DNA from: a virus
Length of the DNA stretch: 64,000 nt
Direction: 5' to 3' (one strand)
Virus record (IMG/VR): IMGVR_UViG_3300028844_002501
Span: 1 to 64,000 of that record
A program made the translations under genes and the position numbers. The notes under the pieces are model-generated. The model did not search any database. It saw only the letters and a list, made by a program, of their open reading frames with translations, and was not told the DNA's origin. Below, piece after piece: positions 1 to 64,000 of this stretch (position 1 is its first letter; every line of letters begins with the position of its first letter).

Positions 1-992
1 GCCGCACCACTAATCACATCACTATCTAGTCCATAGTATTGCATAATTGTATTGCCTTTTGTACTAGCACCCATGATATAAACTTTCTTTCCGTTTTCTA
101 CTTCTGAACGTAAGAAGTTCATAGTGTCATCTCTATTCTTATCGATGTTTGTTTTCCAATCAGTGTATCGTTCTACTGAACAATTCTCTTCGTACTCACA
201 ACTACCTTCATTCAAGTGTCGAATATAAAGTTGATAACTGCCACCATTGATGTCGTTCTCACGTACTTGATATATCTCTAATCCATTACGTTCTAATAGG
301 TTTACTAGTGATTGATACGAGTAGTATTCAATATGTTCATGTATCACATTGCCCAAGTCGTTAGTATCTAACATTGGTCTTGCAGTCATTAATTGGCAGA
401 CCCAAACACCACTTTCGTCTAATATATGTTTGATATCTTGTACGAATTCATTTGGATTATCTAAGTCATAGAACATAGCGACAGTAGTAACAATCTTTGC
501 TTTACCATACCAGTCACCGATTTGTTTGTCCCAGTTCTTCTTGTTGAAGAAGTCGCCTATCATAATATCACAGTTCTCTTTTAATTCGTTGTGAATATTC
601 TGTGCTGGGTCAATACCAACTTTTATTACGTTGTCGGGATAAAAACTTAGAAGTGTGCCGTCGTTTGCACCAATATCAACAACTAAGTCTTCGTCTTTTA
701 GTTCCACTTCATACGATGCGTCTACTGTTATACTCTCTAAGTTATCAACAATCTTTTTGTTCAACCTAGATAGATACCAATAATTTTTATACAGGTCTTC
801 TTCTCGCACAGTATGAGTTAGTTGTACTAAATCACATTCTTTACAATGCACTAAGGCAAGTGGTGCTGTTCCTACATCTAAGTTTGGTTCTTTGACAAAT
901 GCATTAATTTTCAAATCTCCAATATCAAATACTGTGTTAAGGTCTTTGTTACCACAACTTCGACATTCTTCTATTTGCTTAATATTTGCCAT
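1..992 (-). CDS. Zinc-finger SAM-dependent C-methyltransferase (3' end beyond window)
   Basis: The last gene of the accessory operon; about 330 residues are visible and the C-terminus lies beyond the left edge. The N-terminus has two Cys pairs (C10/C13 and C50/C53), as in the zinc-binding domain of sugar C-methyltransferases of the TylC3/NovU type. A class I SAM-binding motif follows (DIGANDGT, residues 106-113), and a GASTKGNT segment near residue 307 is typical of the third domain of that family. Family knowledge suggests methylation of a nucleotide-linked deoxysugar. The ATG at 992 overlaps the upstream stop codon (TAATG) and has an AAAGGAG ribosome site. Next to a DegT-type aminotransferase and a cupin it fits sugar tailoring; the substrate is unknown. 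Confidence 0.85.
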   Translation of the reverse strand, partial: MANIKQIEECRSCGNKDLNTVFDIGDLKINAFVKEPNLDVGTAPLALVHCKECDLVQLTHTVREEDLYKNYWYLSRLNKKIVDNLESITVDASYEVELKDEDLVVDIGANDGTLLSFYPDNVIKVGIDPAQNIHNELKENCDIMIGDFFNKKNWDKQIGDWYGKAKIVTTVAMFYDLDNPNEFVQDIKHILDESGVWVCQLMTARPMLDTNDLGNVIHEHIEYYSYQSLVNLLERNGLEIYQVRENDINGGSYQLYIRHLNEGSCEYEENCSVERYTDWKTNIDKNRDDTMNFLRSEVENGKKVYIMGASTKGNTIMQYYGLDSDVISGA

Positions 993-1597
993 TATAACTC
1001 CTTTATATAACTGATGTCAGGATACGTATATGACCCTGCAACATCTTCGTTGTATACTTTATTCTTAATAAAATTATGTAATCCTAACTCAGCAGTTTCT
1101 GGTGTCATAAACATATGATATCCCAAAACTTTCATCTTATCTTCTTCGTATGGAACACTCATATCTCTTCCATCATGTACCGCAAGTTGCGCCCAATCGT
1201 AAAAATCTTTATCATCAGTGAGTATCATTCCACCTTTAATAGTACTTAGTATCTTTTTAAATTGAAAACTCAAGCAATGGTATGTTCCTGGTATATACAT
1301 ATCTTTTGTAAATCTAGGAGCACCATCTACGATGTTTGTAGGTTCAATTGGATAAACACCTTTCCATTCTTTGTCTACAAAATTCACATCAAACCCAGCA
1401 TGTATCATTTGCATTGGCGCACTAACATAAGTATTTTTTGGCATCTCAACAGTACAAGTTCCGTGTTTCTTCTTATAGTATATAGCACTTAAAAATATAG
1501 CATGACTACAACAGTCAGTTGCAATACTATATGGTGCATTGGCATAATCAGCCACTACTCTCTCAAACTTATGTACTGTGTCAAATGGATTTACCAT
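992..1597 (-). CDS. DegT/DnrJ/EryC1-type aminotransferase, short form
   Basis: Resembles the PLP-binding domain of sugar aminotransferases (DegT/DnrJ/EryC1/StrS). The segment SFQFKKIL followed by GGMILTDD matches the active-site region, making Lys115 the likely Schiff-base lysine. At 201 residues it is about half the usual ~370-400, so the small C-terminal domain is missing. The upstream TDCCSHAIFL segment corresponds to the phosphate-contact Ser/Thr region. It starts inside the end of the preceding gene (7-bp overlap) and ends on the methyltransferase start codon. It could be a minimal aminotransferase acting on a nucleotide sugar or a degenerate copy; activity cannot be judged from the sequence. 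Confidence 0.7.
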   Translation of the reverse strand: MVNPFDTVHKFERVVADYANAPYSIATDCCSHAIFLSAIYYKKKHGTCTVEMPKNTYVSAPMQMIHAGFDVNFVDKEWKGVYPIEPTNIVDGAPRFTKDMYIPGTYHCLSFQFKKILSTIKGGMILTDDKDFYDWAQLAVHDGRDMSVPYEEDKMKVLGYHMFMTPETAELGLHNFIKNKVYNEDVAGSYTYPDISYIKEL

Positions 1598-2391
1598 GTT
1601 ATATCTACCAAAGTTGCAGTAATTGTATTTCCATAATTTCCATCTACTATATTCGCAAACGGAATATCAGAATATTTCTTTTCTGTGCTGTTGTATTTTT
1701 TTAGCCAATTATGAAAAGCATCACTACTATATAGTTTCTTACGTCTTTCATTCTGAAAAAGAAATGAAGGTCCTACACTATCTATGTCCATTATATCTGA
1801 ATTGCTAGGATTATCATCGTGTGCCCATGCTTCTTCAAAACTTCTTCCAACTCTACATTCATCATTTAAATATACATCTGCGGTTGTATCTAAAATATTG
1901 TCTTCAGTTACATGAAAGGCATATTCTTGTTGATTATGAGTTATATCAAATCCAAAAATATAATCGTTACCAACAGTTGCTTGTATATCCATATAATTTG
2001 GTGTAACTAAAGAATCTTCGTAATCATGTATGTTATGGTTGATTAATTGTAAATCTTGTATATTATATCCACCTTTATTAAATGCAGTTGTAAATTGTCT
2101 ATGTATTATATTACATTCTTCAATAGTCAATGAGTTGCCAATCGTAACTGCGGGTTCAATGCCAGTTAATCTAAAACCTTTTCTTAAATTTTCCAAAGCA
2201 TCAATAGGTGTTTTTGTAAGCCAATGGCCCGAATAAGAGCGCCCTATTTCTGGTGGCAGTGGTCGTTGGTATAATTCAACATTATTTGTTTTACAGACTT
2301 TACAGATTTCTAATACTTTTTGATTCGTGGCGGTGTCGAACACGTCAAGTGTTAGGGTTTCGTTATTGTCAAATTTAAATTTCATTTCCAT
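1591..2391 (-). CDS. Protein of unknown function in the accessory operon
   Basis: A 266-residue soluble protein without signal peptide or membrane segment. I do not recognise it. The N-terminal ~60 residues are a short beta-rich start followed by a Cys pair (KVCKTNN region, CxxC-like spacing ICKVC) and a Pro-rich stretch (PLPPEIGR). The remainder is acidic with many Asp and Asn residues. It overlaps the cupin gene upstream (17 bp) and the aminotransferase downstream (7 bp), so it is translated as part of the same unit and probably serves the same pathway. Whether it binds metal or substrate is unknown. Confidence 0.7.
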   Translation of the reverse strand: MEMKFKFDNNETLTLDVFDTATNQKVLEICKVCKTNNVELYQRPLPPEIGRSYSGHWLTKTPIDALENLRKGFRLTGIEPAVTIGNSLTIEECNIIHRQFTTAFNKGGYNIQDLQLINHNIHDYEDSLVTPNYMDIQATVGNDYIFGFDITHNQQEYAFHVTEDNILDTTADVYLNDECRVGRSFEEAWAHDDNPSNSDIMDIDSVGPSFLFQNERRKKLYSSDAFHNWLKKYNSTEKKYSDIPFANIVDGNYGNTITATLVDITW

Positions 2392-2782
2392 TTTTGTTCA
2401 CTTTCACAATCGGGTCATTACATTTATCCCAATGTTTTGTTAACATACTGACAAAAGAATAATCTTCTAATGCTCTGAATTTGTGAGATGTTCCAATAGG
2501 TATACGAATACTATCTCCTACTTCTAAGGTAATAGTAATATCTTCATTGTCAGACACAAATTCAGTATACTCACATCTACCAGAGACTACCATCATATAC
2601 TCATTAAACTCTGGATGATAATGATATCCCCTTTCGTCACCTTTCTTAGTGACCATAAGATTGTATTCAGTCAAGTTATCATCAATAGGAAAACTAAAGA
2701 TTGTGCCACGACTATCTTTAAAGATGTCGGCAGATACCATTTCTGTTTTACTATTCTCTTTAATCTTATTGTATCGCATCAT
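2375..2782 (-). CDS. Cupin-fold protein, WxcM/FdtA-like sugar isomerase type
   Basis: A single-domain cupin of 135 residues. Cupin motif 1 is visible as RGYHYHPEFNEYMMVVSG (H54, H56, E61), and motif 2 as GDSIRIPIGTSHKFRAL with H100. The opening DSRGTIFSF resembles the start of WxcM-like and FdtA-like dTDP-sugar 3,4-ketoisomerases and of RmlC-related proteins, which work beside DegT aminotransferases. Three His and one Glu are placed to hold a metal. The start with two Met codons overlaps the upstream gene by 17 bp. An isomerase or epimerase role in nucleotide-sugar processing is inferred from fold and neighbours. Confidence 0.75.
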   Translation of the reverse strand: MMRYNKIKENSKTEMVSADIFKDSRGTIFSFPIDDNLTEYNLMVTKKGDERGYHYHPEFNEYMMVVSGRCEYTEFVSDNEDITITLEVGDSIRIPIGTSHKFRALEDYSFVSMLTKHWDKCNDPIVKVNKNGNEI

Positions 2783-3980
2783 CTAACCATTTATAAACAT
2801 TATCAAAATATGATTTTGTTATTTCTCTGAACTCTTTACTAAAATATCTTTTCTTATTATACACCAATCTGTCTTTCAATTCAAGTGTTTTTTCTGCTAA
2901 TTCTTCTGGTGTTAATTGATTTATAATTTCCATCTGTTCAATAACCATCTCTATACGTTTAAACATATCCTCTTCCAGGTCATAACTGTTATCAAATACA
3001 TCATCAAAAGTATCAAATCCCCAATGTCGAAGAACTTCTAATGTTCTAGGTTGACCTATAATCATAAAAGGATGCATAAAGACAATTGCTTTAAATACTA
3101 CTTCTGATACATAACAGCCAGGTCCTACAGGGCTACTTTCGGTTAACACACTCATAAAAGAGTTTTGATAAAATGATGCTGAACTCCATAAGGTATCATC
3201 ATAGAAGCAACCATTTTCTTGGAATTCATCAACGTCAAGCACTAGTGGCAAATCGTTCATAAATTTGTTCGCTTCTGTTCTCAATTTCTCAATATTGACA
3301 AGGTTATACTTATCATATATCTCACCATGTTTTTCTTTATCTGCTACTATCCATTCAATGTGTTCTTCGAATGTCTCACCATCCATAGTCTTTGCACAAC
3401 TTATCAGATTATTATCTAACATATTCATCTCACGCAATCTTAATAAGAAATACATTCTATGAGGTTTATGTATTCTGTTGAAACTTAGAAATGTGTTATT
3501 GAATGTTCGTTGGTCTATAAATGTATTTGGTATATCATACTTAAATCCACCAGTTTTTGCTTCTTCCCAATAGTAATGATTCCATCCAGGAACAAAGAAT
3601 GTCTTTATATTTGATTTGCTATTGTCTGATACAAAGAAGTCACCAGATGCCCAACAAGTATTTTTTATGTCTGCACCATGTTGCTCTAGTTTTTCATCAA
3701 TGTTTATATTCTCATGGTAAAAGAAATTACCTTCAGAACATATAGGCTCTTGTACTGTGCTAATTACAACCCTTGATTCTTTGGGTAACTTCTTTGCTAT
3801 ACTACCATCTTTGACACATTCTATTCCTGCGTTTCCCAACTCTTGTGAAATTCTAGGTTCATATATTAATCTATTACTTTCTTCAAATTTTATATTATAA
3901 TCGAAGAACATATTGTAAAGACACATCCACCATTGGTCGTCTCCCAAATTCTTGAATCTGGTTATGTCTATTGTTAGCAT
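2766..3980 (-). CDS. Glycosyltransferase-like protein (exostosin-like C-terminal motif)
   Basis: A 404-residue soluble protein. The C-terminal third has a segment seen in exostosin-like and other phage glycosyltransferase-like proteins: a Glu in SVLTESSPVGPG, then YVSEVVFKAIVFMHPFMII, GQPRTLEVLRHWGF and a DDVFDNSYD tail. This is the E...K...HPF...G.P..L...GF.TF pattern common in marine phage genomes. The N-terminus has no clear Rossmann motif. It overlaps the SGNH hydrolase gene upstream by 7 bp and the cupin gene downstream by 17 bp. Transfer of a sugar onto a glycan or protein is inferred only from this pattern and the operon. Confidence 0.55.
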   Translation of the reverse strand: MLTIDITRFKNLGDDQWWMCLYNMFFDYNIKFEESNRLIYEPRISQELGNAGIECVKDGSIAKKLPKESRVVISTVQEPICSEGNFFYHENINIDEKLEQHGADIKNTCWASGDFFVSDNSKSNIKTFFVPGWNHYYWEEAKTGGFKYDIPNTFIDQRTFNNTFLSFNRIHKPHRMYFLLRLREMNMLDNNLISCAKTMDGETFEEHIEWIVADKEKHGEIYDKYNLVNIEKLRTEANKFMNDLPLVLDVDEFQENGCFYDDTLWSSASFYQNSFMSVLTESSPVGPGCYVSEVVFKAIVFMHPFMIIGQPRTLEVLRHWGFDTFDDVFDNSYDLEEDMFKRIEMVIEQMEIINQLTPEELAEKTLELKDRLVYNKKRYFSKEFREITKSYFDNVYKWLDDAIQ

Positions 3981-4939
3981 CCATCTATTCCATTGTGGAC
4001 CATGTCAGTAGGTATATTATCTGTATTGAATGACAAATATCTCTTCATTGCTTCTGCCATAACCCAGTTTCCTTTTTTACTCATATGTCCGTCTTCTTTA
4101 GAGATAACCATGTCTTCTTCTTCAATTTTATTCTGTTTCATTACACGGTCTATATCCGAAGTTAGATTCATATATATAAAATCATAACTTTCAAGTGATT
4201 CTCTATAATCTTTATTATATTTCCACCAATCATAATTGCCCCAATCTTGCATCGTCCACCAAAAAACTTTCACATTGTGTATTTTGCTCAATCCTTTAAC
4301 GAGTAATAAATTTCTTTGAAAATCTGATTGGTCGTTCTCTTCTGTATTTAAAGTCTCAAAAGCAGTTTGTATCTTAGTTACTAAACGTAAGTTGGTGGGA
4401 TTCCAAGAATGTCCAGGAGAAATATTAACAGTTGAGTAGTGTAATTTATTCTCTTCAGTCCTATTTGTAAAGTATGTTCTTCTTGCATTGAACGAGAATC
4501 CACAGATAACATTCTCTATTTGATTTCCATATCTGTTACAATATTTTGAAAGAATATTTGTAATTAATGTATTACTTGCACCACGTATACCAACATTTAT
4601 AACTTTGTAATCTTTGTATACGGAATCTTGTAAGTGCTTAGTCCACGTATCTTTATAATACATGCCATCACAAAACGTAAAACTATCACCCACACAAAGT
4701 ACAATCTTATCTTCAGGATTTATTTTTTCTTCAGGTGAAAGACTTCTTGTTTGTAATTCTACATTCCAGTCATCACATATTTCATAGTGTCCTTCTCCGC
4801 ATAAAGGATTCCGATGAGTTGCAGGAAGAATTGTATCAAGTGGAGAAAACAATTGATTATCTGGTCGAAGATGATTTGGATCCTTGTCAGATTCTTTCCA
4901 ATCATCTGCTTCTTTAAACGTCATCACGCAAATATCCAT
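3974..4939 (-). CDS. SGNH/GDSL-family hydrolase
   Basis: The classic SGNH blocks are readable: block I GDSFTFCDG with the nucleophile Ser, block II around NVGIRGASN, a block III candidate near CGFSFNARR, and block V DGHMSKKGN carrying the Asp-His pair. Family members are esterases or O-acetyl-glycan deacetylases. No signal peptide is present, so it acts in the cytoplasm or on virion parts. The start at 4,939 overlaps the upstream gene by 26 bp; a second ATG at 4,924 is an alternative and neither has a clear ribosome site. Acting on acylated or acetylated sugars would suit the surrounding glycan genes. Confidence 0.75.
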   Translation of the reverse strand: MDICVMTFKEADDWKESDKDPNHLRPDNQLFSPLDTILPATHRNPLCGEGHYEICDDWNVELQTRSLSPEEKINPEDKIVLCVGDSFTFCDGMYYKDTWTKHLQDSVYKDYKVINVGIRGASNTLITNILSKYCNRYGNQIENVICGFSFNARRTYFTNRTEENKLHYSTVNISPGHSWNPTNLRLVTKIQTAFETLNTEENDQSDFQRNLLLVKGLSKIHNVKVFWWTMQDWGNYDWWKYNKDYRESLESYDFIYMNLTSDIDRVMKQNKIEEEDMVISKEDGHMSKKGNWVMAEAMKRYLSFNTDNIPTDMVHNGIDGC

Positions 4940-6245
4940 CTAGTTCATAACTCAATTCAGGAAATGTCATTCTGAAATTTTCATTTCTTAATTTGTCTAA
5001 TTCTTCATTATGTTCTAATGCTTTTTTTAGAGAATCGATATCTGTTGGTGCAGATTCATATGAAACTAATTGATTTATCAATGTGTGTATTGCCCATTCT
5101 CTTTCACCAGAGTCAATTGCCTCTAATGGTCCGTCTTTCTCAAAGTAGTTTCTCATTTCTTCTGTGACTAATTTTCTTAATTCTTGTGGCAAAACATTTA
5201 CACTATAGTAGTCTGGTTGAGTAACAAAATTGTGATGAACTTGAAGTTCATTGGCTGCCGCCCATTCTAACATATCTACTAGATAAAAATAATTCATCCA
5301 ACTTACTGTCTGTGTTACTGAGAATTTAAATTTTTTCTTTTGATGAAATGGTAAATCTTTTCTTGCTTTTTTAAGCATATTAACTGATTTTGTAACATCT
5401 GTCCATTTTGTAGGATGTCTTATGTATTCGTTTCTATCTTCAACATCATCTATACTAAATCCAACCTCAACATAATCGAATTGTTTCCAAATTTCAATTA
5501 TTTCTTCAGTCATGTTAGTCATATTGATGTTATACCATAATTTTACATTAGTTCTTCCTGCTTTAATCATTCGTTTTAAAAATCTAAAGTGTTCTTTAAT
5601 TAAAGTAGGCTCTCCACCATTGATATAAAATACTTTGGCATTTTTTGAATTTTCGAACAAGTCGTCCCAGAACTTTTCTTGCTCTGGCCAATCGAATTGA
5701 TTCATCCCCTTGTCAAATAAATCCAGAGTAGTAAATTTACTTTGCAATTTGTTATAGTCTGCTATCCATTTACTACTACTCCAAGGATTACATGTTCTGC
5801 ATTTAGCATTGCATATATTGCCTAATCGTAGTTCAATGAATTCTAAATTAATCTCTTTTATAGACCCATCTTCATTTGTGTTCGCTCTTGCTATTTCTTC
5901 AGTGTGATGAGAATATATTTCATTCTCTCTAAGTCTCTTACTATGAATTCCATTCTCTTCTTCTCTAAAGCATCTTTTACATGTAACTGGCTCTTCTCCA
6001 TTTAACATCTGAAGCCTTAGTTCATTAAATGAATCTGCATTCATTAATTGCTCAATTGAGTGGTCTTTTAGATTTAAGAACTCATCATTACCAACATTAT
6101 TTGGTAAGACATTTTTTCTAACTGGTGCCCAGTTTCTTGCCCTAGATATTCCACCTTCATGATTCGCAACACAACAAATTGTTGTTCCGCCGTGTGGGTG
6201 TGATGCTAAGTGCATCCAAGGTAATGAACAGAATACTTTACTCAT
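4914..6245 (-). CDS. Radical SAM protein with N-terminal twitch-type cysteine domain (1)
   Basis: The radical SAM motif is CNAKCRTC (C145, C149, C152), followed by a GGEPTL SAM-contact motif. Before the core lies a second cysteine cluster: FCSLPWMHL, then an ICC pair (C6, C24, C25) and CKRC (C89/C92). This is the pattern of N-terminal twitch radical SAM proteins, expected to hold an auxiliary iron-sulfur cluster. An open frame extends to 6,320, but the ATG at 6,245 (MSKVFCSLPW) is chosen because it leaves only an 8-bp overlap with the previous gene and puts the conserved FCxxPW near the N-terminus. Substrate unknown; the auxiliary cluster suggests a peptide or glycan substrate. Confidence 0.85.
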   Translation of the reverse strand: MSKVFCSLPWMHLASHPHGGTTICCVANHEGGISRARNWAPVRKNVLPNNVGNDEFLNLKDHSIEQLMNADSFNELRLQMLNGEEPVTCKRCFREEENGIHSKRLRENEIYSHHTEEIARANTNEDGSIKEINLEFIELRLGNICNAKCRTCNPWSSSKWIADYNKLQSKFTTLDLFDKGMNQFDWPEQEKFWDDLFENSKNAKVFYINGGEPTLIKEHFRFLKRMIKAGRTNVKLWYNINMTNMTEEIIEIWKQFDYVEVGFSIDDVEDRNEYIRHPTKWTDVTKSVNMLKKARKDLPFHQKKKFKFSVTQTVSWMNYFYLVDMLEWAAANELQVHHNFVTQPDYYSVNVLPQELRKLVTEEMRNYFEKDGPLEAIDSGEREWAIHTLINQLVSYESAPTDIDSLKKALEHNEELDKLRNENFRMTFPELSYELDGYLRDDV

Positions 6246-7644
6246 CCCAACACTCCATCCACCAATCGTATAGTTCAGGACAATGCTCTTGGTAAATGTC
6301 TTCGATTGTAGGCATACCAATTTGTTTATCTTTTCTTATTTCACTTAATTTTGCTTGGAACTGTCTACCGCCAACTGATGGCTCGTGGTGGTCATTCCAT
6401 TGTTCTGCAAATGTTGGTCTATTTTTCATTTCATGTAATGTTTTAATTAGTGTATCTTGGTTTCTATCTGCAAGTGGTTCCATATAATCTAGGTTGTCTT
6501 GTATAACTTTATCAAGTATGTGCCTAGGCCATGCAAATGGAGAGAATACCATATCTGGATGGAATGCAAACATCATCTTTGTTTCCATTCTTACACCAAG
6601 TTCTTGGCTCAAATCGAATAATTCTTTTAATGAGAACATACCTGGACCTGTGATTGTTAGGTCTAATAACATCTTGTCTTTACCACCAGGTAACATACAA
6701 CCCTGTTTGAAGTTTTCTAACCACTCTTCCCACACTAAACCAGTTCGAATGAATTCACCAATTTTACCTGTACCATCAATACTTGCACACATCATCCAAT
6801 CTTTAAACTGTGGTAAATAGTCATACAAGTTTTTACCTTTGAATGTAACCCGAGACAAGTTAGAATTATATCGAAGATAACAATCTTTGGCAGTTCCTGC
6901 TTGTGTCATCTTTTCTAATGTTTCCCAATGAATATCATACATGAGAGGTTCACCACCAACCCAATATATTTCTTCTACAATGCCCTCGTCAATCGCTTTT
7001 CTAAACTCTGGCTCGACAACATTAACAGTAAATGAATTCATTTTCTTTTTTACATCTGGTATCATAAACGGATGCTCTTCAGGTGACCACAACTTGTGTG
7101 TCTTTTTTTCTGCTTCCCAACTTGAACTCAATAGTTCTCCGCACATTCTACACTTGAAGTTACATAGATTACTGAAGCGGTAATCGAATGAGATTGTAGG
7201 CATAGATGTTCTACCCTCATCATCTGTCTTCTCAAATGCTTCTTCAATCTTATGTTTGAATAGATGACCTGTAAACCATTTCTTATATGAACTCAAACTC
7301 AGGATGTCATCGTTACAAACATCACATTGTGGAATAGTTTCACCTGCCATAAGTTTCTTCCTTATGTCCATCATGTATGGTGAGTTCCAATGTTCTTCTA
7401 ATGTAAGTGGATTGAAATCGTCTGCTTTTGTTTTGACTTTCTTTTCTATACCGTACGAGTCATCATTTGATGCATCAATGTATTGTTTTTGAAACTGGTG
7501 TTCCTCACGTGATGCACAGCACATTCTTCTTTCACCTTGTGGTGAAATGTAAGTGTGTGTCCATGGTGCCATGCAAAAAGTTTTGTTTTTACTTTCTTCA
7601 GCACAACTGCCATCATCTTTCCATATTGGTATAATTTTACTCAT
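6238..7644 (-). CDS. Radical SAM protein with N-terminal twitch-type cysteine domain (2)
   Basis: A 468-residue enzyme. The SAM-cluster motif is CNFKCRMC (C161, C165, C168), with GGEPLM downstream as the SAM-contact motif. The N-terminal auxiliary cysteines are FCMAPWTHTY (C24), MCC (C42, C43) and CDVC (C107/C110). The KTFCMAPWTH and PQGERRMCC arrangement matches the preceding paralogue in type, but overall the two are distant. Its 3' end overlaps the next radical SAM gene by 8 bp, which suggests translational coupling and joint action. No membrane segment is seen. Confidence 0.87.
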   Translation of the reverse strand: MSKIIPIWKDDGSCAEESKNKTFCMAPWTHTYISPQGERRMCCASREEHQFQKQYIDASNDDSYGIEKKVKTKADDFNPLTLEEHWNSPYMMDIRKKLMAGETIPQCDVCNDDILSLSSYKKWFTGHLFKHKIEEAFEKTDDEGRTSMPTISFDYRFSNLCNFKCRMCGELLSSSWEAEKKTHKLWSPEEHPFMIPDVKKKMNSFTVNVVEPEFRKAIDEGIVEEIYWVGGEPLMYDIHWETLEKMTQAGTAKDCYLRYNSNLSRVTFKGKNLYDYLPQFKDWMMCASIDGTGKIGEFIRTGLVWEEWLENFKQGCMLPGGKDKMLLDLTITGPGMFSLKELFDLSQELGVRMETKMMFAFHPDMVFSPFAWPRHILDKVIQDNLDYMEPLADRNQDTLIKTLHEMKNRPTFAEQWNDHHEPSVGGRQFQAKLSEIRKDKQIGMPTIEDIYQEHCPELYDWWMECWDE

Positions 7645-8918
7645 ATTAGACTCTTCTCAACATGCATACTTTCTAATGTTTCTTTTATAATAGTGTTAGT
7701 TTCTTTACCACAAAATATAGAGCAAGATTTTAATCTCTTTTCTCTTATATCTCTATTTTCAAATGTTTCCATATATCCTGTTGTGTATATTTCACTGTCA
7801 ATTATTTCTTTCATAGTGTGATGTTCTAATGAAATAGCATTATCACCAAATGAGTGTATAAATTTTCTTAGCGGTAAAACCATATCTCCTCCACCAAACT
7901 CGTCATCATATTGTGCGGCATGATAACAGCACGGAAAAACTAAACCGTAACTATTAACAAATATATGCTTATCTTCAATCGCTTGGCAGTTTATATCACA
8001 TTTACCTAGACGCTCTTCATGTGGAGTCAATTCTCTCCATTTACTTGAGTCAGGAATTTCTGAATATGGGGCTGAATATATCCCCCAGTTTACAGGCTCA
8101 AGCGGAATTATAGAGTTAGATAAGTCTTCTGTTATGTCCTTAAGATATCCAGTTATATCATTATCTGTAAGTTCCTTATTTTCAGCACATTCACCTAAAT
8201 TACGACCATCTTGCTGTTCATTCACATTTTCATATTTATTAAGAGGTGGCTTAATTGTATATTGATATTCTCCATATCTTCCATATACCCGCATATCATG
8301 TTTTTCGTCACCGTTTTTGTCCGTAACTGCATGAAATCCCATTGCCTTTTTAGCATAGAACCTATCAAATCCTAGTTCTAAAGAAAGTTGGCGTGCTTCT
8401 TCTACTTGATGTTCGTTGTGTCTAAAGACAAGAAATTCCCATTGTGCTAATGCACCAGTTGATATAAAAGATTTCATAGCAACCATTATCTTATCCCAAT
8501 GTGTGCCTTTTCTATATATCCAATTCGTGTCTTCAAGTCCGTCAACACTAAAGATTAATTCTCCATTTCCTTTAAATAGTTTACCTAATTCTTGCCAAAA
8601 CTCTTGGTCTCTTCCACTGGCATTTGTATTCATGCGAAATCGTATAGTCGGGTTTACAGACCTAAAATATTTTAGAATAGGAATCAACTCTGGATTAGTC
8701 ATCGAATCCCCATAATTTCCACACATTGTTAACAATTTTAATTGTTTAATAAAGTCTTCTGGAAACCATTCCTTGACTTGTTTGAGGGTCATATATGTTT
8801 CTGTGAATATTTTATTTTTTATTCCACCACTTGCTCTCCTAGAACACGATGGACACTCAGCGTTACATAAACTACTAGTCTCTATATCTAATCTTGTTAT
8901 GTGTTTATATTCAATCAT
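7641..8918 (-). CDS. Radical SAM protein with C-terminal SPASM/twitch-type cysteines
   Basis: The radical SAM motif sits close to the N-terminus: SSLCNAECPSC (C18, C22, C25 counted from the ATG at 8,918). The auxiliary cysteines are C-terminal (GKCDINCQ, FPCCYH, KSCSIFC), the usual SPASM/twitch order and the opposite of the other five enzymes in this operon. The open frame reaches 8,957, but 8,918 gives an 8-bp overlap with the upstream gene (ATGATTGA) and a normal radical SAM N-terminus. The CGNYGDSMTNPEL segment replaces the usual GGEP motif. Families of this layout modify peptides or sugar-linked substrates; the target here is unknown. Confidence 0.85.
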   Translation of the reverse strand: MIEYKHITRLDIETSSLCNAECPSCSRRASGGIKNKIFTETYMTLKQVKEWFPEDFIKQLKLLTMCGNYGDSMTNPELIPILKYFRSVNPTIRFRMNTNASGRDQEFWQELGKLFKGNGELIFSVDGLEDTNWIYRKGTHWDKIMVAMKSFISTGALAQWEFLVFRHNEHQVEEARQLSLELGFDRFYAKKAMGFHAVTDKNGDEKHDMRVYGRYGEYQYTIKPPLNKYENVNEQQDGRNLGECAENKELTDNDITGYLKDITEDLSNSIIPLEPVNWGIYSAPYSEIPDSSKWRELTPHEERLGKCDINCQAIEDKHIFVNSYGLVFPCCYHAAQYDDEFGGGDMVLPLRKFIHSFGDNAISLEHHTMKEIIDSEIYTTGYMETFENRDIREKRLKSCSIFCGKETNTIIKETLESMHVEKSLI

Positions 8919-9504
8919 ATTTTTTCCAAGCCTCCATAACTTCAGGCATATTGTCAATAAGGTTCATCTTTTCTTCTTTTGTATTCTGTTTTACAAATTT
9001 TCCTTTATATTCTTTAACATTAATGTCTTCATATGCAATATTTATGATTTTAAACTTATGACTTAATTCTTGTAGTGCGTTCTGGTAATCTTTATCAACC
9101 CGGTGAAATGTCTTTACTTTTTCATCTACGTCTTTTATCTTAAATTTTTTATATTTTTCTTTATTCTCACTATTCCAGTGTTTACTATTATAACTTATAT
9201 GCCAACTTAAGAATTGTTCAAGTAAATCTTTTCTGTAACTATTAATAATCAAATCAGGATTTACAACTTCAACGATATCTATGGGATTATATTGTGGCAA
9301 ATCAGATGGATATTCATCAAAGAATAGTTTACAAGACCAATTCTTTTCTATTGTTAGTCTACTAATACTTTTTTTAAATTCTGATTCGCCCTTATCAAGG
9401 ATAATACCTTCACCGAGCATATTAAGATTTAATTTATTTGCCCAAATAGTTTGCACTATAGTTGTGCCACATCTGCCATGTGAAGATATAACCAGTAATT
9501 TCAT
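8911..9504 (-). CDS. Sulfotransferase-like P-loop protein
   Basis: A 197-residue protein opening with KLLVISSHGRCGTT. This fits the 5'-phosphosulfate-binding loop of sulfotransferases (SxxRSGTT type), with Arg and Gly-Thr-Thr retained. A second segment, NPDLIINSYRKDLLEQFLSW, looks like the 3'-phosphate-binding region, where Arg and Ser contact PAPS (Y-R-x-D-x-L is typical). The protein is small and Lys/Glu-rich toward the end. It lies between radical SAM genes, 1 bp from the next gene upstream. Sulfation of a sugar or protein is the family expectation; a nucleotide kinase is a less likely alternative. Confidence 0.65.
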   Translation of the reverse strand: MKLLVISSHGRCGTTIVQTIWANKLNLNMLGEGIILDKGESEFKKSISRLTIEKNWSCKLFFDEYPSDLPQYNPIDIVEVVNPDLIINSYRKDLLEQFLSWHISYNSKHWNSENKEKYKKFKIKDVDEKVKTFHRVDKDYQNALQELSHKFKIINIAYEDINVKEYKGKFVKQNTKEEKMNLIDNMPEVMEAWKKYD

Positions 9505-11049
9505 TTAACTTCCTAAGTTATCAGTTTCAGTATTCCAACCTGGAACATTTTTTACCTCATGTTCGTCATCTCCACCCTCGTATTTTTCAGTAGTTGCAGG
9601 GTCTGCCATAAATATTTCCATTGTATTAGTTGGATTATTAGAATTCAAAATTTGGTCACGGTTGGGTACTTCTGCGTCTAAAGATTTAAACCATTCTGCC
9701 AGAGGTCCAGGAAAAGTAGATACAAAGTCTTTATTTCTACGAACATCATATTGTGAAAAGAATGATTTAAAATCGTTGTATAACTTCGGAGTCTCCGCAG
9801 TATTTTTGTGTGGAGTTTTTATGATATCTAAGTAGTCAATTAGTCTCTGTACACTAGCCTTTTCACCCTCGTCAAGCATTGATTGTGGTCTTTCACTTAT
9901 AAACCAATCATTGAGTTTTTCCATATAATGTGTCTTAATGTCTTCAGGTAGAATTGCCGCACTTTGAAACGATGGGAATCTTAAAATATTAAGAGACAAC
10001 ACTGGCGCACGTTCTTTGTATTCTTCACGCAAGTCTAACATCTCATCTAAAAACTCTGTTATAGAGTTTAGACAAAGAGAATTGATTGTCATCATCATAA
10101 ACAATTGTGACACATTTCCTTCTTTAAGAAGACGATGTATATTTTCCATCCAGTATTTGTAGTCTAGTCCATCACGGATGTACTCGCCTTGTATACCTGT
10201 TGCTTCCATAGATGTGTATATGTGAAGATTAGGAATATTGTGTGATTTTTCAATCAACTTATCAAAAACTTTAGGAGTTTCTGGACATAAATTACTATTA
10301 ATCGCAAAACGCATCTCACGGTTTCTACCTGGATTATTCTCAAACCAATCAAACAATTTCCATGTGCCTTTATGCATAATAGGTTCACCACCAGTGATAC
10401 GTATCTCTTCTAAAGAATCTGCTAAGTCACTTTCCCACCATTTGTGGAATGCTTGAATGTATGGATTATCTTCTTGTTTTCTTGTTGCGGGTTCTGCCCA
10501 AGGTGCTGTATCTTGGAAGTGTCCACGACCATCAGACTGGATGTTCTGATATCCACCATAGTCATTAATGTCTTTAACCCATGCTGTACTAAATGCTGGA
10601 TTACAATAAGAACATTTAAAGTTACACGCCCTATCAAAAGATATCTCAAGTGTCTTTAAATTTACATTCTCTTCCCATGGCATTGTCGCTGTTTTTTTAA
10701 TATCTTCATCTGTAAATATTTCAGTTTTAAATGTTCTATCTGAAATATGTCCTTTGCCCATATCTTCAACTTTCCAACAATACTCACACTCAGATGGACG
10801 TTCTCCTTCTTGCATCATCTTACGCATCAATTTCTTATGAGGTGTATTATGAATTGCCGAGGGATTATCTTTTAATTCTTCGAGTGGAATCCAATGTCCC
10901 GGTGGGTGATGACAACTTGTAGTTTGTCCATGTCCCAACCAGATAGTAGCATTGTACCATTTAGCGGCACAATAAGAGGGACTGATAACATCAATTACTC
11001 TTTTTTTGTATTCTGGGTAAGTCTCAATACCAATTCTTCCTCTATTCAT
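9505..11049 (-). CDS. Radical SAM protein, N-twitch paralogue A of a tandem trio
   Basis: The radical SAM motif is FDRACNFKCSYC (C142, C146, C149), with the SAM-contact motif ITGGEPIMH. The N-terminal auxiliary cysteines are C27 (SPSYCAAKW), C46 (TSCHHPPGH) and C88/C91 (CEYC), each with conserved surroundings. The same pattern (SPxxCxAKW, SCHxP, IPxxELKxNPxAxHNT, GxRPxxCxYCW) recurs in the next two genes upstream, so the three are paralogues. It has a longer acidic C-terminal tail than its neighbour. Its start overlaps the stop of the upstream paralogue by 4 bp (ATGA). Confidence 0.87.
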   Translation of the reverse strand: MNRGRIGIETYPEYKKRVIDVISPSYCAAKWYNATIWLGHGQTTSCHHPPGHWIPLEELKDNPSAIHNTPHKKLMRKMMQEGERPSECEYCWKVEDMGKGHISDRTFKTEIFTDEDIKKTATMPWEENVNLKTLEISFDRACNFKCSYCNPAFSTAWVKDINDYGGYQNIQSDGRGHFQDTAPWAEPATRKQEDNPYIQAFHKWWESDLADSLEEIRITGGEPIMHKGTWKLFDWFENNPGRNREMRFAINSNLCPETPKVFDKLIEKSHNIPNLHIYTSMEATGIQGEYIRDGLDYKYWMENIHRLLKEGNVSQLFMMMTINSLCLNSITEFLDEMLDLREEYKERAPVLSLNILRFPSFQSAAILPEDIKTHYMEKLNDWFISERPQSMLDEGEKASVQRLIDYLDIIKTPHKNTAETPKLYNDFKSFFSQYDVRRNKDFVSTFPGPLAEWFKSLDAEVPNRDQILNSNNPTNTMEIFMADPATTEKYEGGDDEHEVKNVPGWNTETDNLGS

Positions 11050-12449
11050 TTTTTGTCTCCGGCAGTTTTTATACTATCATACCAATCTACGATGATAGGG
11101 TCAAAAGTCTTTCTAAAATCTTTATTTCTTCTTTTATCATATTGTGTATAAAATGATTTAAAATCAATTTGTCTCTGTTCGAGTTTATCGGCAGTAATAG
11201 GGTTATTTATGATGTCGTTAAGTTGGGACAACAATCTTGTTACATGGACATCTTCAATATCAATTAACTCTGCTTTTCTTTTGTCATACCACTCCTGTAT
11301 TTCATCAGTGTAGTGTTGTAGTATATGAGTTGGCAATGTAGACATACTCTGAAATTCTGGATTATATACAGGATTTAACGACAATATTGGTCCACGAAGC
11401 ATTCTCGTATTTATAGGTTTATCTTTTCTTATATCTAATATTTTGTCCATAAACTCTGTTATCGAATTTAGACACAAAGCATTTATTGTCATCATTACAT
11501 ATACCCTTTGTACTTGTGTTTCATTTAGTATTCTTTCAACATTTATTACCCATCTATCGTAATCTATTCCATCTCTAATATACTCTGCATGGGCACCTAC
11601 AGATTCATTGCTTGTAAATATTTCAAAATTCGGAACACTATCTGCTATATCTAATAACTTCTGAAATGTTTTTTCTTTGTCTGGAACGAGATTAGAATTA
11701 ATAGATAACCTAATATTATCACCTCGACCTGGATTTTCTTTAAACCATTCAAATAATCTCCAAACACTTGGATGCATAATAGGTTCGCCACCCGTAATAC
11801 GAAGACCCTCTAACGTGTCTACTAATCCGCCTTCTACATCCCACCATTTCCAAAATGCTTGAATATAAGGATTCACTTCTTCTGATTTAGGTGCAATTTC
11901 TGCCCATTCTGCGTCACTTTTATAATGCATTCTTTTATCGCTATCAAGACCGATATACGGTCCATTGTCTTTGATATCTTTTGCCCATGTCGTACTAAAT
12001 GTTGGACCACAATATGAACAAGCAAAGTTACAGGCTCTATCGAATGATATTTCTAATGTTCTTAAAAATGTGTCTTTATCCCAGTTTACTAACGGAATTT
12101 GATTTAAATCATTCTCAGTATAGTTTACAGTCTTAAGCACTCTTTCAGATAAGTTCTCTTCTTGTAAATCTTCTACATTCCAACACTTGTAACATTCTGC
12201 AGGTCTTTCACCTTCTAGCATTGACAATCGTTGTTGTTTTTTATGATTTGTGTTATGAATTGCTGTAGGATTATTTTTGAGTTCACTTATCGGAATTTCA
12301 TGGGCGGCGGGAAGATGACAACTAACTGTGTGTCCATGTCCGAGCCATATAGTCGCTCCGTGCCATTTCGCACCACAAAACGTAGGACTAATTGGATCCA
12401 TAACCCTTTTCTTATATTCTAAAAGTGTTTCGGATTCTAACTTTTTCAT
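11046..12449 (-). CDS. Radical SAM protein, N-twitch paralogue B of a tandem trio
   Basis: A 467-residue middle copy. The radical SAM motif is FDRACNFACSYC (C140, C144, C147), with ITGGEPIMH as the SAM-contact motif. The N-terminal auxiliary cysteines are C25, C44, C86 and C89 in the trio pattern (SPTFCGAKW, SCHLPAAHEIP, CYKCW). It is the most compact of the three and gives the best view of the core fold. It overlaps its neighbours by 4 bp on each side, so the trio is almost certainly co-translated. Three diverged copies in tandem suggest successive or position-specific modifications of one substrate class. Confidence 0.87.
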   Translation of the reverse strand: MKKLESETLLEYKKRVMDPISPTFCGAKWHGATIWLGHGHTVSCHLPAAHEIPISELKNNPTAIHNTNHKKQQRLSMLEGERPAECYKCWNVEDLQEENLSERVLKTVNYTENDLNQIPLVNWDKDTFLRTLEISFDRACNFACSYCGPTFSTTWAKDIKDNGPYIGLDSDKRMHYKSDAEWAEIAPKSEEVNPYIQAFWKWWDVEGGLVDTLEGLRITGGEPIMHPSVWRLFEWFKENPGRGDNIRLSINSNLVPDKEKTFQKLLDIADSVPNFEIFTSNESVGAHAEYIRDGIDYDRWVINVERILNETQVQRVYVMMTINALCLNSITEFMDKILDIRKDKPINTRMLRGPILSLNPVYNPEFQSMSTLPTHILQHYTDEIQEWYDKRKAELIDIEDVHVTRLLSQLNDIINNPITADKLEQRQIDFKSFYTQYDKRRNKDFRKTFDPIIVDWYDSIKTAGDKK

Positions 12450-14257
12450 CTATGATATTTGTCCTGGTACTCTTCTGCCGCTTCATCCCAAAACTCCTTC
12501 ATCTCAGGAAATGTTTCTAAGAAGTTTAATCCACGTCTTTTATCATATTGAGTGAAGTATTGGTAAAATCGAATCAGTCTATCACTTAATTCGTCTTCAT
12601 ACATTGCTTCGCCCTCTTTAGCCCATGCTAAATCCCTCTCAAGTTTTAATACTTCGTAGTTTTTAAATCCTTTATAAGTTTTTCCATAAACTTCATCAGA
12701 ACAAACATTCGCTTTCATATAATCGATGTTGTCTTCTATAACTGTTAACAACTCTTGGTCGCACAATTGAATATTAAACCAATTAGGGTCTCTTAAATAT
12801 GGCAAATCAAACCAAATCTTCTGAGCCAAGACTTTATGTTTGTTATCTATTTGATATTGATACCCGTATTTTTCTCTTAGTTCTAACATATAATTTAAAA
12901 ATCCACGCAAAGAAGGAACACTCAATAAGTTAAATGTGTTAATAAATGTCACACTAACTCTAGTGGTCTCTGTAAGAAGTCGGTCAACATTACGTTTCAA
13001 TTTCTCAAAATCTAAGCCGTCACGCATGTACTCTGCTTGTGGTCCTATGCCATCTACGCTAATAAAAACACTAATATGTTTACATGCAACGTTGTCAAAT
13101 ATATGATTCCACTTGCCCCATTCGTTGTTTCTTTTATAGTGATTCATGTATAAGAAACTATTGTCATCTGGTTCTATGCATGGACCTAATCCAGTGAACT
13201 CCTGTTTGATATCTTCAGCCGATATAGTATCTACATTAGGTTGAATTTCGTGTGGAATAATACCATGTAATGTTTCTTCTAAAATATACTGTGTCCAAGT
13301 TTTCCAATGACTTCCATCTTTTGGGTCTTTTACATAGAATATAATATTTCTAAGTCCGTCATCATTTGATTTTGGCTTTTCAAACAACGTGTCGAAATCT
13401 ACCTCTACTACAGTTGGGTCATTTTCTGCAATAAGTGGTTCTTCTAATACTTTTACTTTCTCAATAAACTTATCAAATAATGCATCATCTGGAGGACACA
13501 TATTCGTAGTCAGTGAAACTTCTAAATCAGGATTTGGATTATCTCTAATATAATCTAATACTTTAAAAGTATTTTTATCCATAAGAGGTTCACCACCAGT
13601 CATACGAAAAATCTTTAGATTAGAATATATATCCGGAAACCATTTCCAAAATGCTTCAATATAAGGATTATCTTTACGTGCAACTTCTAATGGCATTAAG
13701 CCAATAGTTTTGAGTTCTTGTACGTTATTATGGCCACCACCGTCATCGAAATTAAATGAACCATGTTCTTTGATATCATCTTCCCATGCAGTAGACAAGT
13801 GAGGCGAACAATATGCACACTTGAAGTTACATGCTTGATTAAAATTGACTTCGACATATCTAGGAGCAATGTCATGGTCCCAAGCATTTTCTACTACTTC
13901 ATTCCAAGCATCTTTAACCCACCACTCACTACTGCGATAATGTCTATCACTTAGTCTGCCACCTTCTGGTGGATTTGCGGCATCTTCTACATTCCAACAG
14001 TACTGACATCCCTTTGGTCTGTCACCATTTAACATTTGTCTACGTTCATGTAGTTTAAACTGTGTATTATGTAGTGCGTTTGGATTTGCCTTTAACTCAT
14101 CTAATGGAATAGCATGAGTAGGGGGATGATAGCAACTGTGAGTTCTACCTTGTGGAAGATGCAAACTGACTTGTAGCCATTTTGCCATACACATTGAAGG
14201 CGATATGTCGTTTAACTTGCCTCTTGTAGCAATCGCATCATCATCGTAGTTTGCCAT
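12446..14257 (-). CDS. Radical SAM protein, N-twitch paralogue C with a ~120-residue insertion
   Basis: The largest of the trio at 603 residues. The radical SAM motif is FNQACNFKCAYC (C143, C147, C150), with MTGGEPLMD as the SAM-contact motif. Auxiliary cysteines C23, C42, C84 and C87 follow the trio pattern. Compared with paralogue B, about 120 extra residues (roughly 270-390) interrupt the second half of the barrel before the shared SVDGIGPQAEYMRDGLD segment. The insert is acidic with one Cys (GLGPCIEPDD) and could be a substrate-recognition lid. The upstream gene stops 1 bp before the ATG. Confidence 0.86.
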   Translation of the reverse strand: MANYDDDAIATRGKLNDISPSMCMAKWLQVSLHLPQGRTHSCYHPPTHAIPLDELKANPNALHNTQFKLHERRQMLNGDRPKGCQYCWNVEDAANPPEGGRLSDRHYRSSEWWVKDAWNEVVENAWDHDIAPRYVEVNFNQACNFKCAYCSPHLSTAWEDDIKEHGSFNFDDGGGHNNVQELKTIGLMPLEVARKDNPYIEAFWKWFPDIYSNLKIFRMTGGEPLMDKNTFKVLDYIRDNPNPDLEVSLTTNMCPPDDALFDKFIEKVKVLEEPLIAENDPTVVEVDFDTLFEKPKSNDDGLRNIIFYVKDPKDGSHWKTWTQYILEETLHGIIPHEIQPNVDTISAEDIKQEFTGLGPCIEPDDNSFLYMNHYKRNNEWGKWNHIFDNVACKHISVFISVDGIGPQAEYMRDGLDFEKLKRNVDRLLTETTRVSVTFINTFNLLSVPSLRGFLNYMLELREKYGYQYQIDNKHKVLAQKIWFDLPYLRDPNWFNIQLCDQELLTVIEDNIDYMKANVCSDEVYGKTYKGFKNYEVLKLERDLAWAKEGEAMYEDELSDRLIRFYQYFTQYDKRRGLNFLETFPEMKEFWDEAAEEYQDKYHR

Positions 14258-15250
14258 TTAGTGTCCGCTCCACCCTGTGGATTTTTCTGTCGCTAATGGA
14301 TTATCACTTCTTGGTGGATTTGTATAAACCTCTTTAAAGAATGAACTTGTTTCTGGTGTAGGGTCTGTTATTTGCATTCTGATTCTTTCACTTAGAATAT
14401 CACCAATTCGTAAAGCCTCATCATATAACTTTTCGTAATCCCATTCTACACCGGTTCTACTACATTTTTCACTATTATTATCACTTGAACAAGTGGGCAG
14501 TACTTCTTCTTCAAAATATGACTTGAACCAATCAAACGATGAGATATTTTCTAGTTTATAATCTTCCACAAAGTTTACATCATAGCACCCAAGCCTTGCT
14601 CCGTAACAAGCCCATAGACCATTTTCAACATCAGCACCAACGTTACACCATGTTAATAGTCTTTGATAATTTTTATGCCATATTCTCTTTTTAAAGTCTT
14701 CGATTGGCACTGTTTTGCCTTCGTCTAACGACATTTTAACACCCTCACGGTATCCTGCACGAAATGCCTGAAATGGTGAGCCTGCATTATATACCTCTGA
14801 GTATATGTTGTTCATCTGGATATAATTCAAATCCCAACAGAAGTCTACTTTCTTTGTTTCATCTTCTGCATTCTCGTGTGTTTTCATTTCTAACACCAAG
14901 TCTACCGGCCAACATTTAATACCACCATTACCATATACAAGACCATTTATCATGTTCTTTGCACTCCAACTAACTATAGAGTTTGCTAGGTCAGTATCTT
15001 CTGGAAATGAAATTGCTAAATCAAAAAACTTTTCATCAACAATATTGTCTCCATCTATTGTTATAAATCTTTCTGTTTCACTTTGCTTTGCACATTCTTT
15101 ATGTGCATTGTCAAATCCTTTTACTCCGTCAACTCTCTTAGCAAAAGGAAACTTCATCATTAGATTCGCCCAATGTTCTTCCTTTGCTGGTTCATCGTAA
15201 CTGATGTAAAATACATCTAAGTCACCGATTATTACTTGCTTCGATTTCAT
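14258..15250 (-). CDS. GT-A-like glycosyltransferase candidate
   Basis: A 330-residue soluble protein. RFITIDGDNIVDEKFFDL is typical of GT-A glycosyltransferases, in which an Asp-x-Asp pair at the end of a strand holds the metal and nucleotide sugar. Another informative segment is the acceptor-like NGLVYGNGGIKCWPVDLV. Five Cys residues are scattered in the second half (LTWCNVGAD, LWACYGARLGCYD, PTCSSDN). There is no signal peptide. It is packed between the radical SAM trio and a small unknown gene, with 1-3 bp spacing. Assignment as a glycosyltransferase is moderate and the donor is unknown. Confidence 0.6.
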   Translation of the reverse strand: MKSKQVIIGDLDVFYISYDEPAKEEHWANLMMKFPFAKRVDGVKGFDNAHKECAKQSETERFITIDGDNIVDEKFFDLAISFPEDTDLANSIVSWSAKNMINGLVYGNGGIKCWPVDLVLEMKTHENAEDETKKVDFCWDLNYIQMNNIYSEVYNAGSPFQAFRAGYREGVKMSLDEGKTVPIEDFKKRIWHKNYQRLLTWCNVGADVENGLWACYGARLGCYDVNFVEDYKLENISSFDWFKSYFEEEVLPTCSSDNNSEKCSRTGVEWDYEKLYDEALRIGDILSERIRMQITDPTPETSSFFKEVYTNPPRSDNPLATEKSTGWSGH

Positions 15251-15253
15251 AAT

Positions 15254-15820
15254 TTACTCCCACGAATATTTGTCAAAATACTTCTGAGTGTATACACTCA
15301 CATTGTATTTATTATATGATAACTTAATGCTTTTTCCAGAAGACAAAAGTTCTGAGAATGGCACTAATATTGTCTTTATTAAGAAATCAGGTCTATCTTT
15401 GTGGGTCACGAAGAACACATGTTCTGTCTTGCCAGCAATAGTTACTACTTGGTTTTCATCTATTCCTATCACTTCTTTGAGTTTGTCGTTAGCAGTGAAC
15501 ACTAATGTCTCGTCCTCTAGTGAAAGTAGTATATCTGCATCTTCTGTTTGTTGTATCTTATGTAGTTGATTATCTTTGTTTCTTCTTTTGATATCAACTT
15601 TTGTTTTAATAATTTCGAAAATGAGTGGATTATCAGTTCTACTAACTATGTAATCAGAGAACTTATATTTTCCTTCAAGGAATGGCTTAATATCTTCTAC
15701 TTCAAACCAAGCACATAAGTCCTTTGTGTCTTGTATTTGCCTTGATATTTGTGTGATAGCACTAAATCCATCAAAGTAAACAGCACGGCATGTATCAGTC
15801 TTTTCTAGCACACTTTTCAT
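15254..15820 (-). CDS. Protein of unknown function in the accessory operon
   Basis: A 188-residue soluble protein that I do not recognise. It begins with a Cys-containing strand (DTCRAVYFDGF) and has a basic middle (DIKRRNKDNQLHKIQ) and a beta-rich C-terminal half ending in YTQKYFDKYSWE. No catalytic motif, signal peptide or coiled coil is apparent. The ATG overlaps the stop of the upstream GT8-like gene by 4 bp. It lies among three glycosyltransferase-like genes, so an accessory role in the same glycan pathway is plausible. Confidence 0.65.
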   Translation of the reverse strand: MKSVLEKTDTCRAVYFDGFSAITQISRQIQDTKDLCAWFEVEDIKPFLEGKYKFSDYIVSRTDNPLIFEIIKTKVDIKRRNKDNQLHKIQQTEDADILLSLEDETLVFTANDKLKEVIGIDENQVVTIAGKTEHVFFVTHKDRPDFLIKTILVPFSELLSSGKSIKLSYNKYNVSVYTQKYFDKYSWE

Positions 15821-16773
15821 AATACTGCATCCTCAAGTTGTTTAATTTTAGTACTGTCCATCCAATTCTTCTCTACATAATGCACAGGCAGTGTTTGAGT
15901 AAAGTTACCAATCTTAACTTGTAAATCATCTCCCATCTCACTTGTTATGCTTTTAGTCCAGATAGAGTTTATTTCGCTTTCTGGTATATTCTGTACCATA
16001 CTTTTCATATGAACAAAAGTCGGAACATCTTTGATATTATAGTCACATGTTTCCTCTTCGATGTCTAATAGTTGAATAGCCAATGCATATGCGATATCGG
16101 CACTCATCCAGTTCTGTCCCATTCCACTAAGAAACTTATCAAAGTAAGCATTCCAATGTGTCATAATCAATTCAACCATTTTGAAGAACATAAATGTTTC
16201 TTGTGATTTCTTAAAATAAGTAAAATTACTATATATATTTGGTAAGTTTAATAGTGTAAACTTCTTTCTATAATAGTCACTCGTTACATCTTCGTTTCTG
16301 AAAGTCTTAACATTCGTACAGAACCAAAGATTTTTTGTTGATAGATAATCCCACCAGTGGTCAACACTATCAGTGAATATCATATCACTATCTAGGATAA
16401 TTGTTTCATGGTAAGGTGTCATATGTGAATATTTCCACTTATTATGTATCTTCCATTTATCACCCTTTGCATCATCATTCCAGGGAATATCAACGATGGC
16501 ATCAAATACTTCTCTATGTCTGTCTGTAATTAACTTTTTAGTTTCTTCGTCTACACATACACAAAGTTTATTAATTTTCTGTGTTGCTTTTAAACTTAGG
16601 GCAAGAGCATATGACATTTCTAAATAATCATTGTCTTCACTATTTTGAGCAATAGTTATATATCCTTTAGTCGATGTGGGATTTTTAAACCAATCTGGAT
16701 TCTCTTTTACTTTATCTCTCCAATCACTCCAGTCTGGATTAACTGGTGGAACATAAGTATCTTTTTCAACCAT
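15817..16773 (-). CDS. GT8-like glycosyltransferase (1)
   Basis: A 318-residue soluble protein. The first strand, GYITIAQNSEDNDYLEMSYALALSLKATQ, is the nucleotide-binding start seen in GT8-type enzymes. ETIILDSDMIFTD carries the metal-binding DxD. The NFTYFKKSQETFMFF and ADIAYALAIQLL segments correspond to similar ones in the next gene, so the two are distant paralogues. A late His in VPTFVHMKSM could be the third metal ligand. It overlaps the neighbouring gene by 8 bp on one side and 4 bp on the other. The likely role is transfer of a hexose from a nucleotide sugar. Confidence 0.72.
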   Translation of the reverse strand: MVEKDTYVPPVNPDWSDWRDKVKENPDWFKNPTSTKGYITIAQNSEDNDYLEMSYALALSLKATQKINKLCVCVDEETKKLITDRHREVFDAIVDIPWNDDAKGDKWKIHNKWKYSHMTPYHETIILDSDMIFTDSVDHWWDYLSTKNLWFCTNVKTFRNEDVTSDYYRKKFTLLNLPNIYSNFTYFKKSQETFMFFKMVELIMTHWNAYFDKFLSGMGQNWMSADIAYALAIQLLDIEEETCDYNIKDVPTFVHMKSMVQNIPESEINSIWTKSITSEMGDDLQVKIGNFTQTLPVHYVEKNWMDSTKIKQLEDAVL

Positions 16774-17641
16774 TTACTTTTTCTCCATGTTTCAGAAAGT
16801 CATCAATAAGTCTTCCTATTGCTTTCTTATTCATAATATGAATATCTGTTTTAGTGAACCTTGATAATAGGTGATTACTAATTTGTTCTGCATCAGCACA
16901 ATACATAATAATATCTTCATGTGAATTTATTCTAAAGATATCATCAAGGTCGAAACTATTACTAAGATAGTCTATAGGCAAAGATGGAACTTCAAAAGCA
17001 ACCCCACCATTCAATATATGTAATGCCATAGAAAATGCAAAATCATTTCTATATAAATTGCCACTACAGTTATATAGATAATAATAATACTTATAATTGT
17101 ATTTTATATGATTTACAAGAGTGAATAGATTTTCTGCATATTCAGATTTTTTAAAGTAGACTATTGTTGCCCAGAACATAGGAATACTAAAATTATCAAT
17201 ATATTCAATGTTCACTTTGTGTCTGTCTGCAATATCTCTGAACTTAGAGTTAATCATTATATCATTTTCACTGCCCCATACTTGGTCGAGAACATCGTTC
17301 ATAATGAAATAGTCACTATCTATGACTAACGTTTCGTCATATGGAGACAAATCATATACATCGCCTCTACCTAAGTTCTTAAAGGATGCATACTCAGTGT
17401 TTTTCACGGTGTCTTTAAATAATCTTACATTATCAGGTTGAAAAGTATCGCTAATAATTACTTTATCAAAGTATTCATTTATCTTTTCAGCATTAGAAAC
17501 AAGTGTCTCTGTGTTTGTTATTAGGCATATCTCATCAAACAATGACAGATTTTTTCTGGCAAAGCCAGCACAAGCACATGCCTGTGAAGCATAATCGACA
17601 TACTCATTATTTTGAGCAAATATTATAATACCTTTACTCAT
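16766..17641 (-). CDS. GT8-like glycosyltransferase (2)
   Basis: A 291-residue soluble protein, a distant paralogue of the downstream gene. Its N-terminal strand is KGIIIFAQNNEYVDYASQA; the metal-binding Asp pair is in ETLVIDSDYFIMND; TIVYFKKSEYAENLF and DFAFSMALHIL match the paralogue segment by segment. The region KYYYYLYNCSG is unusually Tyr-rich. The start codon follows the stop of the operon's first gene after 1 bp. Two GT8-like copies side by side suggest sequential addition of two sugars. Confidence 0.7.
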   Translation of the reverse strand: MSKGIIIFAQNNEYVDYASQACACAGFARKNLSLFDEICLITNTETLVSNAEKINEYFDKVIISDTFQPDNVRLFKDTVKNTEYASFKNLGRGDVYDLSPYDETLVIDSDYFIMNDVLDQVWGSENDIMINSKFRDIADRHKVNIEYIDNFSIPMFWATIVYFKKSEYAENLFTLVNHIKYNYKYYYYLYNCSGNLYRNDFAFSMALHILNGGVAFEVPSLPIDYLSNSFDLDDIFRINSHEDIIMYCADAEQISNHLLSRFTKTDIHIMNKKAIGRLIDDFLKHGEKVNG

Positions 17642-17642
17642 A

Positions 17643-18035
17643 TTAAATTTCTAAGACTTTTTGAATTTTACGTGAACTTCTTAATTTCTGATATTCGTTA
17701 TAATAATCATTGACTACTTCAAAATATAAACTTGATATTTCACTTAGAAATTTTTCTGTATCTTCAATGAAAATAGGAATTTGATTTTTATCAAGTATTG
17801 ATATTTCTGTTTTGCCGGATGAAACAACAAAATGCATGAAAGAAATAAGTGATTGGTCAACCGCAAACGAACCACCACTAGTACTGTGGCTTAGTAAGTT
17901 TTGGGTCTTGACTTTTAGATTGTTTTTATTTAAATTGAAGGTTTTCATTGTGTTAGAGAATTCAAGTGCTTTCTCTAAACGCTCTAAATCTTCTGCTGAT
18001 GCTTCTGTTTTTACCTCTGGTGTGGTGCTAGCCAT
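17643..18035 (-). CDS. Unknown protein, first gene of the accessory operon
   Basis: A 130-residue protein that I do not recognise. The frame is open to 18,089, but the ATG at 18,035 (MASTTPEVKTEAS) is chosen because GGAGAAAAATAT directly precedes it and because the promoter at 18,061-18,089 would make transcripts that begin inside the longer frame. The N-terminal 20 residues are polar and probably disordered, followed by a helical segment (EDLERLEKALEF), a Ser-rich turn and a C-terminal amphipathic helix ending in basic residues (RSSRKIQKVLEI). There is no membrane segment. It is the promoter-proximal gene and so probably the most highly expressed one of the operon. Confidence 0.7.
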   Translation of the reverse strand: MASTTPEVKTEASAEDLERLEKALEFSNTMKTFNLNKNNLKVKTQNLLSHSTSGGSFAVDQSLISFMHFVVSSGKTEISILDKNQIPIFIEDTEKFLSEISSLYFEVVNDYYNEYQKLRSSRKIQKVLEI

Positions 18036-18060
18036 ATATTTTTCTCCTATAATAGTACTT

Positions 18061-18089
18061 ATAATACTATATATAGGGCAAAAAGTCAA
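18061..18089 (-). promoter_or_regulatory. Sigma70-type promoter of the 18-kb accessory operon
   Basis: On the minus strand TTGACT (18,089-18,084) is separated by 17 bp from TATTAT (18,066-18,061). Start of transcription is expected near 18,054, about 20 bp before the first start codon. No T4-type late box lies upstream of this operon, so host-polymerase (early) expression is inferred. Confidence 0.75.
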
Positions 18090-18136
18090 CCCTAAAGTGA
18101 AGAAATATCTGTTAAATTAGTAGAGGACAAAAGAAT

Positions 18137-18165
18137 ATCGCCAACCAGATAAACTAGTTGGCGAT
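18137..18165 (-). terminator. Hairpin terminator between tail genes and accessory operon
   Basis: A perfect 9-bp inverted repeat (ATCGCCAAC / GTTGGCGAT) with an 11-nt loop. On the minus strand it is followed by ATTCTTTTG, a modest U tract; on the plus strand by a T-rich stretch. It sits about 140 bp after the stop of the tail gene and 50 bp before the operon promoter, which suits a role in separating the late and early transcripts. Confidence 0.6.
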
Positions 18166-18214
18166 TATTTTTGTTATTAACACTTTGGTAGCATAAAACA
18201 TTGAAGTTAAATAT

Positions 18215-18262
18215 ATCTCACAATGAGGTTGTTACGCTTTTAGGCTCATGCAACAACGAGAT
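18215..18262 (-). other. Nested stem structure in the 3' untranslated region of the tail block
   Basis: Outer arms ATCTC/GAGAT enclose an 8-bp stem (GTTGTTGC with GTAACAAC on the minus strand, one G-U pair). It lies between the tail gene stop and the terminator. It may be an RNA-stability element; function is unknown. Confidence 0.3.
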
Positions 18263-18307
18263 TTCTTAACATCATCCCGAGTTGTTTGCTCCCAAGTATT
18301 AATTATA

Positions 18308-19225
18308 TTACAAACTATCGGTTACTGTAAAAGTTGGATTAGCAATAACAACTGAACCCGAAGCATTTGTTGGTTTTAAAGAAGCAATCGTCACTGTTGA
18401 TGTTCCAGGTACAGTATCAGCACCAGTCCAAGACCATGCTCCACCATAACCAGAGCCACTGCCTGAACGGGCAACGTGAGCATCTGCTAATTCTGTTTTA
18501 ATATAAAGATTAGCACCATCAACATATGATGAAACTTGAATATAGTTTGCACTATAATCAGAGTCATCTGCTATCTCTTTCTTATGAGCAACATAAGAAG
18601 TTGTGATATCACTGTGCTTGTATCTTGTACGAGCATCAATTGAACTTGAATCTTCAGGTCTTACTGAGTATGTAAATGTTCCCATTTCAGAAGTAAGTTG
18701 TTCCCAAGAAGTACCTTGTTGGTTTGAAGTTGTATCGTTATGTGATGCTGAAACTCTAAGTTCAGCGCCTGATGAGAACCAAGCATTCATTGTGTTCACA
18801 TCTGCCCATGTAATACGAACAACTTGTGTTCTTGTACCGTTCCAGTTTGATACTGTTTCTTGTGTTTCATTTTGGACACTTGTGTCCCAGTTCGATGCGG
18901 CATATGTCCAAGGATTATCGAAACGAGTGTTAATATCAGACGTGAATGTTGCGGCAACATTAGCGTAGTGATTCCAATCGATTACTGTGCCGGCATCAAC
19001 TGCTGTGAATGGATTTGATATGTTATAATAATTACTAATCTTCGCCGCGGCACTGTAAAGTGAATCGTGATATGCATCATCGATTGAATCCGAGGTAGAA
19101 GGATTTGCTGATACTGTATGAGACTGGTCGTAACCGCCGTGTACACCGGTTCCATTCAGTATTGTATTCATTGCGTCTCTCAAACTTGATAAGTCTGAGT
19201 TTGTTATAAGTGAGCCTGAAGCCAT
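18308..19225 (-). CDS. Virion structural protein, probably tail or fibre-associated
   Basis: A 305-residue protein rich in Ser, Thr, Ala and Asn with few Cys, as in phage fibre and neck proteins. It starts MASGSLITNSDLSSLRDAMN, a start common to small structural proteins of T4-like marine phages. The middle has a beta-rich Thr/Asn segment; the C-terminal part ends in regular strands (GTSTVTIASLKPTNASG). A TAGGAG ribosome site lies 7 bp before the ATG. It is the last gene of the late minus-strand block downstream of a second small structural gene. The exact virion position cannot be read from the sequence. Confidence 0.6.
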   Translation of the reverse strand: MASGSLITNSDLSSLRDAMNTILNGTGVHGGYDQSHTVSANPSTSDSIDDAYHDSLYSAAAKISNYYNISNPFTAVDAGTVIDWNHYANVAATFTSDINTRFDNPWTYAASNWDTSVQNETQETVSNWNGTRTQVVRITWADVNTMNAWFSSGAELRVSASHNDTTSNQQGTSWEQLTSEMGTFTYSVRPEDSSSIDARTRYKHSDITTSYVAHKKEIADDSDYSANYIQVSSYVDGANLYIKTELADAHVARSGSGSGYGGAWSWTGADTVPGTSTVTIASLKPTNASGSVVIANPTFTVTDSL

Positions 19226-19242
19226 TGTTATACTCCTAAATT

Positions 19243-19890
19243 TTAACTAATTTGAATTGTAACTGTATAGTCAATTACAATTGTTCTGTTCGCTGACAGT
19301 AACACGGGATGGAATGTTACATGCGTCATCATTAATGTTTTTGTTTTGTCTAATGCACCACTGTTGGTAACACCAGCCATCAGACCGATTTCATCAAATG
19401 TATAATCATCATTTGTCAGACTATCATTCGTTGGTATCGTTCCTCCTACTGCGGCTTGATAAGCAGTGTGGTCTACGTTCACACTAAACTTTACTTTTGC
19501 AGTATTGTTTGGTACTAATTCTCCAGCCCCCATGTCCTCTCCTGGAAAATACACGACATTTGTTGTCAACTGTTCATACGTTGGGATATATAATGATGCA
19601 TTGCTTGCCGTGATTGCTAATTCATCATATGTAGCGTTTACTCTAGGAGACTTATATGAAAGTGTCGTTGTAGACGTACTTCCACCATTACCAAATTGCA
19701 TCCAGTTAATGTGAGGTGCATCTCCTGAACTATTTACACTCGTTGGCTGACCAGCAAGTGCAGAAGCCATGACATATGCCATATTTCCTGGGTGAATAGC
19801 GTTTTTCTTCTGAACAAGTACTTCGCCACTTTCTTTATCATATATTTTAAGTGTACCAACTACTTGTGATTTTATTTCGTCTTTAAACAT
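19243..19890 (-). CDS. Virion structural protein with phage-appendage features
   Basis: A 215-residue protein. The opening VVGTLKIYDKESGEVLVQKKNAIHPGNMAYVMASALAG and the INWMQFGNGGSTSTTT segment are typical of small beta-rich proteins that cap or decorate phage baseplates and fibres. The C-terminus (ANRTIVIDYTVTIQIS) is a run of beta strands. Two late promoter boxes lie 30-55 bp upstream, so it is a late virion gene. Its partner is the 305-residue protein encoded 17 bp downstream. I do not recognise a T4 counterpart. Confidence 0.6.
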   Translation of the reverse strand: MFKDEIKSQVVGTLKIYDKESGEVLVQKKNAIHPGNMAYVMASALAGQPTSVNSSGDAPHINWMQFGNGGSTSTTTLSYKSPRVNATYDELAITASNASLYIPTYEQLTTNVVYFPGEDMGAGELVPNNTAKVKFSVNVDHTAYQAAVGGTIPTNDSLTNDDYTFDEIGLMAGVTNSGALDKTKTLMMTHVTFHPVLLSANRTIVIDYTVTIQIS

Positions 19891-19919
19891 GTTATATCCG
19901 TCTCTTAGATTATATCTTA

Positions 19920-19927
19920 TATTTATC
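19920..19927 (-). promoter_or_regulatory. T4-type late promoter box (proximal of a tandem pair)
   Basis: GATAAATA on the minus strand, 7 of 8 matches to the T4 late box TATAAATA, 30 bp before the ATG at 19,890. Confidence 0.5.
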
Positions 19928-19935
19928 TACTATTG

Positions 19936-19943
19936 TATTTATA
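19936..19943 (-). promoter_or_regulatory. T4-type late promoter box (distal of a tandem pair)
   Basis: Exact TATAAATA on the minus strand followed by C, 16 bp upstream of the second box and 46 bp from the start codon at 19,890. Confidence 0.65.
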
Positions 19944-19974
19944 CGTTTTCTCATATACTTCTATTCTACTTAAA

Positions 19975-22900
19975 TTATAGAAGATTCTCTAAATTTTTGT
20001 CGTTATTTCTAACTAATTGCATAGGAGTTTCAAGTACATACACTGTGTCATTATTAGAAAAATTGTATCCTAAACCACTATAAAGCATTCTATCACTAAT
20101 ATTCAAGGTCGTAGTATCTTTGTTATCATACATCATAAATTCGATGTTATTAGTGCCTGCTTTCTGAACTGCTATTAGTTTTCGGTTATCAGTAGATGCA
20201 CTATCATCAAATTTTGCAGAAGTATTCACTACTATGGTGTCTCCGGTGAATGATGAAATAGTGTCTGAACTACTAACTGCAATGCTGTAACCTCTACCAT
20301 ATACATCATACACATAAAATTCTGTTTTGTCAAGGTGTAATGTCGATAAATCTGCACCTTCTACATTCGAATCTGCTCCACCAACAGTATCCGTATAATT
20401 TTGTAATACTAATACTGCCGATTCCAATGTTCGTGCGTCAACTTGTCCCGAATCGAATCCTACTGTTGATTGAGTAGGATAGAACCTATCTCCTATTTCA
20501 AGTGCTTTTCCTGTACCTGTTCCGACTCCATTTGCAACGAACTGAGTACCAATATTATTATCAGCCGAGCCAATTAACGTGAAATCTGTTGTTCCGACTA
20601 ACTGTATTTGGTACTGAGTTCCAATTTCGAAGAAACCCGCTTCAAATGTTTTGCCTGATTTTGGTATTAATGAGCCTTGCTCATATACGCCATCATCAAT
20701 ATTAGCGGACGCATTACCATCATATAACGCCAAATCATATCTACTGCCGTTACCAATATCTATTGTGATATTCATATTTTCACTAATAGTTGTGGTTGCG
20801 TCAACTGTGTCTTCTGTTGCTCTTGTTCGGGAAATTTCTCTTATCTTAACATGATATGGTTTTGATTCTTTAATATAATCTAACACATCCTGTTCACTAT
20901 CTCTTTGATATACCGCATATTGTTTTAAATCTCTGTTGTATAAATTTAAATCTATGTAACTTGTCTTAAACAACCATTCAGGATATGTTTTCTCTGTATA
21001 TAAGTATTGAACCATACCAAAGAATATGTCATTAATAAATTTGGTATCTGGGTAATCTTGTATTAGATTCATTAATTCATGAATCTGGACTCCTACTGCA
21101 TTGGCATAATATCCATTAAATGATTCTTCTGGAAACACAAGATTAGTTAGTGATATGTTTAATGCACTTTTACTTCTGTTTACCAATTGTAAGATATCTA
21201 AGTGTTCAAAATAATATTCATCATGTGTTGGTAATTTTAATTTAAATGATTTTATTCCTTTGTTGTACTCTGCAATCATATCGAAGTTTCTAGTTGTTGA
21301 GAGATAAGAAAATACATCTATACTCTTAAACTTTTTATCTATATACCAATCACCCAAACTAAAGATAATATCACTAGTATCTACATATTGTTCATAGTTG
21401 GTGTATAATGCAGTTAGCATCTTATTGCCCATATGTTCATTTATAATTGAAGTGAAGTTATTTCTTGCTTTTTCAGTATCCGAGAACCAATTATCTTCCT
21501 TGTATCCTAACTTGTACACTCGTAAAACATCACCTTCTGCTAGATTAGTACTACCGATGCGAGATATTTGTAAGTCTGAACCGACAATACTTAAATCGCT
21601 GGCTCTTACTGTCATACTATCAATAGTTACTACCAAGTTATCATCTATAATTAAATCTGTAATCCAAGAAATTGGAATTAGTGCATATTGTGGATTACTT
21701 AATTGAGAACTCGTAAGTCTTCCTGTGTATGTTTCTTTTATAGTAGTTCCTGCCAATGATTCAATCATGTCAGTTAAGAACCTCTTAGGAACAGAATAAT
21801 CAGAAGATTTAGATAACAATTCCCAATCAGAATTTGTAGTGCGAACTTCTTCGTCTTGCTGATATTCGAATGTTGTACTAATAGTAGAATTATCATAAGT
21901 TGTTGCATTGTTACTTATAATAACTTTTTTCGTTCCAACTGGTAAGAATTTATTCTTAGGTCCTTCAGAATTTATCAACATTGCAATTTCTTTACAATCG
22001 TCATCATCTGGAGACCAGAAGAAATACTCAGTCACTTCTTTGCCTGCTACAACATCATAGTATGTCTTCGTATTATATGATTCTACTAGAGTTGGTATTG
22101 TTCTGGATTTTGTCCATTTACTTACTACCACATTCGAGTTTGCAACTAACTTGCCCCAATATTTTTTAGCATAGTCAGTGTTTATGTTTCCGTTCGAATC
22201 GCCATAGTCGTTATATCTATAAAATCTGGCTAAGTCAGTGTCCCACCATATCTTGCCAAGTTTTTCATCTAACCAAATATCAGAACTGCCTGATACGTCA
22301 TATTTTGCTGGGTCATTCCATGCAACATATTCTAGTTTAGAAGTAATTGCGCCTGGCATTTTCAAGTTCAATGGGTCATATAGTGAATGATTAGTAAAGT
22401 TTTCTCCATCTTTAACAATTATTCTTTTAACAAAATCAGTATTAATTGTGGCCGCTTGTCTGGCATATATTGAATATGCACCATTTTTGAAATTGAGGAC
22501 TGCCCAACCATTTGCATCATAATCGTCTACCCACAATTTACTTTCACTATTCAATCCTAAAGTAGTTGCAAAATTAGAGAACGTAGCGCCATTAAAGTTC
22601 GGCGTATATCTCAATGATTTCCAAATCATTGCTTTGAAGTTTGCACTACTTGTTACGTTTGAGTATTCTAATCGAAGTCCTATTCTTGTTAATATAGTGT
22701 CAGATGTTCCTGAGAATGTCATACTAACATTATCGTTTGTGAATATCATTCTTCCGTCACTTGAAACTGATACAACCACGTCTGTGGCAGCCGTAATTTG
22801 TGATGCAAAATCAACTGCACTAGAACTTAATACTGATGTGTTTGTAAATGTGCCTGATGAAATTCCTATATCAGAAAGTGGATTGCCTGATATATTAGAA

Positions 22901-25900
22901 GTAACTATACTACTTTCTGAACTTGTAATTAATACTTGTCTGTCAGATTTAGATGCTGTAGTTGTCACACCTTGAAATACTTGTGTGTTCAAGTCAGATA
23001 TTATTGTGTCTGTGGCATCTATAGAAACTGTAGTGGTTGCATAACCTAATCTACTCATAGCACCTGCGGTTACTTCAACTATATCTAAATTATGATTTGT
23101 GCTTGTGACTTTAATTGTGCCAGTAACAACGGAAGCAGTTACACCTAAAATGTTTAATGCGTTTATCTGTTCTACAACACTTGTTTGTGTTGGGTCATCG
23201 TTTGCATTATAAGTTCCAGGAGTAATACCCAATTCTGGCAATGCTGTTCCAGATATAACCATAGAGGACCCAGAACTAGCAATAGTCATATTTGTTGCAA
23301 CTGAACAAGTAATATTAGATATTGTATTAATCTCTGTTGCTAGATTTTGTAATTTAGATTCTTCATATAAATTTGTTGTTGAAAGTCCTAAGTCTATTAG
23401 AACACCGCCGTTTAATACCATCTTAGAGAGTGATGTTGTGAGGACTAAATTGTTTCCAACATTCGATGCGATTACTTTTGTAGTGCTACCGTTAATAGCA
23501 TCTACTATCGCAGTCAAGTCATCACCATTTGTTAATGTAATTGTATCACCATTGATTACTAATGGCTTAGTTGCTGTCATAACAGGAGAAGAAACTGTTC
23601 CAGTAACTTCTAAGTCTGCTACTGCCTTTGTTACACCATCGATAGTAACTGTGTTGCCAGTTGTTAACAGAGAATTCTCTGTGGCACTTGATGTTAATGA
23701 TATACTTTGTGAACCACTGTAATCAACAGTCAATGTTGTTCCGTCAATTGTTACTTGGTCTCCTACTGTTGGAGTAAACGACCCCGTTGTCTTTGCAACA
23801 GTTCCTGAAAATGTTACTGTTGTGTTTGTGTTATTTGCCACTAATCCACTATTATTGTAGATAACAAAACTTGCTTGTTCTCCCTCAGATACCACTGGGT
23901 TTGCAACTGTACCGAGTATTGATATACCAGATGCTGACGCAGATGATGGAACATAACTTACATTTGCACCATCTATGTATATTGTATCACCTGATGTGAA
24001 GACAGGATTACTCACGGAACCAATTGCTTCTACACCAGAGTCAGTGTTTGTTGGAACAAATACACTATTTGTTGTCTCTGAATCTATCTCAACGATTAGT
24101 GGTTCGAAATCTTCTTCGAATACTAGATATTCATATATTGTATTTCCATCTACTGTCTTTGTGCCATTTGCAGAAAGTAAATAATATCCAGCAATGTTTG
24201 GGTCTACATTATCACTAGAAATTTTTATGTATATGGCTTTATTAGTATAAGATGTTGATATTTCAGTTACCATTCCAATATATAATTGGTTATCAGATGT
24301 TTCGCCTATATAACTTATTTCAGAAACTTCACTAAGTCTCATCACATCCCAATCTCTATCAGTGTCAAACTGTACCCATGCAGTATCTCCTTCATACAAC
24401 TTCGATGATGCTAAGTCTGTTAGTCCAGCATGAGTATCAGTAACGTAGTTTACATCAGACTCGTCTACATAGCCAGTTGTTCTCAATGCTACACTATTCT
24501 TTTCAGTACTAGTAATAAGTGGTTTATTTGTATCATATTCTATTAAGAATGGGTCACTAATCATATCATTGACTGTTATATCTTTCGTCATCGTAAGATT
24601 AGAAGGACCTCTTCCATAGTCACTTAACTTAATTGCCCAAATATCATTGTGAGTTATATTCTTAAAGTTTCCATTGTTGTTGATAATCTTATCAATACTT
24701 GAAACTGTTCCTTTGTGTGATAAGAAGCCTTTATAAAATTCTAACTGTGACTCCCTTTCAACTCCATGATTTGATAGATATGGTCTTGTTGTGTATCCGT
24801 AATGGTTAGATTTTAATTTATTAACCATTGAAATGCCTTGGTCAACTACTGTGTTTCTATAATGACGTGTTTCCTCAATCATTGTATCAAAATTTGGTAT
24901 TAACTCGTTGTTACTAACAATATAACCATCAATTGTCATAGTGCCGTCCCAATCAACAGTTCGGTTACAATCAATTTGCATTCTAAGATTTCTAGTATGC
25001 GTGTGTGGGTCATATATTATATCATCGTAACTGTCAACTCTATCAACAACAAATGCATGTTCTATATCTCTGATATCTACTTTCATTCCATAAATGGGAA
25101 CAGTACTAGTAAATGATATTTTGGTGCCATCTGTGTGTATTGTAAGTTCAGTTTTTGGAATAACTCTACCTGACGCATCTATAACTCGGTAAAAGTTTTT
25201 AAAGGTTTCACTAGTGATACTCGCAACACCGTTAGTTGAATTAAAACTTCCGCCAGTTAGCAATGGAGTAAGAGTAATAAAATCTCCAATATCGTGGCTT
25301 TCAGTTTGCCATTCTAAGAATTTATATAATAAGTTTTCCCAATCAATTACTTCACCAAATTCATCTGTGTCTGTGAATTCCCATCCTAATAGTTTTAGAT
25401 AGTGTTCGTAGCCAATTATCAAATGTGCAACATCGTCTACTGTCTCTAATATATCACCATAGTTGTAATTTTTTATCGTATCATCTACTAATTTGTTGTA
25501 ACCCTTTGCTAATGTTTTGTTTGTTGTTGGCCATTCTGTCAATGCTTTCCATTTTTTGATATCATCATCAAAAATAGTAGTTGAAGTGTGTGCATCTAAG
25601 CAAATATATGGAACATCATTGTATAATATATACGTGTCTGTTCTGTAATATTCTCCCGATTGCCAATGGGTTAATGTAAGTTTGTCTCCTGCAGTCGTAA
25701 ATGCTTTCTCTCCACTTGCTTTGTCCCATCCCATAGAATAGAATGTTGGATTTATTTCATCATATCCATGAACTTTAAATCCAAACTTATTAGTCTTTGG
25801 TTGTGATATTTGTGTCCAACTTGCATAGTCAAAGTTTATTGTTGCTCCAGATTCTTTTGTAGATACTCCGTCTATTTTTCTTTTGTAGTATTTTCCGTCT

Positions 25901-28887
25901 CCAGTATTTAAAACAACTAGACCTTTGTAGTATGTTGCTACATCTGAAAGTGAATATACCGGATGTGCTAAGTCAAGTGACACTTTTTCTAATACGATAG
26001 CACTGAAGAACTCACTTCTATTTGGCACACCTGCGTGAACTACTAAGTCAAAGTTATCAGAAGGTAGTTCTGTAAATCTACTATTCGCTAATGAATTGTT
26101 TTCTGATTGTAATTTAAAGTTGTTAACAAAGCCACCCAGTTTTGAACCTAATTTAAATGTATAGTCGGGTTTTAAAGCAACAACTTCGGCAGTATTAATG
26201 CCCTCATTATTGTTAGAGTAAGAAATAATATTTTGTATTTGTGTGCTATAGTCGTAAATAATTTTAAATGGATTTGACAACATCATCAACATAAATTCGG
26301 CAAAAGGAAATTCACTACTTCTTGTCCATGCTAATTCTATAGGAGAGTTGTCTCCAAATTCCCATGATTGTTTCATCAACTCTATTTCTTCATTAGAAAA
26401 AGAAACTGAACCGAAGAATAATTCACTAGGCGTTTTTAAGTTTCCTGAACCATCAACTGGAATCGGGCAAGTTAAACTGTTTGCGTTTATTAATGTTGAC
26501 CAAAAAGATGTCAGCGTGTAATCTGAACCGTAGAATGTATCAAAGTTTGCTGGTTTTTGTGATAGTTTTATTGCTTTCCAAGGTTCTTGTAATGGTCTGT
26601 CTGTTCCATATGCATGTAACAACTGTCCTCTCCAGTAACCTGATACTGTTTCATTTTTTGCTCTATAGTTCCACGTTTTAAGTTCAGTAGAATCAAATGA
26701 ATCATTATCTAGGCTGTCAATATCATTTCGCATTAACCATTTCTTAAAAAATGGATACATGATAAATTTCTTTTCAGAGTTTGAATAATCAGTATAAGAT
26801 GTACCATATAAACCATAGTTCATGCTATCAATATCAGAACGTGTATTATCAGATAGATTATTAAATACCAAAGTTTCAAAAGCAAGAATAATATTATCCG
26901 TTCTTGTATTATATTTTGGTATTAATGACCCATCGTGTCCTTGAATGAAAGAAACAGAAGGACTATATCCACTATCTGTTATGAATGTTGGTTCATACGC
27001 TGGCGCAATCTTCAGTGAAGTTGCACTTGGTGGAATATAAGTTTCTTTTATATTAGTATAATGTCTTACAGTTAAGGTGTCTCCGGAAGATAATGCTGAT
27101 GTAAAGTTTATCTCTGTTGCGCCAGATGATAAAGTGTAATCTATATTTAATCGCTGAATAATATCATTTAAAATTACAACTACATCTTTATCATTTGTTA
27201 TCGAGTCTGTAAATGACGGCATAACCTGTTCAGTTGCATTTGCTATGACCGTAGCATCTAGTGTTTGGTAATGAGAAAACTTCTCGCCAAAGTTCAACAT
27301 AGTGCTGTCTTTAAAAATACTAACACTTGATTGTTTTCCTAGTGCAATAATTCCTATCGCTTCTTCTAAAATTTCTAAATCAGTTTTTGTTGTACTTGCA
27401 CTTGATTCTAAGATAGTAAGAATTGTTGTTATTAGTTTGTTTTTATAGCCATTATATGCACCAGATAAGAACTCTGTTCCTTTTATAGGGTTATAGTCTT
27501 CTCTTGTTAGTGCAAAATATGCCTCTTTGATATCCACGGTATTTCGAATAAGAATGCTACCTTGATTTGCAAATCTTAACTTGTCTGTATTTGTGCCTGA
27601 TGTTCTATAGTTATTGTTCGCTATTGGACTTCCAGTTAATCCAGTAACAGTCTCAATTATTCTAACGAAATGTTCAAAAACAACAGAGTACGTTATCTCT
27701 GTGTTATAGTATGTTTTATTATCTATGTTGTATTCTACTGATGGGTCAATACGCTGAAAGACTTCTTGTCCATCATATATAACTGATGTATCAGTACAGT
27801 AGTCTACATATATGTTACCACTAACTTCTTCAGTCATAGTTATTGTGTCATCTGCACTATCATATGTGTAGTTTTCTATTTGTTTCTGTCCGTCAACATA
27901 TAAATCTATTGTATTAGAATTCTTTGGTGTCTGTAAAAGTTCAATCTTAGAAACAGAAATCTTATCACCAATCTCTTGTCTGAAGTTTCGATAATCAAAT
28001 ATAGTAGTTGTATACAATGGTTTATAAGCAGTACTAAGTTTGTATGTTGATGTTTCTGGTAAATCTATATTAAATACATACTCACTATTATAGTCACCCG
28101 CTTTCTCTTTTGGTCGCATGCCCAACTCAGTATCATTTGGGTAAATACTTCCTGTTACATAGTGAAATATTTTTATGTCATCAAGTGAAGTTGTTCCAGT
28201 AGAATCGTATGATTTAAACTCAGGAACAGTAAATGATGATGCTACTGTTGTTGCCGCACTCGTATCACTTAATTCAATATTTTTATCGAATTCAATAATA
28301 GGTCTTAGTGCTTGAGATATTAAAGTAAAATTAGAATCTGTAATTAAGGATTTGATATCATCATAGTGATACCAAGAGTTATTAGTTTTCCAGAAGTCTG
28401 TAGGAACTGGAGTATCTGTTGATAATTTTTTATCAATTGTTACATAATGCTTTTTTGTTGAACCTGTTATCGAAGAATCAAAACCAGGAGATACCCAGTA
28501 ATACATACTGTAGTTTACAAATTTATCTAAGTCAATTGGCAATTGAACTGTTTCTTTTGTACTTTTAAATAATCGTCTATGGTCGTTTGTTAACGCACCT
28601 TTATTGTATAACGAATTCAGTAAGTCATCATAAAATATATTATCAGATGCATCTACATTTGTGAAAGTTGGTTCTAATCCGTAATTATCTCTTGTATATG
28701 CTGTCGCTGGAAACGTAAGATAAGAGTCTTTACTATTGTATATTCCCTTTTCTTTTCTGCCGACAAATGCTTTTGTTTTCTCCATTTTACCGGTAGAAAA
28801 CACACGTTCAAGTGTCGTTTCAAATATTGTTTCTAACTCACTATTCTTTAGATAATCTGGAAGAAAGTCATAAATCTTCTTTGCCAT
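19975..28887 (-). CDS. Giant baseplate/tail structural protein (gp7-like position)
   Basis: At 2,970 residues this is by far the largest gene seen. Position directly after gp25-gp6 matches T4 gp7, the baseplate wedge initiator, but T4 gp7 is only about 1,030 residues, and I rest the comparison mainly on gene order. The N-terminus (MAKKIYDFLPDYLKN) and much of the protein are beta-rich and Tyr/Asn-rich. Residues ~1,600-2,060 are a run of repeats like the flagellin/hook-associated IN motif (for example DAINGSTTKVIASNVGNNLV). Residues ~2,750-2,800 contain a module (VGTTDFTLIGSADNNIGTQF) that also occurs in the gp6-like protein. There is no enzymatic motif. It is a late virion protein; the gp7 label is tentative. 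Confidence 0.6.
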   Translation of the reverse strand: MAKKIYDFLPDYLKNSELETIFETTLERVFSTGKMEKTKAFVGRKEKGIYNSKDSYLTFPATAYTRDNYGLEPTFTNVDASDNIFYDDLLNSLYNKGALTNDHRRLFKSTKETVQLPIDLDKFVNYSMYYWVSPGFDSSITGSTKKHYVTIDKKLSTDTPVPTDFWKTNNSWYHYDDIKSLITDSNFTLISQALRPIIEFDKNIELSDTSAATTVASSFTVPEFKSYDSTGTTSLDDIKIFHYVTGSIYPNDTELGMRPKEKAGDYNSEYVFNIDLPETSTYKLSTAYKPLYTTTIFDYRNFRQEIGDKISVSKIELLQTPKNSNTIDLYVDGQKQIENYTYDSADDTITMTEEVSGNIYVDYCTDTSVIYDGQEVFQRIDPSVEYNIDNKTYYNTEITYSVVFEHFVRIIETVTGLTGSPIANNNYRTSGTNTDKLRFANQGSILIRNTVDIKEAYFALTREDYNPIKGTEFLSGAYNGYKNKLITTILTILESSASTTKTDLEILEEAIGIIALGKQSSVSIFKDSTMLNFGEKFSHYQTLDATVIANATEQVMPSFTDSITNDKDVVVILNDIIQRLNIDYTLSSGATEINFTSALSSGDTLTVRHYTNIKETYIPPSATSLKIAPAYEPTFITDSGYSPSVSFIQGHDGSLIPKYNTRTDNIILAFETLVFNNLSDNTRSDIDSMNYGLYGTSYTDYSNSEKKFIMYPFFKKWLMRNDIDSLDNDSFDSTELKTWNYRAKNETVSGYWRGQLLHAYGTDRPLQEPWKAIKLSQKPANFDTFYGSDYTLTSFWSTLINANSLTCPIPVDGSGNLKTPSELFFGSVSFSNEEIELMKQSWEFGDNSPIELAWTRSSEFPFAEFMLMMLSNPFKIIYDYSTQIQNIISYSNNNEGINTAEVVALKPDYTFKLGSKLGGFVNNFKLQSENNSLANSRFTELPSDNFDLVVHAGVPNRSEFFSAIVLEKVSLDLAHPVYSLSDVATYYKGLVVLNTGDGKYYKRKIDGVSTKESGATINFDYASWTQISQPKTNKFGFKVHGYDEINPTFYSMGWDKASGEKAFTTAGDKLTLTHWQSGEYYRTDTYILYNDVPYICLDAHTSTTIFDDDIKKWKALTEWPTTNKTLAKGYNKLVDDTIKNYNYGDILETVDDVAHLIIGYEHYLKLLGWEFTDTDEFGEVIDWENLLYKFLEWQTESHDIGDFITLTPLLTGGSFNSTNGVASITSETFKNFYRVIDASGRVIPKTELTIHTDGTKISFTSTVPIYGMKVDIRDIEHAFVVDRVDSYDDIIYDPHTHTRNLRMQIDCNRTVDWDGTMTIDGYIVSNNELIPNFDTMIEETRHYRNTVVDQGISMVNKLKSNHYGYTTRPYLSNHGVERESQLEFYKGFLSHKGTVSSIDKIINNNGNFKNITHNDIWAIKLSDYGRGPSNLTMTKDITVNDMISDPFLIEYDTNKPLITSTEKNSVALRTTGYVDESDVNYVTDTHAGLTDLASSKLYEGDTAWVQFDTDRDWDVMRLSEVSEISYIGETSDNQLYIGMVTEISTSYTNKAIYIKISSDNVDPNIAGYYLLSANGTKTVDGNTIYEYLVFEEDFEPLIVEIDSETTNSVFVPTNTDSGVEAIGSVSNPVFTSGDTIYIDGANVSYVPSSASASGISILGTVANPVVSEGEQASFVIYNNSGLVANNTNTTVTFSGTVAKTTGSFTPTVGDQVTIDGTTLTVDYSGSQSISLTSSATENSLLTTGNTVTIDGVTKAVADLEVTGTVSSPVMTATKPLVINGDTITLTNGDDLTAIVDAINGSTTKVIASNVGNNLVLTTSLSKMVLNGGVLIDLGLSTTNLYEESKLQNLATEINTISNITCSVATNMTIASSGSSMVISGTALPELGITPGTYNANDDPTQTSVVEQINALNILGVTASVVTGTIKVTSTNHNLDIVEVTAGAMSRLGYATTTVSIDATDTIISDLNTQVFQGVTTTASKSDRQVLITSSESSIVTSNISGNPLSDIGISSGTFTNTSVLSSSAVDFASQITAATDVVVSVSSDGRMIFTNDNVSMTFSGTSDTILTRIGLRLEYSNVTSSANFKAMIWKSLRYTPNFNGATFSNFATTLGLNSESKLWVDDYDANGWAVLNFKNGAYSIYARQAATINTDFVKRIIVKDGENFTNHSLYDPLNLKMPGAITSKLEYVAWNDPAKYDVSGSSDIWLDEKLGKIWWDTDLARFYRYNDYGDSNGNINTDYAKKYWGKLVANSNVVVSKWTKSRTIPTLVESYNTKTYYDVVAGKEVTEYFFWSPDDDDCKEIAMLINSEGPKNKFLPVGTKKVIISNNATTYDNSTISTTFEYQQDEEVRTTNSDWELLSKSSDYSVPKRFLTDMIESLAGTTIKETYTGRLTSSQLSNPQYALIPISWITDLIIDDNLVVTIDSMTVRASDLSIVGSDLQISRIGSTNLAEGDVLRVYKLGYKEDNWFSDTEKARNNFTSIINEHMGNKMLTALYTNYEQYVDTSDIIFSLGDWYIDKKFKSIDVFSYLSTTRNFDMIAEYNKGIKSFKLKLPTHDEYYFEHLDILQLVNRSKSALNISLTNLVFPEESFNGYYANAVGVQIHELMNLIQDYPDTKFINDIFFGMVQYLYTEKTYPEWLFKTSYIDLNLYNRDLKQYAVYQRDSEQDVLDYIKESKPYHVKIREISRTRATEDTVDATTTISENMNITIDIGNGSRYDLALYDGNASANIDDGVYEQGSLIPKSGKTFEAGFFEIGTQYQIQLVGTTDFTLIGSADNNIGTQFVANGVGTGTGKALEIGDRFYPTQSTVGFDSGQVDARTLESAVLVLQNYTDTVGGADSNVEGADLSTLHLDKTEFYVYDVYGRGYSIAVSSSDTISSFTGDTIVVNTSAKFDDSASTDNRKLIAVQKAGTNNIEFMMYDNKDTTTLNISDRMLYSGLGYNFSNNDTVYVLETPMQLVRNNDKNLENLL

Positions 28888-28889
28888 GT

Positions 28890-29093
28890 TTATTCGCCTA
28901 CTAATTCAGATTGTGCTAATTGTGTAATTATTTTTACATCATTTGATGTAGTAACTGCCATAAATATTTCATTCAATGCACATGATATACTTAACAAGTT
29001 TGTAAAGTTGTTCGATGCATATTTTGGTGTAATAACTACACTAGATATATAGTCTCCTAGTTCTTTGTGAAGGTATGCCCTCCAAATTCCCAA
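28890..29093 (-). CDS. Small protein between gp6 and the giant tail protein
   Basis: A 67-residue frame that would start at a TTG inside the end of gp6 (37-bp overlap) and ends 2 bp before the next gene. The protein has an amphipathic, mildly hydrophobic middle (NFTNLLSISCALNEIFMAV) and no recognised domain. No good ribosome site precedes the TTG. An AGGAG lies further in, but without a normal start codon after it, so the true start is uncertain. Without this gene a stretch of about 170 bp in an otherwise packed operon would be empty, which supports it being real. Confidence 0.45.
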   Translation of the reverse strand: MGIWRAYLHKELGDYISSVVITPKYASNNFTNLLSISCALNEIFMAVTTSNDVKIITQLAQSELVGE

Positions 29094-32000
29094 TTATCAA
29101 GGGCAAAGTATTCATTTACTTTTGTAGATACTGCTGTTTTAATTTCACTATCAGTATATCCTACACCTAGTTTCTTAATGACTTTAAAAATCGCTTGGTT
29201 CTCATTTTTTGCATATGAACCAAACAGATATTTAAATTCTACAGGTATATAAGCAATATGGTCAGCCATTGCTGCCTTTGGTTCTATACTGTCCATTATT
29301 TTAGATAGTTCAAAGTTGTTAGGAGCGACTGGTGTAGTTGCTGTAAAATTGCCTGCTACCCATTCGTTTACTTCTCTGACATAATCAGAACCCAATACAT
29401 ACATGTCAACAATATTACTAGTACTTGGATTTATTCTCTTATCTATGTCAGCATAGTGTTCCCATCTGAAACTCGTAAACCTGTCTTCAACAAAAGTTGT
29501 TCCTTCTACTACTCTATACTGAATACTATTATAATTAATTTGTATTAAATCACCAACTGATTGGTCTACGTGTCCTGTTAATGGACTCCAAGCACCCAAC
29601 TCTCTTCTTCTCCAGATGCCATCTGTTGTATTGTAGTAGATTGATGCTGTGTCTGGAACTAAATTTGCATTAGAAGCCGCCACAACACTGACTGATGCTC
29701 TTTCGAATGTTATGTTATTATCTATATATTGTTCTAAAACGATTTTCTCATCTTCAGTCACCTCAAGAATTGCAAAAGGATTGTCATTTATATCTGATGT
29801 TAGCAACTTAACTTTAGTATTATCTATGTAACCGCTCAATGTAGTGTAATCATCATGGATATATGATGCAACTGTTTTATACGTAATAGTAGTATTAGAA
29901 TTATTATTTGCTATATCAAACGTTGCTTTAACTCTTACTGAATAGTTTGCAAGGTCAGATAACGTTGGTGCAACTCCAAGGAATACATCAATAAGGTCTC
30001 CAACATTCACTGCATATGTCCAGAAAACAATCTTGTATGTCGTTCCTGTTGTGTTCGTAACTGTAATATGTTCATTATCTAACACAACTCCATTTGCGTC
30101 TCTTAGTACAATGTTACTTGTAGTAAGCGGGTCAGTTCCAGTAGCATTTGTTATTGTAAACTCACCATAAGCATATTGTTTAAATTTTATATCATTATCT
30201 AGGTAATTTATTGTTCCTGAATCTGTAGTAGATATAGTGAATGTATATTCATCTGTAGCCGGTGATGGTCCAGAATATGTTGTTATGTAATTGTTACTTT
30301 CAAAGTTATCAGATTCATCTCTCCAAACAAAATTACTTGTAGTTGCCGCAGAGTTAAAATAAGCCAACGATACTTTTCCTTTGAATCCCAAATCTTCTAT
30401 ATTCTGTGTAGATTTTACAGTATGTGCATCAACATTGTCTGCCACATTACCAGTATATCCACCTGTAAATGCAACTACGTCAACTGATAAGTTTGTATCT
30501 GATGAGGAACTTGTTGGGACATCTTGTTGTATAGAAGTAGACAAGTCTGTTAAATCTGCTAGGTCTGATACTGCGAAACTTAAGGTATCAACTGGTGATG
30601 TGCCTATAATATCATCTGGATTTGATGGACTAGTTATATTAGATGTAGAAAAAACTGATTGTGGTGTTTCTACACCGTTTGGCGATATTAGATGATGTGA
30701 GAAATTTACGCCTGATGTCGCATCTGTGTCTACAAAGTCTAAATTATCTCTTGCACCAGTGTATTGATACACTGCGTCAAATGTTGCGCCTGTGCTTCCA
30801 TCGGTTACAACTGTTGATAATGGGGCTTGTCCTAGCGTTACGATTTCATCAGTTGCCGAATAAGTAGTTCCTGTTGAAGTTGTCTCACCAGGTGCTAAGT
30901 AATTCAAGTATATAGTATCACGTTGTGATAAATTTGTTTCGTTATCAATAACATCTGTTGTATTGCCATAGAAGAATTTAACTTGTTCTCTACTTTCAAA
31001 TGCTACTCTTTTACCAGTGAAAGTTGCTCTATATTCAGCCTCTGTTTCTCTAATGCCATAATTATAATTAAATGTAACCGAGATATCTGTAGTTGCTGTT
31101 CCTGAGCCTGCGCCAACACCAGTTGCTGTGAATACTGTTCCAATCTCACTATCAGTTGCACCGATTAATGTAAAGTCTGTACTGCCTACTGTTATAATTT
31201 TGTATTCTGTGCCAACTACAAATGCGCCTGCTGTAGTGGTGTTAGGTGTTAGACTCCATCCCCATGCATTTGAAACATATGTATAATATAATGTAAATGT
31301 TTCCGCATCAGGTGATACCTTAGTTTTAATTAAGGCTTTTTCTGCATCTGTGAACTTAGTTCTGAAACCTTTTACTAGTGTTGAAATGCCAGCACTTCCA
31401 ACATCACCATTCTCTGGAATCTTTTTATTTAATGTGAAATTTGTGCCATCTACTTTGTCTACGTCTGCCCAAATTATTTTGCCTGAGTTTGTTTCTAATT
31501 TAAGTATATCTCCTACATTTACGCCAGACATAGTAGGTGAAACTATCATCATTGAATCTGTATTATCTACTGTGTATGTCTTTCCTGATTGTGCCAATAC
31601 AACTTCTGTTGTGTTTGATTTATTTGTATGGAAAAATTTATTTAAAAGAACAGGATGTTTGATTGCTTTTACAAGTTCATTTCTAATGAAGTTGTCACTA
31701 TTGCCTTTAGCCTTATTATAACTTAGTGGCATAGTTATAGATTCATTTTCTATAAAGATACTTCCATCAGAACCCGTAACACTCAAGTTAGAGTGATGTC
31801 CTAACACATCATCCATTTCAAAGAAACGAGAATTGCCAGCGAAAGAAGTATTTACTGCCTTAACTTTATTAACAACATTGTTTCCTAGAGTTAATGGATA
31901 TACATTATAATCTTGTGCGTTGACCATTCTGTCTTGTGAATAGTAACTTCTTGGTGCTATTCTTCTTACACTTGTGTAAGTTTCTCCTTCAAAGTTTTCT

Positions 32001-33220
32001 GAGAAATCTTTAGTACTTGTAATGGTTAGTGTAATTCTGTATGTTCGGTTGTCACTTCCTGTATAAGGAATTGTTATTGTTTTATTTGTGATGTCATTTG
32101 ACTTCACTGAGAAGTTAGCATTGTCTGTTTTTCTAAACCACGTTCGGTAATTACCAAATGCGGCATTTCCAAATACACCATCTGGATAATGCAGTTCAAT
32201 TGTATTGTTTTCGTTAGAATTTATACTTACTAAATCGCCAGAGCCTGTTCGTAAACTATTGAATATTGCTGTTTCTCTTGTGTCATTATCTACTTTTGTT
32301 ACACTTGATACATATTGTTTATTTGCATCTGTTCTCTGAACCCAAACATCAGAGTTAGATATATTGATATCATCAATTAATTGTACTCTATTTGAAACTT
32401 TAGTATTATAGACGTGGTCTTTGTAACTTAATGTTCCTGCAACTGCATAAACAAAGAAACCAGTTCTATCACTTGCTGAACCTAGATTATCGTTTCGATT
32501 AATAATCGTAAATTTTTTGCTTAAGTTTGGTTCGTCTTCGTATATTCTAGTAGTTGACGTGTCTAATATTGTTCTAACCGCTTCAAAGTTTCTGCTTTTG
32601 CCACCAACCGTAGATGTAAATGGATAGTTAATATTCTTAGTAGAACTATCTTCATTGATTTCATAAAGAGAATGCTCAACGTCTGCGATTGTTAATGTAG
32701 ATGCTGGATTCTGAATTTTAGTATTGCTTGTAAGTGTAGCATTTATGATGCTGATAAAATTCTCGTACCAATCTATGTTATTACTGTCATTCCAGTTTAC
32801 AGTTTTTCCTGCTAATGAAACGCCCATATTATCATAAACATCTTCAGTAGTTACGACACTAGATATCTTCATAAAACCCTTTGCATTGATTGGGCGTGTC
32901 TTGTTATAACCTAGAGTCTTTGCCATCTGTAGAATACTTGCTCTACGTTCAGCAGTATCCATAAAGTTTTCACGGGTATTCATATCTAGTCGATATGATA
33001 AACTGTGTCCTAGATATGCGACTAAATCGAGAATCGCAATGAATTCTGAACTTGCTATGAAGTCGTTAAATTTATCAGGATAAGTTTGTCCTATATATGC
33101 TAGTAGGGCTTCTCTTATAGTGTCGAAATCGTATGCTTTGAGACTGACGTTGGTGAATGCAGTATATACTGTTGTCCAACTCTCACTTGCAAATAGACTG
33201 TCTGTACGTTCTTGGCTCAT
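29057..33220 (-). CDS. gp6: Baseplate wedge subunit gp6, enlarged
   Basis: The N-terminal ~150 residues match the T4 gp6/baseplate J type: TFDTIREALLAYIGQTYPDKF-like start, ASSEFIAILDLVAYLGHSLSYR, DMNTRENFMDTAERR and ILQMAKTLGY. T4 gp6 has about 660 residues; this protein has 1,387. The extra length includes a module at residues ~660-710 (VGSTDFTLIGATDSEIGTVF), shared with the giant tail protein, and one at ~942-1,083 beginning LGFKGKVSLAYF, shared with the fibre proteins at the right end of the window. The C-terminus (ALDNWEFGGHTFTKN) is gp6-like. gp6 forms the dimer ring of the wedge around the hub. It starts 13 bp after gp25, in the T4 order 25-6. Confidence 0.85.
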   Translation of the reverse strand: MSQERTDSLFASESWTTVYTAFTNVSLKAYDFDTIREALLAYIGQTYPDKFNDFIASSEFIAILDLVAYLGHSLSYRLDMNTRENFMDTAERRASILQMAKTLGYNKTRPINAKGFMKISSVVTTEDVYDNMGVSLAGKTVNWNDSNNIDWYENFISIINATLTSNTKIQNPASTLTIADVEHSLYEINEDSSTKNINYPFTSTVGGKSRNFEAVRTILDTSTTRIYEDEPNLSKKFTIINRNDNLGSASDRTGFFVYAVAGTLSYKDHVYNTKVSNRVQLIDDINISNSDVWVQRTDANKQYVSSVTKVDNDTRETAIFNSLRTGSGDLVSINSNENNTIELHYPDGVFGNAAFGNYRTWFRKTDNANFSVKSNDITNKTITIPYTGSDNRTYRITLTITSTKDFSENFEGETYTSVRRIAPRSYYSQDRMVNAQDYNVYPLTLGNNVVNKVKAVNTSFAGNSRFFEMDDVLGHHSNLSVTGSDGSIFIENESITMPLSYNKAKGNSDNFIRNELVKAIKHPVLLNKFFHTNKSNTTEVVLAQSGKTYTVDNTDSMMIVSPTMSGVNVGDILKLETNSGKIIWADVDKVDGTNFTLNKKIPENGDVGSAGISTLVKGFRTKFTDAEKALIKTKVSPDAETFTLYYTYVSNAWGWSLTPNTTTAGAFVVGTEYKIITVGSTDFTLIGATDSEIGTVFTATGVGAGSGTATTDISVTFNYNYGIRETEAEYRATFTGKRVAFESREQVKFFYGNTTDVIDNETNLSQRDTIYLNYLAPGETTSTGTTYSATDEIVTLGQAPLSTVVTDGSTGATFDAVYQYTGARDNLDFVDTDATSGVNFSHHLISPNGVETPQSVFSTSNITSPSNPDDIIGTSPVDTLSFAVSDLADLTDLSTSIQQDVPTSSSSDTNLSVDVVAFTGGYTGNVADNVDAHTVKSTQNIEDLGFKGKVSLAYFNSAATTSNFVWRDESDNFESNNYITTYSGPSPATDEYTFTISTTDSGTINYLDNDIKFKQYAYGEFTITNATGTDPLTTSNIVLRDANGVVLDNEHITVTNTTGTTYKIVFWTYAVNVGDLIDVFLGVAPTLSDLANYSVRVKATFDIANNNSNTTITYKTVASYIHDDYTTLSGYIDNTKVKLLTSDINDNPFAILEVTEDEKIVLEQYIDNNITFERASVSVVAASNANLVPDTASIYYNTTDGIWRRRELGAWSPLTGHVDQSVGDLIQINYNSIQYRVVEGTTFVEDRFTSFRWEHYADIDKRINPSTSNIVDMYVLGSDYVREVNEWVAGNFTATTPVAPNNFELSKIMDSIEPKAAMADHIAYIPVEFKYLFGSYAKNENQAIFKVIKKLGVGYTDSEIKTAVSTKVNEYFALDNWEFGGHTFTKN

Positions 33221-33233
33221 ATTATTCTCTCTG

Positions 33234-33590
33234 TTATTCTCTGTCTAAATCAATACTCAACTCAACGGGTTCATTTGTTGGTAGTATCTCAAGTTTCAAA
33301 ATAGCGTTTATTGTATGGTCCGAGTCTTTAATATCAATGCTAACAAATTTACATCTCGGGTCATCATTTATAATTCCAGTTAAATCTTCTTCAATTAACT
33401 CAGTAGTTTCATCAGTTAGTGGCTCAAACAACATTTCATGTATAATTGACCCATAAGTAGGCAACATTACTCGTTCACCCTTACGTGTCATAATGTGATT
33501 CATAAGGTCTTCAATCACCAAATCCTTATCGAATAACTGGTGATTTATTGCATTTTTGTTTTTGGTACTAAAACCTGTGAATAATGGCAT
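33234..33590 (-). CDS. gp25: Baseplate wedge subunit gp25
   Basis: At 118 residues it is close to T4 gp25 (132). The family core is readable: NQLFDKDLVIEDLMNHIMTRKGERVMLPTYG, then GSIIHEMLFEPLTDET and a C-terminal strand pair ending LSIDLDRE. Proteins of this family (gp25/GpW/TssE fold) dock the wedge to the sheath start. It is the first gene of the minus-strand gp25-gp6 block and has a late box 34 bp upstream. The intergenic region is shared with the divergent clpP promoters. Confidence 0.9.
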   Translation of the reverse strand: MPLFTGFSTKNKNAINHQLFDKDLVIEDLMNHIMTRKGERVMLPTYGSIIHEMLFEPLTDETTELIEEDLTGIINDDPRCKFVSIDIKDSDHTINAILKLEILPTNEPVELSIDLDRE

Positions 33591-33623
33591 AACTTTTATT
33601 TTCTCTGTAGTTTATGTTACATG

Positions 33624-33631
33624 TATTTATC
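33624..33631 (-). promoter_or_regulatory. T4-type late promoter box for gp25-gp6 block
   Basis: GATAAATA followed by C on the minus strand, 34 bp before the gp25 start. It is divergent from the clpP promoters. Confidence 0.6.
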
Positions 33632-33657
33632 TCCACATAATATTCGTAGTTTTAGTA

Positions 33658-33686
33658 TTGACATTTTTGTTTAATAATGTTATTAT
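33658..33686 (+). promoter_or_regulatory. Sigma70-type promoter of clpP
   Basis: TTGACA at 33,658-33,663, a 17-bp spacer and TATTAT at 33,681-33,686. This is a near-consensus host-type promoter. Confidence 0.75.
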
Positions 33687-33691
33687 AGACA

Positions 33692-33699
33692 TATAAATA
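33692..33699 (+). promoter_or_regulatory. T4-type late promoter box of clpP
   Basis: Exact TATAAATA followed by C, 30 bp upstream of the clpP start and 5 bp after the sigma70 -10 box, so clpP would be made both early and late. Confidence 0.6.
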
Positions 33700-33728
33700 C
33701 TAGTATATCACAACAAGGATAACATCTA

Positions 33729-34319
33729 ATGCCAAATTTAGTACCAATGGTCGTTGACCAATCAGCAAATGGAGAGCGTAGTTACGATATTTTCTCTCGT
33801 TTATTAAAAGAAAGAGTTATATTTCTAACAAGCGAAGTGAATGACTATCAGGCAGACTTGATTTGTGCCCAGTTATTATTCTTAGAAGCAGAGAATTCAG
33901 AAAAAGATATTCATTTTTACATCAATTCTCCGGGTGGAGCAGTGACTTCTGGTATGGCAATATACGACACGATGCAGTTTATCACTTGTCCAGTAGCAAC
34001 AACCGTGATGGGACAAGCGTGTTCTATGGGTTCATTACTTGCTCAAGCAGGTGCTAAAGGTAAAAGATATGTGTTACCAAATAGTCGCACGATGATTCAT
34101 CAACCAAGTGGTGGTGCTGGTGGACAAGCAACTGATATGGAAATTCAAGTTAAAGAAATTCTTAAGATGAAAGAGAGATTAACTGGAATTTATGTATCAC
34201 ACAATACTGCTGGAAAGACATTTGAAGAATTAACTGAAGCGATGGAGCGAGACAACTTTATGTCTGCTGAAGAGACTGTTGCTTTTGGACTAGCAGATAA
34301 AGTTATAGATAAACGTTAA
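33729..34319 (+). CDS. clpP: ATP-dependent Clp protease proteolytic subunit ClpP
   Basis: A complete 196-residue ClpP serine peptidase. The catalytic triad is intact: Ser99 in [10 protein letters not shown], His124 in [11 protein letters not shown] and Asp175 in MERDNFMSA. The N-terminal [16 protein letters not shown] and the FYINSPGG substrate-binding segment match bacterial ClpP closely. ClpP forms a 14-mer chamber that works with ClpX or ClpA unfoldases; none is encoded here, so it would pair with a host unfoldase or form mixed chambers with host ClpP. It lies alone on the plus strand between minus-strand baseplate genes, with early and late promoters. Its TAA overlaps the convergent stop codon of the next gene. 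Confidence 0.95.
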
Positions 34320-34951
34320 GAAAACCCAGGCACATAACTAAACATTTTAGCAGTTTTCATCTTTCTTTGTGCTAGTTTATCATTTACTTTGCCATTCTTT
34401 TTTATATTACTTTGAATTTCATCTGTTACTGAATACCAGTTTCCATCATTTATAAGTTTAACAATAGAACTGTTTTCTATAGTATCAACACCTTCATTAA
34501 AGAAGTGAAATATCAACGCATCATACTGTGGTTGTGCTAGTTGTACTTTAACAAATCTTTCTAAAACATTTCCTATATTTCTTAATTGTTTTTCTAAAAT
34601 AAAATCAGCGGCACCATTTGATATCTTGTTAGAAGAAATGTCTATTCTTGTAGATGCAACTGTTATGTAGTTGTAATCTATTTCTGTGTCTGATATCTTA
34701 TAATTATATCCTACTATGTTATCTTTTATTGTGAGTGTTGGTATATTATCAAGCAAAATAGCATTCTTACTGTTTAAAGAAAAAGTTAGGGTGTTAATAT
34801 CACTCATTACTACCTTAATATGAGAAAGAATATAAGTTGGCTTATTATCTACGTCATATCCCGTTCCTAAGAACGTACCGTTGGGTGTTATCACATTAAG
34901 TGGTAACTGTATATAATTTAACAATGAGCCTTTTCTTTTATCGTATATCAT
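34316..34951 (-). CDS. GH24 lysozyme-like protein lacking the catalytic region
   Basis: A 211-residue protein. The second half (residues ~108-205) matches the C-terminal part of phage lysozymes of glycoside hydrolase family 24: [31 protein letters not shown], and a terminal RKMKTAKMF, equivalent to the usual NRR..E..LF. The catalytic Glu with its E-x8-D/C-x5-T setting should lie about 80-100 residues earlier, but the first Glu in the protein is residue 90, so the active site is absent. The N-terminal ~85 residues are beta-rich and of unknown type. It follows the gp5-type spike gene after 3 bp. In T4 the lysozyme domain is inside gp5, so this may be a detached, structural remnant. Confidence 0.55.
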
Positions 34952-34954
34952 AAT

Positions 34955-36238
34955 TTATCCCATGTTTTTCTTGCCATCTTCACTGGCATATGCTTTTGCG
35001 TAATCGCTTGTAGACAAATCTTTTGCATGTGGACGAATAAATGGTTCGTGGGTTGGCATCTCAGAAACTATTGTACCTTTCACTTCCGTATTCTCTGCAT
35101 TTTGCATGTCTGGTTTTGAATCTACTTGAATTAGTTCTGATTCTGCCGCAATAGGACCATTCAAATGTAATAGTCCTCCAGTAGACACAACACAGTTTAC
35201 ACCAACTGATATATTCATTTGGGCTTCAGTTTGAATAAATTGAGTACCTTTGCTTCTTATATGCAATTCATTGTCTGAGTTGAGTTTTGTATTTCCAATA
35301 CTATGTATATTGATATTTTCTGCGGCTTCTAAATTAATATTTTTGTCTGCACGAACATTGAAATCTTTTTCAGTTCTCACATTCATAGAGCCTTTTGCAT
35401 AGACCATGACTTCACCATTTGCACCTATTTCTATCCAGCCAGAACCATCACTATTCACTGCGTAAATAAAGTCATTACTGCCATCTAAAATAATACCAGA
35501 ACCAGATGCTGTTGTAATTCTTATTTGTTCAGGATGAAGTGTACCATCATCAGCAACACTTCCATCATCCATTGATATTGCACAACCACTTGGAGTTTTA
35601 AATCCAGTAACTTTATTTTGTTGTGGAATAGGATATCCAGCATCTCGTGTTGGCGATGCAGTAGATGGTCCTCTTAGAGGGTCAGAATAAGTTCCTTGAT
35701 TTGCTAATACTGTGTTTCTTACACTGTTATCTCTTTCGTTAACTGAAAGAACAGATGCATCTCCTCTAGTCACTGGTGTATCTTTACTTGCATGAATATC
35801 TTTATATAGTCCTTCGCCTTGTCCGTCGCCTGTAACTTTCGCTTTGCCCGATGAACCACCACTAACTACATCTGGAATCTCTTGTGCTACTGCAAACCAA
35901 TAACCTTCTTTGCCGTTATCAGCAAAAGTGACAAGAATGGTTACACCCTCATCAACGGGTGCTCCAAAAAATCCATAACTACCGCCTGCTCCAGCGCCAC
36001 CAAATGGACTAGCATATTCAAAGAAATATGGGTCAAATGGGTCGCCATTTAATGATGGAATATATGCGGCTAATCTACCTCTTCCCTGTGGGTCAATATA
36101 TTTTTCACCAGTCTTTGGATTATTAAAAACAGTCTTTGCTTTGAATACTCCTCTTCCAACTGTCTTAGATATAGGAGAACCAATCGTTTTACGTTCTTTA
36201 TTAATTGTATTTGCAAATGCGTTGCCTCTATTAAGCAT
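34955..36238 (-). CDS. gp5: gp5-type central spike without lysozyme domain
   Basis: A 427-residue protein. The N-terminal part resembles the OB-fold of gp5/VgrG spikes (GRLAAYIPSLNGDPFDPYFF, then EGVTILVTFADNGKEGYWFA). From residue ~215 the pattern is that of the spike beta-helix: TPSGCAISMDDGS, EQIRITTASGSGIILDG, GSGWIEIGANGEVMVYAKGS and NVRADKNINLEAAENINIHS. The linker between them is only about 70 residues, Gly/Ser/Asp-rich, with no room for the ~160-residue lysozyme domain of T4 gp5. The spike punctures the outer membrane. It is cotranscribed with the hub-like gene upstream and the lysozyme-like gene downstream. Confidence 0.8.
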   Translation of the reverse strand: MLNRGNAFANTINKERKTIGSPISKTVGRGVFKAKTVFNNPKTGEKYIDPQGRGRLAAYIPSLNGDPFDPYFFEYASPFGGAGAGGSYGFFGAPVDEGVTILVTFADNGKEGYWFAVAQEIPDVVSGGSSGKAKVTGDGQGEGLYKDIHASKDTPVTRGDASVLSVNERDNSVRNTVLANQGTYSDPLRGPSTASPTRDAGYPIPQQNKVTGFKTPSGCAISMDDGSVADDGTLHPEQIRITTASGSGIILDGSNDFIYAVNSDGSGWIEIGANGEVMVYAKGSMNVRTEKDFNVRADKNINLEAAENINIHSIGNTKLNSDNELHIRSKGTQFIQTEAQMNISVGVNCVVSTGGLLHLNGPIAAESELIQVDSKPDMQNAENTEVKGTIVSEMPTHEPFIRPHAKDLSTSDYAKAYASEDGKKNMG

Positions 36239-36248
36239 ATTATTCTCC

Positions 36249-39200
36249 TTATGGCGTTGTTGCGTCTATATAAAATTTATCGGCAGTAATAGTTATCTCA
36301 AGTGCGCCACTAGTTGTGTTTAGTTTGCCGTCTACGTTTTGACTTTTTTGACCAGATTTAATATCTGGAAATAAATCTGCAATTTTTCCTTTTATAGCAT
36401 CGTAGTCTCCTAGATACATTGGGTTCATATCATTATATGTCATTGTATATACACCAAAGAAGTTACTAGGGTCACTAATCGTCTGTGATACTCCATTTGC
36501 ATCTGTGTATATTATTGGTGCTATATTATTATAATCTATAACCGTGTGCTTGATTCCATCATCATCTTCTACCTCAACTTTAGGTCCATTTTCCCAATCT
36601 ACCACTGATTTATAAATTTTTCGTGCTTCATCATATTGTGCAACTTTATCCGGATTAGCCATTGCATATTCAAAACCTACACCAGCACCGTCAAGTTTGT
36701 CTCTTAAACTTCCAGGTAATATAATATCACGGGTGTTTGTTGCTGTTTTTACTAGTATGGGCACTTCTTCGGTGTCTATCGGTACGACTGGATTTTTTAT
36801 TTGTATAACCTCATTATTTACAACTGCTACACTTGTAAGTTTTTCTCCTGGTAACGAAAGTTCATTTATTGCTGTTTCGGTTTCAACCCTTTCTAGTTCT
36901 CTTTTATGTGCTTCTCTTAATACACCATCAAAGTAATAACCGTCAAGATTCGTATTTAATTCTGTAGATTCAGTAGATAGTTCCTTTAATTTTGTTTCAG
37001 TTTTTTTAACATTTACAGATGTTGTAATATCTCCTCTATGTCCGGTTTGTGTATTTTCATTTATACTGTTAATTGCTCCCGCGGCAGCCTCAACTGTTTT
37101 ATAGTCTTCTACTGAAAGAGAATCTAGTATTACTGACTGTCTGATTTTCGCCGCCGCTCTGAAATTCATTGCTTTTCTCACATCATCTGATACTACAATT
37201 TCTTCTTTTTTAATATTTTCATCTATCGCTTTAACTGTGCTGTCATACCAAGCCTCTTCTCTAGCCAAATCTTCTGCTGATAGATTCTCACCTGTTAGTA
37301 TATTGTTTATTTGTTCACCTAACATATTCACATCACTTGTTTCTGAAATTGTCAATGTATCTGGTTCAATCTTTTTAATTTCAAGTCTTCTTGTCGTAGG
37401 ATTAAATACCTTTTCTTCAGTGACAACGGCATCGACATTTTCTTCAAACCAATGAGTGTTCTTCCAGTCATTATTAGCATTTGGATAATATATTTGGTCT
37501 CTATACAATTTTTCGTCCCATGTATAAGTTGGAAGATTAATTATTGTATCGGGAATTCCTGCGTTAAAAAGTGCATCTGTGTTAGAGCCATCTAGTATTT
37601 GATTGTCTGCATTTTTAAATGTAGATTCTCCGTATGTTCCATTATTCACTTCTTGTATAATGATTGTTGGTGTTCTTTCTCCTGTCGCATCTACAACTAT
37701 TTCTTGTATATCATCAGGGTCATGTCCAGTGATAGATAGTTCGCCACCTACAGCAATTTGATATGCCGCTACTTCTTGTGGTGATAAGATAAAATCTGCA
37801 TTTGTAGATGGGTCTGCAATAATATCATTGAAGTATGTGTTTACTGCTGTTATGGTTGCCGGTTTTCCTTTATCATCTAATGTAAGACCAAGGTGACCAA
37901 GTAATGCTTTTTCTTGGTCAACCACTGCTTTACAACTATCAGGAGAGCCCTCTTTACATGCGATACGCAAATCTTTTGTATCTTCCAACCAGAATAACGC
38001 CTGATTTCTTCTAGCCACATTATCCAGAAATGGAGCGGCATGTTGTCCTAAAACACCTGTTAGATTATTAGGATTTACAGAAAGCACGTCATTCCAATCA
38101 TCATTGATTGTTTCTGCATCATCGATAGTCCATTTCATTTTTTCATCAAGTGTTTTGTTGAATACTCTTCCTATCCAAGAACGTGTGTCTTCTGGCTTAA
38201 CGGGGATAGGGCGTGGTTCGATTACATCTAACCCAGGCGGAAGTTCTGATAAGTCTGGATTAGTCGCAGTAGGTTCATCCAATAAGGTTAAGTTTTCTAA
38301 ATCTCCTACAACTCCAGTTTCTGGATTAAGATATTCTGCTTCTGTCTTCTTTATCATACTCAATGTTTGAGTGAAAATACCATTTTGAAAATTACTAGTA
38401 ATAGTTCTTACTAAGTACAGACTTGTTATAAGATTTCTAGTAATAACATTTTCATATGCATCTACTCCGTCTGCTACATTTGATATTAAAACAAGTCCAT
38501 TTCCACCATTTATAGTAGTCATTGCATTTAGTCCTGGTCGACCACCTGTGATTCCAAACTCTTTTAGTTTCATTTGTGGTGGCATATAACCTTCTAACCA
38601 ATAGGGGTCTCCCTTGATAGTCATATTTGCTCGAACCATACTTATATTAAACTGTTTTGATTCATAATATTTCTCTCTTGCAAGATACAAGTGTTCTGGA
38701 TCCGTTGGCTTGATTGTGTATAATTCTTCGTCACCTAATGTTCTCACTAGTCTTTTAAACACAATAGGATTATTTGCCTGTGCTTTTAACATAATTTCAA
38801 ATTGTTCATTTGACATTCTGCTTACAATATCATTATCCAAGTCTTCTATTAGTATAATTCTATTAGCATTACTAATTGCATTAACATCTGTGTTGCCTTT
38901 AAAGATTATATCGTCATATACGTTTTGATTAGCCTTCCACTGATGATTAAAGGCACTACTTACCTTATCAGCAAGGGCATCTTGTATAAGATTATCTCTA
39001 TTTTCTTGTGACAATCTCGCTTGATTCGTATTAAGTTGATTAGAATCACGGGCTATTTCTATACCCTTTTCAAGTTTTGATATATTTTCTATCATATGAG
39101 AATAGTTTAATTCTTTAGAAATATCAGAGGTAAAGTTACCATCTGGTCCAGCCTCGCCAGTTGCCACCATCAACTCTACTAAAGTTCTTCCAGCATACAT

Positions 39201-40721
39201 ATCAGCAACATCATTCGGTGTGGATCCACCATCACGTGCAACTAAAGCCTGTATGATTTCTGCTTTATAACCATCTTGTGTTTTTAATTTCTTGTTTCTT
39301 AAGTTTGTTAGTTGGTCTTGGGATTCATCTTTAAGTTTTAATAGTTCTTGGAGATTTGCTTCTTCTTCATCGATAATTTTTTTGTATTCATCTAAGATTA
39401 TACTGCCTTCTTGTCCGTCTGGTAACAGAAAATTTTCAAATGCATAATAATCAGATGGCACACTATATGTTTTGGCAAGGTCAGCATCTAATGAAACATT
39501 AAAATCTATCACTTGGTCGTTCTTTCCAGTAAATTGGTAATCATACTTTTTGCCCACATGTAGGTCATCAAAATACTCTTGTATCACCGCTCTAACATTT
39601 TTTATCTTATTAACTTGGTCTAATCCATTTTGAACAATTGGTTCTTTCTCCCAATGAAAATGATACTCAATATCGTATGCGTCTGTTCCTTTTATCGGAT
39701 TATATCCATTTTCTTTTGTGACAATCCATGGAGTAATTTTAAATAATTTACTCCAACTCTCAGATGATTTTGTTAATTCTTCTTTAATAATTTTTGAGTT
39801 AAAACATATTTCTAATAAAATTGAATATATGTCTTTGCCGGGCAATACCTGCCCTATATTTTTGCCGGTGTTTGTAGTTGTTCCTGTTTCCATATTTTGA
39901 GAACCATGGGCAATATCTCCATCGATTGATGAACCCGAGGCGAAATCTTTAAACTCATCTGAAAACGAAACTGAATAAGTATGTTGAAGTCTTTCTGGTA
40001 AAGTTGGATGTGCCTTCTTAACAGATTCATTCAATCTATCTACAAAGTGTTCTACAGTTTCTTGTAATGTCGGTCTTATTTCATATGAGAAATTATCTTC
40101 AGTCATACTAACGTCTAAGTCCATCACTGTTTTATCTGGAGGAATAATACCTTCAATTACTGTAGATGTTCCTCTTGCATCGGTTGATGTAGATAGTCCA
40201 GTATATTGTGAAATAACAAAGGGTATAACTTTTGTTGAGTTTTCTATTTGAAATTCTTTTCCAGATTCATCATAGCCAACAAAATTAATTTTAATATAAA
40301 ATGTTGTTTGTGGTATTGAATAGAATCCAGATAAAGCGATTGCATTATGTAAATTATCAACTAGACTAGTTTCGCCAACCTGTGTAATACTAAAACTTAA
40401 AGATACCGCGGTGCCTGCTATTTTGCTATTTGTCGCATTACCGGCATGTATTGATTCTATAGATAAGTCTGTTATGTTAAATTCTGTTGAGGCACCAGTC
40501 TTTGCTATAGTGATATAATTATCATCTACCGACGGCCATTCGTTATTAGAAATGCCTTCAATATTAAAGCCTTCGAATTGTTGAAATCTTCTATCAGTTT
40601 CACGGTCAACTACAATCCACTCTAGGTTGTAAGTAAATGACGTATATTGGTCTAAAGGATTTGAGATAAATTCTGTGGCATCTACGATATCTTGCAGAGT
40701 ACTCGCTTTTGTATTATCCAT
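36249..40721 (-). CDS. Large baseplate hub-like structural protein
   Basis: A 1,490-residue protein. The N-terminal ~230 residues resemble hub/tube-like proteins of T4-type marine phages: FTYNLEWIVVDRETDRRF, then VSLSFSITQVGETSLVDNLHNAIALSG and IKINFVGYDESGKEF. A coiled-coil segment is visible around residues 435-480 (DEEEANLQELLKLKDE). The rest is Asp/Asn-rich and not recognised. Its place between gp53 and the gp5-type spike makes a role in the baseplate hub (the gp27 position) reasonable, but it is about four times longer than T4 gp27 (391 residues) and similarity is limited to the N-terminus. The start lies 3 bp after the gp53 stop. Confidence 0.6.
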   Translation of the reverse strand: MDNTKASTLQDIVDATEFISNPLDQYTSFTYNLEWIVVDRETDRRFQQFEGFNIEGISNNEWPSVDDNYITIAKTGASTEFNITDLSIESIHAGNATNSKIAGTAVSLSFSITQVGETSLVDNLHNAIALSGFYSIPQTTFYIKINFVGYDESGKEFQIENSTKVIPFVISQYTGLSTSTDARGTSTVIEGIIPPDKTVMDLDVSMTEDNFSYEIRPTLQETVEHFVDRLNESVKKAHPTLPERLQHTYSVSFSDEFKDFASGSSIDGDIAHGSQNMETGTTTNTGKNIGQVLPGKDIYSILLEICFNSKIIKEELTKSSESWSKLFKITPWIVTKENGYNPIKGTDAYDIEYHFHWEKEPIVQNGLDQVNKIKNVRAVIQEYFDDLHVGKKYDYQFTGKNDQVIDFNVSLDADLAKTYSVPSDYYAFENFLLPDGQEGSIILDEYKKIIDEEEANLQELLKLKDESQDQLTNLRNKKLKTQDGYKAEIIQALVARDGGSTPNDVADMYAGRTLVELMVATGEAGPDGNFTSDISKELNYSHMIENISKLEKGIEIARDSNQLNTNQARLSQENRDNLIQDALADKVSSAFNHQWKANQNVYDDIIFKGNTDVNAISNANRIILIEDLDNDIVSRMSNEQFEIMLKAQANNPIVFKRLVRTLGDEELYTIKPTDPEHLYLAREKYYESKQFNISMVRANMTIKGDPYWLEGYMPPQMKLKEFGITGGRPGLNAMTTINGGNGLVLISNVADGVDAYENVITRNLITSLYLVRTITSNFQNGIFTQTLSMIKKTEAEYLNPETGVVGDLENLTLLDEPTATNPDLSELPPGLDVIEPRPIPVKPEDTRSWIGRVFNKTLDEKMKWTIDDAETINDDWNDVLSVNPNNLTGVLGQHAAPFLDNVARRNQALFWLEDTKDLRIACKEGSPDSCKAVVDQEKALLGHLGLTLDDKGKPATITAVNTYFNDIIADPSTNADFILSPQEVAAYQIAVGGELSITGHDPDDIQEIVVDATGERTPTIIIQEVNNGTYGESTFKNADNQILDGSNTDALFNAGIPDTIINLPTYTWDEKLYRDQIYYPNANNDWKNTHWFEENVDAVVTEEKVFNPTTRRLEIKKIEPDTLTISETSDVNMLGEQINNILTGENLSAEDLAREEAWYDSTVKAIDENIKKEEIVVSDDVRKAMNFRAAAKIRQSVILDSLSVEDYKTVEAAAGAINSINENTQTGHRGDITTSVNVKKTETKLKELSTESTELNTNLDGYYFDGVLREAHKRELERVETETAINELSLPGEKLTSVAVVNNEVIQIKNPVVPIDTEEVPILVKTATNTRDIILPGSLRDKLDGAGVGFEYAMANPDKVAQYDEARKIYKSVVDWENGPKVEVEDDDGIKHTVIDYNNIAPIIYTDANGVSQTISDPSNFFGVYTMTYNDMNPMYLGDYDAIKGKIADLFPDIKSGQKSQNVDGKLNTTSGALEITITADKFYIDATTP

Positions 40722-40724
40722 TGT

Positions 40725-41015
40725 TTATACCATTCTATTAATATTTTCAAGACTCGGAAGTTTAATAACTTTTCCAGCAGAAAAGTCTCTAATTGGGTCA
40801 GCCATAATATCAGGATTTCTATGTGCGAATATCCACCAATACTTAGAACTGCCATACATATTGTAACTACAAAGGTCTGGTCTTTCATCGAATTCTTGTG
40901 GTATCGTATAATCCTCATCATACGGGTCTTTGAATATAAATCTCTTTTTCATTATATCTAAGACTGTATCTTTGATAATCGTAGTTCTATTCCATGGTGA
41001 AGTTTTCTTATACAT
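40725..41015 (-). CDS. gp53: Baseplate wedge subunit gp53-like
   Basis: A 96-residue protein, half the length of T4 gp53 (196). It keeps the signature of the family, FDERPDLCSYNMYGSSKYWW followed by IFAHRNPDIMADPIRDF and GKVIKLPSLENI, a LysM-like segment that clamps the wedge. It begins 8 bp inside the end of the gp48-like gene and is followed after 3 bp by the hub-like gene. The short length is common in marine T4-like phages. Confidence 0.78.
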   Translation of the reverse strand: MYKKTSPWNRTTIIKDTVLDIMKKRFIFKDPYDEDYTIPQEFDERPDLCSYNMYGSSKYWWIFAHRNPDIMADPIRDFSAGKVIKLPSLENINRMV

Positions 41016-41622
41016 AGCCTTTGTCCTTTAAGTTTCCCTTAAGATATTCTTTAACACTAAAATTATCTCTAACATCTTTTGGAGAATATGTAGTAGATAA
41101 TGACAATACAAAGTTGTTTGTCACTGGCACTCGAATAGGGTCACCATCAATATTTGCCTCAACGTAGTCTATATCTGAATCTAAATTCCAAGTAAAGTCT
41201 CGAATCACACATGGAACATTCTTATATAGATTGTAAGAACTAAATCTTAAAATTGGAGGTGGCATTCCAGGTTTATCATCTGATGCCCATGACATTTTCA
41301 TTGTACTTCTAATCCACAATGCCGCTTTATATACATATTCTGCTTCTTCAGTACTTCTTACAATCATTGGGGCTGTAATATTAAGTTCCATATTTGTATG
41401 ACTATCAAATGCACGTTGTTGGAAATTAGTATGCGATAAGTCATACTGATTATAGTTTGTACTTTGAATCACTGAAATCGTAGGAGTAAACGGAAAGTTT
41501 AATCTTGTCGATGTAGAATCAGCATATCCTGTTCTCTGGTGGTTTCGATTCAAAATATTATCAAATCGACCACTAGGGTCTTCTAAGAACACTGGTTGTT
41601 TTGTATAATATGGGGTTGCCAT
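41008..41622 (-). CDS. gp48: Baseplate tail-tube cap gp48-like
   Basis: A 204-residue protein with the gp48-type core: AEYVYKAALWIRSTMKMSW, then PPPILRFSSYNLYKNVPCVIRDFTW and a SDIDYVEANIDGDPIRVPV strand. Proteins of this kind cap the hub and start the tail tube. T4 gp48 is 364 residues, so this is a compact version. It is the first gene of the gp48-gp53-hub-spike block, with a late box 28 bp upstream and a TAGGAG ribosome site. Confidence 0.72.
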   Translation of the reverse strand: MATPYYTKQPVFLEDPSGRFDNILNRNHQRTGYADSTSTRLNFPFTPTISVIQSTNYNQYDLSHTNFQQRAFDSHTNMELNITAPMIVRSTEEAEYVYKAALWIRSTMKMSWASDDKPGMPPPILRFSSYNLYKNVPCVIRDFTWNLDSDIDYVEANIDGDPIRVPVTNNFVLSLSTTYSPKDVRDNFSVKEYLKGNLKDKGYV

Positions 41623-41649
41623 AACATTACTCCTAAATCATTATAACAG

Positions 41650-41657
41650 TATTTATC
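41650..41657 (-). promoter_or_regulatory. T4-type late promoter box for the gp48 block
   Basis: GATAAATA followed by C on the minus strand, 28 bp before the gp48-like start codon. Confidence 0.6.
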
Positions 41658-41719
41658 GTTGTATTATGTGCGTATATTACGCCAGATATACAATTTTGCT
41701 ATATATAGCATTATACCAC

Positions 41720-41749
41720 TTGACAAGTGCAACTTTTATGTGTTATAAT
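41720..41749 (+). promoter_or_regulatory. Sigma70-type promoter of the gp55-gp47-gp46 block
   Basis: Consensus TTGACA (41,720-41,725), an 18-bp spacer and consensus TATAAT (41,744-41,749) with a TG one base before it. This is the strongest promoter match in the window. Confidence 0.85.
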
Positions 41750-41774
41750 AGGTCTAACATTAGGAGAATAGACT

Positions 41775-42644
41775 ATGGCAAGACGACAAAACTACTTAAA
41801 TAACAAGGATATGTTGAAACAGATACATATTTCTAAGTCAAACTATTGTTGGTTTGAAGACAGAGATATGCACCATCAACATGACATTATTCTTTATGAA
41901 ACTAAAGAAATTGCAGATGCAGTAGAACAGGCAAGACAAAACAAAGCAAAACGCCTACAAAAATTGGCGTGGGATGCTAACACAGATAAAAAGAAAAAAC
42001 AAGTTGATTTTGAGGTCGACCCGACTTCTTTCACCGAAGACGAGATTGTCTTTCGTGTGATGACATTTGAACATATTCCAGATGAACCTGGACGCAAAGC
42101 CAATCCTAAAACTGTTGCTGACCATAAAGTAAAATTGCCATTTCCTTCATTCAAGCACTATACATATGTAGACGGAAAAATCAACGAAGTCGGTATTTCA
42201 CACTTCAACAAAAATAAAGAATTTGATTTGAGTGCTGGTAAGATTACTGCTATTTTGGCGACAATGTATATTAAGTTAGTAGAACGCTATTCTCAAAGGT
42301 CTAACTGGCGTGGATATACATATATTGACGAAATGCGTGGACAAGCATTACTACAATTAGCACAGATTGGATTACAATTTAACGAAGACAAGAGTGATAA
42401 TCCCTTTGCTTACTACACAACAGTAGTAAACAATTCATTCACTCGTGTTCTCAACATAGAAAAGAAAAATCAAGGCATACGTGATGACTTGCTCGAAAAA
42501 GCAGGACAGGCGCCAAGTTGGACAAGACAACTGGCACACGAAATGAAATCTCAGGAGCGTTGGCAGAAAGTCGTAAAAACAAAAATTACAGACGATGCTA
42601 TTCCAACAGAAACCATTAAAGAGATTTATGCCGACAATGACTAA
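41775..42644 (+). CDS. gp55: Late transcription sigma factor gp55
   Basis: A 289-residue protein with a sigma70 region 2-like stretch in its second half: ERYSQRSNWRGYTYIDEM, RGQALLQLAQIGLQFN, then NPFAYYTTVVNNSFTRVLN. In T4-like phages gp55 directs host RNA polymerase to late promoters of the TATAAATA type, which are present throughout this window. It is longer than T4 gp55 (185 residues), with a Lys-rich N-terminal extension (residues ~50-80). GGAG lies 7 bp before the ATG. A consensus sigma70 promoter fits its early or middle expression. Confidence 0.85.
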   Translation: MARRQNYLNNKDMLKQIHISKSNYCWFEDRDMHHQHDIILYETKEIADAVEQARQNKAKRLQKLAWDANTDKKKKQVDFEVDPTSFTEDEIVFRVMTFEHIPDEPGRKANPKTVADHKVKLPFPSFKHYTYVDGKINEVGISHFNKNKEFDLSAGKITAILATMYIKLVERYSQRSNWRGYTYIDEMRGQALLQLAQIGLQFNEDKSDNPFAYYTTVVNNSFTRVLNIEKKNQGIRDDLLEKAGQAPSWTRQLAHEMKSQERWQKVVKTKITDDAIPTETIKEIYADND

Positions 42645-43656
42645 TAATTTATTCAAAAAAGCCGCTTGTTTTACAGATATCCATTGGGGTCTAAAGAACA
42701 ATGCAAAACAACACAACGAAGATTGTTTAGATTTCGTTGATTGGTTTATCGAGGACGCAAAGAAAAGAGATTGCGAAACTTGTATATTCTTAGGCGACTG
42801 GCATCATAACAGGTCAAGTCTAAACATATCAACAATGAAATACAGCCTTGCTGGTCTACGTAGACTAAGTGCGGCATTTGAAAAAGTTTATGTTATTCTA
42901 GGTAACCACGATTTATTCTACCGTGAAACACGTGATGTAAACTCAATGGAATTCATTGATGATTTGCCTAACATTGTATTAGTACGAGATACACTCATTG
43001 AAGGTGATGTCGGTATTGTGCCATGGTTAGTCGGTGATGAATGGAAGAAGATTCCTAAGATAAAGACAAAATACATCTTTAGTCATTTAGAGTTGCCAAC
43101 ATTTAAACTCAATGCAATGATTGAAATGCCTGACCACGGTGGTCTTAAAGGCAGTATGTTTAAGAACCAAGATTATGTATTCACTGGACACTTTCATCAA
43201 CGTCAGATAAAAGACAATGTAATTTATATTGGTAATGCGTTCCCTCATAACTTCTCAGACAATTGGGATGACGATAGAGGTTGGATGTACTTAGAGTGGG
43301 ATAAAGAACCAGAGTTCTTCACTTGGCAAGATGCACCAAAGTACAGAACAATTGCATTATCAAAACTATTAGATGACCCAGATAAGTTTCTACTGCCAAA
43401 AACAACAGTAAAGATAACACTAGATATCGATATTTCTTATGAAGAAGCAAATTTTATTAAGGATACATTTGTAGAAACATACAAATTACGTGATGTAACT
43501 CTAGTACCAGTTAAATCTAATGAACATGAAAACGATACTGGCGCCGAAATACACTTTGAAACTATAGATGAGATTGTAGTATCACAGTTAGCATCATTAG
43601 ATAATAACGGCAGTTTTGACAAAAATGTACTTATAGAAATTTATAATAACTTATGA
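42628..43656 (+). CDS. gp47: Recombination endonuclease subunit gp47 (SbcD/Mre11-like)
   Basis: All metallophosphoesterase motifs are present in order: DIHWGL, GDWHHN, GNHD, SHLE and GHFHQR. T4 gp47 (339 residues) works with gp46 to resect DNA ends for recombination-dependent replication. The frame is open from 42,595; the ATG at 42,628 is chosen because GAG lies 4 bp before it. The ATG at 42,637, which overlaps the gp55 stop (ATGACTAA), is an equally possible start. The gene ends in a 4-bp overlap with the dehydrogenase gene. Confidence 0.92.
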   Translation: MPTMTNNLFKKAACFTDIHWGLKNNAKQHNEDCLDFVDWFIEDAKKRDCETCIFLGDWHHNRSSLNISTMKYSLAGLRRLSAAFEKVYVILGNHDLFYRETRDVNSMEFIDDLPNIVLVRDTLIEGDVGIVPWLVGDEWKKIPKIKTKYIFSHLELPTFKLNAMIEMPDHGGLKGSMFKNQDYVFTGHFHQRQIKDNVIYIGNAFPHNFSDNWDDDRGWMYLEWDKEPEFFTWQDAPKYRTIALSKLLDDPDKFLLPKTTVKITLDIDISYEEANFIKDTFVETYKLRDVTLVPVKSNEHENDTGAEIHFETIDEIVVSQLASLDNNGSFDKNVLIEIYNNL

Positions 43657-44249
43657 AGAAAATACTAATAACTGGAAGTCGTAAGTATGGCTTATGTGAG
43701 GCTATTTGTAATCTATTCGATACAATACCTGATATAGAATACGAAACTGCAAGTAGAAGCAATGGTTATCATTTAGATACAAACGATGGACAGAAAAAAT
43801 TGGCAGAGAAATACATTGAAGGTGACTTTGATGTCTTTATTAATAATTCTGCAATATGGAAGTTTCAACAAGTTATAGTTGTCGAGGCAGTATATAATGC
43901 TATGGAAGAAGCAAACAGAGATGGACACATTATAAACATTGGTTCAACTGCTGATACTGGAGTTAAAGGCAGAACTTGGAGATATCCAACAGAAAAGAAA
44001 GCACTCAAGGCTTACAATAGAGACTTAACTTATAAAGCAATGGGTGGCAGTAATATCAAAACAACACTAATTTCACCAGGAAGTTTAACAACAACAAGTG
44101 TAATGAAGAAACATCCTGATAGAAAACTGATTGATGTCGAATATATAGCAGAGTTAGTCGTATGGACAATCAATCAACCAGAGTACATTAATGTCAACGA
44201 GTTATCGATTGACCCTATACAATTAGGAACTTACGCAAGAGAGGTATAA
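43653..44249 (+). CDS. Short-chain dehydrogenase/reductase
   Basis: A 198-residue Rossmann protein of the SDR family: KILITGSRKYGLCEAI at the N-terminus (cofactor-binding TGxxxGxG variant), INNSA (NNAG equivalent), Ser98 in NIGSTA, Tyr111 and Lys115 in YPTEK, and the SPGS segment. The catalytic Ser-Tyr-Lys set is complete. It is shorter than the usual 250 residues and the Gly-rich loop is altered. It is wedged between gp47 and gp46, overlapping gp47 by 4 bp, so it is expressed with the recombination genes. The substrate is unknown. Confidence 0.82.
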   Translation: MKKILITGSRKYGLCEAICNLFDTIPDIEYETASRSNGYHLDTNDGQKKLAEKYIEGDFDVFINNSAIWKFQQVIVVEAVYNAMEEANRDGHIINIGSTADTGVKGRTWRYPTEKKALKAYNRDLTYKAMGGSNIKTTLISPGSLTTTSVMKKHPDRKLIDVEYIAELVVWTINQPEYINVNELSIDPIQLGTYAREV

Positions 44250-44251
44250 GT

Positions 44252-46036
44252 TTGTTAGCAATTAAGAATATAACAATAAGAAATTTTATGAGTGTGGGTA
44301 ATGTCACACAGGCTGTTAATCTAAACCAAGATGAACTGACTTTAGTTTTGGGCAACAATGTAGATTTAGGTGGAGATGGTTCTCGTAACGGAACTGGTAA
44401 GACTACTTTAATCAATGCATTATCATATGGACTATATGGTAAAGCACTTACAAACATTAAGCAGAACAACCTAATCAATAAGACTAATGGTAAAGGTATG
44501 ATGGTCACAGTTGACTTTACATACAATGGAAACGAATATCGAATTGAGCGTGGTCGTTCACCCAATGTATTTCATTTCTTAAGAGATGGAATGGAACTTG
44601 GTGATAACGATGTAGAGAACGCAGGTCAAGGTGAAATGCGAATGACCCAATTGGAAGTAGAAAATGTTATTGGGTTATCTCATTCAATGTTCAAACATAT
44701 CGTTGCACTGAACACATACACTGAACCATTCTTGTCTCTAAAAGCAGGAGAACAACGAGAGTTGATTGAAGAACTGCTAGGTATCACTGAACTATCTCGT
44801 AAAGCCGAGAAACTTAAAGAGATTTCAAAGAATACAAAAGAGCAAGTTAAAGAAGAAGAATACTCTCTTAAGGCCAAAGAAGACACGAATGCTCGTATTC
44901 TAAAAAGTATTAAAGACATTGAACGAAGACAGAAAGTTTGGAGTAATAAACAACAAACAGACTTAGAAGCATTAGAGACTGCACTTGATTCATTATCTCA
45001 TGTAGATATTAAGAATGAACTAGAACAACATGCATTACTAGTAACATACAATGAAAACTTAACTGCAAAGAACCAAGCAACATCTTGGATTAATAGTATC
45101 GAAGCAGACAACACAAAACAGTCTAAACTTATTGAACGTTTATATGGTGAAATAAAACTCATCGAAGAACACAAATGCCATTCCTGTGGTCAGGATATCC
45201 ATGATACAAAACAAGAAGAAATTCTTTCAAGTAAGACTGCACTAAAGAATGAAGCAATAGACCAAATTACAACAAACGAAGCATCACTAAAAGAGCATAA
45301 TACGTTAGTTGAGAGCATAGGTAGTATTGGTGAAAAGCCTGTTACATTTTACTCTACATTATCCGATGCATATGAGCATCAAAATTCTGTGGAAAAATTG
45401 GCAGAACAGATTGAATTAAATAAGAATACTGAAGACCCATATGCTGACCAGATTGCAGATATGCGTGATAGTGCATTAGAAGATGTAGATTACAGTCATA
45501 TGAATTCTTTAGTTTCTTTACTTGAACACCAAGACTTCTTATTGAAACTATTAACTAATAAAGATAGTTTTATTCGTAAAAAGATTATTGACCAGAACTT
45601 AAGTTACTTAAATTCTAGGTTAGCGTACTACTTAGATAAGTTAGGATTGCCACATGATGTTGTATTCCAAAGTGATTTAACAGTAGAAATTACTGAATTA
45701 GGTCGTGATTTAGACTTTGATAACCTAAGTAGAGGCGAAAGAAATCGACTTATTTTAGGTTTAAGTTGGAGTTTCCGTGACATATTCGAGTCATTATATA
45801 GCACAATTAACGTGTTATTTGTTGATGAATTGATAGATAGCGGAATGGACACGAACGGTGTCGAATCATCACTTGCTATTCTTAAGAAGATGGCAAGAGA
45901 TGGAAATAGAAGTGTGTATTTAATTTCACACAAAGACGAACTACAAGGACGAGTAGAAAGCGTCCTTAATGTAATAAAAGAAAATGGCTTTACAAGTTTT
46001 TCACATGAAGAAGAAAGCGCCATGTACAACAAATAG
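44252..46036 (+). CDS. gp46: Recombination endonuclease subunit gp46 (SbcC/Rad50-like)
   Basis: A 594-residue SMC-like ATPase. Walker A is SRNGTGKTTL (residues ~44-53); two long coiled-coil arms flank a zinc hook CHSC (C309/C312); the ABC signature LSRGERNRLILGLSW and Walker B INVLFVDELIDSG precede ISHKDE. It starts at TTG (44,252) with GAGGT 6 bp upstream; no ATG exists near the conserved start. It pairs with gp47, although here the dehydrogenase gene separates the two. Confidence 0.93.
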   Translation: MLAIKNITIRNFMSVGNVTQAVNLNQDELTLVLGNNVDLGGDGSRNGTGKTTLINALSYGLYGKALTNIKQNNLINKTNGKGMMVTVDFTYNGNEYRIERGRSPNVFHFLRDGMELGDNDVENAGQGEMRMTQLEVENVIGLSHSMFKHIVALNTYTEPFLSLKAGEQRELIEELLGITELSRKAEKLKEISKNTKEQVKEEEYSLKAKEDTNARILKSIKDIERRQKVWSNKQQTDLEALETALDSLSHVDIKNELEQHALLVTYNENLTAKNQATSWINSIEADNTKQSKLIERLYGEIKLIEEHKCHSCGQDIHDTKQEEILSSKTALKNEAIDQITTNEASLKEHNTLVESIGSIGEKPVTFYSTLSDAYEHQNSVEKLAEQIELNKNTEDPYADQIADMRDSALEDVDYSHMNSLVSLLEHQDFLLKLLTNKDSFIRKKIIDQNLSYLNSRLAYYLDKLGLPHDVVFQSDLTVEITELGRDLDFDNLSRGERNRLILGLSWSFRDIFESLYSTINVLFVDELIDSGMDTNGVESSLAILKKMARDGNRSVYLISHKDELQGRVESVLNVIKENGFTSFSHEEESAMYNK

Positions 46037-46045
46037 GAGCATCAT

Positions 46046-46222
46046 ATGAGTACTAATGCAGAAATTTTAAGATTAATGGAAGAATACGTGGCAGAAAATG
46101 CCAAGTTTGAAGAAAAAGGTGTGAAAGCATCTGCGGCTCGTGCCAGAAAAGCACTAGGCGATATTGGTAAACTTACGAAAGTTCGTAGGGCAGAAATCCA
46201 AGATAAAAAGAACAACATGTAA
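46046..46222 (+). CDS. Small histone H1-like (Hc1-type) protein
   Basis: A 58-residue protein (MSTNAEILRLMEEYVAE start) with AGGAGC 7 bp before the ATG. The middle, KGVKASAARARKALGDIGK, closely follows the Hc1-type bacterial histone H1-like pattern (NKGNKAAGTRARKAL-type), which is Lys/Arg-rich and helical. Such small proteins occur in many T4-like marine phages. A role in DNA compaction or nucleoid binding is inferred from the family. It sits between gp46 and a methyltransferase gene that starts 1 bp after its stop. Confidence 0.75.
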   Translation: MSTNAEILRLMEEYVAENAKFEEKGVKASAARARKALGDIGKLTKVRRAEIQDKKNNM

Positions 46223-46223
46223 A

Positions 46224-46817
46224 ATGGTCTGTATAGAAAGTTATATCCCAAAATTTTTAGATATGCTTTATGACGAAGAGATTGCAAAACATCTTTCACT
46301 CATTGAGATACGGGATGCCTTTCATACAAATCAAATTCAAAGCAAAAAACAAGCAAGCCTTGCCTTTGATGCTATAAGTGATAATACGAATAAAGTATTA
46401 TACATTGGCTCATGGCTAGGCTTTCTTACTCGGGTACTGATTGAAAAATATCCTAACATAAGTTTCGAAGAAGTCGATATGGACACAAGATGTAAAGAGA
46501 TAAGTGGTCGTTTCAACTACACATTTAAAAATTATCTAGGACATCAAAGCATGAATATAGATGATTTTGGACGTGAACAAGAGTTTGACACAATTATTAA
46601 TCTTAGTTGCGAACATATGACTACTGATTGGTATGATAGAATAAAGTCAGGAACTAAACTTGTCATACAAAGTAATGATTTAGTAATTGAGGACCATATA
46701 AACAATTGCAAGACATTGGATGATTTTAAAAAGAAGTATCCGCTTAAAAAAATAGAATATAGTAACACACTAGAACTCAATGTTTTCAACAGATTTACGC
46801 TATCTGGCATAAAATAA
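46224..46817 (+). CDS. Class I SAM methyltransferase-like protein
   Basis: A 197-residue protein. The glycine-rich loop appears as VLYIGSWLGFLTRVLIEKYP, with an acidic residue at the end of strand 2 (FEEVDMDTRC) that would hold the SAM ribose, and INLSCEHM in the motif IV position. The frame is open from 46,164, but the ATG at 46,224 follows the histone-like gene's stop and avoids overlap with it. It may methylate a small molecule, RNA or protein; the sequence does not decide. It is followed by A-rich DNA and the promoter of the structured RNA. Confidence 0.65.
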   Translation: MVCIESYIPKFLDMLYDEEIAKHLSLIEIRDAFHTNQIQSKKQASLAFDAISDNTNKVLYIGSWLGFLTRVLIEKYPNISFEEVDMDTRCKEISGRFNYTFKNYLGHQSMNIDDFGREQEFDTIINLSCEHMTTDWYDRIKSGTKLVIQSNDLVIEDHINNCKTLDDFKKKYPLKKIEYSNTLELNVFNRFTLSGIK

Positions 46818-46837
46818 AAAAAAATAAACAAAAACGC

Positions 46838-46866
46838 TTGACATTGATATATAGATATGATAGTAT
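46838..46866 (+). promoter_or_regulatory. Sigma70-type promoter of a structured RNA
   Basis: TTGACA (46,838-46,843), a 17-bp spacer ending in TGA and TAGTAT (46,861-46,866), giving an extended -10. Transcription should start near 46,873, at the foot of the first RNA stem. Confidence 0.75.
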
Positions 46867-46872
46867 ATAATA

Positions 46873-47045
46873 ATCAACGGGTACTTATGTCTCCTCTAAA
46901 CCTCTCTCATCGACATAGTACTTGTTGCTTTACTCTCATTAAGTGAGAGTAGGTGGGTTAGACCTTAACGTACCACTGTAAAAAGCACAAAAAGGAAATG
47001 TAAGACGGGAAAACCTGGTAGTAGAAATACTATCGGGTTTTTTCT
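46873..47045 (+). ncRNA. Structured RNA of ~170 nt, small RNA or riboswitch-like leader
   Basis: Four helices can be drawn. H1: 46,875-46,891 with 46,912-46,927, 16 pairs with two G-U pairs and one bulge, closing a 20-nt pyrimidine-rich loop with CTCCT and CCTCTC. H2: 46,931-46,938 with 46,944-46,951, a perfect 8-bp stem. H3: 46,952-46,960 with 46,966-46,974, with one mismatch. H4: the terminator. An A-rich single strand (46,978-47,010) separates H3 from H4 and holds AGGAAATGTAA, a start codon followed at once by a stop. No longer reading frame exists. It is either a free-standing small RNA whose loop could pair with Shine-Dalgarno sequences, or a leader controlling the membrane protein downstream. 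I do not match it to a known family. Confidence 0.65.
47012..47043 (+). terminator. Intrinsic terminator of the structured RNA
   Basis: A 12-bp stem (47,012-47,023 with 47,028-47,039, including two G-U pairs) closed by a GAAA tetraloop and followed by six T. It lies 39 bp before the GTG of the next gene. Confidence 0.85.
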
Positions 47046-47081
47046 TTACTAAATACTTATATCATATGAGGGAGAATTGCA

Positions 47082-47333
47082 GTGTCACCGAAAACAATCG
47101 AAAGAGTAAAATGGCTCGCTACATTTATGTTTGTTTGTGCGGGAACACTCATATCTTTAAATCTACCAGAATCTAAGTATGCATTCCCATTGTTTGCAAC
47201 AGGACATTTGATTGCAATTTACGTTTTTGTGACATTGAGAGATAAACCACTAATTGTACAAAACATATTTTTCTTATGTATTGATGTGATAGGAATCTAT
47301 CAGTGGCTAATAGCGCCTACACTTTCTTCTTAA
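47082..47333 (+). CDS. Small integral membrane protein with three predicted helices
   Basis: An 83-residue protein starting at GTG with GAGGGAG 7 bp upstream. Three hydrophobic stretches are visible: ATFMFVCAGTLISL, PLFATGHLIAIYVFVTL and IVQNIFFLCIDVIGIYQWL, with a basic N-terminus (KTIERVKW). The last segment resembles the IQN.FFL...IGIYRW pattern of small PnuC/YgjV-like inner-membrane proteins. It follows the terminator of the structured RNA, so read-through may be needed for expression. Its 3' end overlaps the convergent GIY-YIG gene by 17 bp. Function is unknown. Confidence 0.65.
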   Translation: MSPKTIERVKWLATFMFVCAGTLISLNLPESKYAFPLFATGHLIAIYVFVTLRDKPLIVQNIFFLCIDVIGIYQWLIAPTLSS

Positions 47334-47754
47334 CGCTGTTTAGATACTCAGTAAGAATCTTAGAACTTCCTACTCGTACATTGATAATACCATTATAGTA
47401 CTCATCTGTCTCAAGCACTCTACGGTCAAATTGTTCTTTTGCTTCTACGTAACTTAGTGCGCCGCGACTCGGGCAATAGTGTAGAATTTCACGTGAAAAT
47501 TTATCGGGGCCTAATTTTTTTACATCCGCATTCAAATGGTCAGACGAACCCCAATAGGTTCTCCAATCACTTTCTTTATAACCACGCCTTTTATTCTTTT
47601 TTCCTTTAAGAGGAGGTTTAGTGGTTTTAAATCTTGCTAACTTCTTACCTATGTATTTTCGGTCATTTGTAAGATTCGTAATAAGATATACAAATCCCTC
47701 AACATTATCAGGTAATTCATTTACAACTTCATTGTTATATGTCCATTCACTCAT
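47317..47754 (-). CDS. GIY-YIG family endonuclease-like protein
   Basis: A 145-residue protein with GFVYLITNLTNDRKYIGKK as the GIY-YIG motif. The YWGSSDHLNADVKKLGPDKF and the later EAKEQFDRRVLETDEYYN segment give the conserved Glu and Asn of the family. A basic insert (KPPLKGKKNKRRGYK) is typical of the phage version found in many T4-like genomes. It may be a homing-type or host-DNA-degrading nuclease. No ribosome site precedes the ATG at 47,754; an inverted repeat lies 25 bp upstream. Confidence 0.82.
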   Translation of the reverse strand: MSEWTYNNEVVNELPDNVEGFVYLITNLTNDRKYIGKKLARFKTTKPPLKGKKNKRRGYKESDWRTYWGSSDHLNADVKKLGPDKFSREILHYCPSRGALSYVEAKEQFDRRVLETDEYYNGIINVRVGSSKILTEYLNSVKKKV

Positions 47755-47778
47755 GGTAATAATTATTCCATACTTTAA

Positions 47779-47794
47779 TAGGTCTAAAGACCTA
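47779..47794. repeat. Inverted repeat upstream of the GIY-YIG gene
   Basis: TAGGTCT, two bases, AGACCTA: a 7-bp perfect dyad 25 bp before the start codon. It could be an operator or an mRNA hairpin hiding the start region. Confidence 0.4.
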
Positions 47795-48415
47795 ATATCT
47801 TCGTAAATTTCTTTTCGCTTTGCTCAAAGAAGATTTCCTCGATATTTATTTCTTCCATATAATTATATATCAATATTATAAAATCATTATATTTTAATTA
47901 CTTGTTCGGTTTGGAAGACACAATTGCCCATCCACTGGGCAACTGCAAATGAAACTTGTTCTTGCTCATCAGATTCTATGTCTAAGTTAGCCACTAGCAA
48001 TGGCGAGGTCGGTTGACGATTCCCTCATAACTTAGTATTGCGTCTTTCGACTCAACGGCACCTCAATTAGTCTACATAGAATAAAAATCTAATCGAAGTT
48101 GGTAGTGCTTTAAAACCTACCAGCGGTTTGTACATTTCTGTACGGTAAATACTAGTCATTCAATTACCTTTAGAGTAACGAATGTTAAAATACGAAATAT
48201 CTCTTTGTGGTTTACGAGAAGCAGTGTCGGATTTCACCCAACTTATCCGAACGTATGTATAATATACGCCCTCAATCCCGAGTCGGCAACCCGACTAACA
48301 GTTCCACTATGTATTGCCTTATTAGAATCATTATTAGCCTTAATATCTTTAGATTTTGTATCAGATTTGGGAATTTTTATTAGAATTATATCGATTTGTA
48401 TTAGTTATGTTGAAC

Positions 48416-48444
48416 ATACTAACATAGTGGAAAAGGGATGTCAA
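48416..48444 (-). promoter_or_regulatory. Sigma70-type promoter reading into the non-coding stretch
   Basis: TTGACA (48,444-48,439), a 17-bp spacer ending in TGT and TAGTAT (48,421-48,416): the same design and the same -10 hexamer as the structured-RNA promoter at 46.84 kb. Confidence 0.7.
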
Positions 48445-48471
48445 CCTTTTTTGTAACTTTTTTTGTATTTT

Positions 48472-48693
48472 TTATAAAATAGGTGTTCCAGCCTTCTTAC
48501 TCAACTCAAAATTGTCTTTTACTATTTCGTTTAAGTGGCTTATATGAGTAACAGGCATTTCGTGGAGTTCTGATATACTGACGCCACCTCTCATATACCA
48601 AGTCAATTTCAGCAAGGATTTGTGTAGACTATCAAGTGATTTCTTATAAGACTCTTGTTTGTCCTGGATTTCTTTGCCGCTGGCAGTCTTCAA
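48472..48693 (-). CDS. Baseplate hub assembly protein, gp51-like or frameshift extension of gp26
   Basis: A 73-codon frame whose only early start is TTG at 48,693, 5 bp after the gp26 stop. The segment LLKLTWYMRGGVSISELHEM with VKDNFELSKKAGTPIL recalls small hub-assembly proteins of T4-like phages, but I am not certain of the T4 counterpart. The frame is -1 relative to gp26 and a slippery heptamer lies at the end of gp26, so it is probably made as a gp26 fusion of about 357 residues. The weak TTG and lack of a ribosome site support this. Free translation at low level is the alternative. Confidence 0.6.
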   Translation of the reverse strand: MKTASGKEIQDKQESYKKSLDSLHKSLLKLTWYMRGGVSISELHEMPVTHISHLNEIVKDNFELSKKAGTPIL

Positions 48694-48698
48694 CCAGC

Positions 48699-49547
48699 CT
48701 AGGAAAAATTTACAGGGTTTAACTCAAAGTTTACTTTATCTGGCTTCTTACATTCTTCGCAAACAAATTCAAAGACACTCAAGTCTGTTGTTTTTATATC
48801 GAGTGAGTCTATTTTATTTTTTACGTCTTTAACAACCGAAGTGGGAACATTATCTATGAATTCTACAATATGTTCATACTCATATACATCACCTTCTGGT
48901 GTTTCTATCTTGTGGATAGAATTGATAAGCAAATCTACATTCTGTTTTGATACTTTTCTAAAACTGATTGCAAATTGTTTTGCCATTTCTAACTCTGCAT
49001 TTTCTTCGCCTGCATTACTTTCCGCAGTTTTTTGAATACTATTCAATATTCTAGCCTGTTCAACATCAATTAGTGCTAATCTAGTAACACTTTCAAGTTT
49101 TGGCGGCTGTATATGAATTTTTAAATCCCCCCATTCTACTGGTTCTAGTTTCTTTACTTCTGGAAACTTCTCAAGTATCTGGTTTATGTCGATATTATAT
49201 TCAGCCTGTGCTTCACAGTGAGAACACGTGTGTAGGTGTGATATATCCTTGCCATATGTTGCAAGTTTTATTGCCAAAAATAGCAATTCTGCATCTACGT
49301 TGCATAATTCTCTAGGTTCTGGAATAGTTGGCACACAACTTTTGATTAGTTCTACAAACGCTTCACCATTAAGAAGTGCATCGGGATTTGTCATTGATAT
49401 CTCATCAATTGCAGTCATTGGCAAAATGCCAATCTCATCCAATACAGTTTTTTCTATTTCTGGATTAAATGCTCCGGCTGTCGGAATTTGTACATATAGT
49501 TCTGGTTTACGAAAATATCCTGCTAGAGGATTTGATTTGTCGCTCAT
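48699..49547 (-). CDS. gp26: Baseplate hub chaperone gp26-like
   Basis: A 282-residue protein similar in order and type to gp26 of marine T4-like phages (T4 gp26 has 208 residues). The N-terminus KSNPLAGYFRKPELYVQIPTAG and a Cys pair in CSHCEAQAEYNID are characteristic; a second pair, CEECKKPDKVNF, lies at the C-terminus, so a zinc-binding fold is likely. gp26 helps build the baseplate hub. A late box lies 75 bp upstream, overlapping the divergent transcription unit. The last codons contain a -1 slippery site that may extend the protein. Confidence 0.7.
   Translation of the reverse strand: MSDKSNPLAGYFRKPELYVQIPTAGAFNPEIEKTVLDEIGILPMTAIDEISMTNPDALLNGEAFVELIKSCVPTIPEPRELCNVDAELLFLAIKLATYGKDISHLHTCSHCEAQAEYNIDINQILEKFPEVKKLEPVEWGDLKIHIQPPKLESVTRLALIDVEQARILNSIQKTAESNAGEENAELEMAKQFAISFRKVSKQNVDLLINSIHKIETPEGDVYEYEHIVEFIDNVPTSVVKDVKNKIDSLDIKTTDLSVFEFVCEECKKPDKVNFELNPVNFS
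48705..48711 (-). promoter_or_regulatory. Candidate -1 ribosomal frameshift site in gp26
   Basis: A AAT TTT in the gp26 frame fits X XXY YYZ; the TAG stop follows after one further codon, and the -1 frame runs on into the 73-codon ORF. Confidence 0.6.
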
Positions 49548-49559
49548 TTTATTTCCTTT

Positions 49560-49567
49560 GATAAATA
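49560..49567 (+). promoter_or_regulatory. T4-type late promoter box, plus strand
   Basis: GATAAATA followed by C, about 104 bp before the tape-measure-like gene. It faces the minus-strand late box at 49,622-49,629, so the two transcripts overlap at their 5' ends. Confidence 0.5.
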
Positions 49568-49621
49568 CAGTATAAGTTAATTAATTAGATAAATTAAATA
49601 CGAACTAAATTATCTAATTAA

Positions 49622-49629
49622 TATTTATC
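49622..49629 (-). promoter_or_regulatory. T4-type late promoter box for gp26
   Basis: GATAAATA on the minus strand, 75 bp before the gp26-like start. Confidence 0.5.
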
Positions 49630-49670
49630 TTTAATAATAACTACGAAGTTTTTGATAATAGAGAGTAGAC

Positions 49671-51722
49671 ATGGCAGAAGAACAAGACGTACATATTTCC
49701 AGTATTAGTGGTACTATTGCCGCATGGAGCAGTGAAGCAACTGCGAAAAAGATGGAGGGCGTGTTAACCAAAATAGCAGGCCAAAATGCCTCTATAATGC
49801 AGTTATTAAATGCTACTAAAAATGGAACACAACTTTCAACAAAAGAATTGGCAAAGATTAGTGCTGATATAAGAAAGCAGGACTCTACTGCCAGAAAGAG
49901 TGAACAGGTAAACAAGGCAGACAGAACAAGAACTCAACAACAAGAACAGAAACAAACAGGAATATTATCTAATATTCCAATTGGATTAAGAGATGTTGTT
50001 TCTGAATTAAAAGCAAACGAGAGAGCAGAAAAGAAAAGAGCCAATATTTTAAAAGACTTGATGGCTAAAGGTATGGGCAGAAGTCAAGCAGAGTCAGTTA
50101 TAAAAAGAGGTGAGGCACGAGAAAAGTCTATAGAATTGATGAAAAGTGCTGGCAAAGTAGGCGCCCTCGCTGTTGCAACTGGTAGCGGAGTCCAAGAAGC
50201 CCAAAGAGTTGCTTTCAGTGAAAGATTTGACATGGTCCGAGAGATGAGACAGTCGGGTTTATTACATGGATTTGAAGTTGCTGGAAAGGGTTTTATTGAT
50301 ATCAGTAGAACTATTAGTAAAACTAATTTTACTTTTGGTGAAGCCTCAGATTTTGTTTCTAAGTTTTCTAAAGTAGTTGGAATTAATGGCGTAAAAGGTA
50401 CATTAGATTTTGTTCACGCTCTTGCCTCACCAGATGACCAAGACGGAATGATGCAGAGAATGGGTATGGAGTTTAGCCAAGTAACAAACATGGCAGGGCA
50501 ATACCTTGAGACGTTACGAATTTCAGGTCAACTTCAAAATATGTCTGACCAGCAAATGAGACGAGGCATGGATAGTTTCATGTCGAATGTTGAAATGACT
50601 GCAAATGTATTAAAGGTATCAATCGAAGAAGCCGCGGCAATGATGACGGGAGTATCTGATTCAGATGCTGGTCTATTGAATACAATGCCGGCAGAACAAA
50701 GAGACACAATACTGTCAGCAGTTCAGAGTATGAATGCCCAAGGCATGGGACCATTGGCAGATTTGTTGAAATCAAGGCTAACAGCCGGGTCAGAACAAGC
50801 ATTTGTTTTATCAGCACAGTATAACGAAATGGCAAATAGTGCATTAGGAAGAGAGTTATTAGATTTTACTAATCAGTTGGCACCAATACTTGAAAATGAA
50901 GGAGATGCGGCGTTTCAAACTGCATTAGCAGAAATGATGGGACCCTTTGCACAAAATTTCTTATCACAGGCATCAACTGGCGGACAAAGAGCATTGATGA
51001 TTGGCGATGAACAGTATGCGGCAATGGTTGGCGAGTTTATGAAAGTGGCTCAAACTTACCAAGATGCAAATAAAGGAATTCAAAAACCACAAGGCGAAGA
51101 TATAACAGAACTATTGAATCGTGAACAACAACGTCAAGCGGCAGTGTTGGCAGAAGATGCAATGAACGAATTGTTGCCCCTTTTTGTAGAAAACTTACAG
51201 GATTTGACAAAAGTAAATAGAGAATTTGCTGAACAGGCAAACATAACATTAAAAGAATTGAAAGGTGTTGTTGGATTTGCGGCAGACGTTGGGACTACAT
51301 TTGACGTAATTAAGTCAAGTATTGCAACATTCTTCTTAGATGTGTTCGAAAATTCTGAGGCAAACGCTCCTGTTAACACAATCGAAATGAGTAACAATGA
51401 GCGAAGTAGATTAAACTTGGATAAGAATTCAACAAAAGATGATGTCACAACGGCATTAGCAAATCAACGTATTGATACTCAAATTATTTTGAACGAAGTT
51501 AACGAATTTGCAAAGAAAATTGAAGATGGTGAATTTGGAAGCATGAATACGGAAAATTTAGTGGACTTAATAGAGCAAAGAAACAGGCAAAACAAAACAT
51601 ATCGTTCATCTGAATTTAAATCAGTAGACGCCGAAACCCAAAGTCTTAGAGACGAATTGACGAAGCAGATGCTGGAGAATAGTGCGGCACTTGCCAAATT
51701 GATAAGCGAACTGAACAAATAA
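49671..51722 (+). CDS. Tail tape-measure-like protein (gp29 position)
   Basis: A 683-residue, almost entirely helical protein, Gln/Met/Ala-rich with no Cys. Its N-terminal ~130 residues are coiled-coil-like and charged; a hydrophobic region near residues 160-175 (GKVGALAVATGSGVQ) and two further amphipathic stretches follow. This make-up is that of tape-measure proteins; in T4 the role is held by gp29 (590 residues), which also lies by gp26. Direct similarity to gp29 is not evident to me, so the call rests on composition and place. A late box lies upstream and the portal gene follows. Confidence 0.5.
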   Translation: MAEEQDVHISSISGTIAAWSSEATAKKMEGVLTKIAGQNASIMQLLNATKNGTQLSTKELAKISADIRKQDSTARKSEQVNKADRTRTQQQEQKQTGILSNIPIGLRDVVSELKANERAEKKRANILKDLMAKGMGRSQAESVIKRGEAREKSIELMKSAGKVGALAVATGSGVQEAQRVAFSERFDMVREMRQSGLLHGFEVAGKGFIDISRTISKTNFTFGEASDFVSKFSKVVGINGVKGTLDFVHALASPDDQDGMMQRMGMEFSQVTNMAGQYLETLRISGQLQNMSDQQMRRGMDSFMSNVEMTANVLKVSIEEAAAMMTGVSDSDAGLLNTMPAEQRDTILSAVQSMNAQGMGPLADLLKSRLTAGSEQAFVLSAQYNEMANSALGRELLDFTNQLAPILENEGDAAFQTALAEMMGPFAQNFLSQASTGGQRALMIGDEQYAAMVGEFMKVAQTYQDANKGIQKPQGEDITELLNREQQRQAAVLAEDAMNELLPLFVENLQDLTKVNREFAEQANITLKELKGVVGFAADVGTTFDVIKSSIATFFLDVFENSEANAPVNTIEMSNNERSRLNLDKNSTKDDVTTALANQRIDTQIILNEVNEFAKKIEDGEFGSMNTENLVDLIEQRNRQNKTYRSSEFKSVDAETQSLRDELTKQMLENSAALAKLISELNK

Positions 51723-51732
51723 AGGTAAACGG

Positions 51733-51761
51733 TTGACAATGTATACAAAATATGTTAATAT
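51733..51761 (+). promoter_or_regulatory. Sigma70-like promoter upstream of gp20
   Basis: TTGACA (51,733-51,738), a 17-bp spacer ending in TGT and TAATAT (51,756-51,761), 21 bp before the gp20 ATG. It has no late box nearby. Confidence 0.6.
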
Positions 51762-51782
51762 AGATAAAATTAGGATTAAATT

Positions 51783-53477
51783 ATGACTTGGAAAAAGTAC
51801 TTTAAAACATATGATGGTGTTCCACGCCCATCTGCGGAATCTGGACCCGCTACAAATAATGCGTCTAGTTCAAAATATAGCAGTTGGTTACCTGAAGTCT
51901 ATATGGGACAACCCAATAGAGTACAGCGTTATGGACAATATGACCAAATGGATATGGATTCTGAAGTCAATGCGGCATTAGATACGATTGCCGAATTTTC
52001 TACACTATTCAGTGAAACTACTAAATTGCCATTTAACATTCAATACAATGATGACCCATCGTTTACTGAAAACGAAATTCTTCAGAAATCACTACGTCAG
52101 TGGTGTTCAATGAACAAAATGAACCAACGCATTTTTAGAATTTTTAGAAATACAGTTAAATATGGTGACCAATTATTCGTAAGAGACCCAGAAACATATA
52201 AGTTATATTGGGTAAATCCATCAAAAGTTGAAAAAGTTGTCGTAAACGAGGGCAAAGGTAAAAAGATTGAAGCATATTACATTAAAGATTTAGATATCAA
52301 TATGCAAAGTCTTAACATCACAGCAGACACAGTTAAATTATCACAGACGGGCCATCAAAAGATGGGTATTCCTAACTCGACTGCTGGTATGCAACAAAGT
52401 TATTCTTCTGGTGCTCCAGAAGGTTCACGTTTCGCACATGATGTTACTACAACAGCAATTGATGCCAAGCATGTTATTCATGTATCTTTAAGTGAAGGTA
52501 TCGACCAATACTGGCCTTTCGGCACAAGTATGCTTGAGCCTGTATTTAAAGTATACAAGCAAAAAGAATTATTAGAAGACTCAATTATTATCTATCGTGT
52601 GCAACGTGCGCCAGAACGTAGAGTATTTTATATTGATGTTGGTGATATGCCGACACATAAAGCACGTCAACACTTAGAACGTATTAAGAATGAAATTCAT
52701 CAACGTAGAATCCCATCTAAAACTGGTGGCGGTGCTAACGTTGTTGATAGTGCATATAATCCACTATCAATTATGGAAGATTACTTCTTTGCTCAAACGG
52801 CTGAAGGTCGTGGTTCTAAAGTTGAAACACTTCCAGGTGGTGAAAACTTAGGTCAAATTGATGACTTGAAGTTCTTTAATGACAAACTACTAAGAGGTTT
52901 GCGTGTTCCACCAAGTTACTTGGGTGGCATGGATGCAAATGGTTCTGCATTTAACGATGGTAGAACTGGTACTGCAATGATACAAGAGTTTAGATTTACA
53001 AAATATTGTGAAAGACTACAACAACTTATTGTTGAAGAACTAGATAACGAATTTAAGATGTTCTTAAAACACCGAGGTGTTCAGATTGAAAGTAGTTCTT
53101 TCGACTTATCATTCAATGTTGTTCAGAACTTCGGTAAGTATCGTCAAGCAGAAGTAGACCAAGTAGCAATGAATGTGTTTACGAGTGTTGAAGGCGCAGA
53201 TTACATCAGTAAGCGTTTTGCAATGAAGCGTTTCTTAGGATTATCTGAAGAAGAAATCTTAGAAAACTCAATGCTATGGAAAGAAGAACGTAACGTTGAT
53301 GACCCACTTCAAGGAAGCGATGACGGACTTAAGGGTGTTGGAGCATCTCCGGGACCAGCAGGTGGTGACTTTGATATGGGCGGTGAGGACTTTGATGACT
53401 TAGAAGATGAAACCGAAGAAGGCTCAGTAATATCTGGTGATGAGAATACAGAAGCAGAAACCGATGATATTGCATAA
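51783..53477 (+). CDS. gp20: Portal protein gp20
   Basis: A 564-residue protein (T4 gp20 has 524). Family hallmarks are present: RYGQYDQMDMDSEVNAALD near the N-terminus, PFNIQYNDDPSF, VRDPETYKLYWVNP, YRVQRAPERRVFYIDVGDMP, EDYFFAQTAEGRGSKVETLP and LRGLRVPPSYLGG. The C-terminal 50 residues are acidic and Gly-rich, probably disordered. The portal forms the dodecameric ring through which DNA is packed. It is the first gene of the head block. Confidence 0.95.
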   Translation: MTWKKYFKTYDGVPRPSAESGPATNNASSSKYSSWLPEVYMGQPNRVQRYGQYDQMDMDSEVNAALDTIAEFSTLFSETTKLPFNIQYNDDPSFTENEILQKSLRQWCSMNKMNQRIFRIFRNTVKYGDQLFVRDPETYKLYWVNPSKVEKVVVNEGKGKKIEAYYIKDLDINMQSLNITADTVKLSQTGHQKMGIPNSTAGMQQSYSSGAPEGSRFAHDVTTTAIDAKHVIHVSLSEGIDQYWPFGTSMLEPVFKVYKQKELLEDSIIIYRVQRAPERRVFYIDVGDMPTHKARQHLERIKNEIHQRRIPSKTGGGANVVDSAYNPLSIMEDYFFAQTAEGRGSKVETLPGGENLGQIDDLKFFNDKLLRGLRVPPSYLGGMDANGSAFNDGRTGTAMIQEFRFTKYCERLQQLIVEELDNEFKMFLKHRGVQIESSSFDLSFNVVQNFGKYRQAEVDQVAMNVFTSVEGADYISKRFAMKRFLGLSEEEILENSMLWKEERNVDDPLQGSDDGLKGVGASPGPAGGDFDMGGEDFDDLEDETEEGSVISGDENTEAETDDIA

Positions 53478-53480
53478 ATA
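53473..53480 (+). promoter_or_regulatory. Late promoter-like box across the gp20 stop codon
   Basis: CATAAATA followed by C, 7 of 8 matches, overlapping the gp20 TAA and 55 bp before the next start codon. Confidence 0.4.
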
Positions 53481-53534
53481 CAATGAGCCAAGGACGTAAT
53501 TGTTCAACTACTAATTCAATCAAGGAGAAAGCAA

Positions 53535-53837
53535 ATGGCAGTAACACAAACAATAACCATATCGAAAGACGATGGTACAGCATATTCGGCTATGAATGAC
53601 CTAACATCAGCAATGTTCACCGAGTGTTCAATGCCTGATGAAGTTAACAATTTTATAGCAACATGTACTTCAGAAGGAACATGTTCCAATTCTACAGTTT
53701 TATCAGAAGATGGCACAACTGTAACTATTACAAGAGTTTGGGATGACGCAAAATGGGCAGAATTTGACGCAATGTCAAGTGGTGATTTTGATGCGGCAGC
53801 CGCAGGCTGGACAGTAACATCTTCAGACGACTCATAA
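53535..53837 (+). CDS. Small protein of unknown function in the head block
   Basis: A 100-residue protein with GGAG 8 bp before the ATG (53,535). It is Thr/Ser/Asp/Ala-rich, contains three Cys (FTECSM, ATCTSEGTC) and looks beta-rich in the first half. The C-terminus is acidic (VTSSDDS). I do not recognise it. Its place between the portal and core genes, in the same orientation, suggests a head-associated role such as a decoration protein or a core component. Confidence 0.6.
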   Translation: MAVTQTITISKDDGTAYSAMNDLTSAMFTECSMPDEVNNFIATCTSEGTCSNSTVLSEDGTTVTITRVWDDAKWAEFDAMSSGDFDAAAAGWTVTSSDDS

Positions 53838-53872
53838 TCGTATTAAGAAATTTTTAAAGACGGGCAAGTATA

Positions 53873-54103
53873 ATGAAATATATTGAGATAAACGAAAATT
53901 ATTCTCCAGAGGATGATGAATTCAACAGTATTGACCTAGAAGACACTCGTAAGACACGTTTGACTCTTGCCCATCTTTCTAAATTAAGAAAAATAAGAGA
54001 ATACAGAAAGTTTCAGAAAGCATCAGAAGATGCACAAGTTAAAAAACAGTACGGCCCATCAGAAGAATCATCAGGTGGTTCTGCTGGCTCACTCGACTTA
54101 TAA
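53873..54103 (+). CDS. Small conserved head-block protein (gp68-like position)
   Basis: A 76-residue protein. The central LTLAHLSKLRKIREYRKFQK is a basic helix that I recall as typical of a short conserved gene between gp20 and gp67/21 in T4-like marine phages. The N-terminus is acidic and the C-terminus Gly/Ser-rich. In T4 the corresponding interval holds the prohead core genes 67 and 68. A core-assembly role is inferred from position. Confidence 0.6.
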   Translation: MKYIEINENYSPEDDEFNSIDLEDTRKTRLTLAHLSKLRKIREYRKFQKASEDAQVKKQYGPSEESSGGSAGSLDL

Positions 54104-54166
54104 CGCTGTAAATCTCATTATTAAGTATAGTTTTAAATAATATCAAAACTTACTAAATATCTTAAG

Positions 54167-54184
54167 TTCGGTGAAAAAACCGAA
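54167..54184. other. Small hairpin upstream of the core-protein gene
   Basis: TTCGGT and ACCGAA arms around a 6-nt A-rich loop, followed by an A run on the plus strand. It lacks the U tract of a terminator in that direction. It lies in a 244-bp non-coding interval before the gp67-like gene. Confidence 0.35.
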
Positions 54185-54231
54185 AAAAATGCTCATTTCC
54201 GAGTATTTTCCCAATGTACTTACATAATCCC

Positions 54232-54239
54232 CATAAATA
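54232..54239 (+). promoter_or_regulatory. T4-type late promoter box of the core-protease-capsid block
   Basis: CATAAATA followed by C, 109 bp before the gp67-like start codon at 54,348. Confidence 0.5.
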
Positions 54240-54347
54240 CTTGTGTATGAAACCCATATATACTATTTCGTAGTATATGTAAGTTCGTTTCTATAACCCG
54301 CCGCAATTGTAGTGGCTATGAAGAAAATATTATTAAGGAGACTTATA

Positions 54348-55133
54348 ATGTCAAGAAGTACACTAGAACAAGTGCTAGAATTGTTAATCAATGAAGAGAA
54401 TGCAAAAGCAGAATCGCTTTTACATGACTTTGTTGTTGAACAGGCACGACAAATCCACGAGGATTCTCTTAACGAAAGCGACACAGTTGTAGAAGAAGAA
54501 CTTGAGGAAATTGAAGAAACAGAAGAGGTCGAATCTTTAAACGATGATATCGAAGAAGATTCTGACGAAATCGAAACAGAAGAAATCTTTGACGATGAAG
54601 ACGTTTCTGATGAAGAGGCTGAAGAAGACTTAGAAATGAGTGATGAAGAGCCAGCAGAAGAAATCGAAGACAGAGTTGAAGACCTAGAATCAGCACTATC
54701 AGACCTAGAAGCAGAATTTGAAAAAATTATGGCTGGCGAAGATGATGCAGAAGATGAAGGTGAAGAAATGGATATGGGCGATATTGATTTAGATATCGAA
54801 GAGCCTGAAATGGAAGAATCAGTTGAAGAAGTTGTCGAAGAAGCAGACGAAACTGAGGAAGACGCTGTTGAAGAAGCCGCATCTGAAGATTTGGACGAAG
54901 AAACAGAAGAAAAGTTGGAAGAGTATACTATTCCAGCAACTGCTAAAGAAGGCGATGATGGAGAAGGTTCTTCACCAGTAGCCAAAGATGGCGGCGCAGA
55001 CGAAAGTGGCGCGGCACCAGTTGGACAAAACGATGGTAACACATCAGGCGGTTCAGCATCAGCAGAAGATATGAAAACAGGTAATGTAAACACAGTTGGC
55101 AACAAGAAAGCGCCAGCACCGAAAAAAGCCTAA
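54348..55133 (+). CDS. gp67: Prohead core protein, gp67-like
   Basis: A 261-residue protein, extremely acidic in the middle (long Glu/Asp runs, residues ~40-190). The N-terminal helix STLEQVLELLINEENAKAES and the following HDFVVEQARQIHEDSL recall gp67 of T4, which is 80 residues with the same order of a short helix and an acidic tail. The C-terminus is Gly/Ser/Ala-rich, ending KKAPAPKKA. The frame is open from 54,312; the ATG at 54,348 is chosen because AAGGAG lies 9 bp upstream. The core is built inside the prohead and later cut by gp21. Confidence 0.75.
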   Translation: MSRSTLEQVLELLINEENAKAESLLHDFVVEQARQIHEDSLNESDTVVEEELEEIEETEEVESLNDDIEEDSDEIETEEIFDDEDVSDEEAEEDLEMSDEEPAEEIEDRVEDLESALSDLEAEFEKIMAGEDDAEDEGEEMDMGDIDLDIEEPEMEESVEEVVEEADETEEDAVEEAASEDLDEETEEKLEEYTIPATAKEGDDGEGSSPVAKDGGADESGAAPVGQNDGNTSGGSASAEDMKTGNVNTVGNKKAPAPKKA

Positions 55134-55159
55134 GTAATAAACTCTTTTAGGAGAAACCA

Positions 55160-55789
55160 ATGACAGTTCTTATTGAAAAATATACACATAATCAAGCAAA
55201 CGTTAAGTCACGTATTGTTGAGAACGAGTCAGGTGAAAAGAATATGTTCATGGAAGGCATTTTCGTTCAAGGTAACGTTAAGAATGCTAACCAAAGAATG
55301 TATCCTGTAGACGAAATCTCTAAAGCAGTGGAATCAGTCCAAAAAAGAATTAAGGAAGGATTTCCAGTTTTAGGCGAATGCGACCATCCACCTGAATTAA
55401 CAGTCAACGTTGACCGTGTTTCACACATTATTGAAAATATGTGGATGGACGGCGCTGACGGATTTGGTAAACTAAAGATTGTTCCTACGCCAATGGGTAA
55501 CATTATCAGAACATTAATCGAATCGGGTGCCACTTTAGGTGTCTCATCTCGTGGTTCTGGTGAAGTTGACCACGCTGGTAAAGTGAGCAATTATGAAATT
55601 ATCACTGTAGATATTGTGGCACAGCCAAGTGCCCCGGATGCATATCCGAAAGCAATATATGAGGGATTAATGAATATGAACGGCGGTTACGATACTTGGA
55701 AACTAGCCCAAAGTGTTCAAAACGACAAGTCTGCACAAAAGTACTTGTCAAAAGAAATAGTTAAGTTCATTAGAGAACTTAAACTTTAA
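55160..55789 (+). CDS. gp21: Prohead core protease gp21
   Basis: A 209-residue serine protease of the T4 gp21 type. The catalytic His76 is in GECDHPPE and the Ser in GVSSRGSG (S129/S130); SNYEIITVDIVAQPSAPDA is the conserved C-terminal segment. T4 gp21 is 212 residues. It cleaves scaffold, core and capsid N-termini during head maturation. TAGGAG lies 9 bp before the ATG. It is followed by its substrate genes gp22 and gp23. Confidence 0.95.
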   Translation: MTVLIEKYTHNQANVKSRIVENESGEKNMFMEGIFVQGNVKNANQRMYPVDEISKAVESVQKRIKEGFPVLGECDHPPELTVNVDRVSHIIENMWMDGADGFGKLKIVPTPMGNIIRTLIESGATLGVSSRGSGEVDHAGKVSNYEIITVDIVAQPSAPDAYPKAIYEGLMNMNGGYDTWKLAQSVQNDKSAQKYLSKEIVKFIRELKL

Positions 55790-55809
55790 TAGAAGAAGGA
55801 GAACCAACA

Positions 55810-56931
55810 ATGGCAACAAATGAAATCCTTGCTGGTCTTCTTGAGTCTGATATTATAGGTGAAGAAGTTTCAACTCAAATATCAGAGGCTTGGGAAGCAC
55901 AAATAAATGAAGCAAGAGAGGAGATAACAGCCGAGTTGCGTGAAGAGTTTGCACAGAAGTTCGAACATGACAAATCAGTAATTGTAGAAGCCATGGATAA
56001 CATGCTTTCAACAGCAATTAAAACTGAAATGGATGAGTTCAAAACTGACCGTGAAGCCCTAATCGCAGAACGTGTTGCATATAAGAAAGCAATTTCTGAA
56101 CATGCATCTCTCCTTGAAAAATTCATTACTTCTCAATTAGCAAATGAAGTTAAAGAATTACGTGACGACCGTGCTAAAGTTAACGAACATTTAGATAGAA
56201 CTAAAGATTTCGTTGTTAAACAACTTTCACGTGAACTTGCGGAATTCCACGATGATAAACGTGATTTAGTGGAAACTAAAGTACGTATGGTAGCAGAAGG
56301 TAAAGAGATTCTTAATAAGACTAAGAATTCATTTATCAAGCGTTCAGCAGAGTTAGTCGAAAAGACTATCGATAAGGCTTTACGTTCTGAATTGGCTGTT
56401 CTTAAAGAGGACATCCAAGCGGCTAAAGAAAACGAGTTTGGCCGTAAAATTTTTGAAACATTCGCAGGCGAATTTATGACCTCACAATTAAGTGAAGGTA
56501 CTGAAGTTGCTAAGATTACTAAAAAATTAGAAGAATCTGCATCCGAGATTGCTAAATTAGAAGCAACAATTACTGAAAAAGAAGAAGCCATTTCTAGCGT
56601 TGAAACTGCAAAGAAAGTGTTAGAAGACAGAATTGACCGAAACAAGGTCATGGAAAGTCTTTTATCGCCTCTAGGCAAAGAAAAGCGTACAGTTATGGTT
56701 GATTTGCTTGAAACAGTAAAAACAACTAATTTAAAATCTGCATTTAAGAAATATCTACCTGCAGTTTTGAATGAGAGTGTCTCAACAGAGGCAAAACAAT
56801 CGTTAAATGAAGGCAAAGTAACAGAACACACTGGCGACAGAGATGAACAAGTGGTTATTTCATCAAAAGCGTCAGATGATAGCGATGCCAATAACATCAT
56901 CCAGTTAAAGAAATTGGCTGGACTTAAATAA
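55810..56931 (+). CDS. gp22: Prohead scaffold protein gp22
   Basis: A 373-residue, Glu/Lys-rich protein that is almost wholly helical, with coiled-coil stretches at about residues 20-220 and 230-285 (EESASEIAKLEATITEKEEA). The C-terminal third (LSPLGKEKRTVMVDLLETVK and the terminal NIIQLKKLAGLK) matches scaffolds of T4-like phages. It forms the prohead core around which gp23 assembles and is degraded by gp21. It is longer than T4 gp22 (269 residues). AAGGAG precedes the start. Confidence 0.9.
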   Translation: MATNEILAGLLESDIIGEEVSTQISEAWEAQINEAREEITAELREEFAQKFEHDKSVIVEAMDNMLSTAIKTEMDEFKTDREALIAERVAYKKAISEHASLLEKFITSQLANEVKELRDDRAKVNEHLDRTKDFVVKQLSRELAEFHDDKRDLVETKVRMVAEGKEILNKTKNSFIKRSAELVEKTIDKALRSELAVLKEDIQAAKENEFGRKIFETFAGEFMTSQLSEGTEVAKITKKLEESASEIAKLEATITEKEEAISSVETAKKVLEDRIDRNKVMESLLSPLGKEKRTVMVDLLETVKTTNLKSAFKKYLPAVLNESVSTEAKQSLNEGKVTEHTGDRDEQVVISSKASDDSDANNIIQLKKLAGLK

Positions 56932-56953
56932 TAACCAGATACAGGAGAAAAAG

Positions 56954-58126
56954 ATGGAAAATCTTTTTGAAGGAAATAACTGGGACACTACACGTGAAAC
57001 ACTTTTAGACGGTTTAGAAGGTAACAAACGTGACGTAATGTCTTCAGTTTTAGAAAACACAAAACAAGCACTTACTGAAAGTGCTACAGCGGGTGCATCA
57101 CAGGCTGGTAATATTGCTACGTTAAACAAAGTTATTTTACCAATCATCAGACGTGTTATGCCAACTGTTATTGCAAACGAAATTATTGGTGTTCAACCAA
57201 TGACTGGTCCAGTAGGACAAATTCACACATTGCGTGTAAGATATGCTGAAACTGCCGGTGGCGCAACAGCAGGTCAAGAAGCATTATCACCTTTTGATAT
57301 TGCTAACGCATATTCTGGTGACGCGGCAGGGGCTCCGGCTTCAACTGCATCATTAGAAGGTGAAGCAGGTAACAAAATGTCAATTCAAGTGTTGAAACAA
57401 ACAGTTGAAGCGAAAACACGTAAGTTATCAGCACGTTGGACATTCGAGGCGGCACAAGATGCTAACTCAATGCACGGACTAGACGTTGAAGCAGAAATCA
57501 TGGCAGCACTTGCTATGGAAATCACTGCTGAAATCGACCAAGAAATCATCGGTTCATTAAAGAACCTAGCAACAGGTACAGCGTCATATGATATGGCAGC
57601 GGCGGCTGGTAATGCAGGACACGTAAGTGGTAATGCAACATTCGTTGGTGACAGACATGCGGCACTAGCCACAATGATGAACAGAGAAGCAAACCTAATT
57701 GCACAACGTACTCGTAGAGGCGCGGCAAACTGGGCAGTAGTTTCTCCAGCGGCATTAACTGTACTACAGTCTGCTACTACATCAGCATTTGCTAGAACAA
57801 CTGAAGGTACTTTCGAAGCACCTACAAACACTAAGTTTGTTGGAACTTTAAACGGTACTATGCGTATCTATGTAAACACATACGCTTCAGACGATAACGT
57901 TCTTTTAGGCTATAAAGGTCAAGGCGAAATTGACGCGGCTGCGTTCTATTGCCCATACGTTCCATTAATGTCATCAGGCGTTGTGGTTGACCCAGGCACT
58001 TTTGAGCCAGTAGTATCATTCATGACTCGTTACGGGTATGTTGAATTGAACAACACTGCATCATCACTTGGTAATGCGGCTGACTACGTTTCAAAGATTG
58101 CACTAAGCAACCTTTCATTCCAATAA
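56954..58126 (+). CDS. gp23: Major capsid protein gp23
   Basis: A 390-residue HK97-fold capsid protein of the T4 type. Typical segments are ATLNKVILPIIRRVMPTVIA, NEIIGVQPMTGPVGQIHTLR, VEAKTRKLSARWTFEAAQD, LDVEAEIMAALAMEITAEID and the C-terminal VPLMSSGVVVDPGTFEP. T4 gp23 is 521 residues; the shorter length here reflects loss of the insertion domain. The N-terminal ~45 residues are the likely gp21-cleaved propeptide. A strong terminator follows the gene. Confidence 0.95.
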   Translation: MENLFEGNNWDTTRETLLDGLEGNKRDVMSSVLENTKQALTESATAGASQAGNIATLNKVILPIIRRVMPTVIANEIIGVQPMTGPVGQIHTLRVRYAETAGGATAGQEALSPFDIANAYSGDAAGAPASTASLEGEAGNKMSIQVLKQTVEAKTRKLSARWTFEAAQDANSMHGLDVEAEIMAALAMEITAEIDQEIIGSLKNLATGTASYDMAAAAGNAGHVSGNATFVGDRHAALATMMNREANLIAQRTRRGAANWAVVSPAALTVLQSATTSAFARTTEGTFEAPTNTKFVGTLNGTMRIYVNTYASDDNVLLGYKGQGEIDAAAFYCPYVPLMSSGVVVDPGTFEPVVSFMTRYGYVELNNTASSLGNAADYVSKIALSNLSFQ

Positions 58127-58148
58127 TATTATATTATTATATGAATAT

Positions 58149-58176
58149 AAAAAGCCACCTTCGGGTGGCTTTTTTA
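58149..58176 (+). terminator. Intrinsic terminator after the capsid gene
   Basis: AAAGCCACC, a TTCG tetraloop and GGTGGCTTT (58,151-58,172), followed by more T. It is the strongest terminator in the window. Confidence 0.92.
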
Positions 58177-58204
58177 TTGCCTGCTTTCCTGGTATAGAGA
58201 TAAA

Positions 58205-58212
58205 GATAAATA
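58205..58212 (+). promoter_or_regulatory. T4-type late promoter box for the fibre genes
   Basis: GATAAATA followed by C, 41 bp before the first fibre gene and after the capsid terminator. Confidence 0.6.
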
Positions 58213-58252
58213 CATATAATATAACTTATTAGTATTTTTTTGGAACAATATA

Positions 58253-59710
58253 ATGGCAGAGCAAATCAAATTTGGGGATAAATTATTCCTTAAGGGCGAA
58301 ACGTTAATACTAGACAATGGTGCTTCTGATGCCATAATTAAATCTGGTAACGGCACACTTAAGATTGATGGAAATCTCACTGTCTCAGGCACAACTACTA
58401 CAGTAGAATCGGAAACTGTAACAATTGCTGATAACATACTTCTTATAAATTCAAATGCAACAGGCACTCCATCAGAGAACGGTGGTATTGAAATTGAAAG
58501 AGGCACCGAACCAAACGTAGAGTTGTTATGGGACGAAAGTGCTGACAGATGGTCAGTGGGCGCCCAAACATTTCATGCTGGTGCAATAGTTACAACTACA
58601 TTTACTGGTAATGTAACTGGTGATGTAACGGGCAATATTACATCTAATGGACTATCAACATTTTCAAGCATCGACATTAATGGTGGTAACATTGACGGAA
58701 CAGTCATAGGAGCATCAAACCCTCAAGTAGGTACGTTCACAACTCTAACTGGTACATTAGATTATAGTAATTTGATAAATGTACCCGCTAATTTTACTGA
58801 ATTAGTAGAAGACACAACACCTCAACTAGGTGGTAATTTAGATTTAAATACATTTGACCTTACTACAACTGATAATTTTGCTACACTGACAACATCAAAG
58901 TCTTCAGGCAATACGGCAACCGTTGTCGCAACAACTGAAACAAATTTATCTAACACAACAATTTCTTTCGCAGATGATACGGGTAACGTTCAAACAGCCA
59001 CGAGTGCTTATACAACACTTACTAGTACTGAAATAAACAATTTAGGATTTAAAGGAGAGGTATCATTAACTTATTTTGGTGCCGCGGCTCCGACAAGTAA
59101 TTTCGTTTTCAGAGATGTATCTGATAATGCAGAACAAAACGATATGATTACTGTTTACTCATCATCTTTAGATGAGTATACATTTACATTAGACCATGAA
59201 ATATTATGGCAAATAGATTCAACCGATACTGATGTTTTCTTCAAGCAATATGCTTACGGAGAAATGACAGTAACAAGTGCAACGGCACTTACAACATCAA
59301 ACACTCAATTAAGAGATTCTAATGGATTTGATATTGATGTAGACCACGTTACAATTACAAATACTAGTGGCACAAATTATAAGATTGTATTCTGGACACA
59401 CGATGTTAGTGTGGGAGATGTTATTACAGTTATTCATCCTTCTGAGGAAAATACGATATTTGGTTGGGGTGGTATAACTACAACTGATGGAAGACTTACA
59501 TTACTTGATTCTTCTGGTGATTTAATTTATAAATTACCTGCTACAGACGGTACAGCAAACCAAGTATTAAAAACAGACGGTTCAGGAGACTTATCTTGGG
59601 TTGCACAATCGGGCGGTGGTACTCCTACAATAACTTTATCAACATTAAAAAGTGTAGTTGCGGCAAGTAGTGACTTTGCAGACTTCCAATCACGTATAGC
59701 GGCATTATAA
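58253..59710 (+). CDS. Tail fibre-like structural protein (short paralogue)
   Basis: A 485-residue Thr/Ser/Asn/Gly-rich protein. It opens with MAEQIKFGDKLFLKGETLI and has the VSGTTTTVESETVTIADNIL and NGGIEIERGTEPNVELLWDE segments typical of fibre proteins of T4-like marine phages. Residues ~262-400 contain the LGFKGEVSLTYF module, also present in gp6. The C-terminus carries TANQVLKTDGSGDLSWVAQS, a motif frequent at fibre ends, then a short helical tail. It is the first of two paralogues, separated by 10 bp. It may be a whisker- or collar-type fibre or a host-binding adaptor. Confidence 0.75.
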   Translation: MAEQIKFGDKLFLKGETLILDNGASDAIIKSGNGTLKIDGNLTVSGTTTTVESETVTIADNILLINSNATGTPSENGGIEIERGTEPNVELLWDESADRWSVGAQTFHAGAIVTTTFTGNVTGDVTGNITSNGLSTFSSIDINGGNIDGTVIGASNPQVGTFTTLTGTLDYSNLINVPANFTELVEDTTPQLGGNLDLNTFDLTTTDNFATLTTSKSSGNTATVVATTETNLSNTTISFADDTGNVQTATSAYTTLTSTEINNLGFKGEVSLTYFGAAAPTSNFVFRDVSDNAEQNDMITVYSSSLDEYTFTLDHEILWQIDSTDTDVFFKQYAYGEMTVTSATALTTSNTQLRDSNGFDIDVDHVTITNTSGTNYKIVFWTHDVSVGDVITVIHPSEENTIFGWGGITTTDGRLTLLDSSGDLIYKLPATDGTANQVLKTDGSGDLSWVAQSGGGTPTITLSTLKSVVAASSDFADFQSRIAAL

Positions 59711-59720
59711 GGAATAAAAG

Positions 59721-62700
59721 ATGGCAGAACAAATTAAATTCGGTGATAAGTTATTTCTTAAAGGTGAAACTTTAATAATAGACAATGGTGCATCTGATGC
59801 CATAATCATGTCTAAAAATGGCACACTTAGAATTGAGGGTGACTTAACGGTTCAAGGTGTAACTACAACTGTACTCTCTGAGACAGTAAATATCCAAGAC
59901 AATCAAATATTACTAAATTCTAATTTTACTGGACCAAATCCAACTGAAGATGCTGGTATTGAAATCGAACGTGGTGATGAAACTAACTCTCATTTTCTTT
60001 GGCAAGAAGCATCTAGTAGATGGACAACTGGCGCACACGGCCTTCATTCAGGCTCAACAATTTCTGCAACTACATTTTCTGGTAATCTTACCGGCTCAGT
60101 AACAGGCGATATAACATCAACTGGAATATCAACTTTTACAAGTGTAGACATTAATGGTGGCAATATTGATGGAACAGTTATTGGTGCAACAAATCCTCAA
60201 GCAGGCACTTTCACAAATCTAAATGCTACTACTATAAACGGAGCAGTAACAGGAACAGTTTCTAATATTAGTAACCATGATACTGATGATTTAGCAGAAG
60301 GAACAAATAATCTTTACTATACACAGGCTAGAGTTGATGCAAGATATGCCCAACTACAAGCAGATGCGAATTTTATAGAAACGTTAGATGGTCAAGCGGG
60401 TTCATACTACTTAGATTATACAAATTTCACAAACACACCAACAACAATTGCAGGATATGGAATCACAGATGGACTAAGTGATGTTGATGTCATATCAGTT
60501 GCTCCAACAACCGGTCAAACTGTAATTTGGAATGGAGCAACTTGGGCACCAGGTGATAGTTTCAGTCAAGCAGATTTTGATTCAGCATTCACTGCCAAAG
60601 ACACAGACGACCTTAGTGAAGGTTCAACAAATTTATATTATACAGATGCAAGAGTTGGCAGTGTATTTGATACAAGATTAGCAACAAAGTTTACAGACGA
60701 CCTAGCAGAAGGCTCAACAAATTTATATTATACAGATGCAAGAGCCGATGCAAGGGCACAGTTAAAGATTGATTCATTAGTTGATTCTGCACCAGGAACG
60801 TTAGATACATTAAACGAACTGGCAGCCGCATTAGGTGATGATGCGAATTTTAGTACTACGATAACAACTTCGTTGGCAGGTAAAGAACCAACAATAACTG
60901 CTGGCACAACTTCTCAATATTGGAGAGGTGATAAATCTTTTCAAACACTAGATACACTTGCAGTTGCAGAAAATACAAATTTATATTATACAGATGCAAG
61001 GGCACAAGCAGTATCTATAAACAACATCGTAGAAGATACAACACCGCAATTGGGTGGTAATTTAGATTTAAACACTTATGACCTTTCTACAACTGACCCT
61101 ACAGTATCACTAACAACTACAACGACAGCCGTTACTACGCAAGGAACTGTTGGTGCATCAACAGAATCAAATTTATCTAATGCTACAGTTACAGTAAATG
61201 ATGACGGAGATTATGCAAATGCTGTGAGTAGTTATGTAACACTTACAAGCACAGAGATTGATAATCTAGGATTTAAAGGAGAATCTTCTTTAACATATTT
61301 TGGTTCAGCGGCAACTACAAGTAATTTCGTTTTCAGAGATGCATCAGACAACTTTGAACAGAATAATATGATTACTACTTATTCTCCGCCAACAGATACA
61401 TATACGTTTACCTTGCCAACAGACGCATCAACTCCTGTTAATTCAGCAGATGCAGATATAAACTTTAAGCAATATGCTTATGGAGAAATGACAGTAACAA
61501 GTTCAGCAGTTCTTAGTGGTAGTACTATTCAACTTAGAGATTCTAGTGGTTTTTATATTGATAAAGAACATGTTGAAGTTTCTTCTTTAGGTGGAACAAG
61601 TTATAAAATTATTTTCTGGTCACAAGATGTTAGTGTGGGAGACGTTATTGATGTTATAGCCTCATCGGCACAAACAGCACTGTTTGAATGGGGTACATCA
61701 TCTTATTCTGAAACTGGATTAGTTGCTACTGCTGAAAGTTTCTCTTTACAATCTTCTACAAATGATATATTTGCAATGGGTGATTTGGAAATCACAACAG
61801 GCACAACAACTGGCGAAGTAGTAGGAACGCTAATTTATGATTCTCCTACTAACAACACTATTGTTTCTGGACTAACAACGGTTACGATAGATGGAACTGG
61901 ATATCAATCTGCATTAACAGTTACCGAAGTCCCAATCATAATGACTGGTAACGCTGATACTTCAAATGAACTTTCTATTGCAGTTGGCTCGGCAACAGAT
62001 GCAAGACTTTGGTTGCTGAATAGTTCTGGAGATTTAATTTATAAATTCCCAGCGGCAGATGGCACAGCAAATCAAGTAATGAAGACTGATGGTTCAGGTG
62101 ACATTTCTTGGGCAACACAAAATACAGATTACGTCACAGAAGGCTCAAATTTATATTATACAGATGCAAGAGCAGACGCAAGGGCACAATTAAAGATTGA
62201 TTCGTTAGTAGATTCGGCACCTGGAACATTAGATACATTGAACGAGTTGGCAGACGCACTTGGCGATGATGCTAACTTTAGTACAACGATGACAAACTCT
62301 CTTGCTACTAAACTCGCAATAGCAGATTTTAATTCTACGTTTGATACAAGACTTGGCACAAAAACAACATCTGATTTGACAGAAGGTACAAATTTATATT
62401 ACACAGATACTAGAGCGAGAGCCTCTATAAATGCAACTGGTTCTTTAAGTTATAACAGTTCTACTGGTGTTATATCTTATACACAAGGTAACACTGATAC
62501 CGTGACTGAGGGTTCAAGTAATTTATATTACACAGATGCAAGAGCCTTAGCGGCAACAGATGGTGAAATAGTTAAGTTTGCAAATATGTTTGCAACAGAA
62601 GGCGACTTGCCTAGTGCTTCAACATACCACGGTATGTTTGCTCATGTGCATGGAACAGGAAAAGGTTACTTTGCACATGGTGGTAACTGGATTAAATTGA

Positions 62701-64000
62701 TAGATGAAACATCATCAACGACAACTGATTTAACTGAAGGTGCAAATCTATATCACACAACAGCAAGAGCAAGAGCATCTATTAGTGCTACTGGTAGTTT
62801 AAGTTATGATAGTGCTACAGGTGTAATTTCTTACACACAAGGAAACACAGACACAGTAGCAGAGGGTTCTACTAATCTTTACTTTACAGATGCTAGAGCA
62901 AGAAGTTCAATATCAGTGGGTGGTGATTTATCTTATAACTCAACAACTGGTGTTATTAGTTTCTCGGAATCCGCATCACAAGTAACAAGTGTTAACACAC
63001 AAACCGGTGCAATTGTATTAGATACAGATGACATAACAGAAGGTTCTAACTTATACTACACAGATGCAAGAGCGAGAGCAGTTTCGATAGAGAACATCGT
63101 AGAAGATACAACACCACAATTAGGTGGTAATTTAGATTTAAATACATATGACCTTACTACTACTGACCCAACAGTTACATTAACAACGACAACAACACCA
63201 GTCACAACACAAGGAACAGTTAGTGCATCATCAGATACAAACTTATCAAATACTACAGTTACAGTAAATGATGACGGAGATTATGCAAACGCAGTAAGCA
63301 GTTATGTAACACTTACCAGCACTCAAATTGATACCTTAGGATTTAAGGGTGATATATCCCTAACATATTTCGGTGAAGCATCATCGTCTAGTAATTTTGT
63401 TTTCAGAGACACTGGAGACTCAATAGACCAGAATCAAATGATTACGACTTATGCTCCGCCAACAGATACATATACATTTACATTATCAGCCCAACACGCA
63501 GATACAGATTCAGGTACTCCTGGAAATCAGAATCCATTAAATATTTCTTCAGCAGATACGGATATAAAATTCAAACAGTCTGCATATGGAGAAATGACTG
63601 TAACAAGTTCAACAGTTCTTAGTGGTAGTACCATTCAACTTAGAGATGCAGATGGATTTTACATTGATAAAGAGCATGTAGAAGTTACTAGTTTGGGCGG
63701 AACAAGTTATAAGATTACTTTCTGGACACACGAAGTTAATGTGGGAGATGTAATTGATGTAATAGGTACATCGGCACAAACAGCAATATTCGAATGGGGC
63801 ACATCTACTTTCTCTGAAACAGGATTAGTTGCTACCGCAGAAAGTTTCTCAGTTTCATCATCTACAAATGATATATTTGCAATGGGTGACTTAAACTTCA
63901 CAACAGGTAGTACGACTGGTGAAGTAGTAGGTACATTGGTTTATGACTCACCGACTAACAACACTATTATTTCTGGACTATCATCAGTAAGTATAGACGG
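59721..64000 (+). CDS. Large tail fibre-like protein (3' end beyond window)
   Basis: An open frame of more than 1,426 codons running off the right edge. The first ~30 residues are almost identical to those of the preceding gene, and the same TTTVLSETVNIQDNQILLNS and NPTEDAGIEIERGDETNS blocks follow. It contains about ten copies of an NLYYTDARA motif, common in phage fibre shafts, and two copies of the LGFKG module (61,255-61,690 and 63,335-63,770). GGAATAAAAG precedes the ATG. A role as a long adsorption fibre is inferred; the receptor-binding C-terminus is not visible. Confidence 0.8.
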   Translation, partial: MAEQIKFGDKLFLKGETLIIDNGASDAIIMSKNGTLRIEGDLTVQGVTTTVLSETVNIQDNQILLNSNFTGPNPTEDAGIEIERGDETNSHFLWQEASSRWTTGAHGLHSGSTISATTFSGNLTGSVTGDITSTGISTFTSVDINGGNIDGTVIGATNPQAGTFTNLNATTINGAVTGTVSNISNHDTDDLAEGTNNLYYTQARVDARYAQLQADANFIETLDGQAGSYYLDYTNFTNTPTTIAGYGITDGLSDVDVISVAPTTGQTVIWNGATWAPGDSFSQADFDSAFTAKDTDDLSEGSTNLYYTDARVGSVFDTRLATKFTDDLAEGSTNLYYTDARADARAQLKIDSLVDSAPGTLDTLNELAAALGDDANFSTTITTSLAGKEPTITAGTTSQYWRGDKSFQTLDTLAVAENTNLYYTDARAQAVSINNIVEDTTPQLGGNLDLNTYDLSTTDPTVSLTTTTTAVTTQGTVGASTESNLSNATVTVNDDGDYANAVSSYVTLTSTEIDNLGFKGESSLTYFGSAATTSNFVFRDASDNFEQNNMITTYSPPTDTYTFTLPTDASTPVNSADADINFKQYAYGEMTVTSSAVLSGSTIQLRDSSGFYIDKEHVEVSSLGGTSYKIIFWSQDVSVGDVIDVIASSAQTALFEWGTSSYSETGLVATAESFSLQSSTNDIFAMGDLEITTGTTTGEVVGTLIYDSPTNNTIVSGLTTVTIDGTGYQSALTVTEVPIIMTGNADTSNELSIAVGSATDARLWLLNSSGDLIYKFPAADGTANQVMKTDGSGDISWATQNTDYVTEGSNLYYTDARADARAQLKIDSLVDSAPGTLDTLNELADALGDDANFSTTMTNSLATKLAIADFNSTFDTRLGTKTTSDLTEGTNLYYTDTRARASINATGSLSYNSSTGVISYTQGNTDTVTEGSSNLYYTDARALAATDGEIVKFANMFATEGDLPSASTYHGMFAHVHGTGKGYFAHGGNWIKLIDETSSTTTDLTEGANLYHTTARARASISATGSLSYDSATGVISYTQGNTDTVAEGSTNLYFTDARARSSISVGGDLSYNSTTGVISFSESASQVTSVNTQTGAIVLDTDDITEGSNLYYTDARARAVSIENIVEDTTPQLGGNLDLNTYDLTTTDPTVTLTTTTTPVTTQGTVSASSDTNLSNTTVTVNDDGDYANAVSSYVTLTSTQIDTLGFKGDISLTYFGEASSSSNFVFRDTGDSIDQNQMITTYAPPTDTYTFTLSAQHADTDSGTPGNQNPLNISSADTDIKFKQSAYGEMTVTSSTVLSGSTIQLRDADGFYIDKEHVEVTSLGGTSYKITFWTHEVNVGDVIDVIGTSAQTAIFEWGTSTFSETGLVATAESFSVSSSTNDIFAMGDLNFTTGSTTGEVVGTLVYDSPTNNTIISGLSSVSID
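60270..63080 (+). repeat. Coding repeats of the NLYYTDARA type
   Basis: About ten copies of aatttatattatacagatgc or close variants (for example near 60,629, 60,719, 60,979, 62,149, 62,389, 62,519, 62,875 and 63,050), each encoding NLYYTDARA. They are spaced irregularly and in frame: fibre shaft repeats. Confidence 0.8.
61023..61960 (+). repeat. Long in-frame direct repeat, first copy
   Basis: Begins aacatcgtagaagatacaac and recurs 2,070 bp (690 codons) downstream with mostly silent or small changes. It includes the LGFKG module and the following EWGTS and FAMGDL segments. Confidence 0.8.
63093..64000 (+). repeat. Long in-frame direct repeat, second copy (continues past the window)
   Basis: Same order of blocks as 61,023-61,960, with an extra ~10 codons in the loop after YTFTL (near 63,490-63,545). 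Confidence 0.8.

Follow-up and report, generated by a model that had tools for sequence, protein, structure and literature searches.

A conserved, putatively sugar-building gene cluster in a jumbo phage lineage

Why would a large marine bacterial virus carry six radical SAM (rSAM) genes among glycosyltransferase (GT) genes in one operon? The locus that raises this question lies in a 64,000-nucleotide window (the whole stretch of DNA analyzed, positions 1 to 64,000 of the 98,866-base IMG/VR virus record IMGVR_UViG_3300028844_002501), from a jumbo lineage in which the capsid protein is 67% identical to its PA5oct counterpart. The cluster begins on the minus strand at the ATG at 18035, after a terminator-like hairpin, and is truncated at base 1, which is the contig end, leaving the 3' end of the operon absent (Table 1). 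All cluster genes lie on one strand and, as had been predicted, abut or overlap their neighbors, and together they look like a gene run for building and rewriting unusual sugars.

The original prediction named conserved synteny in marine viral genomes as its check, and we found the order u148-GT291-GT318-GTA330-rS6-rS4-..-rS2 kept in 43 non-redundant, mostly marine viral loci, where the module usually adjoins late baseplate/fiber genes of PA5oct-like jumbo phages. This synteny rules out a set of several unrelated insertions or scattered homologues, although the periphery is mosaic. Chance or misannotation is likewise ruled out by the Pfam and N-twitch scores and the intact motifs, and decayed paralogues by the same motifs and by purifying selection (dN/dS <0.4 throughout the module, and 0.04-0.12 for rS2, which is 89-96% identical to its close relatives). 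The expectation that such a density of rSAM genes would be unusual for a phage of this kind was not supported, because relatives have 5-21 N-twitch model matches per record (with at least 13 over cut-off at the upper end) and rSAM-rich marine T4-like phages have already been published (PMC5332604, PMC7029224).

Table 1. Features of the module and its upstream flank in the window
Feature	Position	Strand	Description	Basis or remark
C-methyltransferase	3..992	-	Methyltransf_13/23/14	Pfam; cut by contig end
DegT/DnrJ-type	992..1597	-	Aminotransferase-like, short, 201 aa	Pfam
u266	1591..2391	-	Unknown	No family assigned
Cupin	2375..2782	-	Sugar isomerase type	Pfam
exo404	2766..3980	-	Exostosin/GT-B-like by eye	Motifs; without database match
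SGNH/GDSL	3974..4939	-	Hydrolase-like	Pfam match below cut-off
rS1	4914..6242	-	N-twitch rSAM	Start chosen at 6242
rS2	6238..7644	-	N-twitch rSAM	Most conserved rSAM gene
rS3	7641..8918	-	rSAM, SPASM-like domain at C-terminus	Start chosen after 8957
Sulfotransferase-like	8911..9504	-	GRxGTT and RxDxxxQxxS motifs	Motifs; without database match
rS4	9505..11049	-	N-twitch rSAM	N_Twi_rSAM score, motifs
rS5	11046..12449	-	N-twitch rSAM	rS4 is its closest paralogue
rS6	12446..14257	-	N-twitch rSAM	Extra segment, residues ~280-384
GTA330	14258..15250	-	GT-A-like GT, DGD motif	Fold matches
u188	15254..15820	-	Unknown	Position kept in closer relatives (locus comparison)
GT318	15817..16773	-	GT8-like GT	Profile match to glycogenin
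GT291	16766..17641	-	GT8-like GT, GT318 paralogue	Sequence comparison
u148	17643..18035	-	Small helical protein, 130 aa, first gene of module	ATG 18035, AGGAG
Promoter	18061..18089	-	Sigma70-type, TTGACT-N17-TATTAT	Motif shared upstream of u148
Hairpin	18137..18165	-	Intrinsic-terminator-like, between late virion genes and module	12 pairs, T-rich tail
p305	18308..19225	-	Fiber-like, S/T-rich (27%), between p215 and module	Composition, position
p215	19243..19890	-	Late virion-region gene adjoining module	PA5oct homologue annotated as seen by mass spectrometry

Of the three predicted GT-A/GT8-like proteins, two are GT8-like: GT318 as a profile matches glycogenin (GT8, E 1e-6), and GT291 is homologous to GT318, with a direct GT8 match of only E 0.03. 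The top fold matches of the third, GTA330, are all GTs or nucleotidyltransferases and are borderline (E ~1e-3, TM ~0.3). Pfam bears out the C-methyltransferase (~400 aa long in relatives), the DegT-type enzyme (equally short in relatives) and the cupin, while the SGNH hydrolase match falls below threshold; the exostosin-like and sulfotransferase-like labels gained no database backing, including in PDB searches with both proteins, and are motif-based. The recognized families among 102 cargo proteins mostly concern sugar-nucleotide tailoring and include sugar-nucleotide dehydrogenases, epimerases, TylF, C-methyltransferase, carbamoyltransferase and mannose-6-phosphate isomerase; some relatives also encode IscU and IscA-type proteins.

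No module protein has a clear membrane span (maximum 19-residue hydropathy 1.63) and no PF02397 domain was found, and we therefore rejected a module-encoded lipid-carrier start of polysaccharide synthesis. Rfam and tRNA scans returned nothing informative, and neither did tblastn searches of isolate phages with rS5, GTA330 and two GT homologues from a related locus (L084). Module-bearing contigs had been binned into unrelated MAGs, and host assignment from bins led nowhere.

Radical SAM enzymes with a BtrN-like auxiliary domain

The six predicted rSAM genes are separate and intact between 4914 and 14257 and match Pfam Radical_SAM (E 1.5e-5 to 2e-9, some under the curated cut-off); nowhere else in the 98,866-base record is there such a match. 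Five (rS1, rS2, rS4, rS5 and rS6) score 289-359 bits against N_Twi_rSAM (NCBIfam NF033640; curated cut-off 170 bits) and are thus members of that family; all five keep the superfamily motifs CxxxCxxC (as CNxxCxxC) and GGEP together with four N-terminal cysteines (Cx17-18C ... CxxC). With 57.5 bits, rS3 falls under the cut-off and is instead SPASM-like over residues 324-413 (slightly under the Pfam cut-off), with CNAECPSC present alongside its Radical_SAM domain match. The proposed division into five proteins with N-terminal and one with C-terminal auxiliary cysteines is therefore correct.

To our knowledge, N-twitch rSAM enzymes have no assigned substrate, and the papers retrieved on them gave none. 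Their bacterial gene neighborhoods are mixed and not mainly glycan-related (~4 GT2 members among 104 neighbors), and Bdellovibrionota-type genomes carry N-twitch arrays (7-9 over cut-off per genome) without these GTs. Compared against the PDB, the N-terminal domain of the N-twitch proteins matched solely the twitch domain of BtrN (E 1.6e-7, cysteines aligned), and this BtrN-only match is new here. The Cx17-18C ... CxxC motif is invariant in 23 sequences, so that BtrN of butirosin biosynthesis (PDB 4M7S/4M7T) and the phage proteins have a four-Cys-ligand twitch domain in common, whereas this domain is C-terminal to the rSAM core in BtrN and N-terminal in the phage proteins. BtrN has a fully Cys-ligated auxiliary cluster and performs a two-electron oxidation (PMC9012708). 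From the four-Cys BtrN-type match we predict for the N-twitch enzymes, as the most likely activity, a BtrN-like two-electron oxidation of sugars.

A conserved sigma70-type promoter sets the module apart from late genes

A scan of the sequence for terminator-like sites found 8 against 6.9 expected by chance, and the argument for the hairpin upstream of the module is therefore its position. A sigma70-type motif stands 5' of u148 in 31 of 37 non-redundant loci, compared to 3 of 301 upstream regions of neighboring genes (Fisher p ~2e-34, indicative only, the loci being related); this conserved u148 promoter is new here. The same promoter class precedes an SbcD/SbcC-type operon in this record, and one match sits before the portal gene. 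Virion genes in the record are preceded by GATAAATA, and two late-type [TG]ATAAATA motifs lie at 19920-19943, by p215. Because the conserved sigma70-type promoter at u148 stands against the late-type motif at the adjacent virion gene, the module looks to be of the early class. With a hairpin and a sigma70-type promoter in front of it and no late motif, the module is unlikely to be reached by read-through from the late genes. An early-type switch would make remodeling of the infected cell possible, and not only of the virus particle.

Proposed early remodeling of host glycans and its alternatives

As the best explanation, we tentatively propose that the operon is expressed early and builds a modified glycan within the infected cell, for a remodeling directed at the host. 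The conserved core, consisting of u148, the pair of GT8-like GTs, the GT-A-like GT, rS6, rS4 and rS2, would make and oxidize a sugar chain, which a variable cassette (C-methyltransferase, DegT-type enzyme, cupin, sulfotransferase-like protein, SGNH hydrolase and further rSAMs) would decorate. At the SAM-bound cluster a 5'-deoxyadenosyl radical would most likely arise and remove hydrogen from a carbon of the sugar; with the second electron passing to the auxiliary cluster of four cysteines, the result would be a keto-sugar, available to partner aminotransferases or methyltransferases. The product would most likely be placed on host surface glycan via host lipid carriers, since the search for a membrane protein or initiating transferase of its own came up empty, and might, for example, block superinfection or readsorption. 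Against this reading stand the mixed bacterial neighborhoods of N-twitch rSAMs and the Bdellovibrionota-type arrays without these GTs, the resemblance of the whole-length profile to peptide-modifying enzymes, the sigma70-type match before the portal gene, and the location of the module next to fiber genes. Synteny and the sugar-tailoring cargo thus favor the glycan side of the original prediction, which had envisaged an unusual sugar or peptide attached to virion or host; as to the place of attachment, the sigma70-type promoter argues for host-directed action and a late-type motif in Vibrio phage K566 points the other way. A bolder version, which we regard as rather doubtful, would see, in a family of jumbo phages, paralogous BtrN-like radical dehydrogenases, a dozen or more in an array open to expansion, work with dedicated GTs to rewrite the sugars of the infected cell early by radical C-H oxidation, with varying membership giving different surface chemistries; a glycan-editing system of this kind is not described in viruses.

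A serious, though less likely, rival is glycosylation of tail fiber or baseplate-associated proteins such as p305, which would alter adsorption or shield the particle, early transcription merely stocking the enzymes. Most loci whose flank is long enough have p215/p305-type virion genes next to the module, this position in PA5oct is occupied by gp10-like fiber and virion proteins annotated as seen by mass spectrometry, and the S/T-rich p305 evolves faster than the core enzymes. The fold of u148 resembles DUF4376 phage proteins, which often adjoin fiber genes, and the rSAM and GT-like genes of K566 follow a fiber-like gene with a late-type TATAAATA. On the other hand, the conserved promoter and the hairpin part the module from the late genes, and in one locus (L077) u148 is positioned after the GTs, and so travels with GTs instead of fibers.

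Radical modification of peptides, with rSAMs cross-linking or epimerizing a phage or host peptide and GTs adding sugars (cf. glycosylated RiPPs), appears improbable. Peptides are frequent substrates of SPASM/twitch rSAMs, the whole-length profile matches the peptide-modifying SkfB and anSME among others, and rS3 has its SPASM-like domain; yet among the genes neither Pfam nor inspection by eye pointed to a precursor peptide, a leader-binding domain, a protease or an exporter, the auxiliary domain matches BtrN only, and the recognized cargo is mostly sugar chemistry. There is a slim chance that the operon serves auxiliary metabolism without a structural glycan, e.g., a cofactor or a small secreted sugar metabolite, in line with cofactor-making twitch rSAMs such as MoaA, which is among the weak matches, but the three GTs of the conserved core would be superfluous in a soluble cofactor pathway. 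Early expression and the mix of GT, carbamoyltransferase and methyltransferase would fit decoration of a modified DNA base, as in TET/JBP phages, but this is very improbable, as Tet_JBP and TAGT occur in 0 of 11 records, some of 320-354 kb (the Tet_JBP control matched nowhere, making that half weak), and thymidylate synthase matches score like ordinary family members.

Comparison with known systems

In T4-like marine phages, the pelagimyophage host recognition cluster (HRC) is a variable island near tail genes, between VrlC and gp14, with GT8-type GTs and rSAM cassettes, for which O-chain modification to avoid coinfection has been proposed (PMC7029224). The present locus shares the T4-like marine phage setting, the variable island near tail genes and the GT8-type and rSAM genes, but differs in its fixed GT/rSAM core, kept in the same order across 43 loci of a jumbo lineage, its conserved promoter and its many N-twitch rSAMs per record. 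Similarly, the T4-like marine genome TARA_ERS488813_N000010, published in 2017, has 12 rSAM genes alongside Fe-S assembly genes; that publication interprets them as Fe-S metabolism, and its passage on them does not describe a glycan context, operon core or promoter (PMC5332604). The isolated Vibrio phages K566 and K567 (~255 kb) likewise have N-twitch rSAM genes, five in number, with GT-like genes and a fiber-like protein interspersed among them, but homologues of the core GTs are undetectable in them and part of the cluster lies downstream of the late-type promoter motif. Our locus gives N-twitch rSAMs fixed partners (GT8-like, GT-A-like and sugar-tailoring genes), a domain match to a carbohydrate dehydrogenase and a promoter of probable early type, so that the role of rSAMs in rSAM-rich marine phages becomes directly testable, with K566 and K567 as the laboratory entry point. 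If the proposal is true, it would show viruses applying radical chemistry to glycans.

Gene content and conservation of the radical SAM cluster

The module comprises about 18 overlapping or abutting genes, and its six radical SAM (rSAM) genes, rS1 to rS6, are the only rSAM-encoding places in the full virus record (98,866 bases, of which the window covers the first 64,000). Five of the encoded proteins are members of NCBIfam N_Twi_rSAM (289 to 359 bits; cut-off 170), all with four N-terminal cysteines, CNxxCxxC and GGEP kept, and rS3 is not a member and has a SPASM-like stretch at its C terminus, so that the original prediction of auxiliary cysteines at the N terminus in five proteins and the C terminus in one was correct. 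Its C-methyltransferase, DegT and cupin labels are solid, and its glycosyltransferases (GTs) can be refined to two GT8-like paralogues (GT318 and GT291) and a probable GT-A-like protein (GTA330); the SGNH label has a sub-threshold match, and the exostosin-like (exo404) and sulfotransferase-like labels have a motif basis only. The DegT-type protein, at 201 aa, is about half the usual length with its putative PLP lysine kept, and its length is conserved in relatives (201 to 202 aa). Within its rSAM domain rS6 is longer by a segment of about 105 aa, common to a minority of relatives and missing in most, part of which weakly matches phrog_15978.

Coordinates of the features discussed
Feature	Position	Strand or record
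rSAM/GT module	ATG 18035 to contig end	- strand
DegT-type gene	992-1597	window
rS3	7641-8918	window
rS6	12446-14257	window
rS6 extra segment	residues about 280-384	rS6 protein
Low-dS regions	3-2782 and 6238-7644	window, versus L014/L092
K566 rSAM/GT region	10042-21010	L089

With rS6 as query, 80 loci were found in viral contigs. Across 43 nonredundant loci, selected via rS6 and GTA330 and thus trivially containing both, the core consisted of GT318 (40/43), GT291 (39/43), u148 (38/43), rS4 (37/43) and rS2 (32/43), in the kept order u148-GT291-GT318-(u188)-GTA330-rS6-(rS5)-rS4-..-rS2 at identities down to 30 to 50%. The variable periphery included rS1, rS3, exo404 and the sulfotransferase-like, SGNH, cupin, DegT and methyltransferase genes; longer relatives, with a cluster of about 60 kb in record G004, add thioredoxin-like, TylF-type methyltransferase, sugar-nucleotide dehydrogenase, epimerase, carbamoyltransferase and additional rSAM genes. 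Whole records gave 5 to 21 N_Twi_rSAM matches each (E <= 0.001), counts slightly above gene numbers, since this record gave 7 from six genes. Above the curated cut-off, one record had at least 13 among the matches listed, and none occurred in 14 control genomes. In two records, open frames of 830 and 1037 aa cover a pair of rSAM domains. In the tree, rS4, rS5 and rS6 form one group and rS1, rS2 and rS3 are placed elsewhere, and the set is therefore a product of duplication plus separate acquisition.

Compared with three close relatives, all genes that gave a finite dN/dS stayed under 0.4, with rS2 at 0.04 to 0.12. Against L014/L092, dS of the methyltransferase, DegT, u266 (of no recognised family), cupin and rS2 genes was 0.45 to 0.70, below the 1.1 to 2.4 of most neighbours, which suggests recent segment exchange between phages.

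Genomic position and promoter motifs

The major capsid protein shares 67% identity with that of PA5oct and lies near those of other jumbo T4-like phages, an affinity shared by the portal, baseplate and SbcD/SbcC-type genes; module-carrying records reach 342 to 354 kb. Adjoining p215, a late virion-region gene, PA5oct has gp10-like fibre and virion proteins that its annotation marks as detected by mass spectrometry, which places the module at the end of the baseplate region where the fibres lie.

Upstream of u148, at the head of the module, are a terminator-like hairpin and TTGACT-N17-TATTAT. The motif TTGAC-N16-20-TAtaaT precedes u148 in 31 of 37 nonredundant loci, against 3 of 301 regions lying upstream of p215, the S/T-rich fibre-like gene p305, GT291, rS6, rS4, rS2 and rS1 (Fisher p about 2e-34, indicative only because the loci are related). 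By strict count, p215 has late-type TATAAATA or a close variant upstream in 13 of 34 loci; many of the others show GATAAATA. The late-type motif in the window, L007 and L008 is mostly GATAAATA, versus TATAAATA in T4. Of 30 [TGC]ATAAATA sites in this record, 23 are intergenic, mostly just upstream of virion-region genes. For the strict sigma70-type motif there are 11 sites, of which 8 are intergenic and include those of the module and the SbcD/SbcC-type operon; the class is not perfectly clean because one site precedes the portal gene. The T4 counterparts of the SbcD/SbcC-type genes (gp47/gp46) are early. From these motifs, the module is inferred to be transcribed early, as a unit lying amid late genes.

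Target of the product

Such early timing favours a host target, which we propose tentatively. Glycan modification of the virion is a less probable but serious alternative, favoured by the adjacency of the module to fibre genes, the S/T-rich p305 and a late-type motif in Vibrio phage K566. No module protein showed a clear membrane span, an initiating phosphoglycosyl transferase was searched for and not found, and any surface glycan would therefore be made via host carriers; DNA-hypermodification markers were searched for and none were found.

The reading of the module as a sugar pathway is weakened by bacterial contexts. N-twitch neighbourhoods in bacteria are mixed with few glycosyltransferases, and Bdellovibrionota-type genomes hold N-twitch arrays (7 to 9 above cut-off in three genomes searched, up to 17 matches) beside which the glycosyltransferase core is absent, so the family is not sugar-specific by context everywhere. 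These array loci (L113-L116) belong to Oligoflexia, Bacteriovoracaceae and Halobacteriovoraceae. Contigs with the phage core also occur within bacterial metagenome-assembled genomes (L108, L109, L111, L112, L161, L177, L178) of unrelated taxa (Verrucomicrobia, Pelagibacter, Betaproteobacteria, Rickettsiales, Rhodobacteraceae) and are probably mis-binned phage.

Chemistry and comparison with known systems

Searched against the PDB, an N-terminal-domain profile of 23 phage enzymes had BtrN as its sole match (E 1.6e-7), and the cysteines line up. In BtrN, four Cys residues ligate the auxiliary cluster, and the reaction is a two-electron oxidation of an aminocyclitol, from which MoaA differs (PMC9012708). 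The twitch domain of BtrN is C-terminal, whereas its phage counterpart is N-terminal, and the phage enzymes are thus not BtrN orthologues. Their four-Cys ligand set nonetheless predicts an oxidising, electron-accepting role. The pairing of N-twitch rSAM and DegT-type aminotransferase genes recalls butirosin synthesis. Genes for IscU and IscA-type proteins occur in some relatives; jumbo phage records with one or other of these Fe-S assembly proteins are G006, G012, G013, G005 and G015.

The wealth of rSAM genes in marine T4-like phages is already published in PMC5332604, with which the IscU/IscA-type genes agree, as are GT8/rSAM islands in pelagimyophages (PMC7029224). The open-licence papers searched gave no account of the conserved operon core or its promoter class, nor of the BtrN-type twitch relation, the per-record counts or the isolate relative K566. 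Many genes of the K566 region are annotated as hypothetical; this isolate carries five N-twitch rSAM genes together with GT-like genes and a fibre-like gene.
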